A stretch of 64,000 nucleotides of DNA, from assembly GCA_948144175.1 (NCBI GenBank), contig CANXME010002467.1, forward strand, positions 62,001 to 126,000, in the 5' to 3' direction. The notes below the pieces were generated by a model. It searched no databases. It was not told the DNA's origin and saw nothing but the letters and a program-made list of their open reading frames with translations. This document shows, piece by piece, positions 1 to 64,000 of this stretch. The position numbers were made by a program, and so were the translations under genes. The first letter of the stretch is position 1, and each line of letters begins with the position of its first letter. This stretch comes from Closterium sp. NIES-65. Its lineage: Eukaryota > Streptophyta > Zygnematophyceae > Desmidiales > Closteriaceae.

Positions 1-1391
1 TCGTGAAGGGCTTCACACAGGTGTACGGCGCTGACTACGACGAGACGTTTGCGCCGGTGAGCAGCTACGTCACGTTGAGGATCTTCCTCAGCATCGTCGC
101 TGTCCTCAACCTCAACCTGATGCAGCTCGACATGAAGAACGCCTTCCTGCAGAGCAAGCTCGATCGGGTGCTGTACATGTCCCAGCCGGACTACTTCAAC
201 GATGGAACAGGCCGGGTGTGTAAGCTGCTAAAGAGCATGTACGGGCTGAAGCAGTCGCTGCTGTTGTGGTACTTGGCGCTCAACGATGTGCTGGTCGGCG
301 CCGGGTGGAAGAAGAGCCAGGTCGACGAGGCTCTTTACTTCAAAGTCGGCGAGGGTGGAGTGGCCTGCTGGGTGCTGGTCTACGTCAACGACCTGCTCGC
401 CGCCAGCAGCAGCGCCGCGATGCTGAGGGAGCTGAAGGAGCTGCTGGAAGCCGCCTTCGAGCTGCGCAAGATCTCGCCGGTGCAGAAGTACCTCGGGCTG
501 GAGATCGTGCGCGACAGGTCGGCGGGGAAGCTGTGGCTGCACCAGCAGGGCTACGCCGACAAGCTGCGTAGGCGCTTCCTCGACGAGGAGCAGACCGAGC
601 GCACCCCGAAGACGCCGGTCTCGGTCGGTGCCTACGCCGAGCTCACCTTCGATGACGAGGAGGCGCAGGAACGGCAGGAGGAGGAGTACCGGCAGAAGGT
701 CGGCTCGCTGCAGTTCGCGGCGACGACGAAGAGGCCGGACGTCGCCTTTGCCTGCAGCAAGCTGGGGAGCGGCCTCACGGTGAGGAGCGACCAGCACTGG
801 CGCGAGGTCGACCGCTGCCTTGCCTACCTCGCCAACACACGTGACACCGCCCTGGAGTTCGGCGGTGGACTTGAGTCGCTGGAGCTGGTCGTCTACGTGG
901 ACGCCGACGACACCGGTGACAAGCAGAACAGAACGAGCACGAGCGGCTACGTGTTCGTCTACGGAGGGGCTGCAGTCTCCTGGTCGAGCCAGCGCATCAA
1001 GTGCGCGACGCTGTCGTCGACCGAGTCGGAGTACGTGGCAGCCACTGAAGCTGGCAAGGAGGGACGCCGCCTTCGCTTCCTCCTTGCAGAGTTCCGGCAA
1101 CTGGACGCCGGGAAGCCGACTGTCCTGCGCGTGGACAACAAGTCGGCCATCACGGTCGCCGAGGGCATGGGGTTGACGGGCAACCTCAAGCACATGGAGC
1201 GGCGACAGGCCTGGCTGCAGCACATGGTGAAGCGCGGGAAGTTCTCGCTGCAGTACATCCCGACCGCTGAGCAGCCGGCCGACTTCCTGACGAAGGCGCT
1301 GCACTATCCGGCCTTCAACCGGTGCTCCGTCGCAATCGGCCAAGTGCGCCTGGCAGACGTGGGCGACGGCAACAACGACGTGCAGCAGTAG
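1..1391 (+). pseudogene. Copia element F: reverse transcriptase-RNase H end of the polyprotein
   Basis: This is the C-terminal part of a Ty1/copia polyprotein; the reading frame is already open at the window edge, so the 5' part lies outside. The reverse transcriptase palm is recognisable from QLDMKNAFL (about residue 41) and the active-site strand LVYVNDLLA (about residue 128). RNase H follows with YVDADD, STESEYVAA and RVDNKSAI, and the chain ends with the usual ADFLTKAL. The catalytic YVDD box reads YVND: the first of the two metal-binding aspartates is Asn, so the enzyme should be inactive although the frame has no stop. Its protein is clearly different from the other Copia copies here (A, B, D, G). 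Stop codon TAG at 1389-1391. Confidence 0.9.
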
Positions 1392-2609
1392 GTGCCATGC
1401 CCTTTTGCATGGCTGGTGCAGTGGACGACGTGCTATGTGTTGGGTGCACGTCGACGAGCTAGTCTCCGAGCTGTATTGCCGTGTGGGCTGGGTGCCCAAG
1501 CGTGAACGCGGCAGGGGAGTGTCACCGGGAGTTGGGTATTGGCCCCGTCCTCGCTTGGACGGAACCGACTTCGTGGTCGGGTGTGAGGGGAGCAGCCGAC
1601 CTGCAGCAATGGGTGAGCTGGTCGATGAGAGGGTCGACCTGCACGAGGGACCACTGTACGGGCGCCGACTTCAGGGTGGCGCCGACTTCAGGGAGGTCGA
1701 CTTGGGAGTCGACCTGCGGAGGACGTCAACTTGGTGACGTCAACTTGGCGAAGCCGACTTCGGCGGTCGGCTAATGAACTGCTGGTCGACCTGTTAGTGG
1801 TCGACTGGACCTGGTGGTCGACGAAGGAGGGGCCGACGTCGACCTCGACTTAGGACGCCGAGTAGTTGGGCGTCGAGTAGCGGGGCGTCAACTTTGTGAC
1901 GCCAGCTTTGGGTGGCCGACGTGGGTTGTCGGCCGACGACTGTGCTGGTCGACGCGGAGCTGGTCGACCAGAGGGGACGTCGACCTGGAGGAGGTCGACA
2001 TGGAGATGGTCGTCGACTTGGGAGGTCGACGGGCACGTACGGGAGTTGCTGGTCGACGTGTTGCCTGGTCGACCAGGTTACCTGGGTGACGAAGTGCTGC
2101 GGAGGAGTGCGACGGTCGCCCAGGCGAAGTTGGCGAACCCGACCTCGGTGGTGGTATCCCGAGGTCGTCGTGGCGGATCAGAGGCAGTCGTCAGCTCGAG
2201 GTTGACGTGGTGTGTGCGCTGTGCAGGTGACGAGACTCTGCACGCCAGTCATCTGCGCACAACTGCGAAGCAGGGTGCACTGCTGTCCTGCGTGAGCAAC
2301 GCTGTCACGCCGTCAACCTGCGATGTTGGCACGTCGTCGACCTTGCCTTGCTGGAGCGCGGTCGACCAAGTCGTGCTGGAACGCGGTCGACCAAGCTGCG
2401 CTGGCAGTTGGCCGACCTGAATGCTTGCTCTGATGTAGTCTTGCTGTGCCAACTTCCTTGTATCATTGTTCTGAACCTTTCCTCGTGAAACTCTTGCAAA
2501 TTCTCCCCGTGAACTAGCAAGGAGTGTGAACACAAGGAAACGACTAAGGAGTAACGAACGCAGAGATCACATGAGCACACGTGCCTAGCCCATAGTCTAT
2601 CTCCCGTTG
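1392..2609. other. Non-coding tail of element F, very rich in GTCGAC
   Basis: There is no convincing gene in this 1.2-kb stretch. It follows the RNase H stop directly, so it should hold the 3' untranslated region and perhaps the 3' LTR of element F; I could not fix LTR ends. Between about 1445 and 2395 the hexamer GTCGAC occurs about 20 times, usually as GGTCGACC or GGTCGACTT variants, mixed with GCCGACTT and GTCAACTT relatives. Reading frames here on both strands are by-products of this stop-poor sequence. The last 200 bases (about 2410-2609) are more AT-rich and look like a different sequence type. Confidence 0.55.
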
Positions 2610-2626
2610 CAGCAGTTATCTCCGCA

Positions 2627-5025
2627 GCGTTCCGTACTCGATACGGCTCCTACGAATACTTGGTGATGCCGTTCGGACTCTGTAACGCACCAGCAACGTT
2701 TCAGGCGGAGATGAATCACATCTTACGGCCCCTGCTGGACGAGTGCGTGGTGGTGTACCTGGACGATATTCTCATCTACTCCAAGAACATGAAGGAGCAC
2801 GTGGAGCATCAGCGGAAGGTGTTCGAGATCCTGCGGAAGAACAAGTTCTACGTGAAGCTGTCAAAGAGCGACTTCGCCCTGAAGAAGGTGCAGTTTCTTG
2901 GGCACATGGTGAGTGCCGAGGGCGTACACGTGGACCCGCGGAAGATCGAAGCCGTCAAAGAGTGGAAAGTTCCGGAAAACGTGAAAGAATTGCAGCAGTT
3001 CCTAGGCTTCGCCAACTACTACAACAGGTTCGTGCCACAGTACGCTAAGATTGCAGCGCCACTGACCGACCTACTGAAAAAGGATACACCCTTCAAATGG
3101 GATACTCCTCATCAGCAAGCCATGGAGCAGCTACAGACCGCACTGACCACAGCCCCGGTACTCATCCTACCAGACCCTGAGAAGGACTACGTAGTTGAAG
3201 CTGACGCTAGTGACCAGGCAGTCTGAGCAGTACTGATGCAGGATCACGGGAACGGGTTACAGGCTATCGCCTACCTCAGTAAGAAACTGCACGGAGCAGA
3301 ACTGAACTACCCCATTCACGACAAGGAAGCCTTAGCCATAGTTGTAGCCTTCAAAGCGTAGAGGTGCTATCTAGAAGGAGCCAAGACTACAGTCTATACT
3401 GACCACTGCAGCCTCAAATACCTGAAGTCACAGCCAACACTCTCACGACGACAGGTGCGATGGATGGACTTCTTGGAGACCCACTTCCACTACGACATCA
3501 TCTACAAACCCGGGCTACACAACAAAGCAGACGCGTTGAGCCGCCCAGGACATGTAGCAAGCATCCAACTCGACGGGATGAACCCTCTGCTCAAGGGTCT
3601 ATTCCAACATGGGTACTCCGTGGACGGCGAGATAGCAACGGCAGAGAAACAGAAGCTGTTACAGTGGGAGAAAGACTTAGCTCTAAGGAAGGGTTCAGGA
3701 AAGATTTGGGTACCGAATTACGCCCCGCTACGGCAGATCCTATTGGAGGAGTTTCACGACGTACCTTACGCGGGACATTTCGGGAGCAACAAGACGTTAG
3801 CAGGGATAGCGAAGTATTACTACTGGCCCGGGATGGCAGCAGACGTGCAGCAGTTTGTCACCTCTTGCGACACGTGCCAGCGGATGAAGAGTAGCAAGCA
3901 GAAAAAAGCAGGGTTACTTCAGCCTCTACCCGTACCGGAGCAGCCATGGCAAGTCGTTAGCCTCGACTTCATCACGGGACTTCCTTCGACCTCACGAGGG
4001 CATGATGCTATACTCGTGGTGATCGACAAGTTCTCTAAAATGGGTCACTTCATCCCGACCAACGCCACCGCTACTGCTGAAGCAGCTGCTCGCCTCTTCT
4101 TCGACCGCGTCATCACCATCCACGGCATCCCCGCTACACTCATCTCAGACAGAGACCCCAAATTCACGAGTAAGTTCTGGAAGGAGCTCATGGGATTATT
4201 GGGGACTAAACTGGCGATGTCCTCAGCATACCACCCACAGACTGACGGACAGACAGAGCGACTCAATCAAGTGGTTGAACAGTTACTGCGCACAGCTTGC
4301 AAAGACGACGTCAGCCACTGGGACACACAGTTACCGACCCTAGAGTTCGCTTACAACAACGCGTCTCATGCGGCCACAGGGAAAACTCCTTTTTTCCTGT
4401 GTTACGGATGGGAACCTCTTACACCACAGCAGCCAACCACGCCGGCACACGTCCAAGCCGCACATGACTTCGTCACCACCATGGAGCAGCTATGGGAGAA
4501 GACTCAGCGATGTCTCACCACGATGCAAAACTCCCAGACGCAGTATGCCGATCGCCAGCGACGAGATCACTCAGTAGCAGTCGGAGATCAGGTGCTTCTT
4601 GACACGCGCAACTTGAACCTGTCTCACCTTCCATCCAAACTCCGGCCTCGCTTCTGTGGTCCTTTTCTCGTTGAGACACAGGTGACACCAGTTACATTCC
4701 GCTTGAGCTTACCAGATGCATGGAAGCTTCACAACGCTTTCCATGTCCAGCTACTGAAGCCCTACAAGGACCCAACCAACAGTTCCAGGGACGGCAGCTT
4801 CCGCCACCTCCTCTTGTTCTCATCCAGGATGAACCTGAATATGAAGTGGAGCGCGTTCTTTCTCATCGACACTGCGGTGGCAAGACCCTCGAGTTCCTGA
4901 TACGCTGGAAGGGTTATGACCCCACTGAGGACAGTTGGGTTGTAGAAGCTGATATGGGCAATGCACGCCGTGCTCTCAAGGATTATCTTGTCAAGCAGGG
5001 TGTATCTCACGCCACCCAGCTTTGA
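2627..5025 (+). pseudogene. Gypsy-1 pol remnant (RT, RNase H, integrase, chromodomain)
   Basis: Reverse transcriptase begins inside the palm (AFRTRYGSYEY, VMPFGLCNAP) and keeps the active site YLDDILIYS. RNase H follows. The frame is broken by TGA at 3224-3226, where relatives have Gly, and by TAG at 3359-3361, where relatives have Trp in the FKxWRCYL motif. Integrase (about 3690-4400) has a CDTCQRMK zinc-binding end and the D, D, E core (LDFITGLP, SDRDPKF, QTDGQTERLN), which looks intact. A frameshift near 4765-4785 moves the coding to another frame, which carries a chromodomain (YEVERVLSHR, FLIRWKGYDPTEDSWV) and ends at 5025. The chromodomain places the element in the chromovirus clade, whose insertion is guided by chromatin marks. 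Confidence 0.9.
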
Positions 5026-5035
5026 GGGGGGGACG

Positions 5036-5394
5036 TGTGAGAGTACGTCGGCTTATGCTTGTTATTCATGCTTGCTATTATTTCCTTACGCTATTCCTAG
5101 CTTAGGATTATTTTCTGCATGCATGAATTGCTTGATTTCCTAGGTTCGTTGCTATACTATAGTTATAGGCACCGAACCAGGTTACGTGCACCGAACTCAA
5201 GCTATTCGGTCGCCACCGAATTGCTTTCTATCGAGTTCGGGAAGGTTCTGTTCGGGACGCTTCGCGACCCTCAGAACATTCGCGTAACACCTGGGTTACC
5301 TGCCTTGTGTCGAGCCTATATATAGCCTCATGTTGTACCCAGGTGATCATTCAATTCAAAGTCTCTTTTCTGAGCTCGATCCTAGATCCTCACA
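5036..5394 (+). repeat. Gypsy-1 3' LTR (359 bp)
   Basis: A polypurine tract (GAGGGGGGGA, 5024-5033) abuts the stop codon and precedes an LTR that opens with TGTGAG and closes with the inverted CTCACA. A TATA-like TATATATA lies at 5317-5324, a plausible promoter. The sequence beyond 5394 returns to Copia A gag. Confidence 0.8.
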
Positions 5395-6830
5395 AGGGCG
5401 GACGACCTCTCCCTGTTTGACCTCACTTCTGGTGCCTCTCCTGCCCCTGCTGCTGATGCTGACGCCACTATTTGCTCACAGTGGGCCACGCACAATGCTG
5501 CTGCTCGCCTTGCTGTGCGCCGTCACTTACCGACCACTTAGCGTGCACACTTTAGCCAGTACAAGAGTGCTCAGACCTTGTACGACGCTGTAGTTGCACG
5601 CTACTCTTCCCCTGCCACTGCTACACTGACCCGCCTCATGCTAACGTACCTCTTTCCTGACCTTGCTGCCTTTCCCACAGTCGCTTACCTCATTACGCAC
5701 CTCCACACTAGTGACACTCGCTACCGCGCTGCGCTTCCTGCTGAGTTCTGCGCCAAGAAAACCCCCCCCCCATGTACATCACCCTCTACTACATAGTCAC
5801 CCGGCTCCCTGACTCTCTTCGCGTAGTCAGGGACCACTTCCTCTGAGTCTGCCCCACCACTCTCACCGTTGACCTCCTTGAGAAGGCCCTCCTAGCGATA
5901 GAGAAGAGCATAGTCGCTGTAGGAGCCTCTCGTGGTGACCCTCGCACCCCCGTCTTTGAGGGGTGTTCTTCCTCCCCCCTCTTGCCCTCTGTTGCCTCTG
6001 CTGCTGCGGCCGACCTCGTTGGTTTCGAGTCGGTCGGCACTGCGTCTGCCCCGAGCGGGAGACGCCGCACCGGCAAGGGCAAAGGGGGCAAGGGCGCTGG
6101 AGGGGCTGGAGGGGGCGGTGGAGGTGGTGGTGGAGGCAGTGGAGGGAGTGGGGGTGGTGGTGGGAGTGGTGCCGGGGGTGGTGGCGGCGGCGGCCGTAGT
6201 GGAGGAGGCGGAGGCGGTGGAGGTGGCAGAGGGAGCGGAGGCGGCGAAGGTGGTGGAGGAGGCGGAGGTGGAGGAGGCGGCGGAGGCGGCGGCGGCGGAG
6301 GCGGCGGTGGTGGTGGAGCGGGTCGCGACTCTGCGCAGAGGAGTGGCGCCGGTGGTGGTCAGCGCCAGCAGTAGCGGAGTGGTGTGACCTTGTCCCCTCA
6401 GCAGCTTCGTGAGTGGTACAGTGCGCGTCAGCGAGGTGGGGGTTTTGGTCCCTGCGCTTACGTCCTTCGTACCGGCGACCGAGCTGGTGAGCAGTGCGGA
6501 GGCCCGCACTCCACCCAGCGCTGCTTTGGTCGCCTGACGGACGCGTGGCGTCGCCAGTTCCCTGAGGCGTCAGAGATCCCTTGCTGGGGAGATCTGTTAA
6601 AGGCCGGGGTTGCTATCTTTTATCTTGACTTTGATGCTATTCTTGCTGCCATGTATGCTGTTGATACTAGTGTTGCTAGTGACTGTTACCTGTGTGTACC
6701 GCCTGACCCGGGCATTGAGGCCGCTGCTCTAGGTACTGGTGAGGCTGCTGCTCTAGATGCTAGTGCGTCTGCTGCCCCAGGTGCCAGTGCGTCTCCTGCC
6801 CCAGGTGCTGGTGAGTCTGCTCTCTCAGGT
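5395..6830 (+). pseudogene. Copia A gag remnant, poly-Gly
   Basis: Alignment by eye to Copia B gag shows the same protein from the DDLSLFDLTSG region onward. It is broken by TAG at 5539-5541, by an extra base in the run of C near 5760-5771 and by a TGA near 5844. A long Gly tract (about 6090-6320) follows the GKGKGGKGAGG basic segment, then the QLREWY motif and a Cys/His cluster (QCGG, H, TQRCFGRLTDAW) at about 6450-6550. Gag would form the cytoplasmic particle and bind RNA. It cannot be made as one chain from this copy. Confidence 0.8.
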
Positions 6831-9800
6831 ACTACGTCGGCTCAGGCCTTCCACACCTTCACCCTGGACTCGGGTGCGTGCCGCTCCTTCTTTCCAGACC
6901 GCACCACTCTTACGTCGCTCAGTCGGCCGGTTGCAGTCTCCCTGGCAGACCCCTCTGGGGGTCCTGTCCTTGCTAGCTTCTCTACTGTCCTACCGTGCCC
7001 GGCAGCCCCCTCTAGCACCCTGTCTGGTCTCTACCTCCCCTCGTTCTCTACGAACCTGGTGAGTGGAGCGGACCTACAGGATAGGGGGGTTGACCAGTTT
7101 ACTCCTACGAGTCAGCGCGTGACCCACTGCACGTGTGCTTGGATAGGCCGACACTTGGCCACGTTCAGCCGTCGGCCAGGGTCGAGCCTGTACACCCTTA
7201 CTACTGAGTCTCCTCCTGCTGCTGAGTCTGCCCAAGTAGCTGCGTCGAGTCAGGTGTTTGCTGCGGCGTCCAGGTCTGGTCCTGAGTCTGCCCCCTGCTC
7301 GTATCGTCTGCTATCCCACCAGACTCTCCTTTGGCACCATCGCCTTGGACACCCCTCCTTACCTCGTCTCCGAGGCATGGCCTCTCGTGTCCTTGTCTCT
7401 GGTCTCCCTCGGTCTCTCCCTCCCCTTCCTCCAGGGCCTGGCCCTACCTGCATCCCCTGCGTCGAGGGGCGACAGCGCGCCGCCCCTCACTCCTCCGAGT
7501 TTCCTCCGACAAAGGCTCCGCTGCAGACTCTCCACATGGACGTGTGGGGCCCAGCCCGCGTCAGTGGGCAGGGGCAAGAGCGGTACTTTCTGCTGGTGGT
7601 TAACAACTACTCGCGTTACACCACAGTCTTCCCCTTGCGCAGCAAGGGTGACGTCACTGAGGTGTTGATCGACTGGATCCGCGCAGCTCGTCTCCAGCTC
7701 AGAGAGAGTTTCGGCTCGGACTTTCCTGTTCTGCGTCTGCACTCTGACAGAGGCGGGGAGTTTTCCTCTGCCCCTCTGGGAGCCTTCTGTCGTGCAAAGG
7801 GCATCCGCCAGACCTTCACGCTTCCGGCCTCTCCACAGCAAAATGGGATTGCTGAGCGGCGCATTGGCATGGTCATGGACGTCGCTCGTACGTCCATGAT
7901 GCATGCGGCTGCCCCCCATTTTCTGTGGCCGTTTGCGGTTCCGTACGCCGCGCATCAGCTCAACCTTCAGCCCCGGGTCTCCTTGCCAGAGACCTCCCCC
8001 GCCTTGCGGTGGACAGGGAAGGTTGGCGATGCGTCTGCGTTTCGGGTCTGGGGATCTCGGGCGTTTGTCCGCGACTTGTCTGCGGACAAGCTGTCCCCCC
8101 GTGCAGTTCCCTGCGTCTTCCTTGGCTTCCCCCCTCACGCGCCTGGGTGGCAGTTTTACCACCCCTCCTCGCGCCGTGTTCTGTCCTCTCAGGACGTCAC
8201 CTTTGACGAGTCGGTGCCTTACTACCGTCTCTTCCCCTACCGCATTACGCCCCTCCCCCCGCCGCCGCTCTTCCTTGCGCCAGGTCCTCCCTAGGTAGAC
8301 CCCCTCCCTCCTCAGGGTCCTGCCCCGTCAAGTGTGTCCCAGGTAGACGCAGTCGAGCCTGTCGGGGTAGCTGTTGACTCTGGTGCTGCTAGAAGTGCTG
8401 AGCCTGCGGGTGCCGGGTCTGGGGGTGCTGATTCTGGGGGTGCTGAGACTGGGGGTGCTGAGCCTGGGGGTGCTGGGTCTGGGGGTGCTGAGCCTGGGGG
8501 TGCTCAGCCAGGAGGTGCTGAGCTGGGGGTGCGGAGCCTGGGGGTGCTGGGTCTGCTCGTGTGGCCAACGGCGGTGCTTCGTCGAGGCGGGAGCCGCTCT
8601 CTCCACAGGAGCTGCGCGAGTGGTTTGCGCGCCGTTGGAGACGTGCTGCTGAGACTGGGGGTGCTGCTGGAGCTACTGGAGTTGGTCCTGCTGGAGCTGC
8701 TGGCGGTGCTGGTGCTACTGGAGGTGGAGCTGCTGGGGGTGTAGGCGCTGGTGTTTCTACTAGTGCTGGTGCGTCAAGGGGTGCTGCTGAGGCTGCTGGT
8801 GCTGACTGTCCTACTCGAGATGGTGCTGCTGGAGCTGCTGGGGGTGTTGGCACCGGCGGTGCTGCTGGCGCTAATGCTTCTAAGGGTGCTAAAGTTGGCG
8901 CTGTTGGAGCTGGAGGTACTGCTGGTGCTGGTGCTGCCGCTGGGTATACTGGTGCCGTCCTTGCTGGTTCTGGAGGCGCTGAGAGGCCGAGGCTGTACTT
9001 CGTTCCGCTCCTGGAGCAGGTTCTTGGTCTCCCGCCCTCTCCTGGTCCTACTCCTCCCTTAGAGTGTCCACAGCCTGTCCAGTCGCAGTCACAGTTACAG
9101 CGTGCCTCCCCGCTACCTGCTCCTTCTCCCTACACTGGTCCTACTGGAGGTCCTGCTGAGCGTCGTGAGCCTGCGTCTCGTCATGCGTCACCTGTTCGTG
9201 CTTCTCGCACTAGTCGTCGTGCTGCGCGTCCGCATCCTCCTGCGGTCCCCCGCACACACCTGATGGCACTGCGTCCTTCCACTGCTCCTCTGCGTGTCCC
9301 GTTGCCGTCTCATCCAGAGTCCTCTCTTCCTTCTCTTGCTGGCCTGGAGTCTGACTCCCTTTGTGCTGCTAGTCCTTCGGTCACGCGCCTTCTTGCTACT
9401 GCTGTCACTGACCCTTCCTTTGAGACCACTGCTGCGTCTGCTCTAGTTGCTGAGCTTGTCGACTTCGCTGCTCGCTGTCGTCTAGACTACGCTGCAAGTC
9501 TTGTTGCTGAGTCTGAGTCTGTCTGTCCTCCGTCCATCGGGGGTGAGTGTGCTCCTAGCACGGACGTCCTTGAGGACAGGCAGGAGGAGTTCCAGTGTTT
9601 TGCTGCTGCTTTGCCCCATCTTGTGTCCACGCTTATTGCCCCTAAGGGAGACCCGGATGCACCAGACATCCCGACTCCTCGATCGTACGCTGAGGCGATC
9701 GAAGGTCCCTACTCCTCTCAGTGGCAGTCGGCCATGGACGCAAAGATGGCTTCCTGGAAGTCCAGCGGCACCTACGTCGACGAGGTTCCCCCACCTGGGG

Positions 9801-11191
9801 CGAACATCGTCAGTGGCATGTGGATATTCATGGTGAAGCGGTCGCCGGGTTCTCTGCTTGTCTTCAAGGTGCGTTACGTGGCTCGAGGCTTCAGACAGCG
9901 GCAGGGAGTTGACTACTTTCAGACCTTCTCTCCCACCCCGAAGATGACCACTCTTCGGGTGCTGCTGCACATAGCCGCTCAGCGCGACTACGAGCTTCAC
10001 TCTCTTGACTTCAGCATAGCTTTCCTGCAGGGCAGCCTGCACGAGGAGATCTGGCTGCGCCGCCCACCTGGCTTCACTGGGTCGTTTCCTCCTGATACCC
10101 AGTGGAGCCTCCGGCGGCTAGTCTACGGTCTCCGCCAGGCGCCCCGTGAGTGGCACGACACACTGAGGACTACACTTGCAGCTCTTGGGTTTGCTCCTTC
10201 TACTGCCGACCCGTCGCTGGTTCTGCGCATCGACACCTCTTTGCGACCGTTCTACATCCTCGTGAACGTCGACGACTTGGTCTTTGCCACTGCTGACACT
10301 GCTGGACGCGCCCACGTGAAGTCCGAGCTGCAGAAGAGACACACGTGCACAGACCTGGGTGAACTGCACAGCTACCTTGGCTTGCAGATCACCCGGGACA
10401 GAGCACAACGCACCATTACCCTGACTCAGTCACACATGGTGCAGCAGGTCCTTCAGCGCTTCGACTTCACGTACTCCTCGCCTCAGGCCACTCGTCTGTC
10501 TACTCACCACTCGCTCTCAGCTCTGCCTTCGGATGAGTCCTTAGAGTCGAGTGGCCCGTACCCAGAGCTTGTTGGCTGCCTCATGTACCTGATGACCTGC
10601 ACACGACCTGACCTTGCATACCCTCTTAGCATCTTGGCACGCTATGTTGCTCCTAGGAGACACCGACCAGAGCACATGGCTGCAGCGAAGAGGGTGTTGC
10701 GCTACGTGTGCAGTACGTCAGGCATGGGGCTAATGCTTGGAGGGCGACATCGAGTGGTCCTCACAAGTCACGGTGACGCTTCTTGGGCTGACGACCAGGC
10801 TCTGCAGCGGTCGTCACAGGGTTACACCTTCAGCCTTGGCTCCGGCTCTGTTTCGTGGCGGTCTACCCGCTCGTCTTCTGTTCTTAGCTCCAGTTGTGAG
10901 GCTGAGATCTACGCAGGGGCCATGGCTGCACAGGAGCTACGCTGGCTCACCTACCTGCTGACTGACCTAGGAGAGCAGCCTCGTTCTCCTCCAGTTCTGT
11001 ACGTAGACAACAAGGCCATGCTGGCCTTGTGTTGGGAGCATAGACTGGAGCACAGAACGAAGCACATTGCTCTCCGCTACTTCCTGGTTCGTGAGCTGCA
11101 GCAGCGTGGTCAGCTCCGCCTCACCTACGTGGCCTCTGAGGCCAACACTGCTGATATCTTCACCAAGGCCCTTCCGCCTTGTGATCATTAG
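6831..11191 (+). pseudogene. Copia A pol remnant (protease, integrase, RT, RNase H)
   Basis: The aspartic protease motif LDSGACRSF lies near 6865. The GAG-pre-integrase zinc region (HHRLGHPS, CIPCVEG) and the integrase core (HMDVWGP, HSDRGGEF, QNGIAERR) follow to about 8200. TAG at 8292-8294 replaces a Pro codon present in Copia B, and a frameshift between about 8520 and 8560 is needed to reach the rest. Reverse transcriptase has VNVDDLVFA where Copia B has VYVDDLVFA: the two metal-binding Asp remain but the Tyr is Asn. RNase H keeps GDASWADD, CEAEIYAGA and YVDNKAML. The chain ends in ADIFTKAL. A Gly/Ala/Glu repeat linker separates integrase and reverse transcriptase. Confidence 0.85.
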
Positions 11192-11447
11192 TGCTTCTGT
11201 ACTTTGCTAGGTCTTGTGCCTACCTGGCCTCACTTGCTCACTTCTTGATCTTGTTTGTAGTGTACTCTTTCTATACTTGCACTTGCTTGTTTACCTTTAT
11301 ATATATGATCTTGCATGTGAACTGGCCTTGTGGCCTTACTCTTGTGCTCGGACTGTGTGGTGACTTTGTGATTCACCCTGAGCTTGCTTTGCTTTGCTTG
11401 ACTGATCTTGTGACCACTTGTTCTCCCCCACTTTGCCTATGGGGATG

Positions 11448-11575
11448 TGTTAGAACATTATAGCTTATACATTTGTGTAGGCTGTAGTGGGGTAGCCCAT
11501 AAGGGGTACAACCCAATTAGGGTTAGTACTTGTACCCAACTCTTTCATAGTTCAATCATTCTCGTTTCTCATCAG
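11448..11575 (+). repeat. Copia A 3' LTR (about 128 bp)
   Basis: The LTR starts TGTTAGAACATTATAG and aligns along its length with the 131-bp LTRs of Copia B (TGTCAGAGTATTATAG). Its right end is blurred: CATCA at about 11571-11575 is the best boundary, because the following bases read on as element D integrase on the minus strand. Confidence 0.75.
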
Positions 11576-11576
11576 C

Positions 11577-12691
11577 GGCATCGATGAACGTGATGGTGTA
11601 GCTGTATACTCCTTGTCCAGGTTCGCGGTTATACAAGATGTCGCTGTACACTTTCTCGAGTGGTGCGTAAGCTGGTGTGCTAGGGTTGTGGTGGGAAGCG
11701 AACGGCCGATGTGGTAAGTCAGCTTCGGGGCAGGTAAAGCACGTTCCACGAGCTCGTCGAGGTTCGCTTCCGTTGGTTAGGAGCAGTGAGTCTTTGTCGA
11801 GCACTCCTGCTCTGATTGTGTAATTTAACACTGTGTTGCTTGGATGTCCCATTCGTGCGTGCCAGATGTCTTCGCTAGCTCGATGTCCATGTGAGCGACA
11901 GTACTGGTCGGAGTTGGAGTAGAAGCTTGCGGTGAAGTTTGCGCTTCGATGTACTTCTCGTGGTATTGGGTTCAATTGCTGCGCAGGAGTCGGTAGAGTG
12001 TCGTCGTCGATTGGAGCCGGTGAAGTTGAAGGACCCGCGATTGGTGCCGATGCTGTCTCTGCTGCTGCCGATGTTGTCTCTGCTGCTGCCGATGTTTTCT
12101 CTGTTGCCGCCAATGTTGTCTCTGCTGCTGCTGATGTTGTCTCTGCTGCTGCCGATGTTGTCTTTGCTGTTGCCGATGTTGTCTCTGCTTCTGCCGATGT
12201 TGTCTCTGCTGCTGCCGAATGTTGAGTCGTTGCTAATGCTCTTGTTCTTTCAGCCTCAGGAATGGTGTGCGAGTACCAGAAGCCTTCGGGACTGAAGTTG
12301 GGGTCGAGATCCGGTGGATGTGTCGAGGAGGTGAAGGTGACGATTCCGTTGCTGTCAGCGGTGCCAAGATCTGGGACGAAGTCGAGGATGAAGACGTTAT
12401 TTTTCAGGACCGCCTTCCCGATGTAGAGACCACCCTTGCCATGGTATAACTTGAACTTATGTGTTGTGATGTCTGCTTCGAGGTGGATGCCTTTTGCCAT
12501 CAATTGACTGACGCTTAGTAAGTTGTAGCCGAGTCCTTCTGCTAATAAAACTTTTGACATCTGCAATATGACGTTTGTCTCTCGTGACTGAAGTTGCACC
12601 ACGCCTTGTCGTCGTGTGCGCAGGTTCTGGTTGTCCGCGACAGTGATGACGACTTCGCGTTGGAGTTGGTGTTCGCGTTGAACGAAGCGAC
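11577..12691 (-). pseudogene. Copia D GAG-pre-integrase and integrase start
   Basis: On the minus strand the protein runs from VVITVADNQNL and LGYNLLSVSQL through the pre-integrase zinc motif (HARMGHPS, CFTCPEA) to the first integrase strand TITFIDAA, where Copia A cuts in. A 7-residue Ala/Glu/Thr/Ser repeat (AAAETTS type, about 11 copies, near 12050-12225) interrupts it, encoded by a 21-bp tandem repeat. This part has no stop, although the element is clearly dead. Confidence 0.8.
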
Positions 12692-12824
12692 TGTCAGAAT
12701 GTTATGTTTGTCTAGCCTGCAGTGGGGTACTCAATAGGGAGTACAGCCCAATTTAGGGTTTGCTATATGTACTCAACTCCTTGCTAGTGAAACCCCTCCT
12801 TCCATTCATTCCTCATTCTTCACA
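12692..12824 (+). repeat. Solo LTR (133 bp) in Copia D
   Basis: The sequence starts TGTCAGAATGTTATG and ends CATTCTTCACA. It matches the LTRs of elements C and E and has no internal element. The flanks are GCGAC (12687-12691) and GCAAC (12825-12829), a 5-bp target duplication with one changed base. A solo LTR is the usual product of LTR-LTR recombination. Confidence 0.85.
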
Positions 12825-12829
12825 GCAAC

Positions 12830-13398
12830 CTGAGGAGCACATGTGCTGTCCGCAGCAATTGTCCAAGAACCAGGTATCTTTCCCAGACGGCTCGCTTTGA
12901 GCGATGGCTGCGTACGTTGGATTTGGTTGAAGTGACTCGCGGCGAGGGGTGCTGTTGTCGAGTTGCTCTTCCGGTGAGTAGTGTGGTGGTGACTCGGTTA
13001 TGCAGGAGTCAGTCACTCTTGCCATACAACTGACGATGTTTCTTGTTCCTTGTGCAGATTGCGTTGATGATGTCGTTGAGGACTGCAGTTGACCCGTGGG
13101 GAGCGCTTGTGTGGACGTCACTTGACTACTTGAAGGACGAAGTTGCCGTTGCGGCGGTGTTGACAGCTGTCGATTCGGGCAGTGTGTGCGAGGGTGCCCT
13201 AATGTCTTACAGAGATGACAGAACAGAGGTACGGGTTTTGGTTTATGCCGGTTGTTGTTGTAGCGCCGTTGTGTGTGAAACGCAAATTCAGGAACTGACG
13301 TTTTTCTCTTATGTCGCTCTTCTTGGAGGTCCATCTCTTGCTGCTCAGCATGAATTTCGGCGCATAGTGCTGCTTCGGAGATCTTCCTGTGAGCTCGG
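12830..13398 (-). pseudogene. Copia D nucleocapsid and protease segment
   Basis: The minus-strand protein shows a CCHC zinc knuckle (CHLCKTLGHPRTHC) and then a Ser/Thr/Gln-rich linker. A protease start, WFLDNCCGQHM, follows, where Copia proteases normally read WFLDSGAxxHM. The catalytic DSG is therefore DNCCG here. The segment ends at the solo LTR. Confidence 0.8.
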
Positions 13399-13574
13399 TG
13401 TCAGAATGTCATTATCTAGCTTGTAGTGGGGTGCTCTATAGCGAGTACAACCCTGTTAGGGTTTGCTATATGTATCCCAACTACTGCTAGTGAAACCCCT
13501 CCTTCGCCTAATTCTCTCTTGCCTAGCTAGGTAAGCCCTAGCTATGGCTCCTTGTTCTAGCTACTATTGTGACA
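13399..13574 (+). repeat. Element C 5' LTR (176 bp)
   Basis: It begins TGTCAGAATGTCATT and ends TATTGTGACA. The first part is shared with the LTR of E and the solo LTR. The second part (GCCTAGCTAGGTAAG) is longer and specific to C. Confidence 0.85.
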
Positions 13575-14758
13575 TGGTTTTAGAGCATTTACGCTCCTGG
13601 CCTGTGAGCCCACCTAATTGCTTCCGCTGCTACTGTGTGTGTTGCACGCCCCGTGGCGTGCGACGGATTTTTCTTCCTGCCGCGCGCTCGGAGCGTGCGG
13701 CGGTTTTCTGCCCGCCGTCCGCCCCGAGGCGCGCGGCGGTTTTCTGCCCGCCGTGCGCCCCGGGGCGTGCGGCGGTTCTCTGCCCGCCGTGCGCCCTGAG
13801 GCGCGCGGCGGCTTTCTGCCCCGTCGGTCCGCGCGTCGCCCCCGGGGGGCGCTTCGACGGGCGATGGGGACCAGCCCGTCATCCCCGGTCGCCCGTCCCG
13901 GCCAGCGCGGGCTACGCTAGCCCCGAGCGCGGCCCGTACGGGCTGCGCCTGGCCCGCGCGCGGCCCGTACGGGCTGCGCCAGGCCCGCGCGCGGCTCGGG
14001 CCGCCTGCCCGCGGTTCGTCTGGATGTGCCAGGCCCGTGGGCGGCCCGTTCTTCTCTGCCCCTGAGCTGCCCGCTGTCCCCCGTGCTTCTGACAGCGCCC
14101 CACCCCTGCTGCGGCCCGTTCTCCTGAATTAGGGTTTGGGGGTGGGGGGTATGGGGGTGCAGTTTTTGTGCGACGTTCCACTACTCCTCCTCCTCCTTCG
14201 TCTCCCGCTGCTGCAGCTACCGCTCAGGGGGGTGGGTGTGTGGGAGCCGAAGGAGTGGTGCTAGGGGGGTGTCGTGGGAGTGGAGCTAGGGGTGCAGCAG
14301 GGGGTGTGTGATAGGGGCGTGGGGCAGCTGGGGGAGGTTGAGTGGAGGCAGCCGTCGTGTCGTCAGCAACGCAAGTAGTCCGGAGGCTACAATCTCCGGT
14401 AGTCGCCAGTCGCCTGTGGGTCAGTTGTTCCAGTCAGGAGGCTACAATCTCCGCGGAGCCAGTTACTCTTGTTGTCCGGGCCCTTGCTTCGGTAGCCACT
14501 GAGCCAGCAGCTCCTGTGTGTCTGCAGCTTCAGCAGTCGCCTCCCATCTTCTCGCCCCCACAGTCTCTCCTCCTCCTCACTTGCCCTCTGTGATAGCCTC
14601 TAGCTTTGCTTGCAATTGTGAACCTGCTCTATGACTGCGTGCTCTGCTGTTTACACCCCACTTTGGCTACGCGGGTGTGTCAGAATGTCATTATCTAGCC
14701 TGTAGTGGGGTGCTCTATAGCGAGTACAACCCTGTTAGGGTTTGCTATATGTACACCA

Positions 14759-14889
14759 TGTCAGAGTATTATAGCTGATGCATGTTTGTAGGCTATAGTG
14801 GGGTAGCACATATGGGGTACAGCTTTCTAGGGTTGTATTTGTACCCAACTCTGACTTAGTCATTTCATTCCTGTTTTCCTTGCTTCACA
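14759..14889 (+). repeat. Copia B 5' LTR (131 bp)
   Basis: It begins TGTCAGAGTATTATAG and ends TTGCTTCACA. It is identical to the copy at 22107-22237. No clear TATA box is visible. Confidence 0.9.
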
Positions 14890-15966
14890 TGGTATAGAGC
14901 GGGTCCTGCCTTAGGACCGTTTTTTTTTAGGGCCCACCGAAGCGCGCCCCGAGGCGCGCCCTTTTTTTTAGCGACCCCTCGGGTCGCCTTTTCCCTCGCG
15001 GCCCCGCTGTCCCTCAGACGCGGCCCCGCCACCTACTTGATCGCGGCCCCGCCGCCTACTTGATCGCGGCCCCGACGCCTGCTTGACGCGGCCCCGCCGC
15101 CTCCCCTGACGCGGCCCCGCCGCCTCCCCTGAAGCGGCCCCGCCGCCTCCCCTGACGCGGCCCCGCCGCCTCCCCTGACGCGGCCCCGCCTCTACTGCCG
15201 CGGCCCCGCCGCCGCCTCTGACGGCCCCGCCGCTGAACCCTACGGCCCGCCACAGCACCCTACGGCCCGCCGCCTCTGACGGCCCCGCCGCTGCACCCTC
15301 GGCCCGCCGCTGCTCCTGCCGGCCCGCCGCCTCACCTGACGGCCCCGCCGCTGCTCCTGCCGGCTCGCCGCTGCTCCTGCCGGCCCGCCGCCTCACATGA
15401 CGGCCCCGCCGCTGCTCCTGCCGGCCCGCCGCTGCTCCTGCCGGCCCGCCGCTGCACCTGCCGGCCCGCCGCTGCACCCAGCGGCCCGCCGCTTCACCTG
15501 ACGGCCCCGCCGCTGCACCTGCCGGCCTGCCACTGCACCCTACGGCCCGCCGCCTGCACCTGCCGGCCCACCGCTGCACCTGCCGGCCCGCCGCTGCACC
15601 TGCAGGCCCGCCGCTGCACCTGCCGGCCCGCCACTGCACCGGTCGACCCGCCGCTGCACCTGACGGCCCCGCCCCTGCATCGCCCGGGAGCCGAGCCGCC
15701 CAACGCCGAGCCGCCCGGGACCCGAGCCGCCCTGCCGCCGAGCCGCCCGGGAGCCGAGCCGCCCTGCACCCGAGCCGCCTAGCCGCCGAGCCGCCCGGGA
15801 GCCGAGCCGCCCTGCGCCCGAGCCGCCTAGCCGCCGAGCCGCCCGGGAGCCGAGCCGCTGTGCACCCGAGCCGCCCGGTCGTTGAGCCGCCTTTCTGCAT
15901 AGCTGCACGACCTGCCCTGCCTGGTGAGCACAGTCCCACTGACACTGCGAGCTCTTTCCCTACTGC
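14890..15966 (+). repeat. Copia B leader: primer site, hairpins and GC-rich tandem repeats
   Basis: After the primer site come two tight hairpins (14942-14959 and 14971-14987), the first followed by T8. From about 15000 to 15890 the leader is built from degenerate GC-rich units such as GCGGCCCCGCCGCCTCCCCT and GGCCCGCCGCTGCACCTGCC, then GAGCCGCCCGGGAGCCGAGC units. Long reading frames on the minus strand here are artefacts of composition. The leader may carry packaging or dimerisation signals, but the sequence alone does not show that. Confidence 0.75.
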
Positions 15967-15990
15967 TTGCACTGCGTCGCTGTCGCCACC

Positions 15991-18900
15991 ATGGCTACCC
16001 CTAGTGTCCTAGCTTTTGACGCTGAGGGTCGCGCCATATATTTTGAGGTCTGGTTAGACGACCTGCAGCTGTTCTTACAGTGCGACAGGGCTGACGACCT
16101 TTCTCTCTTTGACCTCACCTCTGGCGCCTCTCCTGCCCCTGCTGCTGATGCTGATCCCGCTGTCCGCTCTAAGTGGGCCACCCGCGATGCTGCTGCACGT
16201 CTTGCTGTGCGTCGCCACCTCCCTACCCTTGAGCGTGCGCACTTTAGTCAGTACAAAAGTGCTCAGACCTTGTACGACGCTGTAGTTGCGCGCTACTCCT
16301 CCCCTGCCACTGCTGCACTGAGCCGTCTCATGCTTCCCTACCTCTTTCCTGACCTCTCTGCCTTTCCCACTGTCGCTGACCTCATTACACACCTCCGCAC
16401 TAGTGACACTCGCTACCGCGCTGCCCTTCCTGCTGAGTTCTGCGCTAAGAACCCCCCCCCCATGTACATCGCTCTCTACTACGTAGTCGCGCGCCTCCCT
16501 GACTCCCTTCGCGTCGTCAGGGACCACTTTCTCGCAGTCTGTCCCACCACCCTCACCGTCGACCTCCTCGAGAAGGCCCTCCTCGCAGCGGAGAAGAGCA
16601 TAGTCGCTGTAGGTGCTTCTCGTGGTGACCCTCGCACCCCCATCTTTGAGGGGTGCTCTCCTTCCCCCTTGCTGCCCTCTGTTGCCTCTGCTGCTGCTGC
16701 CGACCTGCTTGGTCTTGAGTCGGTCGGCGCGGCGTCTGCCCCTAGTGGGAGACGTCGCTCCAGCAAGGGCAAGGGGGGCAAGGGCGCGGGTGGAGCTAGA
16801 GGGGGCGGTGGCGGTGGCGGCGGTGGCGGCGGAGGGAGTGGGGGTGGCGGCGGGACTAGTGGCGGAGGTGGTGGTGGTGGTGGCAGCAGTGGCGGAGACG
16901 GTGGTGGTGGTGCCAGCGGTGGTGGTGGAGGCAGCGGCGGTGGTGGAGGCGGCGGAGGTGGAGGCGGTGGAGGCGGCAGCGGAGGAGGCGGTGGTGGTGG
17001 TGGAGGTGGAGCTGGTCGAGGTGGTACCCAGCAGCGTAGCGGCGGTGGTGGTGGCCAGCGCTCGCAGCGGCAGCAGCAGCAGCGCTCGCGGGACATCCCT
17101 CCGCCTCAGCAGCTTCGTGAGTGGTATGCTGGGCGTTAGAGGGGTGGGGGTACTGGTCCCTGCACCTACGTTCTTCGTTCCGGCGACCGCGCGGGTGAGC
17201 AGTGTGGGGGTGCCCACGCCACCCAGCGCTGCTTTGGCCGCCTGACGGACGCTTGGCATCAGCAGTTCCCTGGGGCTAGTGAGATCCCCCGCTGGGATGA
17301 GCTTCTCAGGGCTGGTGTAGCGATCTTTGATCTTGATTTTGATGCTATCCTTGCTGCTATGTATGTTGTGGATTATAGTGAGGAGAATGAGGGTTACCGG
17401 TGTTTCCAGCCTGACCCGGGCATTGGTACTGCTGCGCTAGGTGCTTGTGAGGCTGCTGCTCTAGGTGCCAGTGCGTCTGTGCTCTCAGGTACTGGTGAGA
17501 CTGCGCTCTCAGGTACTGCGTCGTCCTCGTCCTCCCTCACTTTCACACTTGACTCCGGGGCTTCTCGCTCCTTCATTCGAGACCGCACTACCCTTACGCC
17601 GCTCGGCCAGCCGGTTGCGGTCTCCCTTGCTGACCCCTCTGGGGGTCCTGTCCTGTCTCACTTCTCCACTGTCCTCCCGTGTCCGGCTGCCCCTTCGGGC
17701 ACCCTGTCGGGTCTGTACCTTCCCTCGTTCTCTACGAACTTGGTGAGTGGAGCGGACCTGCAGGATGTGGGGGTTCACCAGTTCACTCCTACGAGTCAGC
17801 GGGTGACCCACTGCACGGAGGCACGCACAGGCCGACACCTGGCCACGTTCTCGCGTCGGCCGGGGTCGAGTCTCTACACCCTGACCGTTGAGTCTCCTCC
17901 TGTCCTTGCGTCTGGTCAGGTGGCTGCGTCGGGTCAGGTGCTTGCTGCTGCGTCCCGGTCAGGTCCTGAGTCTGCCCCCTGTTCTTGTCGCCTCCTGTCT
18001 CACGAGACTCTCCTGTGGCACCACCGTCTTGGCCACCCCTCCCTGCCCCGTCTTCGGAGCATGGCTTCCCGTGTCCTTGTCTCTGGTCTTCCCCAGTCTC
18101 TCCCTCCTCTCCCCTCCGCGCCAGGACCTTCCTGTGTCCCCTGTGTCGAGGGTCGCCTCCGGGCTACTCCTCACTCCTCCCACTTCCCCCCGACAGAGGC
18201 TCCCCTGCAGACGCTTCACATGGATGTGTGGGGCCCAGCCCCCGTCCGTGGGCAGGGTTACGAGCGCTACTTCCTGTTGGTGGTTGACGACTACTCGCGT
18301 TACACCACAGTCCTCCCCTTGCGCAGCAAGGGTGCGGTCACTGAGGTGCTGATCGACTGGATCCGCGAGGCTCGTCTCCAGCTCAGGAAGAGCTTCGGCT
18401 CGGACTTTCCTGTTTGCGTCTGCACTCGGACAGAGGCGGAGAGTTCTCTTCTCGCCTTCTGCGGGACTACTGTCGTGCACGGGGGATCCGCCAGACCTTC
18501 ACGCTTCCGGACTCACCACAGCAAAATGGGATTGCTGAGCGCCGCATTGGCATGGTCATGGATGTCGCTCGTACGTCCATGATGCATGCGGCTGCCCCCC
18601 ATTTTCTGTGGCCGTTTGCGGTGAGGTACGCGGCGCATCAGCTCAACCTTCACCCCCGGGTCTCTCGACCTGCGATGTCCTCAGCCTTGCTGTGGACGGG
18701 CAAGGTTGGCGATGCGTCTGTGTTCCGTGTCTGGGGATCTCGGGCGTTTGTCCGCGACTTGTCTGCGGACAAGCTGTCCCCTCGTGCTGCTCCCTATGTC
18801 TTCCTTGGCTTCCCCACTGACGCCCCAGGGTGGCAGTTTTACCACCCCTCCTCTCGTCGTGTTCTGTCCTCCCAGGACGTCACGTTCGACGAGTCAGTCC

Positions 18901-21893
18901 CCTTCTACCGTCTCTTCCCCTACCGCACTCCTTCCCTCCCCCCTCCCCCGGACTTCCTTGTGCCGGTTCCCCCCCCGGTAGACCCCCTCCCCCCTCAGGT
19001 TCCTGCCCCCTCAGGTGTGTCCCAGGTAGACGCCGTTGACCCGGTCGAGGTTACTGGTGACTCTGGTGCTGCTGCGGGTGCTGAGCCTGGGGGTGCTGAC
19101 TCTGGGGGTGCTGTGCGCGGGGGTGCTGAGCCTGGGGGTGCTACTGCTGGGGGTGCTGGGCCTGAGGGTGCTACTGCGGAGGGTGCGGAGCCTGGGGGTG
19201 CTGAGCCGGGGGGTGCTGTGCCTGGAGGTGCTGGGTCTGGGGGTGCTGGGTCGGGAGCTGCTGAGCCTGGGGGTGCTGAGCTGGGAGCTGCTGAGCCTGG
19301 GGGTGCTGCGTCTGGGGCTGCTGAGCCTGGGGTTTCTCCTACTGCTGCGTCTCGCCGGGAGCCCCTCTCTCCACAGGAGCTGCGCGAGTGGTTCGCTCGC
19401 CGCTGGAGGCGTGCTGCTGAGTCTAGAGGTGCTGCTGGAGCTGGAGCTGGAGCTTCTTCGACCGTCGAGGGTGCGGGTGCTGCCGGTCCCGGAGCTGCTG
19501 GACCTGCGGGTCCTCCTGGAGCTGGAGCTGCTGAGGGCGCTGGTGCTGAGCCTACTGCTGTTGGTCCTGCCGCTGGAGGTTTGGGTGGCGCTGGTGCTGT
19601 CGCTGAGGGTGCTGGTGCTGTCCCTGCTGCGTCTGGAGCTGCCGCACGGCCTCGGCCGTACTTCGTTCCGCTCCTGCAGCAGGTTCTTGGTCTTTCTCCT
19701 CCAATAGAGGGTCCACCGCCTGTCCAGTCGCAGTCCCTGCTGGAGCCTTCCTCTCCCCTGCCTGCTCCCTCTCCTTACACTGGTCCTACTGGAGGTCTTG
19801 CTGAGCGTCGTGAGCCTGCGTCTCGTCCCGCGTCGCCTGTTCGTGCTGCTCGCGCTAGTGGTTGCAGTTCGCGTCAGCGTCCTCCTCCTGTCCCTGGCAC
19901 GCACCGGATGTCTTTGCGTCCGTCCACTGCTCCTCTGCGTGCCCCTTTGCCTTCTCCTCTGGAGTCCTCTCTTCCTGCGCTTGCCGACCCTGAGTCGGAC
20001 TCTCTTCGTGCTGCCAGTCCTACTGTCACGCGTCTGCTTGCTACTGTCGTCACTGACCCCTCTTTTGAGTCCACTGCTGCGTCTGCTCTAGTCGCTGAGC
20101 TCGTCGACTTTGCTGCTCGCTGTCGTCTGGACTACGCTGCTAGTCTTGTTGCTGAGTCTGCGTCTGTCTGTCCTCCGTCCATCGGGGGTGAGTGTGCTCT
20201 TTGCACGGACGTCCTAGAGGACAGACAGGAGGAGTTACAGTGTCTAGCGGCTGCTTCACCTCATCTCGCGTCTGTACTGCTTGCCCCTGAGGGAGACCCG
20301 GATGCACTAGACATCCCGACTCCGCGTTCTTACGCGGAGGCCGTAGAGGGTCCCTACTCCTCTCAGTGGCAGGCAGCTATGGATGCAGAGATGGCTTCTT
20401 GGAAGTCCACAGGCACCTACGTTGACGCGGTTCCCCCTCCTGGGGCGAACATCGTCAGTGGCATGTGGATCTTCAGGGTGAAGCGGCCGCCGGGCTCTCC
20501 ACCTGTCTTCAAGGCGCGGTACGTTGCTCGTGGCTTCAGTCAGCGGCAGGGAGTTGACTACTTTCAGACCTTCTCTCCCACCCCGAAGATGACCACTCTT
20601 TGGGTGCTGCTGCACATAGCCGCTCAGCGCGACTACGAGCTTCACTCTCTCGACTTCAGCACTGCGTTCCTGCAGGGTAGCCTGCACGAGGAGATCTGGC
20701 TGCGCCGTCCACCTGGCTTCACTGGGACTTTCCCTCCTGGCACCCAGTGGAGCCTCCGACGGCCAGTCTACGGTCTCCGCCAGGCACCGCGTGAGTGGCA
20801 CGACACACTGAGGACTACGCTTGCGGCTCTTGGGTTTGCTCCTTCTACTGCTGACCCGTCGCTGTTTCTTCGCACCGACATTTCCCTGCCGCCGTTCTAC
20901 ATCCTCGTGTACGTCGACGACTTGGTCTTTGCCACAGCGGACACTGCTGGACTCGCCTACGTGAAGTCCGAGCTGCTGAAGAGACACACGTGCACAGACC
21001 TGGGTGAACTGCGCAGCTACCTTGGCTTGCAGATCACTCGGGACAGAGCACGCCGCACCATTACCTTGACTCAGTCACACATGGTGCAGCAGGTCCTTCA
21101 GCGCTTCGGCTTCACGTACTCCTCGCCTCAGGCCACTCCTCTGCCTACTCGCCACTCACTCTCAGCTCTGCCTTCGGATGAGTCCGTAGAGTCGAGTGGT
21201 CCGTATGCAGAGCTTGTTGGCTGCCTCATGTACCTGATGACCTGCACACGACCTGACCTTGCATACCCTCTGAGCATTCTTGCACGCTATGTTGCTCCTG
21301 GGAGACACAGACCAGAGCACATGGCTGCAGCGAAGAGGGTATTGCGCTACCTGTGCAGTACGTCGGGCATGGGGCTAGTGCTTGGAGGGCGGAGTCCAGT
21401 GGTCCTTACCGGCCACGCGGGAGCTTCTTGGGCTGACGACCAGGCTACGCAGCGGTCGTCACAGGGTTACACCTTCAGCCTTGGTTCCGGCTCTGTCTCG
21501 TGGCGGTCTACTCGCTCGTCTTCGGTTCTCGGCTCCAGTTGTGAGGCTGAGATCTACGCCGGGGCCATGGCTGCACAGGAGCTTCGCTGGCTCACCTACC
21601 TGCTGACTGACCTTGGAGAGCCGCCTCGTTCTCCTCCAGTGCTGTACGTAGACAACAAGGCCATGCTGGCCTTGTGTCGAGAGCAGCGCTTGGAGCACAG
21701 AACAAAGCACATTGCTCTCCGCTACTTCCTTGCTCGTGAGCTGCAGCAGCGTGGTCAGTTGCGACTTGCGTACGTGGCCTCTGAGGCCAACACTGCTGAT
21801 GTGTTCACCAAGGCACTCGCGCCTTGTGACCATCAGCGCTTTTGCACCCAGCTGGGTCTTGTACCTGTCTTGCCTCACTTGCTCTCCTCTTGA
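15991..21893 (+). pseudogene. Copia B gag-pol polyprotein, nearly intact
   Basis: The start ATG at 15991 gives MATPSVLAF. Gag is followed by a Gly tract (about 16800-17010), the QLREWY box and a Cys/His cluster. TAG at 17137-17139 replaces the Gln codon of Copia A. Protease (LDSGASRSF) is near 17550 and the pre-integrase HHRLGHPS near 18030. One base is missing near 18412-18416 relative to A, so integrase from HSDRGGEF onward is in another frame, which stays open to 21893. Reverse transcriptase keeps VYVDDLVFA. RNase H reads AGASWADD where A has GDASWADD, so the first catalytic Asp is Gly. The end is ADVFTKAL. About 1,960 codons in all. Three lesions make self-supplied transposition unlikely. 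Confidence 0.88.
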
Positions 21894-22106
21894 CTTCACT
21901 TGTACTGTGACATATATATATATACCTGCTCTTGCTTGTCTAGTTTTATATATATGTCTGTACTCCTGCATGTGAACTGGCCTCTGGCCCTCCTCTTGTG
22001 CTCGGACTGTGTGGTGACTTTGTGATCCACCCTGAGCTTGCTTTGCTTTGCTTTGCTTGACTGGTCTTGTGACCCCTTGTTCTCCCCCACTTAGCCTATG
22101 GGGGTG

Positions 22107-22237
22107 TGTCAGAGTATTATAGCTGATGCATGTTTGTAGGCTATAGTGGGGTAGCACATATGGGGTACAGCTTTCTAGGGTTGTATTTGTACCCAACTCT
22201 GACTTAGTCATTTCATTCCTGTTTTCCTTGCTTCACA
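22107..22237 (+). repeat. Copia B 3' LTR (131 bp)
   Basis: It is identical to the 5' LTR and is followed by the target duplication CACCA. A short polypurine-like tract (ATGGGGGTG) precedes it at 22098-22106. Confidence 0.9.
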
Positions 22238-22337
22238 CACCAACTACTGCTAGTGAAACCCCTCCTTTGCCTAATTCTCTCTTGCCTAGCTAGGTAAACC
22301 CTAGCTATGGCTCCTTGTTCTAGCTACTATTGTGACA

Positions 22338-22663
22338 CTCAGAGTATGGCGCGAGTGGAGCGCCAATGAGGACCAAGACCGCCAATGACGACTGTGACGA
22401 AGGCTGATATCGACCCTCCGCATCGAAGGAGTTTGTCACGCAATTCGCGATAGCGGCTGATATACGCCATCCCTTTTTCGCCCGGTTTCATTTCCACTGT
22501 CGTCAGTTGTGCCATTAACTGACTTTGATTAACGCTGTCTGTTGCCTGATACATGTTCTTCAGGTGGTTGTACGCGAGCTCAGCGGAGTTCCCGTATCCT
22601 CGGTAAGACTGAATGTTCTACTGCTGGTTCGGTGTGACGTTGCGCAGTAGGATTGTATACGCC
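22338..22663 (-). pseudogene. Copia D gag, middle segment
   Basis: The minus-strand protein contains ATDSVNQSQLMAQLTTVEM and GMAYISRYRELRDKLLR, matching Copia G gag almost residue for residue. A TAG replaces a Gln codon in the QQQNI region near 22618, and two residues are missing after GGSIS. Element C lies on its left and element E on its right. Confidence 0.85.
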
Positions 22664-22714
22664 TATCAGAATATTATGTTTCTTCATTTCTTCATATGCT
22701 ATCAGAGCATCCAC

Positions 22715-23215
22715 GGCCCCGTTGCCGCCCTTCCAGGCCCCTCCCGGCCCCTTCGCGGCCTCGACGCCGCCCCTTTCGCGGCCCGTCGTCGCCCTTCCAG
22801 GCCCCTCGCGGCCCCTTCGCGGCCCCGTCGCCGCCCCTATCGGCCCCGTCGACGCCGCCAGTGGCCCCGTCGCCGACCCTAGCGGCCCCGTCGCCGCTCC
22901 TATCGGCCCCGTCGTCGCCGCCAGCGACCCCGTCACCGCCGCCAGCGGCCCCGTCGCCGCCGCCAGCGGCCCCGTCGCCGCCGCCAGCGGCCCCGTCGCC
23001 GACCCTAGCGGCCCCGTCGCCGCTCCTATCGGCCTCGATGCCGCAGCCAGCGGCCCCGTCGTCACCGCCAGCGGCCCCGTCGCCGACACTAGCGGCCCCG
23101 TCGCCGACCCTAGCGGCCCCGTCGCCGCCCCTATCGGCCCCGTCGCCGCCACTTGCGGCCCCATCACCGCCCCTATCGGCCCCGTCGCCGCCACTTGCGG
23201 CCCCGGGCCCGCCCC
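22715..23215. repeat. GC-rich tandem repeats in element E
   Basis: Units are of the type GCGGCCCCGTCGCCG followed by CCGCCA, CCCCTAT or ACCCTA, about 27-30 bp and repeated about 16 times. Reading frames through them give Ala/Pro/Ser or Gly/Ala/Asp repeats on both strands and are not evidence of a gene. Confidence 0.85.
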
Positions 23216-24149
23216 GGCCATGCTTCGTCGCCAGTCGCGGCGCGCCGGGGGCACGTGCACCGCCCCCCCCCCCCCTTTTCCCGTCGCCCGTCGCGGCTCC
23301 TTCGGGGGCGAGGGGCAACCTGGGGGGGGGGGGGGGGGGGGGGGGGGGCGAGCGTCGCCCCTTCTACCGCCTGCTTTGGCGCCCTGGGAGGCCGCGCGTC
23401 GCCCCCCCCCCCCCCCCTCTCCCCCCCCCCCCCCCCCGTAACCTCCCTACCCGCCATCGCGCCCTGCCCTCTGTTAGGGTTTGGGGGTGGCAAGTAGGGG
23501 GTGGCGGGTGTGTGGTCTCCCCTGCTCCCCCTCCTCCTCTGTCTCCCACTGCTGCAGCTGCCGCTAAGGGGGGTGGGTGTGTGGGAGTCGACGGAGTGGT
23601 GTTAGGGGGTGGGGTGTGAGTGAACCTAGGGGTGCAGCAGGGGGTGTGTGAAATGGGGTGGGATAGTTTGGGGAGGTTGAAGGGGGTGGCCGCCGTGAAG
23701 CACGCAGCTCCAGTCGCACGTGAGACCATTGCGCCCGTCGCCCGTGAGCCCGTTGCGCCAGTCGCCCGTGAGCCCGTTGCTCCAGTCGCCCGTGAGTCTG
23801 TTGCTCCTGCCACTCAGAGTTAGTCGCGGAGCCAGTTATTCCAGTAGCCCGTGTGCCAGTTGCTCCAGTTGCCAATGTGTTAGTTGCTCCAGTTGCCCAT
23901 GTGCCAGTTGCTCCAGTTGCGCCGTGTGCCAGCAGCTTCAGCTGCCGCCCACTACCTCCTCTCCTCTCATAGTCCCTCCTCCTCCACACTTGCCCTCTGC
24001 GATAGCCTCTAGCTTTGATTACATTTGTGAACTTTAAACTGTTGCTTCTTGTACGTGTGCTCAGAATGTGTGGTGACATTGTGATCCACCGTGAGCTTGT
24101 TCTGCTTTGCTTGTTGTGCTGATTACACCCCACTTTGACTATGGGGGTG

Positions 24150-24281
24150 TGTCAGAATATTATGTTTCTCTAGTCTGCAGTGGGGTACTCTATAGTGAGT
24201 ACAACCCTTTTAGGGTTTGCTATATGTATCCCAATGTTTGCTAGTGAACCCCCTCTCTTCTTCATTCCTCATTTCTTCACA
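24150..24281 (+). repeat. Element E 3' LTR (132 bp)
   Basis: It begins TGTCAGAATATTATG and ends ATTTCTTCACA, and is close in length and sequence to the solo LTR at 12692-12824. Confidence 0.85.
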
Positions 24282-24286
24282 ACGCC

Positions 24287-24891
24287 ATCATGGATTGATA
24301 TGTATACTGCTGCTTGTCGTATTGCGTCCCGTGTGTTGGGTATGGCAGGGACCTGTCGAAGAAGCCAAGAATTTTCGCGCCTTCCATCATCAGCTCGAAT
24401 TCGAATGACCAGGTAAAGAAGTCATTTCCATCGAATGGTCTTGACGTATGCTGTTTTAAGACATATACTAACTGCGATTGAACTTGAAATGCATCTAACG
24501 TCTTCTCTTGCTCAGGTGAAGGCTGCTGGCGCAGCATGAAGCTGACAGAACCGCGCTGAGGTTCGTACGGGGCGAAGGTAGGTTGTTGTTGTTGATTTCC
24601 TCGTGCGTAGGATGAATCGTCGAGGCTCATCAGTGTTGCGTTGTTGTTGTTGCTGTTGTTTGACTGCGCAGGTGCCCCTTGCTGGTGTTGTTCGTAGAAG
24701 GACATGAAGGAGAAGAATTTCTCCATCATGTCTGGGTCGAAGGCCGCGGCTTGATTTGCGGGAGTTTCGGTAGACCCAGCTGCCGGTCTTGTTGCTGTCA
24801 CTTCCTCTGTCTGTAGACCAGAGGCAGGAGGTGGAGTAGGAGTAGTACCGGGAGAGCCGTTAGAGGAGCTTCTCTCCTTCTGTGTTGCCAT
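24287..24891 (-). pseudogene. Copia D gag, N-terminal segment
   Basis: The minus-strand start ATG at 24891 gives MATQKERSSSNGS, the same start as Copia G gag. The protein is Pro/Gln/Asn-rich and then has the conserved RPFDGNDFFTWSFEFELM motif typical of Copia Gag (UBN2 type). It stops at the insertion of element E after MMA. Confidence 0.87.
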
Positions 24892-25146
24892 GCCTTGTGA
24901 TGTTCTAAGTGCCTTGATCGTAGTTGAGTTTGTCCTGACAGCTCTCATACCATGTTGGGCCGAGAAAAGCCCTTAGGATCTTTGCAGGACTAAACTCTGA
25001 GTAGAATAATGTAATAGCGGAAGCGTTTAATGAGAAGTTTGTGAACCACTTTGCGTTGGTGTGTGAGGGCAAAGTAGATTGATTAAAACAAAGAGATACA
25101 ACCTTTTATAAGAGTACAAGGGAATATGAAGGGTTATAACTAATAA

Positions 25147-25296
25147 GGGCATGTTCCTACGGCCCCTTATCAGGCCAACCTGTTATCAAGCTCACGTCAA
25201 AACACACTGAAAATTCCCTAAACCCAAAAACCCTCGCTACTTTTACCAGGCAAGGCTGACAAGAGGTTTGCCTGATAAGAGCGTAGGAACATGCCC
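25147..25296. mobile_element. Harbinger-type MITE (150 bp)
   Basis: Terminal inverted repeats GGGCATGTTCCTAC and GTAGGAACATGCCC are perfect over 14 bp and imperfectly longer. The flanks are TAA on both sides (25144-25146, 25297-25299), the 3-bp target type of PIF/Harbinger and Tourist MITEs. There is no coding capacity. It sits inside the Copia D LTR. Confidence 0.82.
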
Positions 25297-25392
25297 TAAC
25301 TGTTTTGCTGTTGCTGTTGCGGTTCGATACAGTGACGACTCGGGCAACTGCTCAATAGCGAGTCAGTTGTTTGTCCTTGCTGTTGCGATGTA

Positions 25393-25938
25393 CCGTCATA
25401 CCCCGGATATAAGCGCCACCCGCGGATAAGCGCCTGGCGCTTTTAATTGGCGTGTGGCGCTTATATCCGGTGCTCGATTATAAGCGCACCCCCTGAAGGC
25501 TTACGTATTATAAGAGCCACCATTTGTATTAGTTTTTATAAACTTAGTGGAATCTCTGTAGCGAAACACACTATTTGCATCCTCACTTGATAAAATTTCG
25601 ACCCTTCACCCTCGCGCGACTCACTGCCCGACCCTCGCGCGACTCAACTGACTGCGCGTCCAATCAGAATGAGCTGTCATGGGGCGAAATGACTCATTCT
25701 GACTGTGTGTGTTGGCAGTTAGCAAACTTACGCAAGATTCTTCTTCACACCCACTATGATCTTGACTTGATTGAAATCGCAATGACAAGATGAACATTTT
25801 GAAGTGAAAACAACTAGATTTCATATAAGTCATTGTATAAGCCCCGGCGCTTATAAAATTACTATATTATAAGCCCACCCCCTAAAAAAAACACGCTTTA
25901 TTAGTGCCCCCCATGGGGGTATATCCGGGGTATGACGG
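25393..25938. mobile_element. TA-flanked MITE, pogo/mariner type (546 bp)
   Basis: Perfect 19-bp terminal inverted repeats start CCGTCATACCCCGG and end CCGGGGTATGACGG. Each side is flanked by TA (25391-25392, 25939-25940), and the Copia G LTR shows a single TA at the empty site. The interior repeats ATAAGCGCC and its complement several times near both ends, so the subterminal regions can fold. No transposase is visible. Confidence 0.82.
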
Positions 25939-26103
25939 TACTTATCAGGTCAAAGGTCGCTGACCTTTGACTTTCGCGTAACCTCCAACAGTTGTTCAAC
26001 CTCCGAGGGTTGACTCGCTGATGCGTCGATATGTTTAGCTTCGCTTCTGACTTGGTTTTTCGACACGACAGAGGGGCTTAAGTTACCGTACTTGTTTCCA
26101 ACA

Positions 26104-26222
26104 TATATAGTTTGACATCATAATAGACCCCCCCTTTTGTAATGCATCCCGGATTAGACCCCCTCCAATGTAAGCTTGTTTTCGTCAAAACTGTAGCGAG
26201 ACTCTTAGTATCAAGGTAGCGC
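26104..26222. other. Spacer between Copia D and Gypsy H
   Basis: No gene is seen. The stretch holds short C-rich motifs (GACCCCCC, GGATTAGACC) that recur at 31880-31960 beyond Gypsy H. It ends in AGCGC, the left target duplication of Gypsy H. Confidence 0.6.
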
Positions 26223-26549
26223 TGTTACGGGTGCAATGAATCGAAGTAGCGAGAATTGCACTAAGGTGTCAAACGAGTACAAAATGTGAGCGAAGGCATG
26301 AGCGAACATTTATACGCGAAACATGCAAAACGGTAACGCGGTGCGTGCGAGCTTGCTAGTGCTACGCTGGAGCGAGGCTCGGGCTAGTCCCGAAGCGTAG
26401 GCCGATACGGCCATGCCAGCAGTGCGAGGTTTGGCAAAACAGTGCGCGCGAAGTCGGCGAAGTTCCGTTAGCAGTAACGGGCGAACAATCGGCTGTTGCT
26501 GTACGCGATGTAGTCGGCCCCGTAAGGAATGCCGAGAAAATTCCTTACA
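26223..26549 (-). repeat. Gypsy H 3' LTR (327 bp)
   Basis: It is bounded by TGTTACGG and CCTTACA as read on the plus strand. It is identical to the 5' LTR at 31412-31738. Confidence 0.92.
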
Positions 26550-26579
26550 CTACCCCCCCCCCCTAAGAAGCCCCCTCCG

Positions 26580-29500
26580 CTACGCGAGTGCGTGTATATC
26601 GCGGAATCCCCGGCTCCTCAGGTACACTTGCAGGGCAGGGTGATTTTCGATGTTGCTCAGGGGCACCCAGCTATCTTCAGTTGGCGTGCGGTCTTTCCAG
26701 CGAACGAGGAATTCAATCCTCCTGATTCCCGTGGGGTGGCGGATCCGATGGCTCAGAATTTTATCGGGCTCGATGATCGGCTCTGATGCAGGGCGAGTCA
26801 TTGATTGTGGCCGGTGACGCGGCAGTTGACTTGTGGTCGGGATGTATGGGCGAAGTAGGCTGACATGGAACGAAGGGCTGATGTACCAGTCGGTTGGCAA
26901 CAGTAGGTGCGCGGTGACGGGTGTGATCATGTGACTGATTTGGAATGGTCCATAGTAGCGCGGTCGTAATTTTGGTACGTCGGGCAGTCGCAGATTTTGC
27001 GTGTCAAGCAGCACGTAATCTCCAGATTGGTACGTGACAGGACGGCGGTGGCGATCAGCGTTGCGCTTAGCGATGACGTTGGCCTTTTTTATTGCTTCGG
27101 CAGCTCTAGCGCGGGCAGCTTGCAGGATTTCGGCGAATTGTTGTGCACGTGGCGTTGGATTGTCCGGACTCGGCGTCATGGGCACTGTGGGGTTTTGCCC
27201 ATAGTTCAGGTAGAACGGGGACTCCTGCGTCGTGGCTGATGTGGCGTTGTTGTACGCGAACTCGATCAGCGGCAGCTGCTGCTCCCAGGTCGTGGGGTCG
27301 TCGCACGTGGCACGAATCAACTGCTCCATCGTCTGATTCGTCCGCTTCGTTTGGCCGTCGGTCTCGGGGTGGTACGACGAACTGAACTGTAGCCTGGTTC
27401 CGAACTGCTCCCAGAGGTTCTTCCAGAAGTTGCTGGTAAACTTCGTGTCCCTGTCGCTGATAATTGCTGCTGGTATCCCGTGCAGGCGAACAACGGCTGC
27501 GATGAACAGGCGAGCGGTCTCCTCGACTGAGATCGACTTTTTGCACGCAGCGAAGTGTGCCATCTTCGTCAGCCTATCCACGACGACCATCACCGCGTCG
27601 TTACCCCCAGGATTCGAAGGTAACCCTGTGACGAAGTCCATGGTTACTTGCTGCCAGGCGCGTTCGGGCGGTGGGATCGGCTGCAATTGACCCGCCTTCC
27701 GCTTCCTTGAACTCTTCATCACCTGACACGTCGGGCACGAGCCCACGTGCTGCTGTACGTCGGTCAACAGCTCCGGCCAGTATTAATACCGCTGCAGTTG
27801 CTGTCGCGTTTTTTCTACCCCGAAATGTCCCGAGGTAATCCCGTCGTGTGCCTCCTGTAGTAGCAGCTCCCTCAGTAGTGAGTATGCGGGTACCCAAATG
27901 CGGTTGGTGCCTGTTTTTACGTAATAAACTCATTTTGCTTCTGCCAGTTGCTGTGAATTTCCGGTCGTGAAGAATGGGTCGGTGCGGTATCCGTGGGTGA
28001 ATAGGCCAGTTAAAAGCGGGTTGGTCTGGGCGAGTAGGATGGCGTGGAGTTGGGCGGTGGGGCGGGTGAGAGCGTCGGCGATGTTGGATGCGCCTTTTTT
28101 GTACGTAACGGTGTAGTGAAAATTGGACTCGAGATAGTCCAACCAGCGAATCTGTCGTGGGTTGAGATTCGGTTGGGCGCGAAGGTACTGTAGCGAGCGG
28201 TGGTCTGTCCGTACTGTCACGTCGGCGCCACTCAGGTAACATCGCCAAACTTTGAACGCGTGCACGATCGCTAGCATCTCGCGGTCGTGTATCGGGTAGT
28301 TACGTTCGGGCGGGTGCAGTTTGCGGGACTCGTACGCGATTGGCTGGAGGCCGTTCCCGAAGTCCTGCAACAGTACTGCTCCCACAGCGATGTCACTTGC
28401 GTCGGTGACGAGCTCGAACGGACGGTGGGGATCTGCAATGTGAAGGACGGGCGGGGAGCACAAAATATTTTTGAGGGCCGAGAAGGCAGCTTGCTCTTTC
28501 TCCCCCCACGTGTACTCAACCCCCTTCCTCAGCAGGTCGGTCAACGGGGCAGTCAGCTTCGCCATGTCGGGGACGAACCGACGCACGTAGTTGACGAACC
28601 CCAGAAAACTCTGCAACTCGGTCAAGTTGGTCGGCGCGTGCCACGCCTGAATCGTCGCAATTTTCTTCGGGTCGATTTCCACTCCCGCAGCTGAAATAAC
28701 ATGTCCCAAAAACTCCAGGCGGTCCTGTAAAAACTCACACTTAGATGCTTTGGTCAGTAGGCGGTTCTCACTTAGGATTTTAAAAACTGCCTCGATGTCG
28801 TGTAAGTGCTGTGCTCTGTCAGGGCTGTAAATCAGTATGTCGTCCAGATAAACGATGACGCACTTATCTAAAAGCGGGCGGAATGCTTCGTTCATGGTCA
28901 TTTGGAAGGTGGCGGGGGCGTTGGTCAGTCCGAATGGCATGACGGTGTATTCGAAAGATCCGTAGCGTGTTCGGAATGCGGTTTTAGGGCAGTCGGGTGG
29001 ATTAACGCGGATTTGGTGGTAGCCTCCCCGGAGGTCAATTTTCGAGAAAACCCGGGCTGTGCGCAGTTGGTCGATCAGTTCGTCGGCTCGTGGGATGGGG
29101 TAACGGGATTTGATGGTAACCCTGTTCAGTGCCCTGTAGTCGATACACATGCGAAACCCCCCGTCCTTTTTCGGTGTGAACAGTATGGGTGCGGCGAAGG
29201 GCGACGAACTAGGGCGAATGAATTCCTTTTCGAGCAGGTAATCGAGCTGCTTCCTCAGTTCGTCTAGTTCGGGTTGGGTCAGTCGGAACTGTCGCTGTAC
29301 TGTTGGCTGTGCCCCCGGTTCCAGGTCTATCCTGTGATCGTGCGGTCGCTGAGGTGGCAGTCCCGTCGGCAGGTCGTCCGGGAAAATGTCACTGTACTGT
29401 TTCAACAGCGCTGCCAGATCACTCGGTACGTCGGTCAGCAGTTTCTGTAAATCCCCTCCCTTGTCTGCTGCCTCGGCTTCGCGAATGTCAACCGCGTACA

Positions 29501-30113
29501 CGTCAGCTCCGGCCGCTACAGCGCATTTCATCGTGATCGCATTGACACGCACCGACGAAGACCCAGGCGAGCCCCAGCGAGGTAAGGCGATGTTGTTACC
29601 GTTTACTCGCACGGTGCAGTCACCCGTCGTCCAGTCAATTCGCGGATTGTGTCGTCGCAGCCAATCACGCCCGAGTAAAATGTCGGTTCCGTCGAGGGTC
29701 GTTGCGAGCATTTCCTGACTAAACGTGAAGTTACCCCCGCATCGAATCCGAACTCGGTCTACGCGTTCCCGTATTGCCAGCGGCGTACCGTCTACCAGTC
29801 GTGCGTCGATCTCAGGTAAGCATCGGTCCAGTGACAGTCGCAGTTTTCGTGCTGTAGCAGTGTTAATGAGGCTGTGGCTGGCTCCCCCGTCTACGAAGAT
29901 TTTAACTAAGTCCGTCCCAATTTTCCCACTGAGCAGTATAGGGCTATCTACCGTGGTACCCTCCTTATTCGGCCGGGTGTGGTCGATTGCGTGAACCGGC
30001 ACAATCACTCGGTGAGGGTCGGTTGGGTCGGGCGAGCGGCGTGACCTGTCAGTAGAGGGCCCGTCTGCTACTGACTTCCAGCGTTTCCCTGCTGCTTGGT
30101 CTGTGTCTGCTGC
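26580..30113 (-). pseudogene. Gypsy H pol: protease, RT, RNase H, integrase, chromodomain
   Basis: The frame is open from 30113, overlaps gag by 46 bases and is best entered by -1 frameshifting. Protease has VDGGASHSLI, a Gly in place of the usual Ser or Thr after Asp. Reverse transcriptase has the FSKIDLRGGYHQI, MPFGLTNAP and YLDDILIYS motifs, all intact, and RNase H has TDASDIAVGAV. TGA at 27930-27932 replaces a Trp codon after RNase H, and TAA at 27783-27785 replaces a Tyr codon in the integrase zinc region. The integrase core reads TMDFVTGLP, SDRDTKF, then QTKRTN where family members have QTERxN. The third member of the D-D-E triad is thus Lys (codon AAG for GAG). The C-terminus has a chromodomain (ILSHRI, FLVRWKDRTPTEDSWV). 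Confidence 0.9.
30029..30089 (-). promoter_or_regulatory. -1 ribosomal frameshift signal between gag and pol of Gypsy H
   Basis: On the minus strand the heptamer G GGA AAC (30089-30083) lies in the gag frame, 12 bases before the gag stop. A 7-base spacer (30082-30076) is followed by an 8-bp perfect stem GTCAGTAG/CTACTGAC (30075-30068 with 30055-30048). The loop contains CGGGC (30063-30059), which can pair with GCCCG at 30033-30029 to form an H-type pseudoknot. Slipping back one base moves exactly into the pol frame. Confidence 0.75.
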
Positions 30114-31228
30114 TCAGCTTCCCCCTTTCCCTTAGCGTTTTCCGGGCATTCGCTCTTGCGATGTCCCGGCCGATTGCACGCAAAGCAGCGCCCTTTGAAC
30201 GGTGCGGCAGCGGCATTTGCGGCGACGGCGCGTATCGTGGCGCTCTCGTTCGTCCCACGAGGCCGATATCCCCGGGTGTTGTTTCCGTAGGACCCCGGTC
30301 TCGGTCGGCGAAAGAAGTCGAGCTTCTCCGCCATAGCGAGAATTTCCTGAAACTCAGTGACGCCGCGAAGCTGGATTTCCTGAGCGATGTCCTGCTTCAG
30401 GCCGCCGATGTAGCGGTCGATGCGTTCGCTCTCATGCATGTAGCCCACCTGCTCGCATAGCGCCAGAAATCCGCTCGTGTAATCCTGGACGGAACCGAGT
30501 TGGCGCCAAGTGCGGAGCTTCTGTCGCGCCGAGATCGAGGCCGCGATTGGCTCAAATCGAGCGCGCAGACCTGCGCACCACGCGTCCCACGTGCGATACT
30601 GGGGCACCTCCACGAAATACGACGGCGCCCAGGGTCCGGTTTGTCCTTCCCGTGTCGGTAGTGTCGCGTAGTCGGTCGGCTTCGTGACGATGACGCGCCA
30701 CCAGTCCATGGCGGGTCCTCGGAGCAACGACACGGCGTATCGAATCTTCGCCGAGTCCTCCGAGACGTAGTTGGCGTCGAAGAAGACATTCATTGTGAAC
30801 AACCACGCCTGGACGGTAGGACCACCCCGTTGACTCGGGTCAAAGCATGGCGGGCGCTGCGGCTTCAGCGGCATTGGTGACGGCAGTCCCGAATCGTGGG
30901 TTGGTGCCGAAATCGTGACGCGAGGCTGACTTGGGGCCGCATGCGTCGCTCTGGGGTGTGTCGTGCCGTGGTCGTCGTCTCCGTCGGGGCGGACGACGCC
31001 ATCACTGGCCGCGCTCGCGGGTTGCCCCACACTCCCGTGTTGTGATGTTGAGGGTGCAGGTTGAATCGGAGTGCCAGGTGCTTGAGATTGTGCTCTCATG
31101 AGGTCATTTTGCAGTGATGAGCGTTCTGCCGTCAATGCCGCGATTTCCTCGGAGCTTTCGTGCAGTTGTCGCAGCAGATCGTTCAAACGCTCCTGCGTGA
31201 GAGTGGTGACGTCGATATTTTCGGCCAT
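30068..31228 (-). CDS. Gypsy H Gag (capsid-nucleocapsid), 386 aa
   Basis: Start ATG at 31228 gives MAENIDVTTLTQERLN; an N-terminal helical region with Glu/Leu spacing suggests a short coiled coil. A Pro/Ser-rich linker precedes the capsid domain (PCFDPSQRGGPTVQAWLF, then RGPAMDWWR and YTSGFLALCEQV). A CCHC zinc knuckle (CFACNRPGHRKSEC) lies near residue 352 and a Gln/Lys-rich tail ends at TAG 30068-30070. Gag would assemble particles in the cytoplasm and bind genomic RNA. The frame is uninterrupted, unlike pol, so a Gag protein could still be made. Confidence 0.9.
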   Translation of the reverse strand: MAENIDVTTLTQERLNDLLRQLHESSEEIAALTAERSSLQNDLMRAQSQAPGTPIQPAPSTSQHGSVGQPASAASDGVVRPDGDDDHGTTHPRATHAAPSQPRVTISAPTHDSGLPSPMPLKPQRPPCFDPSQRGGPTVQAWLFTMNVFFDANYVSEDSAKIRYAVSLLRGPAMDWWRVIVTKPTDYATLPTREGQTGPWAPSYFVEVPQYRTWDAWCAGLRARFEPIAASISARQKLRTWRQLGSVQDYTSGFLALCEQVGYMHESERIDRYIGGLKQDIAQEIQLRGVTEFQEILAMAEKLDFFRRPRPGSYGNNTRGYRPRGTNESATIRAVAANAAAAPFKGRCFACNRPGHRKSECPENAKGKGEAEQQTQTKQQGNAGSQ

Positions 31229-31411
31229 GACGAAGGGCGTCGGCTCGTCTTAGTCTAGGCGCAGTCGTGGCTGCACGCGTTTACGAGAGAACGCGAGGAC
31301 AACGGCTCCTAGGGGCTAAGGTGCGTGAGTCCCTTCGAGTGAAAAATCAAAAGTTGATTTCCTGGCGTGCGGAGATGCGCGGTCCGAAAGAAAGGGGCTC
31401 TGATAACCAAG

Positions 31412-31738
31412 TGTTACGGGTGCAATGAATCGAAGTAGCGAGAATTGCACTAAGGTGTCAAACGAGTACAAAATGTGAGCGAAGGCATGAGCGAACATTT
31501 ATACGCGAAACATGCAAAACGGTAACGCGGTGCGTGCGAGCTTGCTAGTGCTACGCTGGAGCGAGGCTCGGGCTAGTCCCGAAGCGTAGGCCGATACGGC
31601 CATGCCAGCAGTGCGAGGTTTGGCAAAACAGTGCGCGCGAAGTCGGCGAAGTTCCGTTAGCAGTAACGGGCGAACAATCGGCTGTTGCTGTACGCGATGT
31701 AGTCGGCCCCGTAAGGAATGCCGAGAAAATTCCTTACA
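31412..31738 (-). repeat. Gypsy H 5' LTR (327 bp)
   Basis: This is the promoter-bearing copy on the minus strand. The primer binding site abuts it at 31411 and below. It is identical to the other LTR. Confidence 0.92.
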
Positions 31739-31743
31739 AGCGC

Positions 31744-32407
31744 AAACAATGTTCTGGTTGGAAATTTGACCGTCAGTGCGTGGTAAAAAATTTCCTGATG
31801 TGATATCGAAATGGTGACCTTCCTTATGCTGAAACACTCGTGTTTGTAATCACTTTGCAAAAAAAAAAAATACATACAGGATTAGACCGCAGGTCTAAAA
31901 AATTTTCACCCACCCCCTTTTTTTTCCCGGGGTAGACCCCCGGGTCTACCTTACGGTATTAGCCGGGTAAATAAGGCTCTTTGCCTCTAGCAACACCGTA
32001 GAATATTGCCTTAAGACAACAATCCACTTCATACAACAGATCAGCAAATACTGTACCTAACTAGGGGGGTGATGCTGATACGGCATGCATGTCAATGCCG
32101 ACTTAACTTTATTCCCCTGCACCCATTCGGCATGCAACTTTACTCAATACATATACACTTGTGTACTACAGCAGAAAACGGATCCATCCACCGTATCACA
32201 ACACAACAGCAACCTGCAGAAGAGCCGCAGCCTGCCTCCTCACTTTCCTCTGCCTCTCCCTGCCTGTGCCTTCATAGTCCCTACCCCACCGCCCCCACTG
32301 CCATGCCATGCACCCTCTCGGAGCAACAAGCAGTACCACAAGATTCCAACAACCACCTCCTTACCCTGCTCCACCGCACCACCCCCCTCACCACCCCACC
32401 GCACACC
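31744..32407. other. Spacer and 3' untranslated region of the P4-ATPase gene
   Basis: No gene is seen. A poly-A run (31859-31870), the motif GGATTAGACC (31880-31889) and a perfect inverted repeat GGTAGACCC/GGGTCTACC (31931-31950) lie near the left end. TTTATT at about 32108-32113, read on the minus strand as AATAAA, lies about 295 bases past the flippase stop and could be its polyadenylation signal. Confidence 0.5.
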
Positions 32408-35400
32408 TCACTTCTCCCCTCGCCTCCGCCGCTTCTTCTCCACCTTCTTCAACCGCTTGCTCACCGCCTCAACAGCCGCTGTGAACCCCACTGGCGCCAG
32501 CGGCGGCGCCACAGCCGCCTTGGCAGCCTCCTCGTCCTGCTTCAACCTCACAATCTCCTGCACGATCTGCTGGTCTGGTGGTGCTATCCGTGACTCCACC
32601 CCCCGGAACACGAAATACGGCAGCACTGCCATCACTGGTAGCAGCAGCAGGCCGGTGAGCCAGTAGAGCGCGCTCGGGGCGAGCACCTCGGAGAAAATGT
32701 AGTAGTAATCCGTGGACCAATCTGGGCCGAAATACGAGTACACCCCGAGAAAGAGGTACCAGACACCGATGCTACCCCAGATGAAGAGATGCGTGATCCA
32801 CGTCCAGTGCTCCGTTATTAGCGCGATCTGGAAATTCACTGCCACCACCACGCCCGTCATGAGAGTCGCACTGAGCCCGTTCATTTCAAAGAGCTTTCCG
32901 GAGGGGAGGGACGCCTGGGGCAGCACGGCGGCAAGGCAGGACCAGAAGAGGAGGACGGACTGGGCGAAGCCGTAGAAGATCCACATGGCGATGGTGGTCC
33001 AGTGGAAGAACACGTTCTTGGGTCCCTGCTGGTACAGGGCAGGGAACTGCAGGTTGGGAGGGACCGAGGGGAGGGGGTACACAGGTGGAAGTGGAGGGGC
33101 ATGTGAGTGTGAGTGCGACAGGCAGCACAAGGGCGAGGCAGGTCCAGAATAGCAGCACCGACTGGGAGAAGCTGTAGAAGATCCACATGGCGATGGTGGT
33201 CCAGTGGAAAAACACGTTCTTGGGTCCCTGCTGGTACAGCGCTGGGAACTGGCAGGGGGAGGGGGGAGTTGGGCGGAGGGGGACGTGGAGGACATGTGGG
33301 TGTGCGAGTGCGACGGGCAGCACAAGGGTGAGGCAGGTCCAGAAGGAGAGCACGGACTGGGCGAAGCCGTAGCCAATCCACATGGCAATGGTGGTCCAGC
33401 CGAAGAACACGCTCTTGGGATTCTGCTGGTACAGGGCAGGGAACTGGCGGGGGAAGGGGGGCACGCAGGAGGAAGTGGAGGGAAATGCAGGGCGTGAGTG
33501 TGACAGGCAGCATGGAGGCGATGAGAGAGTGAATGTGAGGCGACTCACACCTCACCATGAGCACCTGTTCGACCCACATGGCCCCACACAGCTCCACCCC
33601 GCCCCATACCGCCCCACACAGCTCCACCCCGCCCCATACCGCCCCACACAGCTCCACCCCGCCCCATACCGCCCCACACAGCCTTCACTCACCATGAGCA
33701 GCTGTTTGTCGGAGAGGTCCTGCTCCAGCACACCGTAGCCGATGACGGGCAGCGAGGTGAAGAAGACGTTGTAGAGCGAGCACGCCCAGCTGTTGTACAC
33801 GATCTGCCCGGAAAACACCGCGTACGCGTTGTAATAGAAGATGGTGAGGCCGAACGCCACGTTCTTGTAGAAAAAGTATGTGACCTGCAGGGGAGTGAGG
33901 ATGGGAGATATGGGGAGATGGGAGGCGAGGTGGGCTAACTGAGTGCACACTACAATGGGAGCAGGGAGTGCGAAAGCAGGCCGCGTTGCAGTAGAATATG
34001 GTCCGGCCGAAGGCCACTTTCCTGTAGAAGACAAAGGTGACCTGCAGTGTGGTGAGCAGAGATGGGGGAAATGGGGACGAGGAAAACGGGGAGATGGGGG
34101 TGATGAGACGAGGAGCTGCACTAGTTGAGTGCACTAAGAGAGCAGGGAGTGCAGAACAAGCTTGCGATGTCGAGCTTATTGAGATTCTGAAATTGTCATA
34201 TAAAGGACAGGAAAGCGGATGCACTCATAAACGATGAAGAATGCGGAAGGGCGGTGGGTAGCAAGGGACATGGCACGAATGGTAGGGGGCGCTGAGAAGG
34301 AGGGTGGAGGAGGAGGAGCAACGGATTCAGAAAGTGTCAAAAGAGGGTGGAGGGTATGAGGGGGAGCGGGGAAGGGCAGGGCGGCAAGGCAGGGCAGGGC
34401 ACTCACGGCGTTGGCGATGCGCTTGTAACTCCAGTGGCCGTGCACGAGCAACAGTCGCTCCAGGTACTTGAACTGTGCTATGGCAAAGTCACTCGCCATC
34501 ACCGCCTGCCATGGGGGGGAGGGGGAGGGGAGGGTGGCGGGGGGTTTGTGAGGGGGCAGGAGAGTGGGGAGAGGGCAGGGAGGAAGGGCAAGTACGAGCA
34601 GCAGTCGCTCCAGGTACTTGAACTGTGCTATTGCAAAGTCCCTCGCAATCACCGCCTGCCAGAGGGAGAGATGAGCGGGAGTAGGTGGCGTGAAGAGGGG
34701 AGGGTGGTTGAGTGATTGGGGAGGAGGAGCAGAGGCGCGGTTGCAGATGTGGGTTGGGGGAACGGGCCATGGCAGTGCGGAACTATGGATGCTCGCCCTC
34801 TCTCTCACCTGCTTGCTTTCTCTTGCACCCTCTCTCTCATGTGTTGCACCCTCTCTCTCACGTGTTGCCCCTCCCTCTCACCTGCTGTCCCTCAACGCCG
34901 CTGATGCCAACACCAATGTCCGCCTCATGAATCATGCCCACATCGTTCGCCCCATCCCCAATGCCCAGTGTCGTGCGTCCCGTACCGTCCTTCACCAGCC
35001 GCGTCACCTGCACACCATGGCATGGCGTGAAGTAGCACCACATGGCATGAGATGGTGTGGCGTGGCATCGCGTGGCATGGCACGGCATGGCATGATATGG
35101 CAAGCCATGGCATGATATGGCAAGCCATGGCATGATATGGCGAGGTGGTATGACATGGCCCGAGTGAAGCAAAATGGAATGGTTTGACACATGGGGGATG
35201 AACCTGGCACGGGAGCATGGCATCAGCTTCTATCTCTGCACCACCTCTCCGTCCTCCCACCACTCGCCTCCTGCTTGTGCTTCCCATGCAAACCCCCCCT
35301 CCTCACCAGTGCCTTTCGCTTGGGCGACACGCGGCAGCACACGACAGATGCACACTGCATGGCGAGCCCCCGCAGTGCCGTCCTCAGTTCCGGCTCCAAT

Positions 35401-38400
35401 GCAAGCACCCATGCTGACCCCTCCTGCCCCTCCTCCCCCTATTTACTCACCAGAGCTTTCTGTTTGGGCGACACGCGGCAGCACACCATGGACGCACACT
35501 GCATGGCCAGCGCCAGCATCTCCCCCACCCACCCACCCACCCCACAACCAACCCCCTTACTCACCAGCACCAACACCCACCCACCTCCCTTGTGTGCTCA
35601 CCAGTGCCTTCTGTTTAGGCGAGACACGGCAGCACACCACACAGGCACACTGCATGGTAAGTGCCAGCAGCGCCGCCCTCAGCAGAGACTTGCCGTCTAT
35701 CACCAGCGCAAACACCCACTCTCCCCCTTTGTGTGCTTACTTACCAGTGCCTTTTGCTTGGGCGACACTCGGCAGCACACCACGGAGGCACACTGCATGG
35801 CGAGCGCCAGCAGCGCCGCCCTCAACTCCGGCTCCAACGCAAACGCCAGAGACTTGCTGTCTATCACCAGCGCAAACACCCACTCTCCCCCTTTGTGTGT
35901 TTACTTACCAGTGCCTTCTGCTTGGGCGACACTCGGCAGCACACCACGGACGCGCACTGCATAGCGAGCGCCAGCAGCGCCGCCCTCAACTCCGGCTCCA
36001 ACGCAAACGCCAGCGATTTGCCGTCTATCACCAGCGCAAACACCCGCGCCGGCCCCTCTCCCTCATCGTCACCATCCCCGTCACCCTCTCCCCCGTCGCC
36101 ATTGCCATTGCTGATAGAGTCCCCACCATTGGCATTCCCCCCTACAGCAGGAGCGCCCCCTTCTCGGGCACGGTCGATGAGAGCAGCGCCGTCATGTAAC
36201 AGACGCTTCACCCTGTCCCTGCACACCTGCGAAAGGAGAAAGGGTCCGGGAAGGGGGCACGGGGTAGGGAAAAAGAAAGAGGGAATGGGGAAGGGAAAAC
36301 GGGGAAGCGGAGGCGAGGCACGGCAAGGGTGGGGTGGGGTGGGGTGTATAAGCGAGCGCAGGTGCCTCAGCACCATTGCTTCCTATCCTCCACTCCACTC
36401 ACGAGTGAAACCTGGATGGGAGAGGAAGGCATGAGACTGAGATGAGAACATATGCATTTTCACCATATTAGACACAACTGAACTACACCACTACACCAGA
36501 AGCACTGCACCTTTCCCTTTCCACACTCCCAATGATCAACGGCCACGAATGTGCCCTTGCACGTGGCACAGGACATTGACCTGGCCTCTGTCCTGGCGTG
36601 CTCCAGTGTAACGAGTCATCAGCACATTCAGCACAGGAAAGGCACAGGCAGAGCCACAGGCACACATCTGGACAGCACAGCAGGTAAACTTGAAGCTACC
36701 TGTGCTACACACAGCAGGAAGCTTTTCTTTGCCTCCAGCGTGATGTGTGATCCGCACAGCACAGCGCAGTCACAGCACAGAACAACACAGCACAGCACCG
36801 CACAGCACAGCACAGCACAGAACAACACAGCACAGAACCGCACAGCACAGCACAGCACAGCACAGCACAGAACAGCACAGCACCGCACGGCACAGCACAG
36901 CACAGCACAGCACAGCAGTGAACATCACCACATGCTACTCACAGCAGCGAGTTTTTCCTTGTCCCCAGTGTCCTCGAGCTTGCGAATGTCAGGCGAGTCG
37001 AGCGACACCACGATCTGCTTCATGTCGTCCCGCAGCAACGAGCACGCGAAGCTGATAACAGGGGGGATTACAGGGGAGGGATGAGCGGGGGAGAATGGGG
37101 GAGGTAAGGTAGGGTGGAGAGAATGTAGGGTGAGTGGAGCGACACCACAATCTGTTTCTTGTCGTCCTGCAGCAACGAGCATGCGAAACTGCAAAACGAG
37201 GAAGACATGTGACGTGGGATTGGGGAGTGGGGAGTAGGGGAAAAGTCCCCTTTCATCTCCCTGCTACCCGTTTCAACACCCAACTACCCGTTTCATGTCC
37301 CTGCTACCCGTTTCATCTCTCTGCTACCCGTTTCATCTCCCTGCTACCAGTGTCATCTCACCCGATGTTGATGGCCGTCTCCAGCTTGTCTCCTGTGAGC
37401 ACCCAGATCTTGATGCCCGCCTGTGCCAGCCGGTCTATTGCCTCCGGTACCTGCGGGCAGGGGGGAAAGGGGGCGGGGGGGGGGAGCAAGGGGGAGAACA
37501 GGGGTGACAGCGGGAGAGGAGGGGGGAGCAAGAGGTGAGCACCCAGATCTTGATGCCTGCCTGTGTCAGCCGGTCAATTGCCTCCCGTACCTGAGGAGGG
37601 GAATGTGAGAAGAGAACACCCAGATCTCAAGGGTGCAGGGTGCGAGGTAAGTAAGATGGGGGGCGAGTAAGGGGGGGAATGAACAGAGCAGACTGGGGGA
37701 TGAGCAGAGTGGTGGGGGAGCAGGCCGAGGGGGTGGGGGAAAGGGGGGAAGGGACGAACAAGGGGGACGAGCAGGGTGCGAGGGGGAGGGATGAGGGGCA
37801 CAAGGTGGCTTGAGGGGAGCGACGCTCCTGTGAGTAGTAAGTACCTCTGCTGACTCAGGGGTGGAAGCAGATTCTGTGATATGTGCATCCCCGTGTCCGT
37901 GTTCATGTGTTGGTCACCCGAAGAGTGGTGATGTCACTGGTGGGGTCGGCGATTGAAAAGAGTCACGTGCCATACCGCGACTCAATTCTTACCCACCTCC
38001 TTAAGGTGAGCGCCCTTGCCGTGAGAATTGACGGCGCCCTAAACCTCCCTTTACCGACCTGCTTCTGTGTGCTTCTTGGTCAACTTCCTTCTCCCTTCCC
38101 ACCCACACCCTTCCCAACCCCACCCAACTCACCCCTTGCTGAAGCTTATCCTCCACAGCAGTGGCCCCCAGGAGCGTCAGCCCCTGTTCAATCTCCTCCG
38201 CAGCAGCATCCACCAGCGCCTCCCTCTCCGCACTCAGACTCCTCCGCGCCCCTTCAAACCGCTCCAGCCACTCCCCGCACTCCTCCTCACTCAACTCCCT
38301 GTACGCCAGCGCCAGCGTCCGCAGCCCTGCCTCGCCGTACCGGTGCAGCGTGGCCCGGGTAGCTTCCAAATGCTGCCGCCCGGTGGGCGCTAGGCGCTCG

Positions 38401-41329
38401 TATATGACGGAGTCGGCGCCCTTGGTCATGAGGAGGATGCGGTTGGAGGGGTCTCGGACCACCACTGACATGCGCTTACGCGTGGAGTTGAACTCTATCA
38501 GTGCCAGGATCGTGTACTCCCTGTTAGATGTGAATGGGTACAACAATCCGCAATGAGCGGTCACTGCCAGGATCACATATTCTCTCCCAGTCGCATGAGG
38601 GGGAAGGATGATGAGGAGAGGGATGATGAGGAGAGGGATGATGAGGAGAGGGATGATGAGGAGAGGGATGATGAGGAGAGGGATGATGAGGAGAGGGATG
38701 ATGAGGAGAGGGATGATGAGGAGAGGGATGATGAGGGGAGGATGATGAGGGGAAGGATGATGAGGAGAGGGATGATGAGGGGAAGGATGATGAGGAGAGG
38801 GATGATGAGGGGAAGGATGATGAGGAGAGGGATGATGAGGGGAAGGATGATGAGGAGAGGGATGATGAGAGGAGGGATGATGAGGGGAGAGATGATGAGG
38901 GGAGGGATGACTCCCCTCCTCACCCGTCCACGTTGCTTTTTCCCTTCTCACCCCTGCACGCTGCTCCACCCCCCCTCACCTGTCAACAGTGTTCTGCCCT
39001 GTCTCGTCCGGCTCGCGCACCCAAACGGTCGTCTGCGTGCGCTTGAAGAACGCCACGCCCATCTGCCGCGCCGCCTCCACGAACGCCGCCTCGTCCGGCG
39101 ACTCCGCCTCGTACTCCACCTGCCCGGAAGCTTCGTCCACCTCGGGAATGACGGTGTGGCACACGGCCAGCACGCGCAGGAACGCGCGGATCTCCTCGCG
39201 GTGCGGCTCGCGCAGCCACGCGCCGTCCAGGAGCCTATTATCCCGCAGCGCGAACCCCTTAACCCCCGGCTTCGCCGTCCCGTTCGCCGCCGCCTCCGCC
39301 GCGACGCGCTCCTCCTCCTCGTCGTAATCCTCCAGCTCGCTCAGATCGCGCCCGAGCCGCCGCGCCGTGGCGCGCTCGACCTCGGTAATCCCGCGGCCGT
39401 ACGCGACGCCGGCAATGGAGCACTTGAGGAAATCCATCTGGTTACACGTCAGCGTGCCCGTTTTGTCGCTTAGCACCGTATCCACTTGCCCTAGCTCCTC
39501 GTTCAAATTACTCGTGCGCGCGCGCGCCGGCATGTCCGTTTCCGCGAAGTACATCCCGCGATCAGCGCTAATGAACCACGCCTGGAAGATCTTAACGATC
39601 TCGATCGACACGTATAGCGAAATAGGGATGAGGTAACCGTACAGGATGATCGCCGTCAGGCACTGCAGCACGGACGACGTGGCGGGTTTCGCGGGGTCGT
39701 AGTACGCGTCAGTATCGGTCGGCGCGAGGTACCACCAGGACGGCATCTGATTCTTGGTGCGTATGCCGAAAATGATACTCCCCACGATCGCCATCAGCAG
39801 CAGGCAGGCGAAGAGGAAGTAGATGATCTTATCCATGCGCCGTTCGATCGAGCTGCGCTTCGACGGCGCCGTGGTCGAGTTCATCATGACTTTGCTGTCG
39901 TGGCCGGTAAAAATAACCACCCCCACCACCCACGCCGTGTTGCGCAGCTTCGAGTCGCGCAGCAGCACCTGCGCCGCGGTCAGCGACGTCGCCTCGCCGT
40001 CCCACTCTAGATTCCCTACAAACGTGTACAAACTCGGGTTCGGGTCCTCGCACTTAATCTCCGCCGTGAATTTCGCCAGCACCTCGGGGTCCTCGAGCGG
40101 CAGCGTGCGCTCGAGCGCCTTACGCAGTTTAAGATTCGTCTCGCCGTCCAGATTCATTGTTTCGACGTAGCACACGCCGTCCGGGTAGCTGGAGGCGAGC
40201 ATTAGGAGGTCGGCGGGGAAGAACTCGTCCTTGAGCACTTTAACTACGTCGCCCACGCGCACCGCCTTCCACTCGCACGGCTCGAACCGCCCCTCGCCCA
40301 CATGGCGCAGAACCTTGCGCTTGTTCACCTCGTCGTCCTGGCGGACGGGGAAGGGGAAGGGGAAGGGGAAGGGGAAGGGGGAAGGGGAAGGGGAAGGGGG
40401 AAGGGGAAGGGGGAAGGGGAATGGGTAAAGAGGCGTGTGAGGGGCCTCAAAAGTCGCCCCTCCACGTGGCGCAGCACCTTGCGCTTGTTCACCTCGTCGA
40501 CCTGGCGGACGTGGAGGGGGAAGGGGGAGGGGGAAAAAGAGAGGGGTGAGTGAGGGGTGAAGGGGGAGGGGGAGAGAAGGGGGAATTGAGGGATGGGTGG
40601 GGTAAAGTACTAGGGGGAAGTGGGAAGAAAAGGGTTACGGGGGAGGGGTGGGGTGGCTGGAGGACGAGGGTTGGGAGGAGGAACGGCGTGGGAGCTTGTG
40701 GAAAGACGGGAGAAGAGGGGAAGGGGGAGGGGCGAGGGGGGGGAAGGTGAGGTTACAAGAGGGGAAAGAGGGAGCTTGATTGCGTTGCGTCGGAAAGACC
40801 GTTAGCCCAACAACCATTTCACCCTCCATTCTGGTTCCAACCGCTCCTCGAACCCCCTAGCTCATTGCGATGTTCCTGAAAGACATCCGTTACAATCACA
40901 TCCGTGACTGTGACCAGAACTCACGGCAAGATATCGGCGCCAGTCTTCGATGGCCTCTTTGATCATGCTCACGCCCACCACCAGCACGAGCGGCGCGATC
41001 AGACTGTACGGCGCGTACGGCGTTAACGGCGTGAGCGCGAGGATGGCGCAGAGCAGGAAGTAGAGATTGGCGACGCGGCGGAACTGCTCAAATAGCGCCT
41101 TGGGGAGGAAGGACAGTATCGAGTATTTAGTGGTGGAAATTGAGTTGTTACAATAACGAAGCGGACTGCCTTTCTCCACGTGGTGATGCGGCTCGTTGCA
41201 GTACACGTGGCGCTGAAAGCCCTTCTCTCCGACCAGCTCGCTCTCGTCTGCGCGGGGCCGGATGCACCCCGCGTATGAGAGGAGCCGCGAGAGGCGCACG
41301 CGCGACTTGGATTTAGACGTCGACGACAT
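32408..41329 (-). CDS. P4-type ATPase, phospholipid flippase (ALA family)
   Basis: It flips phospholipids to the cytosolic leaflet, normally with a Cdc50/ALIS partner. Ten exons join in frame with GT-AG introns: 41329-40925, 40337-38980, 38520-38133, 37450-37362, 37051-36943, 36226-35909, 35007-34882, 34505-34407, 33884-33693, 33046-32408, giving 1240 aa, the usual length. Motifs in order: first membrane pair near residues 85-125, LDGET (about 198), the phosphorylated DKTGTLT (about 427), [11 protein letters not shown] in the nucleotide-binding domain, LTGDK (about 736), [10 protein letters not shown] (about 880), GDGAND (906-911), and the C-terminal membrane helices starting at [16 protein letters not shown] to EGEGP (exon 6) is an acidic Gly/Asn insert. 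The closest plant group by motif is ALA4-12. Every exon except the first has partial copies of its edges in a neighbouring intron, so other spliced forms are possible. Confidence 0.92.
33120..33447 (-). repeat. Two extra copies of the start of flippase exon 10
   Basis: Copies at about 33250-33120 and 33447-33310 each begin with the CAG acceptor and encode FPALYQQxPKxVFFxWTTIAMW, like the true exon at 33046. Each lacks the downstream membrane segments. The copies differ from one another by several substitutions, so they are not recent. They could be used as alternative acceptors or be harmless. Confidence 0.85.
33586..33685. repeat. 30-bp tandem repeat, 3 copies
   Basis: The unit CACAGCTCCACCCCGCCCCA plus about 10 bases is repeated next to the flippase exon 9 donor. 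A partial copy of the exon 9 end (CACCATGAGCACCTGTT) lies at 33553-33569. Confidence 0.8.
33985..34661 (-). repeat. Partial copies of flippase exons 9 and 8
   Basis: A copy at about 34047-33985 repeats the acceptor and first 60 bases of exon 9 ([17 protein letters not shown]). A copy at about 34661-34597 repeats the acceptor and first 55 bases of exon 8 ([19 protein letters not shown]). Both stop before the exon's own donor, so neither can replace the exon by normal splicing. Confidence 0.85.
35030..35145. repeat. CATGGCATG-type short tandem repeats
   Basis: The stretch is built of CATGGCATGATATGGCAAGC (20 bp, about 3 copies) and shorter GGCATGGC variants, within flippase intron 6. Confidence 0.8.
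35305..35881 (-). repeat. Four extra copies of the end of flippase exon 6
   Basis: Blocks at about 35881-35743, 35717-35600, 35520-35448 and 35410-35305 each repeat the last part of exon 6 ([18 protein letters not shown]), some with the preceding [15 protein letters not shown]. The first two carry a GTAAGT or GTGAGC-like donor at the same place. The copies sit between exon 6 and exon 7 in the same orientation. Confidence 0.88.
36690..36915. repeat. CACAG microsatellite and degenerate exon 5 copy
   Basis: CACAG/CACAGCACAG units run from about 36765 to 36915. Immediately left, 36695-36740 resembles the 3' end of flippase exon 5 (LEAKKSFLL for [11 protein letters not shown]). Confidence 0.7.
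37133..37632 (-). repeat. Partial copies of flippase exons 5 and 4
   Basis: A block at about 37190-37133 repeats the start of exon 5 ([17 protein letters not shown]). A block at 37593-37535 repeats exon 4 ([18 protein letters not shown]) with its acceptor but lacks [12 protein letters not shown] fragment AACACCCAGATCT at 37614-37626 is a second piece of exon 4. Confidence 0.82.
38556..38920. repeat. 15-bp minisatellite and copy of the exon 3 start
   Basis: GATGATGAGGAGAGG units (about 20) fill 38605-38915. On the transcribed strand this is a pyrimidine-rich tract in front of flippase exon 3. A copy of the exon 3 start (GREYVILAV, 38590-38560) lies between the tract and the exon. Confidence 0.82.
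40345..40512. repeat. GGGGAA repeats and copy of the exon 2 start
   Basis: GGGGAA/GGGGGAA units (40345-40426) abut the flippase exon 2 acceptor as a pyrimidine tract on the minus strand. A copy of the exon 2 start with its acceptor ([13 protein letters not shown]) lies at about 40510-40454. Confidence 0.82.
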
Positions 41330-43011
41330 GATGACTAATAGTTACTGTTGTTTAAGAATATTCAAGCAGAATAATGAACAATGAAGGTATTCTTGCTAGC
41401 AACGGACGCCGTGCGACCTAATTCCTATGCGGGCTAGTCCGTTCGCCTCTGACCTAACCCAAGCAGCCGCTGTTGGCTAATTAAGTTAACCACTCTAAAT
41501 GCATTTCCTTGCGCTCATTGCACTGCAGGCTGCGTGACGATCAGCAGTAAGTGACCGGAGCCTCACACGGACTCGCGAGACAGCCACATCCATTGACTCT
41601 TATTCCAACTATTCCAAATATTCCAGCAATATTGCGGCTGCATCGAGGCTCTCGTCTCGACTCGAATGGTTTGACGGCAGCACAGCGTGTGACTCATCTA
41701 TGCGTGCTCTACCCGACACGTTGTCTGACGCACTTCCATGGCGCTCTGGTTGCACTGAAACGTGGGGAAGGGGGGAGGGGTGGGTAACATTACAGGGAGT
41801 GCTGCGCAAGGAGATGGCGCAGCGCAGTGAGGGGACCAACTTGCGCTCGAGGGCGGAGAAAATGCTCACCGAGGGGAGGGGAGGGGAGGGGAGGGGAGGG
41901 GAGGGGAGGGGAGGGGAGGGGAGGGGAGGGGAGGGGAGGGGAGGGGAGGGGAGGGGAGGGGAGGGGAGGGGAGGGGAGGGGAGGGGAGGGGAGGGGAGGG
42001 GAGGGGAGGGGAGGGGAGGGGAGGGGAGGGGAGGGGAGGGGAGGGGAGGGGAGGGGGAGGGGAGGGGAGGGGAGGGGAGGGGAGGGGAGGGGAGAAGGGG
42101 GAGGAGGGGAGGGGAAAGGAGTGGGAGGAGATGGGGGAGGGGGATGCGGCTATTTCTCAATCGGGCATTCTATGGCGAGGCGACGATCATAATGAATTGT
42201 TGCACTACCCGTACCAAGGTTGCATCCAGTGGTTCAGTTCAGGTCGCCCTTTCACAGCAGCTATGCTGCGAGGAGGCGACAAGATGATGTCACCACTCTG
42301 TAACGTTTTGAACCATATTTCAGGTAAACAGAACCACGTCTGTAGCGTGGACTTTGGCGGATGGCGGACACATGAGCGGAACGATTTGACTGAAAGCGGA
42401 GCGCCCTAGAAAATGCATGGTGTCTTGGTGTAGTAGTGTCCTCGGGCGCAGATTCTTCCCGCCGAAAAACAGTGCCCCGCACACGTCGCCCTCACTCTGG
42501 TGATGCGCTGCCGCAGGACTGAACAGCACCGTTCTGTGGTGTTGCCAAGCCGGCTTGCAGCGAGGATGTGCTCGAGGAGGGTGTGGCGGGGACGACCAGC
42601 TTACCTTCCCCCCAATCCCAAGGAGGCATCCCTCCACTGGAAAATGGCGTCGTGCAGAGCACGTGGGGGTCACTGAGTGGCTGCAAAGTCTGCACCGCAC
42701 GGATTGTGTGGCCTTTCAAGGCCGCGAGACCCTTCACGAAGCGAAACATGTAACAAGTGCAAATCAAATTGTGTAGCAACCTCATAAAGTTGGTTTCACA
42801 TTTCATAACAGTGCTTTGAAGCCACTGCTGATTTTAAAGCCTGAAGTCAGCACTGGTTCATCGCGCAACACTTTTACATTAAAGTCTGTGTCTTATCACC
42901 TGCGTGGAGCATTAAGCCTGAATAGAAGAGGTTAGCCTGATAACAGGCCGTAGGAACACGCCATGAATGGATTCTCAAAGTTATCATAGCAGGCTGTGCT
43001 GCGGCTTCCCC
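41330..43011. other. Intergenic region between the flippase and MiaA genes
   Basis: This is promoter and 5' untranslated sequence for the flippase (right of 41329) and 3' sequence for MiaA (left of 43012); both genes point left. It contains the GGGGA satellite at 41872-42115 and, at about 42928-42965, a remnant of the MITE seen at 25147 (GCCTGATAA and CGTAGGAACACGCC). I see no gene in 42160-42920. Confidence 0.6.
41872..42115. repeat. (GGGGA)n microsatellite, about 48 units
   Basis: Almost perfect pentamers run for about 240 bases, ending in GGAGAAGGGGGAGG variants. G-rich runs of this kind can form quadruplexes in vitro. Reading frames through it are meaningless. Confidence 0.95.
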
Positions 43012-46000
43012 TCATGTCTCTACGAGGGGCACACCTGCAGCAACAGCGTTGCCTTGCTCGCTCTGTGAGCCCTGTTGGTGCGGCGTGACGTTGGCTCGAA
43101 TCCACGCCAGCGTGGCATCGATGGCATTCTGGTCACAGTAAATCCTGTGAAACACACATCGGGCGGGTGAGGGGGGGGGGGGGGGCAGGACAGCACGGTA
43201 AGCTGTATGGACGGCTGGTCTGACACTGCCTGCTCGGCATGATGCACACCACCCATGCACTGGTGGACAAATGAGAGCAAGCAAGCGAGGAAAGAGGAGA
43301 GCAGGCGAAAACTGAAGAGAGCAGGTGAGGACAGTGCAGTGCAGGCACGAGCGCAAGAGAGGGTGGAAGATGCAGAGAGCATGCGAGGGGGGGGTGAGAG
43401 AGAGTCGTGAGTCGTACTCCAGCTGTGCCCGATACCCCTTCAGCACCCGCTCCTCCTCCTTGCTCTCCCTGCGATGCTCTCGCCTCACCGCCTTTTCCCA
43501 CGCCCCCCCACTGCCCCCTCCTCCAACACGACCCTGCCCCCCTTCCCTCTCTGCCCCAAATCTTCCTTCCCCACCCCCCTGCTCCTCTCCATCGCCCTGC
43601 CCTTCCCCACCCGCCTGCACCTCCCCACCCGCCTGCACCTCCCCACCCGCCTGCACCTCCCCACCCGTCGACCCATCAAAGTCGCGCAGCACCATTCCCA
43701 CCAGCTCGTCCTGGGGCGGGCAGAGGGGAGGGGGAACATGGAGGGCAGAGGGGAGGGGGAACATGAAGGGCAGAGGGGAGGGGGAACATGGAGGGCAGGG
43801 GGGAGGGGGAACATGGAGGGCAGGGGGGAGGGGGAGGGGGAACATGGAGGGCAGGGGGGAGGGGGAGGGGGAACATGGAGCCGTGGAATCGAGTGAGCAA
43901 CTGCACACGAGTACAGCAGCTCACATGGGCCAGGTGAGAAGCAGGCAGCAGTAATCACCAAGCGCTTTGACACACATCAACACACGGCTGCTTCACGCAC
44001 CTCTGCGACTTCACGCACTTTTATTGTTTGACACTGCCTCACCAGGGGGGCGATCCTCTCACCAGGGGGGCGATCCTCTCACCAGGGGGGCGATCCTCTC
44101 ACCAGGGGGGCGATCCTCTCACCAGGGGGGCGATCCTCTCACCAGGGGGGCGATCCTCTCACCAGGGGGGCGATCCTCTCACCAGGGGGGCGATCCTCTC
44201 ACCAGGGGGGCGATCCTCTCAACAGGGGGGGCATTCCTCTCACCAGGGGGGCCATTCCTCTCACCAGGGGGGCCATTCCTCTCACCAGGGGGGCCATTCC
44301 TCTCACCAGGGGCGTGTGAGCGGGCAGCCATCGGAAGAGTGGTTGGGAGCGGAACCACGTGATCTGGCGCTTGGCGTAGCGCCGCGACGCCTGCTGAAAC
44401 TCCAAGATGAACGCCACCAGCGCTGCCTGCAGCGCCTCCTGCAACGCCACTTCCACCCGTTGCTCTTCCACCCGTTGCTCTTCCACCCGCTGCTCTTCAA
44501 CCTGCTGCTCTTGCTGCCCTGGCTCCTCACTGGTCCTCGCTTGCCCCATGAGGCGCTGGCAGTGCAGCAGGAAGGCCATGGCCTGGCGGTAGCCGATGGC
44601 GCGTGTGGGCGAGGAGGTGTCGGGGTGCAGCCCCGCTCGCAGCAGCGCCAGACTCTCCTCCAGCAGCCCGCCTGCCGACCACATGGGAGGAGAGGGCACG
44701 GGAGAGGGCACGGGAGGATGTGGCATGTGTGTGGGCGAGGAGGAGTCGGGGGTCAGCCCTGCCCGCAGCAGCGCCAGACTCTCCTCCAGCAGCCCGCCTG
44801 CCAACCGGCCACACGGAGAGAGCGCACGGGGCGACGAGGCATGCAGAGGAAGACAAGAGATGGATGCATGAGGATTCGGGGTGCAGGCCCGCCCGCAGCA
44901 GCGCCACACTCTCCTCCAGCAGCCCGCCTGCCCGCTGCACGGGCGGAGAGAGCGCGAGAGAGGGCATGGGACGATGGGGCATGAAGAGGAAGGCAAGAGA
45001 TGGATGCATGAGGGCGAGGGGGCCGGAGCCGTGGGTTGGTGGAAGGAGTGTGGACTCAAGTGGTGCAGGTGAGGGCAATGGTGAAAGGAGGGTGCAGCGG
45101 ACTGGAGTCGCCACGTACGAGCATTTGCTCGGTAGAATCTCAAAGGCCATAAGTCCTTCCACCTAGCAAGCAAGCAGCAAGGCTCGCCTCACCTGAAAGC
45201 AGCAAGGCTCGCCTCACCTGAAAGCAGCAAGGCTCGCCTCACCTGAAAGCAGCAAGGCTCGCCTCACCTTGCACCATCTCTTCGCAGCGTCGATCTATTC
45301 GGCGGTACAGTGGCAGGCGAGGGGCGTCCAGGAAGAAACAATGGAAGGCGAAAGGTGGAGGTGACGAGGCTGCAGCAGCAGCAGCAGCAGCAGCAGCAGG
45401 CGGGGAGGTGTGTTTGGCCTGGTGGGAAGGCACAGTGATCTCTGATCGGGGCCGCCCCGTGGCCTGAGGGAGGGGAAACAGGCACACGCTTAGACAGGCT
45501 TGGAAAACAAAGCCGTGACGTGGAAAGGAGGGAACATGGTGTTGAAGGTGAAGAGGGGGGAAGGAGAGGACGGTGGCGTGGGGGATTTAGAGTCCCTCAC
45601 TGTCCCTGGCCTGCTGGATGCCGGACACTCTCCACGACTACGCTTTGAGCACTCCTGCCTCTTCACCACTCTTGCCCCCTCCACACGCACACAGTGCCCC
45701 TCACACGCACACACTGCCTCCCACACGCACACATACCCTGAGAATCTCAAACGCCCTGGTCAGCCGGTACCAGTCATTCCGTGCCAGCTGGCCTGCTGTG
45801 ATTGGGTCGCCCGCAGCAGCAAGGGCAGCCAGAGCGGCCTCCCAGTCGCCCTCCTCCGAATACCTCACACGCGGCTGCCTGCTCGCCCACCCCCGCTCCC
45901 TCGCCTCTCTCTCTCTCCCTGCTTCGCCCTGGCCCCCCATCGCCTGGCCCCCCATCGCCTGGCCCCCCATCGCCTGGCCCCCCATCGCCTCCTCCATTCC

Positions 46001-47805
46001 CCCCACACCCACACCATCGTTGCCCTCCTCGCTCCTCCCGTCAGCACTCAACTCTTTCTCCAAGCCGCCCCTCACTGCGTCGGCTGCTGACGCCCTTCCC
46101 GCTGCTGCATCCCCCTCACCCCCACCTACTGCCTCTTCTGCCCCACCAACCGCCGCTACGCTCCTCTCATCCCCCCTCTCATCCCCCCTCGCATCTCCCC
46201 TCGCCCCCTCCCCCCTGCTGGCCTGCCTGGCGCGCATCACAGCGGCCTCGATCTCGCGGGCAACGGCGCGTTCCAGCGCGGGGCAGGAGGGGGGCGTGGC
46301 GGGGCGGCCGTGCAGCAGCCATGCGAGGTACAGCCCCGTGCCGCCCACCACCACCGCCACGCCCCCCCGCTGCACCACACCCTCCACGGCCGTGCGCGCC
46401 GCCTCGTAGAAGTCGCCTGCAGTGAACTCTGCGGGGTGCAAAGGCGGGATGACAGGGGAGGGGAGAGGGGGGGGAAGCCTCCTTCTGAGGCGGGATGCTC
46501 CTGCGCACATGCTCCTGCGCACATGCTCCTGCGCACATGCTCCTGCGCACATGCTCCTGCGCACATGCTCCTGCGCACATGCTCCTGCGCACATGCTCCT
46601 GCGCACATGCTCCTGCGCACATGCTCCTGCGCACATGCTCCTGCGCACATGCTCCTGCTCACATGCTCCTGCGCACATGCTCCTGCGCACATGCTCCTGC
46701 GCACATGCTCCTGCGCACATGCTCCTGCGCACATGCTCCTGCGCACATGCTCCTGCGCACATGCTCCTGCGCACATGCTCCTGCGCACATGCTCCTGCGC
46801 ACATGCTCCTGCGCACATGCTCCTGCTCACATGCTCCTGCTCACATGCGCCACCTCGCCACCTCACCACCTCGCCACCTCACCACCTCACCACCTCGCCA
46901 CCTCACCACCTCGCCACCACGCCCCACCCACCTTGCCACGGCTCGCGGATATCCAGCAGGTGGTGCGGCACGCGGCGCTGCTCGTCAGGGGAGGCCTTGG
47001 CGGACCCCACGTCCAGCCCGCGGTACACCTGCACCGAGTCCGCGCTCACCACCTCGCCGCCCCGCACCGCCTCCGCCACCGCCAGCGCCAGCCGCGACTT
47101 GCCCACTGCTGTGGGGCCCGATATCACAATCACCCGCCGCCCCTGCCCCTGCCCCTGCCCCTGCCCCTGCCCCTGCCCCTGCCCCTGCCCCTGCCCCTGC
47201 CCCTGCCCCTCCCCCTGCCCGTGGCCGTCGCCTCTCGCCTCCTCCCGTGGCCGCCCCGCTGCTGCCCCCTGATCTAGCTGCCCGCGGCCTCTGCGCGCGC
47301 TCGTCTCATCTTCGCATGCACCGGCTGCCAGGCCTTGCGCCAACATCCCCTCGCCCGTGCCCCCTTCGCTCCTCTCGCCCGCTTCGCTCCTCTCCCTCCC
47401 CTCCGTGCACCCTTGCTGCGCGTCCCCTCTCGTTCGTCCCTCCGCCTTCCCCCCGCCCTGCTCGCGCAGCCCGTCAAGCCCCTCTAACCCTGTACCCGCG
47501 CTCCTCGCCATGCGCTCACCGCCCGCGCGGCTGGCAGTGGCAGTGGCAGTGGCAGTGGCAGTGGCAGTGGCAGTGGCTGCTGCAGGTGCAGGTGCAGGTG
47601 CTGGCCCGGCCCTCTCTCGAGCCCCAGTCACTCGCGCGCCTTCACCTTCTCTTCTCCACGCGACTGCCGCCGTCCCTCCTCGCTCGCACTCGTGCCCAAC
47701 GCAGCGGCGCACGGAGTAACGACCGAGCCTGTTTGCAAGTGTACCGTTGAGCCAACTGTCAAGTCTATGCACGGAGTAACTGCCGAACCTGATACCGAGC
47801 AGCAT
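43012..47805 (-). CDS. tRNA dimethylallyltransferase (MiaA/IPT, IPT9-like)
   Basis: It transfers the dimethylallyl group to A37 of tRNAs reading UNN codons, the source of cis-zeatin-type cytokinin in plants. Six exons join in frame: 47805-46932, 46428-45737, 45463-45268, 44671-44307, 43710-43418, 43144-43012, about 850 aa. The P-loop GPTAVGKS (about 230-237), [19 protein letters not shown] and VPHHLLDI are exact for the family. [36 protein letters not shown] and [10 protein letters not shown] follow. The N-terminal 225 residues are low complexity (Gly/Gln and Ala/Thr repeats), and exon 2 has a Gly/Glu/Met insert, so the protein is far longer than bacterial MiaA (about 310 aa). The start is uncertain: in-frame ATGs at 48018 and 47511 also exist. 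The exon 5 donor (GTACGA) is weak. Confidence 0.88.
43711..43880. repeat. Amplified acceptor tract before MiaA exon 5
   Basis: Units of GGGCAGAGGGGAGGGGGAACATGGA (about 26 bp, 5-6 copies) start at the acceptor itself; on the minus strand each unit is a C/T tract ending in CTGCCC, resembling the real CTGCCCGCCCCAG. Confidence 0.85.
44041..44307. repeat. Minisatellite grown from the MiaA exon 4 donor
   Basis: Nine 20-bp units CACCAGGGGGGCGATCCTCT (44041-44220) and four or so 21-22-bp variants with GGCCATTCCTCT (44221-44307) run straight into the exon. On the minus strand each unit contains CTGGTGAGAGG, the same bases as the real exon 4/intron junction at 44307/44306. Confidence 0.92.
44755..44937 (-). 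repeat. Two extra copies of the MiaA exon 4 start
   Basis: Blocks at about 44805-44750 and 44937-44880 repeat the acceptor and first 50 bases of exon 4 (GGLLEESxALLRAGL). They break off before RAIGYRQ. Confidence 0.87.
45173..45268. repeat. 25-bp repeat of the MiaA exon 3 donor, 4 copies
   Basis: Units GCAGCAAGGCTCGCCTCACC plus TGAAA; on the minus strand each carries AGGTGAGGCGAGCC, as does the true donor at 45268/45267. Confidence 0.9.
46495..46920. repeat. 14-bp minisatellite in MiaA intron 1
   Basis: ATGCTCCTGCGCAC repeated about 25 times (46495-46848), a few with CTCAC for CGCAC, then CACCTCGCCACCTCACCAC units to 46920, ending 12 bases from the exon 1 donor. Confidence 0.92.
47138..47580 (-). 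repeat. Hexamer repeats coding Gly-Gln and Ala-Thr runs in MiaA exon 1
   Basis: CCCTGC repeats (47138-47213) give Gly-Gln repeats directly before the P-loop segment. GGCAGT repeats (47527-47575) give Ala-Thr repeats. Both keep the frame, which supports their being coding. Confidence 0.8.
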
Positions 47806-48419
47806 CCCCGTATTGACGAGGCGCGACGGGAGGAGCGCGACGGAAAGGGCCCGCGGTGGTGGGGGGGGCAACCTAAGCGCGACGAGAGGGAGGGCCCGCG
47901 GGGACCTTTCTACGCGCGACGAGAGGGGCCCGCGAGAGGGCTTCCTAAGCGCGACGGGATGCGCGAGGCGACGGGCGGCCTTAGGGGCGACGGGCGGCCT
48001 AGGCGCTACGGGCTGCACGGGGCTACGGGCGGCCTAGGCGCTACGGGCTGCACGGGGCTACGGGCGGCCTAGGCGTGACTGGCAGCGGGGGCGACGGGCT
48101 AACGGGGCCGCGAGGCGCCGAGGCTAGCGGGATCGACGGGCTAACTGGGCAGCGGGGCTAACTCTTGAAATTCGATCAAGGGAAACGTTGAATGCAAAGT
48201 ACGGTACATCAACAGGCGTCTAACGATGCAAACCAATTTATTATGAATAAATTCTGCCAGCTGTAGCTGTAGCGAGAACGTTCCACACAAACCATTTGGT
48301 TGTGGGGAATTCGCAATCCGGTCAATACGAGGTAGCGGCGGCTAGACGTCGCGGCTCGCAACGCAACCCTGCCAGCAGACTGCACGCGACGCGTCATCTT
48401 CAGCGTCGCCACGAGCGCC
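47806..48419. promoter_or_regulatory. Divergent promoter interval between MiaA and LD-carboxypeptidase
   Basis: The two genes start back to back, 614 bases apart by the chosen starts. The left half (47880-48130) is made of GGGCTACGGGCGGCCTAGGC-type repeats. The right half (48170-48340) is AT-richer and more promoter-like. No clear TATA box for either gene is evident. Confidence 0.5.
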
Positions 48420-51400
48420 ATGCCAAACCGTACCAGCGCGCCGTCTCGTCCCGCCCCGCCGCCGGCAATGAGGGCGGGCGACCGCGTGAGCATCGTGGCG
48501 CCCGCCGGGGCCGTGGACGCGCGACTGCTGCGACAAGGCTGCGACGTGCTGGCGTCGTGGTGAGGCACGCACCCTCCCTTCCGTGCGTCGTGGTGAGGCA
48601 CGCACCCTCCCTTCCGTGCGTAGTAATGACGTACACACGCGCTCGCTCGTGCGTTGTGACGTACACACGCGCTCGCTCGTGCGTTGTGACGTACACACGC
48701 GCTCGCTCGTGCGTTGTGACGTACTCACGCGCGAGAGTGGTGACGAGACGCGCACGGTTCATGTGTGCTGAGGCACACGCACGCACACACCTGCTGTCAC
48801 TGCCGCCGCACTGCCGCTCGCACGTGCCGTGAGCTGGGCGATCATATGAATGAGTGAGTGAGGGAGTAGCTGGGAATGCAAACCCGAGCTCATACACATG
48901 CTTTTGACTCGACTCAAAAACCGAGCTCATACACATCGTGACTGCCGCTGCTCACTTGCGAGGTGTCCCCACGCGCTGTCACGCCATTGGGCCTCCCTCC
49001 CCCTTTTGAGAATTCTCACAAGTAATTTCAGCACAGGGCCTCCCCTTTCCATCGTTCTGCCCTCCCCTCCCCCTCGTTCTGCCCTCCCCTCCCCCTCGTT
49101 CTGCCCTCCCCTCCCCCTCGTTCTGCCCTCCCCTCCCCCTCGTTCTGCCCTCCCCGCTCTTCTTGAGCTCGGCAGGGGGCTCGTGCCGGTCGTGCATCCG
49201 CAAGTCGCACTGCGCCAAGCCTACCTCGCAGGCTCGGACCAAGCCAGAGCCGCAGGTCTGGTGGAGGCGTTTCTGGACCCCTCCACGCGCGCAGTGGTGT
49301 GCGCCCGGGGCGGGTATGGCTGTGCGCGCCTGCTGCCCCTGCTGGAGCGCGCGCTTAGGGGGGAGGGGCAGGGGGAGGGGGGAGGGGAGGCGGAGGGGAA
49401 GGGGGAACGAGAATGGGAGTGCGGAGGCTGGGAGTGCGGGGAGAGGGAGGCGGAATTGGAGAGAGGCGCGGAGGCAGTGTTGGGGGAAGGAGGAGCAGCG
49501 ATTGAGGGCAGGACGGATGAGGACAGGGGGCATCACGCCAAGGGAAATGAGCGGGTGGAGTGTGGGGGCACTGGGGGTGAGGGCAAGGGGGATCAAGGAA
49601 AGGCGAATGAGGGCGAGGGTGAGGCAGGCGGATGGGCGCAGAGGGTTGATGGGTGGGCGGAGTGTGTGGCGGAGGAGGGGGGTAGTAGGGGGACGGTGAT
49701 GGGGGGAGGAGAGGATGGAGGGGAGGGGCGTGCAGAGGTACGGGAGGGCGTGGGGACAGCGAGTGAAAGGGCAGCAGGAGGCGATGGTGGGTGCAGAGGT
49801 GCAGATAGATCAACTGGTTGCAGTGCTGATGTGGCACGATGCTCTACTGCTGACGTGGCGCAAGGCAGCAGCAGGCGCTCGTGTCTTGCTACACAGATCC
49901 GCCGCAAGCGATTCTTCGGCTTCAGTGATGTCACGGCGCTGCACAGGTGGGCGCAATGGTGCAAGTGTGTGGTTCCTGCCCTGTTCAACCAGCACGTGCG
50001 TGCACAAGCCATGCTCGTGTCTTTCAACCTGCCTGCCGATTCAGCCATGCTTTTGCTTTTGCTTTTGCACAAGGCCCGAGGCACCGAACCAATGCCCCCT
50101 CGAGACTTTCAGCTGTGAACCCACATGTCTGCATGTGCAAACTACCATCACGCATACCATCTCTGCTCAATCCCTCCTCCCCACCCCTCCTCTTATTGGT
50201 ATCTCCTTTACTCTTCTCTCCACTTGTTCGCTTGGTCTCTTTCCCCTTTTTCCCCCCATGTTAGTTTCTTCCAGGCGGAGCTAGCAGAGCCAATCATCTC
50301 CTTCCACGCGCCCATGCCAGCCACATCATTCTTCACCGACCAATCAGCAACCGCCAGCAGAGCAGCCCTCCGTGCCGCCCTCTTCGAACCCTCGCTCACT
50401 CTCGCCTGCCCCCCGCTTCAGGTGATGGTCAGGTGCCCTCTAGGTAAATGTCCGGTGCTTTTCGGGTTATCGTCACTTCATTGCCCTCCCTGCCACCTCT
50501 CTCCCCCTTCCCTCGCGCCTTGCTCCCTGCTGTAATTCCTGTCAGCTTTTGGGCTCTTGACGCATCCCCTTGCATACCCTTCAATTCTCCGCTCTCCTTC
50601 TGTTTCACCCCGCCTTTCCCCCTATATTTCCTCCGCCAACCCCCTTCATCCACCACCGGCCCGCTGCCTCCGGAGGGGCTGCTACTGAGGCGCCTAATGG
50701 AGCAATGTTCCCCTCCCCTTTGCTCCCCTTCGCCCCTCAATATCCTCCGTCCCCACCCCGCCTCTCTTCCCCACGCCTTCCCCCCTCCGCCTTCCCCTCC
50801 CCGCCTTCCCCTCTCCGCCTTTCCCCCTCCGCCTTCCCCTCTCCGCCTTCCCTTCTCCGCCTTTCCCTCTCCGCCTTCCCCTCTCCACCTTTCCCCCTCC
50901 GCCTTCCCCTCTCCGTCTTCCCCTCTCCGCCTTTCCCCCTCCGCCTTCCCCTCTCCGCCTCCCCTCTCCGCCTTTCCCCCTCCGCCTTCCCCTCTCCACC
51001 TTCCCCTCTCCGCCTTCCCCCTCCTCCTTCCCCCTCTCCGCCTTTCCCCTCCACCTTCCCCCTCCGCCTTCCCCTCTCCGCCTCCCCCCTCCGCCTTCCC
51101 CTTCCGCCTTTCCCCCTCCGCCTTCCCCTCTCCACCTTCCCCTCTCCGCCTTCCCCCTCCACCTTTCCCCCTCCGCCTTCCCCTCTCCGCCTTCCCCCTC
51201 CGCCTTCCCCCTCCGCCTTTCGCCCTCCGCCTTCCCCTCTCCACCTTCCCCCTCCGCCTTCCCCCTCCGCCTTTCCCCCTCCGCCTTCCCCTCTCTGCCT
51301 TCCCCTCTCCACCTTCCCCCTCCGCCTTCCCCTCTCCGCCTTCCCCCTCCGCCTTCCCCCCTCCACCTTCCCCCTCCGCCTTCCCCTCTCCGCCTCCCCC

Positions 51401-53924
51401 CTCCGCCTTCCCCTTCCGCCTTTCCCCCTCCGCCTTCCCCTCTCCACCTTCCCCTCTCCGCCTTCCCCCTCCACCTTTCCCCCTCCGCCTTCCCCTCTCC
51501 GCCTTCCCCCTCCGCCTTCCCCTCTCCGCCTTCCCCTCTCCGCCTTCCCCCTCCGCCTTCCCCCTCCGCCTTTCCCCCTCCGCCTTCCCCTCTCCGCCTT
51601 CCCCCTCCGCCTTCCCCTCTCCACCTTCCCCCTCCGCCTTCCCCTCTCCACCTTCCCCCTCCACCTTCCCCTCTCCACCTTCCCCCTCCGCCTTCCCCTC
51701 TCCGCCTTCCCCTCTCCGCCTTCCCCCTCCGCCTTCCCCCTCCGCCTTTCCCCCTCCGCCTTCCCCTCTCCGCCTTCCCCCTCCGCCTTCCCCTCTCCAC
51801 CTTCCCCCTCCGCCTTCCCCTCTCCACCTTCCCCCTCCACCTTCCCCTCTCCACCTTCCCCCCATCCATCGCAGGGCCGCTGCCTCCAGAGGGGCTGGCT
51901 GGCCAATCCCTCCTCTTGCTGCCGCCCAAACCGAGTGCAAGGGCGGCTGCTGGGCGGCAATCTGTCTGTTCTGGCGTCGCTGGTGGGGTCCAAATGGGTA
52001 GCGGGGCGGCGAGACACGTGCCGTTGCTGCTGCAGCAGCGGTGGTGGGGGTGCGGAGGACAGTGATGGCGCGGGGGGCAGTGATGGTTTGATTCTGATGC
52101 TGGAAGATGGTGAGAGTCGAGGCGTGTGTGGTGAGAGTCGAGGCGTGTGTGGTGAGAGTCGAGGCGTGTGTGGTGAGAGTCGAGGCGTGTGTGGTGAGAG
52201 TCGAGGCGTGTGTGGTGAGAGTCGAGGCGTGTGTGGTGAGAGTCGAGGCGTGTGTGGTGAGAGTCGAGGCGTGTGTGGTGAGAGTCGAGGCGTGTGTGGT
52301 GAGAGTCGAGGCGTGTGTGGTGAGAGTCGAGGCGTGTGTGGTGAGAGTCGAGGCGTGTGTGGTGAGAGTCGAGGCGTGTGTGGTGAGAGTCGAGGCGTGT
52401 GTGGTGAGAGTCGAGGCGTGTGTGGTGAGAGTCGAGGCGTGTGTGGTGAGAGTCGAGGCGTGTGTGGTGAGAGTCGAGGCGTGTGTGGTGAGAGTCGAGG
52501 CGTGTGTGGTGAGAGTCGAGGCGTGTGTGGTGAGAGTCGAGGCGTGTGTGGTGAGAGTCGAGGCGTGTGTGGTGAGAGTCGAGGCGTGTGTGGTGAGAGT
52601 CGAGGCGTGTGTGGTGTGATACTATGCGACCTGATGCAAGCGAGGCAGGCATGCATGCGGTGGGATGGGATGGAGTGGGATGGGATGGGGTGACATGTTC
52701 ATGATCCGCTAGGAATGGTGCGACTTCTGACCTCGCTTGGCTCGTCCTATGCAATGCCTTCTTGCCGGATTCAATCGAACGTTATGCTCTTCCTGCCATG
52801 TAACCTTGCACCACGCCCCCTTTTGCTGCATCTGTAGCCTAGCCACTGCCATGCCTCCGTAGTCCCAGTCACATTCCTCAAATCTTCCCATCCCGCCTCC
52901 TCATTCTCCCTGCTGCCCGTGCTGCCTGTGCCATGTGGCAGTGGGGGAGGAGGAGTACCGGGGGGATCGCATGCTGCACCAGACCAGCTGCTGTGCAACC
53001 TTGAACCACCCTCCCCGCTCATCAAGCGCCTTTCTCGTCTCTTCCCATCTCCGTGTCTCTGTGCTGCCCATGCCATGTGGCAGTGGGGGAGGAAGAGTAC
53101 CGGGTGGATCGCATGCTGCACCAGCTGCTGCCCTCTCTGCTGCCCTCGCTGCTCCCCCCCGCCCCTCCTCCCTGCCATGCTAGGGGATGCGCCCACTCAC
53201 ATGCTGCTGCCGCCCATTCTGCTGCCGCCCATTCTGCTGCCGCTGATGCTGCTGCCCATACTGCCACCCATGCGCCATGGAAGGACCTGGGCTCCTACCA
53301 TCATGCCCATGCGCCATGGAAGGACCTGGGCTCCTACCATCATGCCCATGCGCCATGGAAGGACCTGGGCTCCTACCATCATGCCCATGCGTGTTGCCCC
53401 GGCAGGGGGCACGGCACACAGGGCCATGTGACGGCCCTGTCAGGGCTGGTTCTGGGAACCTTCTCCAATTTCCAGGGCATGAGTGACGAGGCACGAGGTA
53501 TGCACGGGGTGTATCGGGTGCACGGGGTGTATCGGGTGCATGGGATGCTTTTGAGTCCAAGGCATGGGCCGCTGTGGCAGCTGCTCTTGACGCGCCCCAC
53601 AGTACTGCCTGCACCCTTCCCTCTGCACCACTGCCCTGCTTGGACAGTCATTCATTCCAAATGTTCCTTCTGTCATCCACAGCCGTTCATCTTACCTCTC
53701 ACTCCCCATTCCATCCACCGCACACAGAGAGTGTTCGACCAATCGTGGAGGAGCAGTACGGAGGCGACTGGGACAAGTGGTTCTGGCTGGGACAGGTGTC
53801 GCTCCCTCATTGGCTGCCGGTGCTGGCGGGGCTTCCCATTGGCCACACGAGTGACAACAGAGTGGCTCCTATTGGTGCTCTCGTGGAGCTTGATGTTGAA
53901 ACCGCAACGCTCACTGCACTGTGA
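48420..53924 (+). CDS. LD-carboxypeptidase-like protein (peptidase family S66)
   Basis: In bacteria this family trims the terminal D-Ala from murein tetrapeptides; streptophyte algae and mosses keep a plastid peptidoglycan pathway, so a plastid role is plausible. Six exons join in frame: 48420-48559, 49176-49946, 50265-50421, 51875-52109, 53084-53497, 53728-53924, giving 637 aa (bacterial forms about 300). Motifs: GDRVSIVAPAG near the start, AYLAGSD, ARGGYGCARLLPLLE (about 90-104), GFSDVTALH (about 295-303), SFHAPMP, LLGGNLSVLASLVGS (about 381), LEDVGEEEYRVDRML (catalytic-type Glu), ALSGLVLGTF and GLPIGHTSDNRV (catalytic-type His near 612). Extra length comes from a 170-aa Gly/Glu insert and a His/Ala insert with three 13-residue repeats. 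The exon 3 acceptor (50264) was chosen because the next AG gives a stop. The first 40 residues could be a short transit peptide, but this is weak. Confidence 0.87.
48545..48735. repeat. Copies of the LD-carboxypeptidase exon 1 donor
   Basis: GCGTCGTGGTGAGGCACGCA plus 13 bases occurs twice in full and once in part (48552-48625), including the real junction TCGTG/GTGAGG. It is followed by three 30-bp units GTGACGTACACACGCGCTCG. Confidence 0.88.
49050..49155. repeat. 22-bp pyrimidine repeat before exon 2 of LD-carboxypeptidase
   Basis: CTCCCCTCCCCCTCGTTCTG units, five copies, lie 20 bases from the acceptor and form its pyrimidine tract. Confidence 0.88.
50640..51868. repeat. Giant pyrimidine minisatellite in LD-carboxypeptidase intron 3
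   Basis: From about 50765 to 51865 the intron consists of CCGCCTTCCCCCT and CCGCCTTCCCCTCT units and ACCTTCC variants, about 80 in all with higher-order repeats, ending at the exon 4 acceptor. At 50655-50690 a copy of the exon 4 start (CCGCTGCCTCCGGAGGGGCT) marks the left end. The very long reading frames through it on both strands are due to the absence of stop codons in the repeat. Confidence 0.93.
52110..52615. repeat. 24-copy, 21-bp minisatellite starting at the exon 4 donor
   Basis: GTGAGAGTCGAGGCGTGTGTG is repeated 24 times without visible change. The first unit is the real 5' splice site of LD-carboxypeptidase exon 4 (GATG/GTGAGA at 52109/52110). Each following unit keeps TG/GTGAGA. 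There are no spacers of differing sequence. Confidence 0.95.
52943..53010 (+). repeat. Extra copy of the LD-carboxypeptidase exon 5 start
   Basis: The block repeats the acceptor context (GCCATGTGGCAG) and VGEEEYRGDRMLHQ, then diverges. It is upstream of the true exon at 53084 and has no donor. Confidence 0.85.
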
Positions 53925-54088
53925 TATTATATTCGATTTGATACGATTCAAGACAACAGAGTGGCTGCCATTGGTGCTCTCGTGGAGCTGGACGTTGAAA
54001 CCGCAACGCTCACTGCGCTGTAGCTTCCAGCCAACGCATGCAGTGAATGCGCTGGTTCTCAGAGCATGTAGCCTGTAGTGTAACCACA

Positions 54089-54124
<36 letters not shown>

Positions 54125-54657
54125 ACATCACTTATTCTGAAAGTTAAGTTGCTAACTAGCCCTAGCACCTCAACTCCAGCTGAAGTATTTTGTTACGAGA
54201 TATTGCTGCTGATAATAACGAGTACCGCTCCAGAGAGGATTTCCTTTGCCGGCGCTGCCGTCAATCTGCTCCTGTCGCAATTCCTCGCCTCGCTCGCTCC
54301 TCTCACTGGGTCACGTCAATAACAGCTCCACCGCACTACACCACCTTCACCGCCCTCCCCCGACCCCCCGCCACTGCCCCCCCGCGCACCACCCCATCAC
54401 TGCGCCCGCCACTTCTGCGCCTGCCTCTTCTTCGCGACCGTTCTCGCCTCTCCCGCCCCGCGCTTCACCCAATTACCGCGCCCTCCAGTCCTGATTGTGC
54501 GCTAATTCGCGCGGCGTTCTCTCCCCCCTGCGCTGCGCGGTTCCCGCCGCCACCTCGCCGCCGCCGGCTTCCGCCGACTTCCGCCGGCTGAGAGGCGCAA
54601 GAACTAGTAACCGCCTGCCAACAGTCGCGGGGAAACCGCCGCCAGCGCCGCGGCGCA
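53925..54657. other. 3' region of LD-carboxypeptidase and promoter of the ATG22-like gene
   Basis: Bases 53952-54023 repeat the last 72 bases of LD-carboxypeptidase exon 6 including a stop (TAG for TGA). An (AT)n run of about 16 units lies at 54090-54122. Bases 54130-54657 are 5' flanking sequence of the next gene, becoming very C-rich from 54330; no TATA box is obvious. Confidence 0.7.
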
Positions 54658-57600
54658 ATGACGGGGGGCTTCGCGCCGATGGAGATCGACGGGGAGAGCT
54701 CGCGCGCGGCGCCCGCGGGGAAGCGCGAGGTGTGGGCGTGGTACGGGTACGACGCGGCGGTGGCGGGATTCTACTCCGCCGCGCTGCCCATCTTCTTCCC
54801 CCTGCTCCTCGTCGCGCTCGCGTCGGAATACGCGTGGCAGCACGCGGCGTCGCCGCAGCCGCCCGCGTGCAGCGCGGACGTGACGAGCGATTGCCTGCAG
54901 TGCGTGCCGGGGAAGGGCACGCAGCTGCAGACCTCGGCGGGGTGAGGAATGAGGCGAGGGGGGAAGAGGTAGGTGGGGGGGGGTTGAGGGTACTCGGGGG
55001 AGCAAGTGAACGCGCGCGAGTTGGTTCGCGCGCGACTCAGGAGGTTTGGCTGAGCGGACGTGACGAGAGAGTGCCTGCAGTGCGTGCCGGGGAAAGGCAC
55101 GCTGTGGAAAGGACACTGGGATTGGCCTCTGGTCTGGCGCCGGAAGGGCTACAAGCTGAGTGCTTGGGAGGCGTGGGCGCGCTCACCCGCTATGCAAACA
55201 TGCTCTTTTAGCCCAGTTGGTTAGCGAACTTGACACACGCAACTGCAGACGTCCGCGGGGGAAGGGGGAGGGGGAATTGGGGGAGGATGTACCTGGGAAT
55301 TGCGCCCAGCAGCGGCGGCGCCCACCCCCACCCCGCAAGGACACGGAGGCGAAGAAAAATATAATTCCCACAATGCGGTGTCAGACTCTTTTCAGAACGG
55401 ATCCTCTTTAACCCACCTCCCTCACTCCCCCCATCCCCCCCTCTGCCCCCCTTCCCCCCTTCTCCTTCCTGCCCCCCTCCCTTCCTGCTCCCCCAGGTAC
55501 ACTGCGGTCCCCATTCCCGGCATCCTGGTGGCGGGCAGCGGCAACGTGAACCCGGTCCCGTGAAAGAGTTTCCTGCCGGTGACTGCAAACTTTCAACACG
55601 AGTCATTTTGCACCTCGCCACCCCCCATCCAGGTACACGGAGGCCCCCATGCCGGGTATCCCAGTGGCAGGCGGGGGCAGCATCAACCCGGTGTCGTTCG
55701 CGACGGCCATGCTGGGCGTGTCCGTGCTCTTTGAGGTCGCTGCGTTTGTCACTGTTGGGCCCCTTGCTGACTTTGGCCGTGGGCGCAAGCAGGTACATAG
55801 ATGCCTCCGTGATGGGGGAGAGAGCGAATCGCAACGGCCATGCTGGGCGTGTCCTTTGTCACTGTCAGCCCGCTTGCTGACTTTGGCCGTGGGGGGAAAA
55901 TGGGTAGGGGGGGCGAAGGGGGGGAGGAGTGCGGGGGGAGAGGGAATGGGGAAAAGGGGGAAACAGGTGGGGGGTGGGGTGGGAGGAGTGAGCGGAGAGA
56001 GGGATTGGGAGCGGGAAGGGGTACATGGGAAGGTGGAAGAAGGAAGAAGGGGTTAGGAGGGAAGTGGAAGAAGGGGTTAGGAGGGAAGTGGAAGAAGGGG
56101 TTAGGAGGGAAGTGGAAGAAGGGGTTAGGAGGGAAGTGGAAGAAGGGGTTAGGAGGGAAGTGGAAGAAGGGGTTAGGAGGGAAGTGGAAGAAGGGGTTAG
56201 GAGGGAAGTGGAAGAAGGGGTTAGGAGGGAAGTGGAAGAAGGGGTTAGGAGGGAAGTGGAAGAAGGGGTTAGGAGGGAAGTGGAAGAAGGGGTTAGGAGG
56301 GAAGTGGAAGAAGGGTTTAGGAGGGAAGTGGAAGAAGGGTTTAGGAGGGAAGTGGAAGAAGGGGTTAGGAGGGAAGTGGAAGAAGGGGTTAGGAGGGAAG
56401 TGGAAGAAGGGGTTAGGAGGGAAGTGGAAGAAGGGATGGCCATGCCATGCCATGCCATGCCATGCCATGCCATGCCATGTGTATTGTCTCAAAGTGTAAC
56501 AATCACTGGACTGTCAACCCGGCAGCACATGTGCTCCTGCACGTGTCGCTGCTGCAGCCTCTCACCTCCTCTCTTGCGCCTCTCACGTCCTCTCTTGCGC
56601 CTCTCATTCCTTTTCAACGCCTTCCCCCATCACTCGCCTGCCCCTCCCTCCCCCCTCCCCCATACAGCTACTGCAGGTACGCACGTACATGGGAGCAGCG
56701 GCGTGTTTGCTCTTAAGTGGCTTCCAAGCTTATACATTTAAAACTCATCTCCTCTCTCCCCCTCCCCCTCCTACTCCCCGTAACAGCTACTGCAAGTGGG
56801 CACGTACATGGGAGCAGTGGCGTGTGTGCTCTGCCTCGTCCTCGCCTCGCCGGCCCTGTGGTGGCTCGCCGCCGTGCTGCTTGTCATCGCCAACATTGGC
56901 TACGGCATCGCCACCGTTGCTTACTACAGGTGACCACAGCCCCGCCACTGCTACAGGTGACCACAGCCCCGCCACTGCTACCTATGTGGTTGTGCCAACA
57001 GATTGTGCCAGAGTTACACTCTCGCACCTCCTACCTTCAGCTCTTCAGCCCTGGCCCCACTCCAGCTCAGCCACCTGGCAGTGCTGGTAAACACGTTTTC
57101 CAGCGTGGCAGAGCAACTGCCAGACACGCATCACAATCACTCACCCAGAGAACCCCGTACTCCCACTTCAATTCCCCCCCATTTCCCCCCCCCCCTCCTC
57201 CCCCACCCCCAGTCTACTTGGCAAAGCTGGCGAACGCATCCCCCGAGGTGCAGCTAGCAGAAAATGCACCGCCTGAGGCACCCCGTACACTCCCCTCCCT
57301 CTCCCCCCTCCCTCCCCAATCTACCTGGCAGTGCTGGTGACCGCTCCCCTGAGGTGCAGTGCAGGTGTAGCAGGCAGAGACGCATGGCCTGAGGCACCCA
57401 ATACCCTCCTACCCTCCCCCTCTCCGCCCCATGTACACGTAGACAGCTACAGACTGAGGCCGCGTTGCGTGCAGACTGAGGCACCCATACCTCCCCCACG
57501 CTCCCCCTCTTGTCCTCCCCACCCACCTCCCTCCCCCCAGCTACCTGGCAGTGCTGGTGGACGCGTCCCCCGAGGTGCAGCAGGCAGAGGCGGCGGGACT

Positions 57601-59753
57601 GCCGGTGCAGGCGGTGGTGGAGATGCGCGAGCAGGTGGGGCGGGGTACAGAGGGATTCTTAGGATTAATCCAAGGTGCCCAAGGAGCATGTGGGATGAGA
57701 TGAGGGCGCAGGTGCGGGTGGGTGGGATGAGACAGGTTGTCTTCAAATAGAGTCACACTTCTCATTTTTATCAAACGAGAGGGAACAGGCAACAGGCACC
57801 CGAAGTGCAGCAGGCAAAGGAGGCGGGGCTGCCAGTGCAGGCCGTGGTGGTGGAGATGCAAATGGGACACGGTGCAAATGGGTTCTTAGAATTCCGTTGA
57901 GCAGGTGGGTAGAAGGAGCATGTAGTTAGGGTGAGGGAGCAAGCATTTTGAAGCATCTCTGATTTCATATCCTCCCCCACCCCCTCTCCTCCCCATCACC
58001 ATTCACCTTCCATTCGATCACCACCCGTGCCTTGCCCAACCATTCCCGCCATGCCCAACTGTCCCCTCAATGCCCACCAACCCCCCATGCCCAATTCGCA
58101 CATGCCCCCAGCAGGTGGAGATGTGTGCCACAGCGGTTGCCTGTGCCAGTGCAGTGTCCATCGCCGTCACCCTCCTTGCAACTAACAGAGCATTTCGTGC
58201 CCCTGGCCCGTGCCCCACCATTCCCACCCTCACCAGGTAGAGAATCGCCTCTCCCTCACGGCAGTCGCCTGTGCCAGTGCCGCCTCCATCATCGTAACCC
58301 TCCTCGCCCTCGCCGCCACGCTCCCCACCTCCTCGCCTGCCCTCAAGCTGCGCCTCGCAGTGGCCCTCTGCGGCGCCTGGTGGATCCTCCTCGCGCTGCC
58401 CACCTTCGCCTTCCTCAAAGCCCGCCCCGGCCCCGCCCTCCCCCCGGGCTCGCCCCTGCGAGTCTTCTCCGGGTGGCGCCATCTCGGCGCCATTCTGGCC
58501 GAGGCGCGGCGGTACCGCAACGCGTTTGCGTTCCTGGTGTGCTACTTTGTGTACGCGGATGGCTACACCACCATCATGCAGGTGACTTTTGTGTCATGCA
58601 AATGCATTTTGTGTCAGTTCCTGTAGTCGACTCAAAACTCACCTTGTTTGCGTTCCTGGTGTGCTACTGTGTGTATGCGGACGGCTACACCATCATGCAG
58701 ATGACTTTTGTGTCATGCAGATGACTTTTGTGTCATGCAGATGACTTTTGTGTCATGCAGATGGCTTTTGTGTTGGTTCCTGTAGTCGACTCAAAACTCA
58801 CCTTGTTTGCGTTCCTGGTGTGCTACTGTGTGTATGCGGGCGGCTACACCACCATCATGCAGATCGGCGTGCTGTTTGGCCAGAGGGAGCTCTGCCTCTC
58901 CACGGGAGCTACTGTTCTGCTCGCCTGCTGCGTCTTCCTCTTCGCGCTCCTCGGCACGCCACTCGCCTTCTGGCTGCAGCGCGTGTCCGGGCTGCACAAT
59001 AAAGCCATGGTCTGCGTGCTTATAGCGGGGATGATTCCCCTCCCGCTCTGGGGCCTGCTCGGGTACCTGACACCGGACGGCGGTGTGGGGTTGAAGTCAG
59101 CGTGGGAGCTGTATGTGTTTGCGGGGTGGTTCGGGGTGCTGCTGGGGCCATTGTCGTCGTACTCGCGCACACTGTTCATTGATATGATCCCCGTGGGGAG
59201 AGAGGGCGCCTTCTTCTCACTCTACTCCGTCAGCGACAAGGGCTCCTCCTGGCTCGGGCCCTTCATTGTCGCTGTCATTGTACAGGTGGGATGCGGTGGA
59301 GTGCGGTGGGGGGGAATGGGAAGGGTTGTTTTGATGAGAGGGTTATGGGAGGAGGAAGGGAGAGGGTGCCTTCTTCTCGCTCCACTCTGTCAGAAACAAG
59401 GGCTCTCCCTGGCTCGGCCTGTTAATTGTTGCTATCATTGTGCAGCAACATACCATTCACGTCACATACCATGCCTCCCTCACATGCCACCCTGCCCTTA
59501 CAATCCCTTTCCTCCTTCCCTTTCTCCACTATCGTTCCAGGCCACGGGGGAGCTACGGGCGTCCTTCTTCTACATCCTGGCGGTAATGCTGCTGCCACTG
59601 ATCGCGCTAGTACTGGCGGTGGACCATGCACGCGGCATCACGGATGCAGGGCGCAGCAGCCGCAGCCGGGCGGGCGACACGGGCATCGCTCAGGACGACC
59701 AGCCCAATGTGGTGGGCGGCGTCGTGCCGTATACTGCCATGCGCGCTCACTGA
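54658..59753 (+). CDS. ATG22/UMF1-like major facilitator membrane transporter
   Basis: Members of this family export amino acids from the vacuole after autophagy in yeast; plant roles are little known. Seven exons join in frame: 54658-54941, 55633-55792, 56787-56929, 57541-57634, 58237-58581, 58863-59285, 59541-59753, giving 553 aa, close to the family length. The N-terminus has REVWAWYGYDAAVAGFYSAA, typical of the UMF1 start before helix 1. Helices follow in exons 2, 3, 5 and 6. Family marks are PLADFGRGRKQ, ADGYTTIMQ-IGVLFGQRELCL across the exon 5/6 junction, LWGLLGYL, ELYVFAGWFG, GPLSSYSRTLF and GREGAFFSLYSVSDKGSSWLGP. The C-terminus is a short hydrophilic tail. Edges of exons 1 to 6 recur in the introns. 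Confidence 0.9.
55050..55565 (+). repeat. Extra copies of ATG22-like exons 1 and 2
   Basis: Bases 55054-55105 repeat the exon 1 end (CLQCVPGKGT). Bases 55227-55250 repeat ACGCA-CTGCAGAC near its donor. Bases 55498-55562 repeat the exon 2 acceptor and start (YTAVPIPGILVAGSGNVNP), then hit a TGA. Confidence 0.87.
55826..56432. repeat. Copy of exon 2 end and 24-bp minisatellite in intron 2
   Basis: Bases 55828-55897 repeat the end of ATG22-like exon 2 with a 27-base deletion. From 56034 to 56432 GGGAAGTGGAAGAAGGGGTT plus AGGA is repeated about 16 times with two G/T variants. CATGC units follow to 56480. Confidence 0.92.
56655..56985 (+). repeat. Copies of both edges of ATG22-like exon 3
   Basis: Bases 56665-56716 repeat the acceptor and start of exon 3. 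At 56926-56980 the exon 3 donor context CTACAGGTGACCACAGCCCC plus 7 bases occurs twice in tandem. Confidence 0.85.
57060..57860 (+). repeat. Four or more copies of ATG22-like exon 4
   Basis: Blocks near 57064-57115, 57208-57262 and 57319-57400 repeat the exon 4 start (YLAVLVDASPEVQ), and 57790-57855 repeats its second half (QQAEAAGLPVQAVVEM). Only 57541-57634 has both splice sites and the correct phase. Confidence 0.85.
58105..58862 (+). repeat. Copies of both edges of ATG22-like exon 5
   Basis: Bases 58108-58190 repeat the exon start (AVACASAxSIxVTLLA). Bases 58640-58699 and 58797-58862 repeat its end (FAFLVCYCVYAxGYT). The last copy runs directly into exon 6 and supplies its AG acceptor. 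A 20-bp unit GATGACTTTTGTGTCATGCA (three copies, 58700-58760) lies between. Confidence 0.87.
59365..59447 (+). repeat. Copy of the ATG22-like exon 6 end
   Basis: It repeats the GAFFSLYSVSDKGSSWLG region and ends in the same GTGCAG context, with substitutions that break the protein. Confidence 0.85.
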
Positions 59754-59948
59754 CTGGCTGTGGCTCTGGTTGTGCCGCACTGACTGCCTGTGCCGCACTG
59801 ACTAGATGGTGCTGCAATGCTTCTTGACCCTAAACCCCATACGCCTCATACACGGACCAGCTGTTCCCCACACCACTATGAGCATGTACTGGGTGGGTGG
59901 CTGGCTGTACGGCACTGCAGTCACTCTGTTACTATGTGCGCACACAAT

Positions 59949-60400
59949 TGTTGGAAACAACTAACTTAAGCGCCTCTGTCGTGTCGAAACACCAAGACAC
60001 AAGCGAAGCGAAACATATCGAAGCACCAGCGAGTCAACCCTCGGAGGTTGAAGTAACTGCTGGAGCCTGGAGGTTACGCGAAAGTCAAAGGTCAGCGACC
60101 TTTGACCTGACAAATACAGCGCGACAGCAAGGACACACAACTGACTCGTTACGGAGCAGTTGCCCGAGTCGTCATTGTATCAAACCGCAACAGCAATGGT
60201 AAAGTAGTTATAACTGCATCTCTTCATATTCCTTGTACTCTTATATAATCTTGTATCTCCTTGTCTTAATCAATCTACTTTGCCCTCACATACTAGCGCA
60301 AGGTGGTTCACAACTCTTTATTAAACGCTTTTGCTATTACATCAGTCCTACCAGGAGTTTATTCCTGTAAAAGATCCTAGGGGCTTTTCTCAGTCCAACA
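59949..60400 (+). repeat. Copia G 5' LTR (452 bp)
   Basis: The ends TGTTGGA and TCCAACA form an inverted pair. TTATATAATC at 60240-60249 is a TATA-like candidate. The LTR has no inserts and shows the empty sites of both MITEs present in the Copia D LTR. Confidence 0.88.
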
Positions 60401-60437
60401 TGGTATGAGAGCAGTCAGGACAAACTCCACTATCAAG

Positions 60438-62128
60438 CAGGCCCTCAGAAGTCAGCGAAAAAAGGCTGATTAGGGGTAAAAAGGCTGTGATTTCAGTGGT
60501 GGGGGAATATTGAGGCTGCTGTGTCAGTTTTTTTTTTTTAAGTGTTTGCTGAAAGTTCAGTTTTTTTTAATCGGTTTTTGCTGAAATATCAGTTTTTTTC
60601 CAGTAGGCTACGCTGTATCGTCAGAGTTGTAAGAAAGGGTTGGGCTGAAATCCTTGTAGTGGAGATTCGCGTAAGAGCCCTGAATTCCTGACGTCTAGGT
60701 ACACTGCTTCGACCCCGCCTCCGTCAATCACGCCGAAATGGCAAGATTCCTTGCCAACGCATTCGGGAATGGCATTATTCCCGAATGTTCACTTCACTGC
60801 TGTCTTATCGCGAAGGTATCTTCGCTCCTGATTGGTTGTTTGGGCAACCACATCACTCTCTGGCGAATGGAAAGTCAACAGCGCTGCACAACGCACGCAC
60901 GTTTCCTAATCTTTGGCGGAGGCTTCAGTCGCTGGCTGTCGCCCTTCATCGAGCGTTACGGCCCCGGAAAGGACCGTGAGGTGACAGTGGAGGGGCCCGA
61001 CTTTGATGGGCGACCAGCAACATTCAAGTTCACGCTCCACGAGGACAAGGTCAAAGGCTACGAAGGCCCGTGTGATCACGACGCCTATGTGGAGGCCTGC
61101 ACCGACTTTGCCGAGCGCATCGTGGCGAACCTGGAGAGTCGGTTGAGTGACTTGGACTCATTGTCGGGAGTCCGACTGTTCCTGCCGGATGAGTGGCCGA
61201 AGAGCAAGTTGGAGCGTCACGCACGATGCGTTGACTGGCTGCAGTCGCTGGTGACGCTATTCAAGGCAGAGCAGGCAGAAGACATATTGCCAGGTGGAGT
61301 TGTGTTTTCTGTTTGTTTCAATGCCATCGTATTGTTTCTCTTTAGAGCCAATACACCTCCTTCTTGTTTGCTTAATTCATCACTAAGCCCTGTCTTGCAT
61401 TGTTTCCTCCCCCTCCACTTGTTGCCATGCCAGGTATCAAGAAGCGGCAGGCCCACAAAGAGCTGCGACTGTTCTGCTCCGTCCGTGCCTCTGCACCGAA
61501 CGGGGAGAGGTCTTTCCACGATGGCCTCACGGCGATTTTGAAGACTCCTGACTGGCGGAGGAGTTACCCCAACCTGGTGCTGTTGTGGGTAGCAGTGGCG
61601 GTGATTCCCCTTAGCACTGTGGAGTGCGAAAGGGGCTTCTCTCGCCAGAACGTGATCAAGTCCTGGCAGCGGAGCAGCCTCAAAGATGCACGGCTGGGAG
61701 ACCTAATGTGCATGTCTCTGATGCCGTACGAGCCACAGTTCGACAAGGTGGTCGACATTTGGAGAAGCTACAAGAAGAGAAAGCCGTTCTCTAATGCCCC
61801 TAATTCCACCCAAGGGGAAACGAGCAAGAAGGGTAGAGCGACAGCTATGGAAGTAGATGAACCCCATGCTGTAGAAGATGTAGGCTCTAGTGGTAGTGAG
61901 GATGAAGAAGATGACGAGGTTGATGATGATCTTGATAGTTAATTGTAATTCTTACAAGATATGAGTGGATCAGACTTCACCGCAAAACGACGCTGATCGT
62001 TCAGCTTTTTTTCTCCTAGACACCCTGGAAAATCAGTTTTTTTTTTACCAACTCCACTGACCACTCAGCCATGAATCCATTCCTAAGGATGACTAGTCAG
62101 CTTACGCCAAAACGAATCTGAGGGCCTG
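60438..62128 (+). mobile_element. hAT DNA transposon (1,691 bp)
   Basis: Terminal inverted repeats CAGGCCCTCAGA (60438-60449) and TCTGAGGGCCTG (62117-62128) are perfect over 12 bp. The 8-bp target duplication CTATCAAG is exact (60430-60437, 62129-62136), as hAT elements make. The interior has several T runs and a gene for the C-terminal part of a hAT transposase. Confidence 0.93.
60738..61942 (+). CDS. hAT transposase, C-terminal part, 2 exons
   Basis: Exons 60738-61293 and 61434-61942 join in phase (PG-IKKRQ) to give 354 aa. The end carries the hAT dimerisation motif: PNLVLLWVAVAVIPLSTVECERGF is typical, followed by SLKDARLGDLMCM. The tail is acidic (EDEEDDEVDDD). The zinc-finger and the N-terminal catalytic region are missing, and hAT transposases are normally over 600 aa, so this copy is most likely an internally deleted, non-autonomous derivative. 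The start codon is uncertain. Confidence 0.8.
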
Positions 62129-62157
62129 CTATCAAGATACCTACAACATCAAAAATC

Positions 62158-63460
62158 ATGGCTACTCAGAAGGAAAGGAGTTCCTCTAATGGTTCTCCCG
62201 GCACTACCCCTAATCCACCTCCTGCCTCTGGCCTACAGACAGAGCAGGGCACGGCGACAAGACCAGCAGCAGGGTCCACTGAAACTCCTGCGAATAAGCC
62301 TGCGGGCTTCAACCAAGACATGATGGAGAAGTTCTTCTCCTTCATGTCCTTCTACGAGCAACACCAGCAGTCGGCACCTGCGCAGTCAAACAACAGCAAT
62401 AACAACAACGACGTGATGCCCATGAGCCCCGACGGCTCATCCTACGCACGTGGAAATCAACAGCAGCAACCTACCTTTGCTCCGTACGGGCCTTAGAACG
62501 GCTCCGTCAGCTTTATGCCACACTCGCAGCCTGCACCTGGACAAGAGAAGACACTAGACGCACTTCAAGTTCAGTCGCAGTTCGCGCACGTCTTAAAACT
62601 GCAAACGACAAGGCCTTTCGACGGAAATGACTTCTTCACCTGGTCATTCGAGTTCGAGCTAATGATGGAAGGCGCGCAGATCCTTGGCTTCTTCGACGGG
62701 TCTCTGCCATACCCAACACATGGCACACAGTACGACAAGCAGCAGTACACGTATCAGTCAATGATGGCGTACACAATACTACTGAGAAACATCACTCCGA
62801 ATCAGCAGCAGAATATACCGTCTTACCGGGGATACGGCAACTCTGCAGAGCTCGCATACAACCACATGAAAAACCTGTGTCAAGCAACAGACAGCGTCAA
62901 TCAAAGTCGGTTAATGGCGCAACTGACAACAGTCGAAATGAAACCGGGCGAAAAAGGGATGGCGTATATCAGTCGATGTCGCGAATTGCGCGACAAACTC
63001 CTTCGATGTGGAGGGTCAATATCTGAAGACGCCTTCGTGGCAGTTATCATCGGCGGCCTCGGTCCTCAATGGCGCGCCACAAAGGCCATTCTCCGAGCTC
63101 ACGCAAGAATCTCCGAAACAGCGCTTTGCGCTGAAATTCATGCCGAACAACAAGACATGGACCTCCAAGAAGAAAGGCATAAGAGGAAGACGTCAGTACC
63201 AGAATTCGCCTTCCACACTCAGCGACGCTACAACAACAACAACAGCTGACAACAACCAAAGCCCGTACCTCCGTTCTGTCATCTCTGCAAGACGTCAGGA
63301 CATCCGCACACACACTGCCCGAATCGACAACAGTCAACACCGCCACAGCGACAGCTTCGACCTTCAAGCAGCCAAGTCGCTTCAATACAAGCGAACTGTT
63401 ATAGTCAAGAGTCCACTTAGAGGTCGCGGATGCCCATCAAACTGCCTAAGCAGAATCTGA
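62158..63460 (+). pseudogene. Copia G gag remnant
   Basis: The ATG at 62158 gives MATQKERSSSNGS. TAG at 62494-62496 and TGA at 63247-63249 interrupt a frame that otherwise runs through RPFDGNDFFTWSFEFELMM, GYGNSAELAYNHMKN and the CCHC knuckle CHLCKTSGHPHTHC (from about 63274). Both stops replace Gln or Arg codons of the relative D. Confidence 0.87.
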
Positions 63461-63507
63461 CGTCTTCAAACCGCCTCTGTTCAAAACGCCGTCACGATCA
63501 GCTCCAA

Positions 63508-64000
63508 TAACACATGAGGCTGAAACTTGGGCAGCAGTTAGCCTTAGGTGTCTGCTTTCCAACGGTGTATTGCTTGCTTTTATTAGAGGTGTATGCGCTA
63601 GGCTGTGAACGAAAACGTAAGCTCGGCTGAAAAACGTGTATTCTCATTGATGCAAGGAAGAGGTGAGTACAACATTGCATAGGGGACTCATAAGGGGTTA
63701 GGTCGTCCTGGGAACTCAGAGAAGGTTGAGTCCTAGAGGAGAAAGGCTAGAGAAAGATGGGAAACGTCCTAGCTAGGTCAACAAAGCCAACCACACTTGG
63801 ATGTTCAGAGCTGTACTCAAGGCTACCAATAGTGAGTCAAGCCAACATGAGTCAGCTTGTCTTCCCACTTGCACCCTCTTGCAAGCTGTTTCCAGGAAGA
63901 CCACACTTCTCAAAAGGAGGGCTGTATATTCCCACTTGACCACCTGTACTTCTTGTCTCATTCTCTGTCCCTGCACCATTGGCATGACAACAATGAAAGG
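63508..64000. other. Unassigned sequence at the right edge
   Basis: Composition changes to about 50% GC without tandem repeats. Small open frames on both strands (up to 70 codons) resemble nothing I recognise. It may be the start of another element or single-copy DNA. Confidence 0.4.

Follow-up and report, generated by a model that had tools for sequence, protein, structure and literature searches.

Copies of exon edges in the introns of four Closterium genes and the probable part played by local tandem duplication

The introns of four genes in this stretch of DNA from the desmid alga Closterium hold partial copies of the exons that they adjoin, which raises the question of how the edges of exons come to be repeated beside the exons themselves. 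An earlier note, made from the sequence alone, had described such copies in the P4-ATPase, MiaA, LD-carboxypeptidase and ATG22-like genes, held that the copied unit was nearly always centred on a splice junction, and suggested that a local mechanism of duplication, with a link to splicing or transcription, might be responsible. Our analysis bears out the copies. It favours, with a probability of roughly 0.6, an account in which local tandem duplications arise often and pass through a filter of selection and splicing, and which explains most of the pattern.

The four genes and the copies in their introns

Throughout, the window is the whole stretch of DNA that was analysed (64,000 nucleotides). 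The genes were modelled as follows.

32408..41329, minus strand: P4-ATPase gene; 10 exons; 1240 aa model identical to P0001; Pfam PF16212, PF16209
41329-40925, 40337-38980, 38520-38133, 37450-37362, 37051-36943, minus strand: P4-ATPase exons 1-5
36226-35909, 35007-34882, 34505-34407, 33884-33693, 33046-32408, minus strand: P4-ATPase exons 6-10
43012..47511, minus strand: MiaA (tRNA dimethylallyltransferase) gene; 6 exons; PF01715 on its own gene model
47511-46932, 46428-45737, 45463-45268, 44671-44307, 43710-43436, 43144-43012, minus strand: MiaA exons
48420..53924, plus strand: LD-carboxypeptidase (LDC) gene; 6 exons; P0121, P0122, P0124; PF02016, PF17676 on P0121
48420-48559, 49176-49946, 50265-50421, 51875-52109, 53084-53497, 53728-53924, plus strand: LDC exons
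54658..59753, plus strand: ATG22-like gene; 7 exons; orthologues P0241, P0242; PF11700 on P0241
54658-54941, 55633-55792, 56787-56929, 57541-57634, 58237-58581, 58863-59285, 59541-59753, plus strand: ATG22-like exons

All 25 introns across the four models are bounded by GT and AG. The spliced P4-ATPase model and the annotated Closterium sp. NIES-64 protein P0001 are the same 1240 aa at 100% identity, a NIES-64 protein matches the LDC exons at 98-100%, and the ATG22-like model is 96% identical to its orthologue P0241; Pfam support for these three genes comes through the NIES-64 entries P0001 and P0121 and the orthologue P0241, respectively. The window from 1 to 32000 and from 60000 to 64000 consists mainly of retrotransposon ORFs of Ty1/copia and Ty3/gypsy type, with a hAT-like ORF near 60700-61940, all of them named from reading the ORFs. 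Direct local duplication is scarcer in the retrotransposon part, at 0.00-0.19 of probes per 4 kb, except at 12-16 kb (0.42).

Partial exon copies in the adjacent introns are real in all four genes. When a junction probe of 55 exon and 25 intron bases was searched in the adjacent intron, against a null of 200 shuffles within 30-nt blocks, the intron copy outscored every local shuffle at 31 of the 50 junctions (15/25 donors and 16/25 acceptors), by more than 6 score units at 24 of the 31 and by a smaller margin at 7. On closer examination of 19 selected junctions, 18 proved to carry copies that include at least 20 exon bases, 25 copies in all, P4 donor 5 being the sole junction of the 19 where no copy reached that length. 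These 18 are divided between P4-ATPase (7), ATG22 (9), MiaA (1) and LDC (1), so that 16 of them belong to two genes, and the claim that almost every junction carries a copy is overstated. The copies and arrays are listed below.

40455..40506, minus strand: copy of P4 exon 2 start and acceptor, offset 164
37542..37592, minus strand: copy of P4 exon 4 start and acceptor, offset ~138-140
37133..37191, minus strand: copy of P4 exon 5 start and acceptor, offset ~137-139
36703..36741, minus strand: weak copy of P4 exon 5 end and donor, 79% identity, 36 bits
35302..36045, minus strand: tandem array of P4 exon 6 end and donor, coding copy plus four copies, first unit 164
34594..34690, minus strand: copy of P4 exon 8 start and acceptor, offset ~151, common to Naga37s-1
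33982..34077, minus strand: copy of P4 exon 9 start and acceptor, offset 161
33121..33512, minus strand: two copies of P4 exon 10 start and acceptor, units ~195-202
44608..44932, minus strand: tandem array of MiaA exon 4 start and acceptor, units ~126-140 bp
45172..45269, minus strand: 25-bp array beginning at MiaA donor 3
44038..44312, minus strand: 20-bp array across MiaA donor 4, 13.6 copies
46495..46939, minus strand: 8-bp then 14-bp arrays beginning at MiaA donor 1
48552..48621, plus strand: 33-bp array across LDC donor 1
52108..52616, plus strand: 21-bp array beginning at LDC donor 4, 24 copies at 100%
52919..52981, plus strand: copy of LDC exon 5 start and acceptor, offset 142
53952..54021, plus strand: copy of LDC coding 3' end in the 3' flank, offset 99; spans the stop codon, junction-like without a splice site
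55054..55102, plus strand: copy of ATG22 exon 1 end
55495..55556, plus strand: copy of ATG22 exon 2 start and acceptor
55829..55893, plus strand: copy of ATG22 exon 2 end
55893..56009, plus strand: intron-only duplication in ATG22, the sole one of at least 45 bits, 55-bp offset
56638..56713, plus strand: copy of ATG22 exon 3 start and acceptor
56924..56981, plus strand: 27-bp array across ATG22 donor 3
57068..57359, plus strand: copies of ATG22 exon 4 start, two clear and one weak (36 bits)
57799..57893, plus strand: copy of ATG22 exon 4 end, AT in place of the donor GT
58129..58179, plus strand: copy of ATG22 exon 5 start
58646..58862, plus strand: two copies of ATG22 exon 5 end, the last adjoining exon 6, its ATGCAG being the model acceptor
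59360..59445, plus strand: copy of ATG22 exon 6 end

Several other descriptive claims of the earlier note also held. The copies lie in the same orientation as their parents, direct duplication reaching 0.49 of probes per 4 kb against 0.00-0.08 for inverted. Most retain the splice-site bases where these are aligned (AG in 12 of 12, GT in 6 of 8), the site falling outside the alignment at 11 of the 31 junctions. The opposite splice site is missing: among 43 pairs at offsets of 40-1500, with short-period arrays masked, there was no whole exon with both sites, nor any exon-exon duplicate. The copies also differ in age, since the identity of their exon parts to the parents spans 77-95% across the 25. 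At the outer ends of the four coding sequences, none of the starts beat all shuffles (0/4), and the stops are mixed, with a clear copy in LDC, a weak one in ATG22 (p 0.02 with the 80-base probe, the short probe beating all shuffles) and none at the P4-ATPase and MiaA coding 3' ends; the short-probe stop tests of MiaA and LDC were left out because the match was the probe itself.

Two further repeats were seen in the LDC gene. A 22-bp pyrimidine array of 5.3 copies lies upstream of exon 2 (window 49039-49155), and the Yama58-4 protein P0123 seems to hold a far longer pyrimidine array as annotated protein; the length of this array may differ between strains. Exon 5 contains an in-frame 39-bp coding minisatellite of 3.2 identical copies (window 53267-53391), and none was seen in the NIES-68 protein P0125.

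Tandem duplication and the reading-frame filter

The younger families are plainly tandem arrays, with adjoining units of 195 (3.0 copies), 164 (2.2), 143 (1.9) and 126 (2.6) bp. The aligned length is more than twice the offset at the P4-ATPase exon 6 end (D6), the P4-ATPase exon 10 start (A9) and the MiaA exon 4 start (A3), and covers at most 0.71 of the offset in the remaining exon-intron families; the older families would likewise have begun in tandem. The repeats fall into two size classes: the units of the short arrays do not exceed 39 bp, and in the long class neighbouring copies are mostly spaced 107-230 bp apart. Little lies between the two (55 bp once, and 99 bp at the LDC stop).

The distribution of these repeats bears the mark of the reading frame. 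Array periods are divisible by 3 in 13 of 14 exon arrays compared with 18 of 39 intron arrays (Fisher p 0.003), and the one exon array with another period overlaps the P4-ATPase stop codon. Duplicated probes make up 4-7% of those in exons more than 100 nt from a junction, 26% at 40-100 nt and 25-57% in introns. Where a junction is duplicated, the coding copy is the outermost one. For P4-ATPase and ATG22 this is judged from orthologous proteins, as it is in part for LDC; for MiaA it is judged only from the reading frame. Among the orthologues, P0003, P0241 and P0242 are without the exon-edge copies.

In the account that we prefer, local tandem duplication would be frequent in these genes, in units of the two size classes given above, and could originate by replication slippage or unequal exchange. 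Duplications within exons would be purged unless the frame was kept, as would units that contain a whole exon, and those within introns would be free. A unit crossing one junction would be almost without effect on fitness, since the exon stays intact, with a functional splice site, in the outermost copies; the copy on the inside would turn into intron and decay. Splicing would tolerate such copies, which are themselves presumably neutral, because the donor and acceptor nearest the exon bodies are used. As a partial exon can only enter an intron by a tandem unit that crosses the junction, the centring of copies on junctions would largely follow from geometry and selection. The copy of the LDC stop codon, in which no splice site is involved, fits the same combination of geometry and survival.

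Junctions, donors and the rival explanations

Whether duplication is centred on junctions depends on what is counted. By position, 45% of junction probes are duplicated against 38-57% in intron interiors (39% against 25-42% with short arrays masked), and the scan of the four genes gave no junction peak. By event, at a threshold of 45 bits or more, there are 18 junction families, 1 stop-codon family and 1 intron-only family. This count was collapsed by hand from 43 pairs by merging the repeated pairs of one array (including two intron-intron pairs), and leaves out the pairs below 45 bits (5 exon-intron, 7 intron-intron and 2 flank). Among the long units, 18 of the 19 splice or intron families thus cross a junction, compared with 39-45% expected from random placement with purging. 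Simulated intron-only pairs of like size and age were detected with a power of 0.56, and with this taken into account the expected junction share is 53%, at which 18/19 has a P of ~1e-4. A further loss of half of the intron-only pairs would bring P to 0.009, and of two thirds to 0.05; such loss is plausible, since a pair within an intron disappears with either of its copies, but the exon member of a junction pair is never lost. With the weaker intron-only pairs counted (18/24 at junctions), P lies between 0.0004 and 0.14.

The short arrays present a sharper asymmetry. Thirteen of the 39 intronic short arrays begin within -12..+10 of a donor, where 2.1 would be expected (p 5e-5; maximum of 10 in 20,000 placements), as do 6 of the 12 near-perfect ones (at least 95% match, period of at least 8; 0.77 expected), and this excess was robust in the stricter subsets tried. 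Arrays at acceptor ends are not enriched (4 vs 2.3 expected, p 0.20). Of the 25 donors, 7 are spanned by a short array, against none of the 25 acceptors (p 0.0096). At the 12 acceptors with copies of at least 20 exon bases, the distance to the nearest copy is 118-220 bp; at donors, the units measure either 8-33 bp or 122-230 bp. In splicing, the first AG after the branch point is preferred, and among donors the one closest to the exon is used. A second acceptor close by would then do harm and a second donor close by would not, which fits the asymmetry between the two ends. Whereas the long-unit excess at junctions fades once weak pairs are counted or intron-only pairs are lost faster, the donor-array excess does not, and duplication with survival alone leaves the donor-anchored arrays unexplained. 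Short homology within the donor motif, events at intron starts and selection for extra donors are all candidate explanations.

It is conceivable, if doubtful, that duplication is itself biased to junctions and above all to donors, through transcription or splicing (by way of R-loops or nicks, for example) or through donor-motif homology. The donor arrays and the 18 of 19 long units speak for such a bias; the flat positional scan, the unenriched acceptor ends, the copies at coding 3' ends where no splicing occurs and a sample of four genes speak against it. Of the mechanism first suggested, the local, direct duplication is well supported. The main pattern can be explained without a link to splicing, which has no part in the LDC stop-codon family, yet the donor-array and long-unit excesses go beyond simple survivorship, and splicing-linked duplication is possible. 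A stronger version is less probable again: a process aimed at junctions, above all at donors, would go on copying exon edges into introns; the spacing of the copies would record which sites the spliceosome is able to pass over (donors at any distance, acceptors only beyond ~100 bp), and now and then a new intron, perhaps ATG22 intron 5 among them, would result.

The decay of the copies bears on two further explanations. Mismatches between copies and parents number 40, 39 and 118 at codon positions 1, 2 and 3 (of ~587 each; pN/pS 0.27), and 34, 33 and 83 outside P4-ATPase exon 6, so the third-position excess, although strongest in the four-copy array of that exon (35302-36045; 6, 6 and 35 against the exon, 14, 18 and 50 between copies), is present elsewhere. 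As rates, these are 6.7% at positions 1-2 and 20% at third positions, with 13% in the intron parts; that positions 1-2 differ half as much as intron is what one would predict for an exon under constraint and an unconstrained copy. None of the 25 copies contains an in-frame stop codon (3.3 expected, P 0.023) and 3 are frameshifted. Third-position bias and the lack of stops together make the copies more coding-like than free decay predicts. This could mean that copies are retained as helpful extra splice sites or alternative exon edges, and the Naga37s-1 annotations P0002 and P0004 do read through some of them. Those entries are ambiguous, as they may be prediction errors, and retention is also at odds with the copy-free proteins P0003, P0241 and P0242, with offsets that are not multiples of 3 (164 at P4-ATPase D6), with the frameshifted copies and with copy-to-copy differences outside P4-ATPase exon 6 that have no clear codon bias (11, 11 and 14); we consider it improbable. 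Unequal exchange, between gene copies or haplotypes that had already diverged, is about as improbable; under it, the synonymous differences would have been present from birth. That explanation draws on the third-position excess and its peak in P4-ATPase exon 6, on the three P4-ATPase entries in Naga37s-1 and on the extensive copy number variation that PMC10407611 describes for the Closterium species complex, but it needs many separate events, and the aligned intron parts differ by just 13%.

Repeats are difficult to assemble, and the copies might on that ground be assembly errors. This is very improbable given that their exon parts differ from the parents by 5-23%, that the exon 8 copy recurs in a Naga37s-1 entry, and that the published NIES-64 assembly was built, according to PMC10407611, from PacBio reads with an N50 of 30 kb and linked reads. 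The Naga37s-1 entry, P0002, holds the NIES-64 exon 8 copy with its pyrimidine tract at 96% over 106 aa, including 219 intron nt, together with short parts of the P4-ATPase exon 4, 9 and 10 copies; in P0004 and P0005, from the same strain, the exon 5 end is repeated in copies peculiar to those entries (by eye). Some copies therefore predate the strain split and others have a separate origin. The internal-repeat scores of these three entries are 108-195, against 57 or less in 54 non-Closterium P4-ATPase homologues, which P0001 and P0003 resemble (42 and 43). The read-through entries may be annotation errors; either way the copy DNA exists.

Known systems and implications

Intron 5 of the ATG22-like gene (58582-58862) deserves separate mention. 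The end of exon 5 recurs twice within it, and the second of these copies adjoins exon 6 and provides, in its ATGCAG, the acceptor. It is the only one of 25 introns that ends in a copy of the upstream exon end, and none of the 25 opens with a copy of the exon start that follows it. Intron creation by tandem duplication was rejected as a general source, since only this one intron fits; intron 5 is possibly a case of intron gain by this route, or of a shifted acceptor.

Several known systems share some of these features. Intronic minisatellites are short-period, high-identity arrays in introns, as are the short arrays here, the difference being that 13 of our 39 begin at a donor. In the potato RdRp gene, a tandem duplication spans an intron-exon boundary (Ma, Lan and Niu 2016, PMC4974935), and the unit likewise comprises an intron end and an exon start with the splice signals duplicated too. 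There, a new intron arose between the copies and the duplicated exon sequence was retained, whereas in the Closterium models the whole of each inner copy lies in intron, and the pattern extends to 18 junctions in four genes. Introns may also be gained when an AGGT exon segment is duplicated in tandem (Rogers 1989 and Hellsten 2011, as cited in PMC4974935). ATG22 intron 5, with its upstream-exon-end copy used as acceptor, resembles this, but here that holds for one intron in 25, and none starts with a downstream exon copy. Polyubiquitin genes have repeat units bounded by dual-specific sites usable as both donor and acceptor (PMC10809524); the ATGCAG of ATG22 intron 5 similarly ends an exon in one copy and is an acceptor in another, although nothing here indicates that a single copy serves in both roles. 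The Tetrahymena LRR exon arrays were set aside as a parallel, being repeats of whole 90-bp exons and so a different thing (PMC6564038). A limited search of open-access literature returned no report of exon-edge copying in Closterium.

The pattern is true and unusually dense in these four genes, and the donor excess comes from a small sample. For annotators it carries a warning, as several public Closterium proteins appear to contain copied exon edges or repeat tracts by mistake: P0002, P0004, P0005, P0121 and P0123 all appear to include copied edges or pyrimidine tracts, and wrong splice-site choice in annotation is probably the source of both. The crossing of donors and never of acceptors by short arrays in this sample makes a direct genome-wide prediction. 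If the four genes are typical, this would be a genome in which at least a third of splice junctions carry duplicates of themselves, and it would offer a natural experiment on how the spliceosome chooses among near-identical sites, on the origins of introns and on shifts of splice sites.
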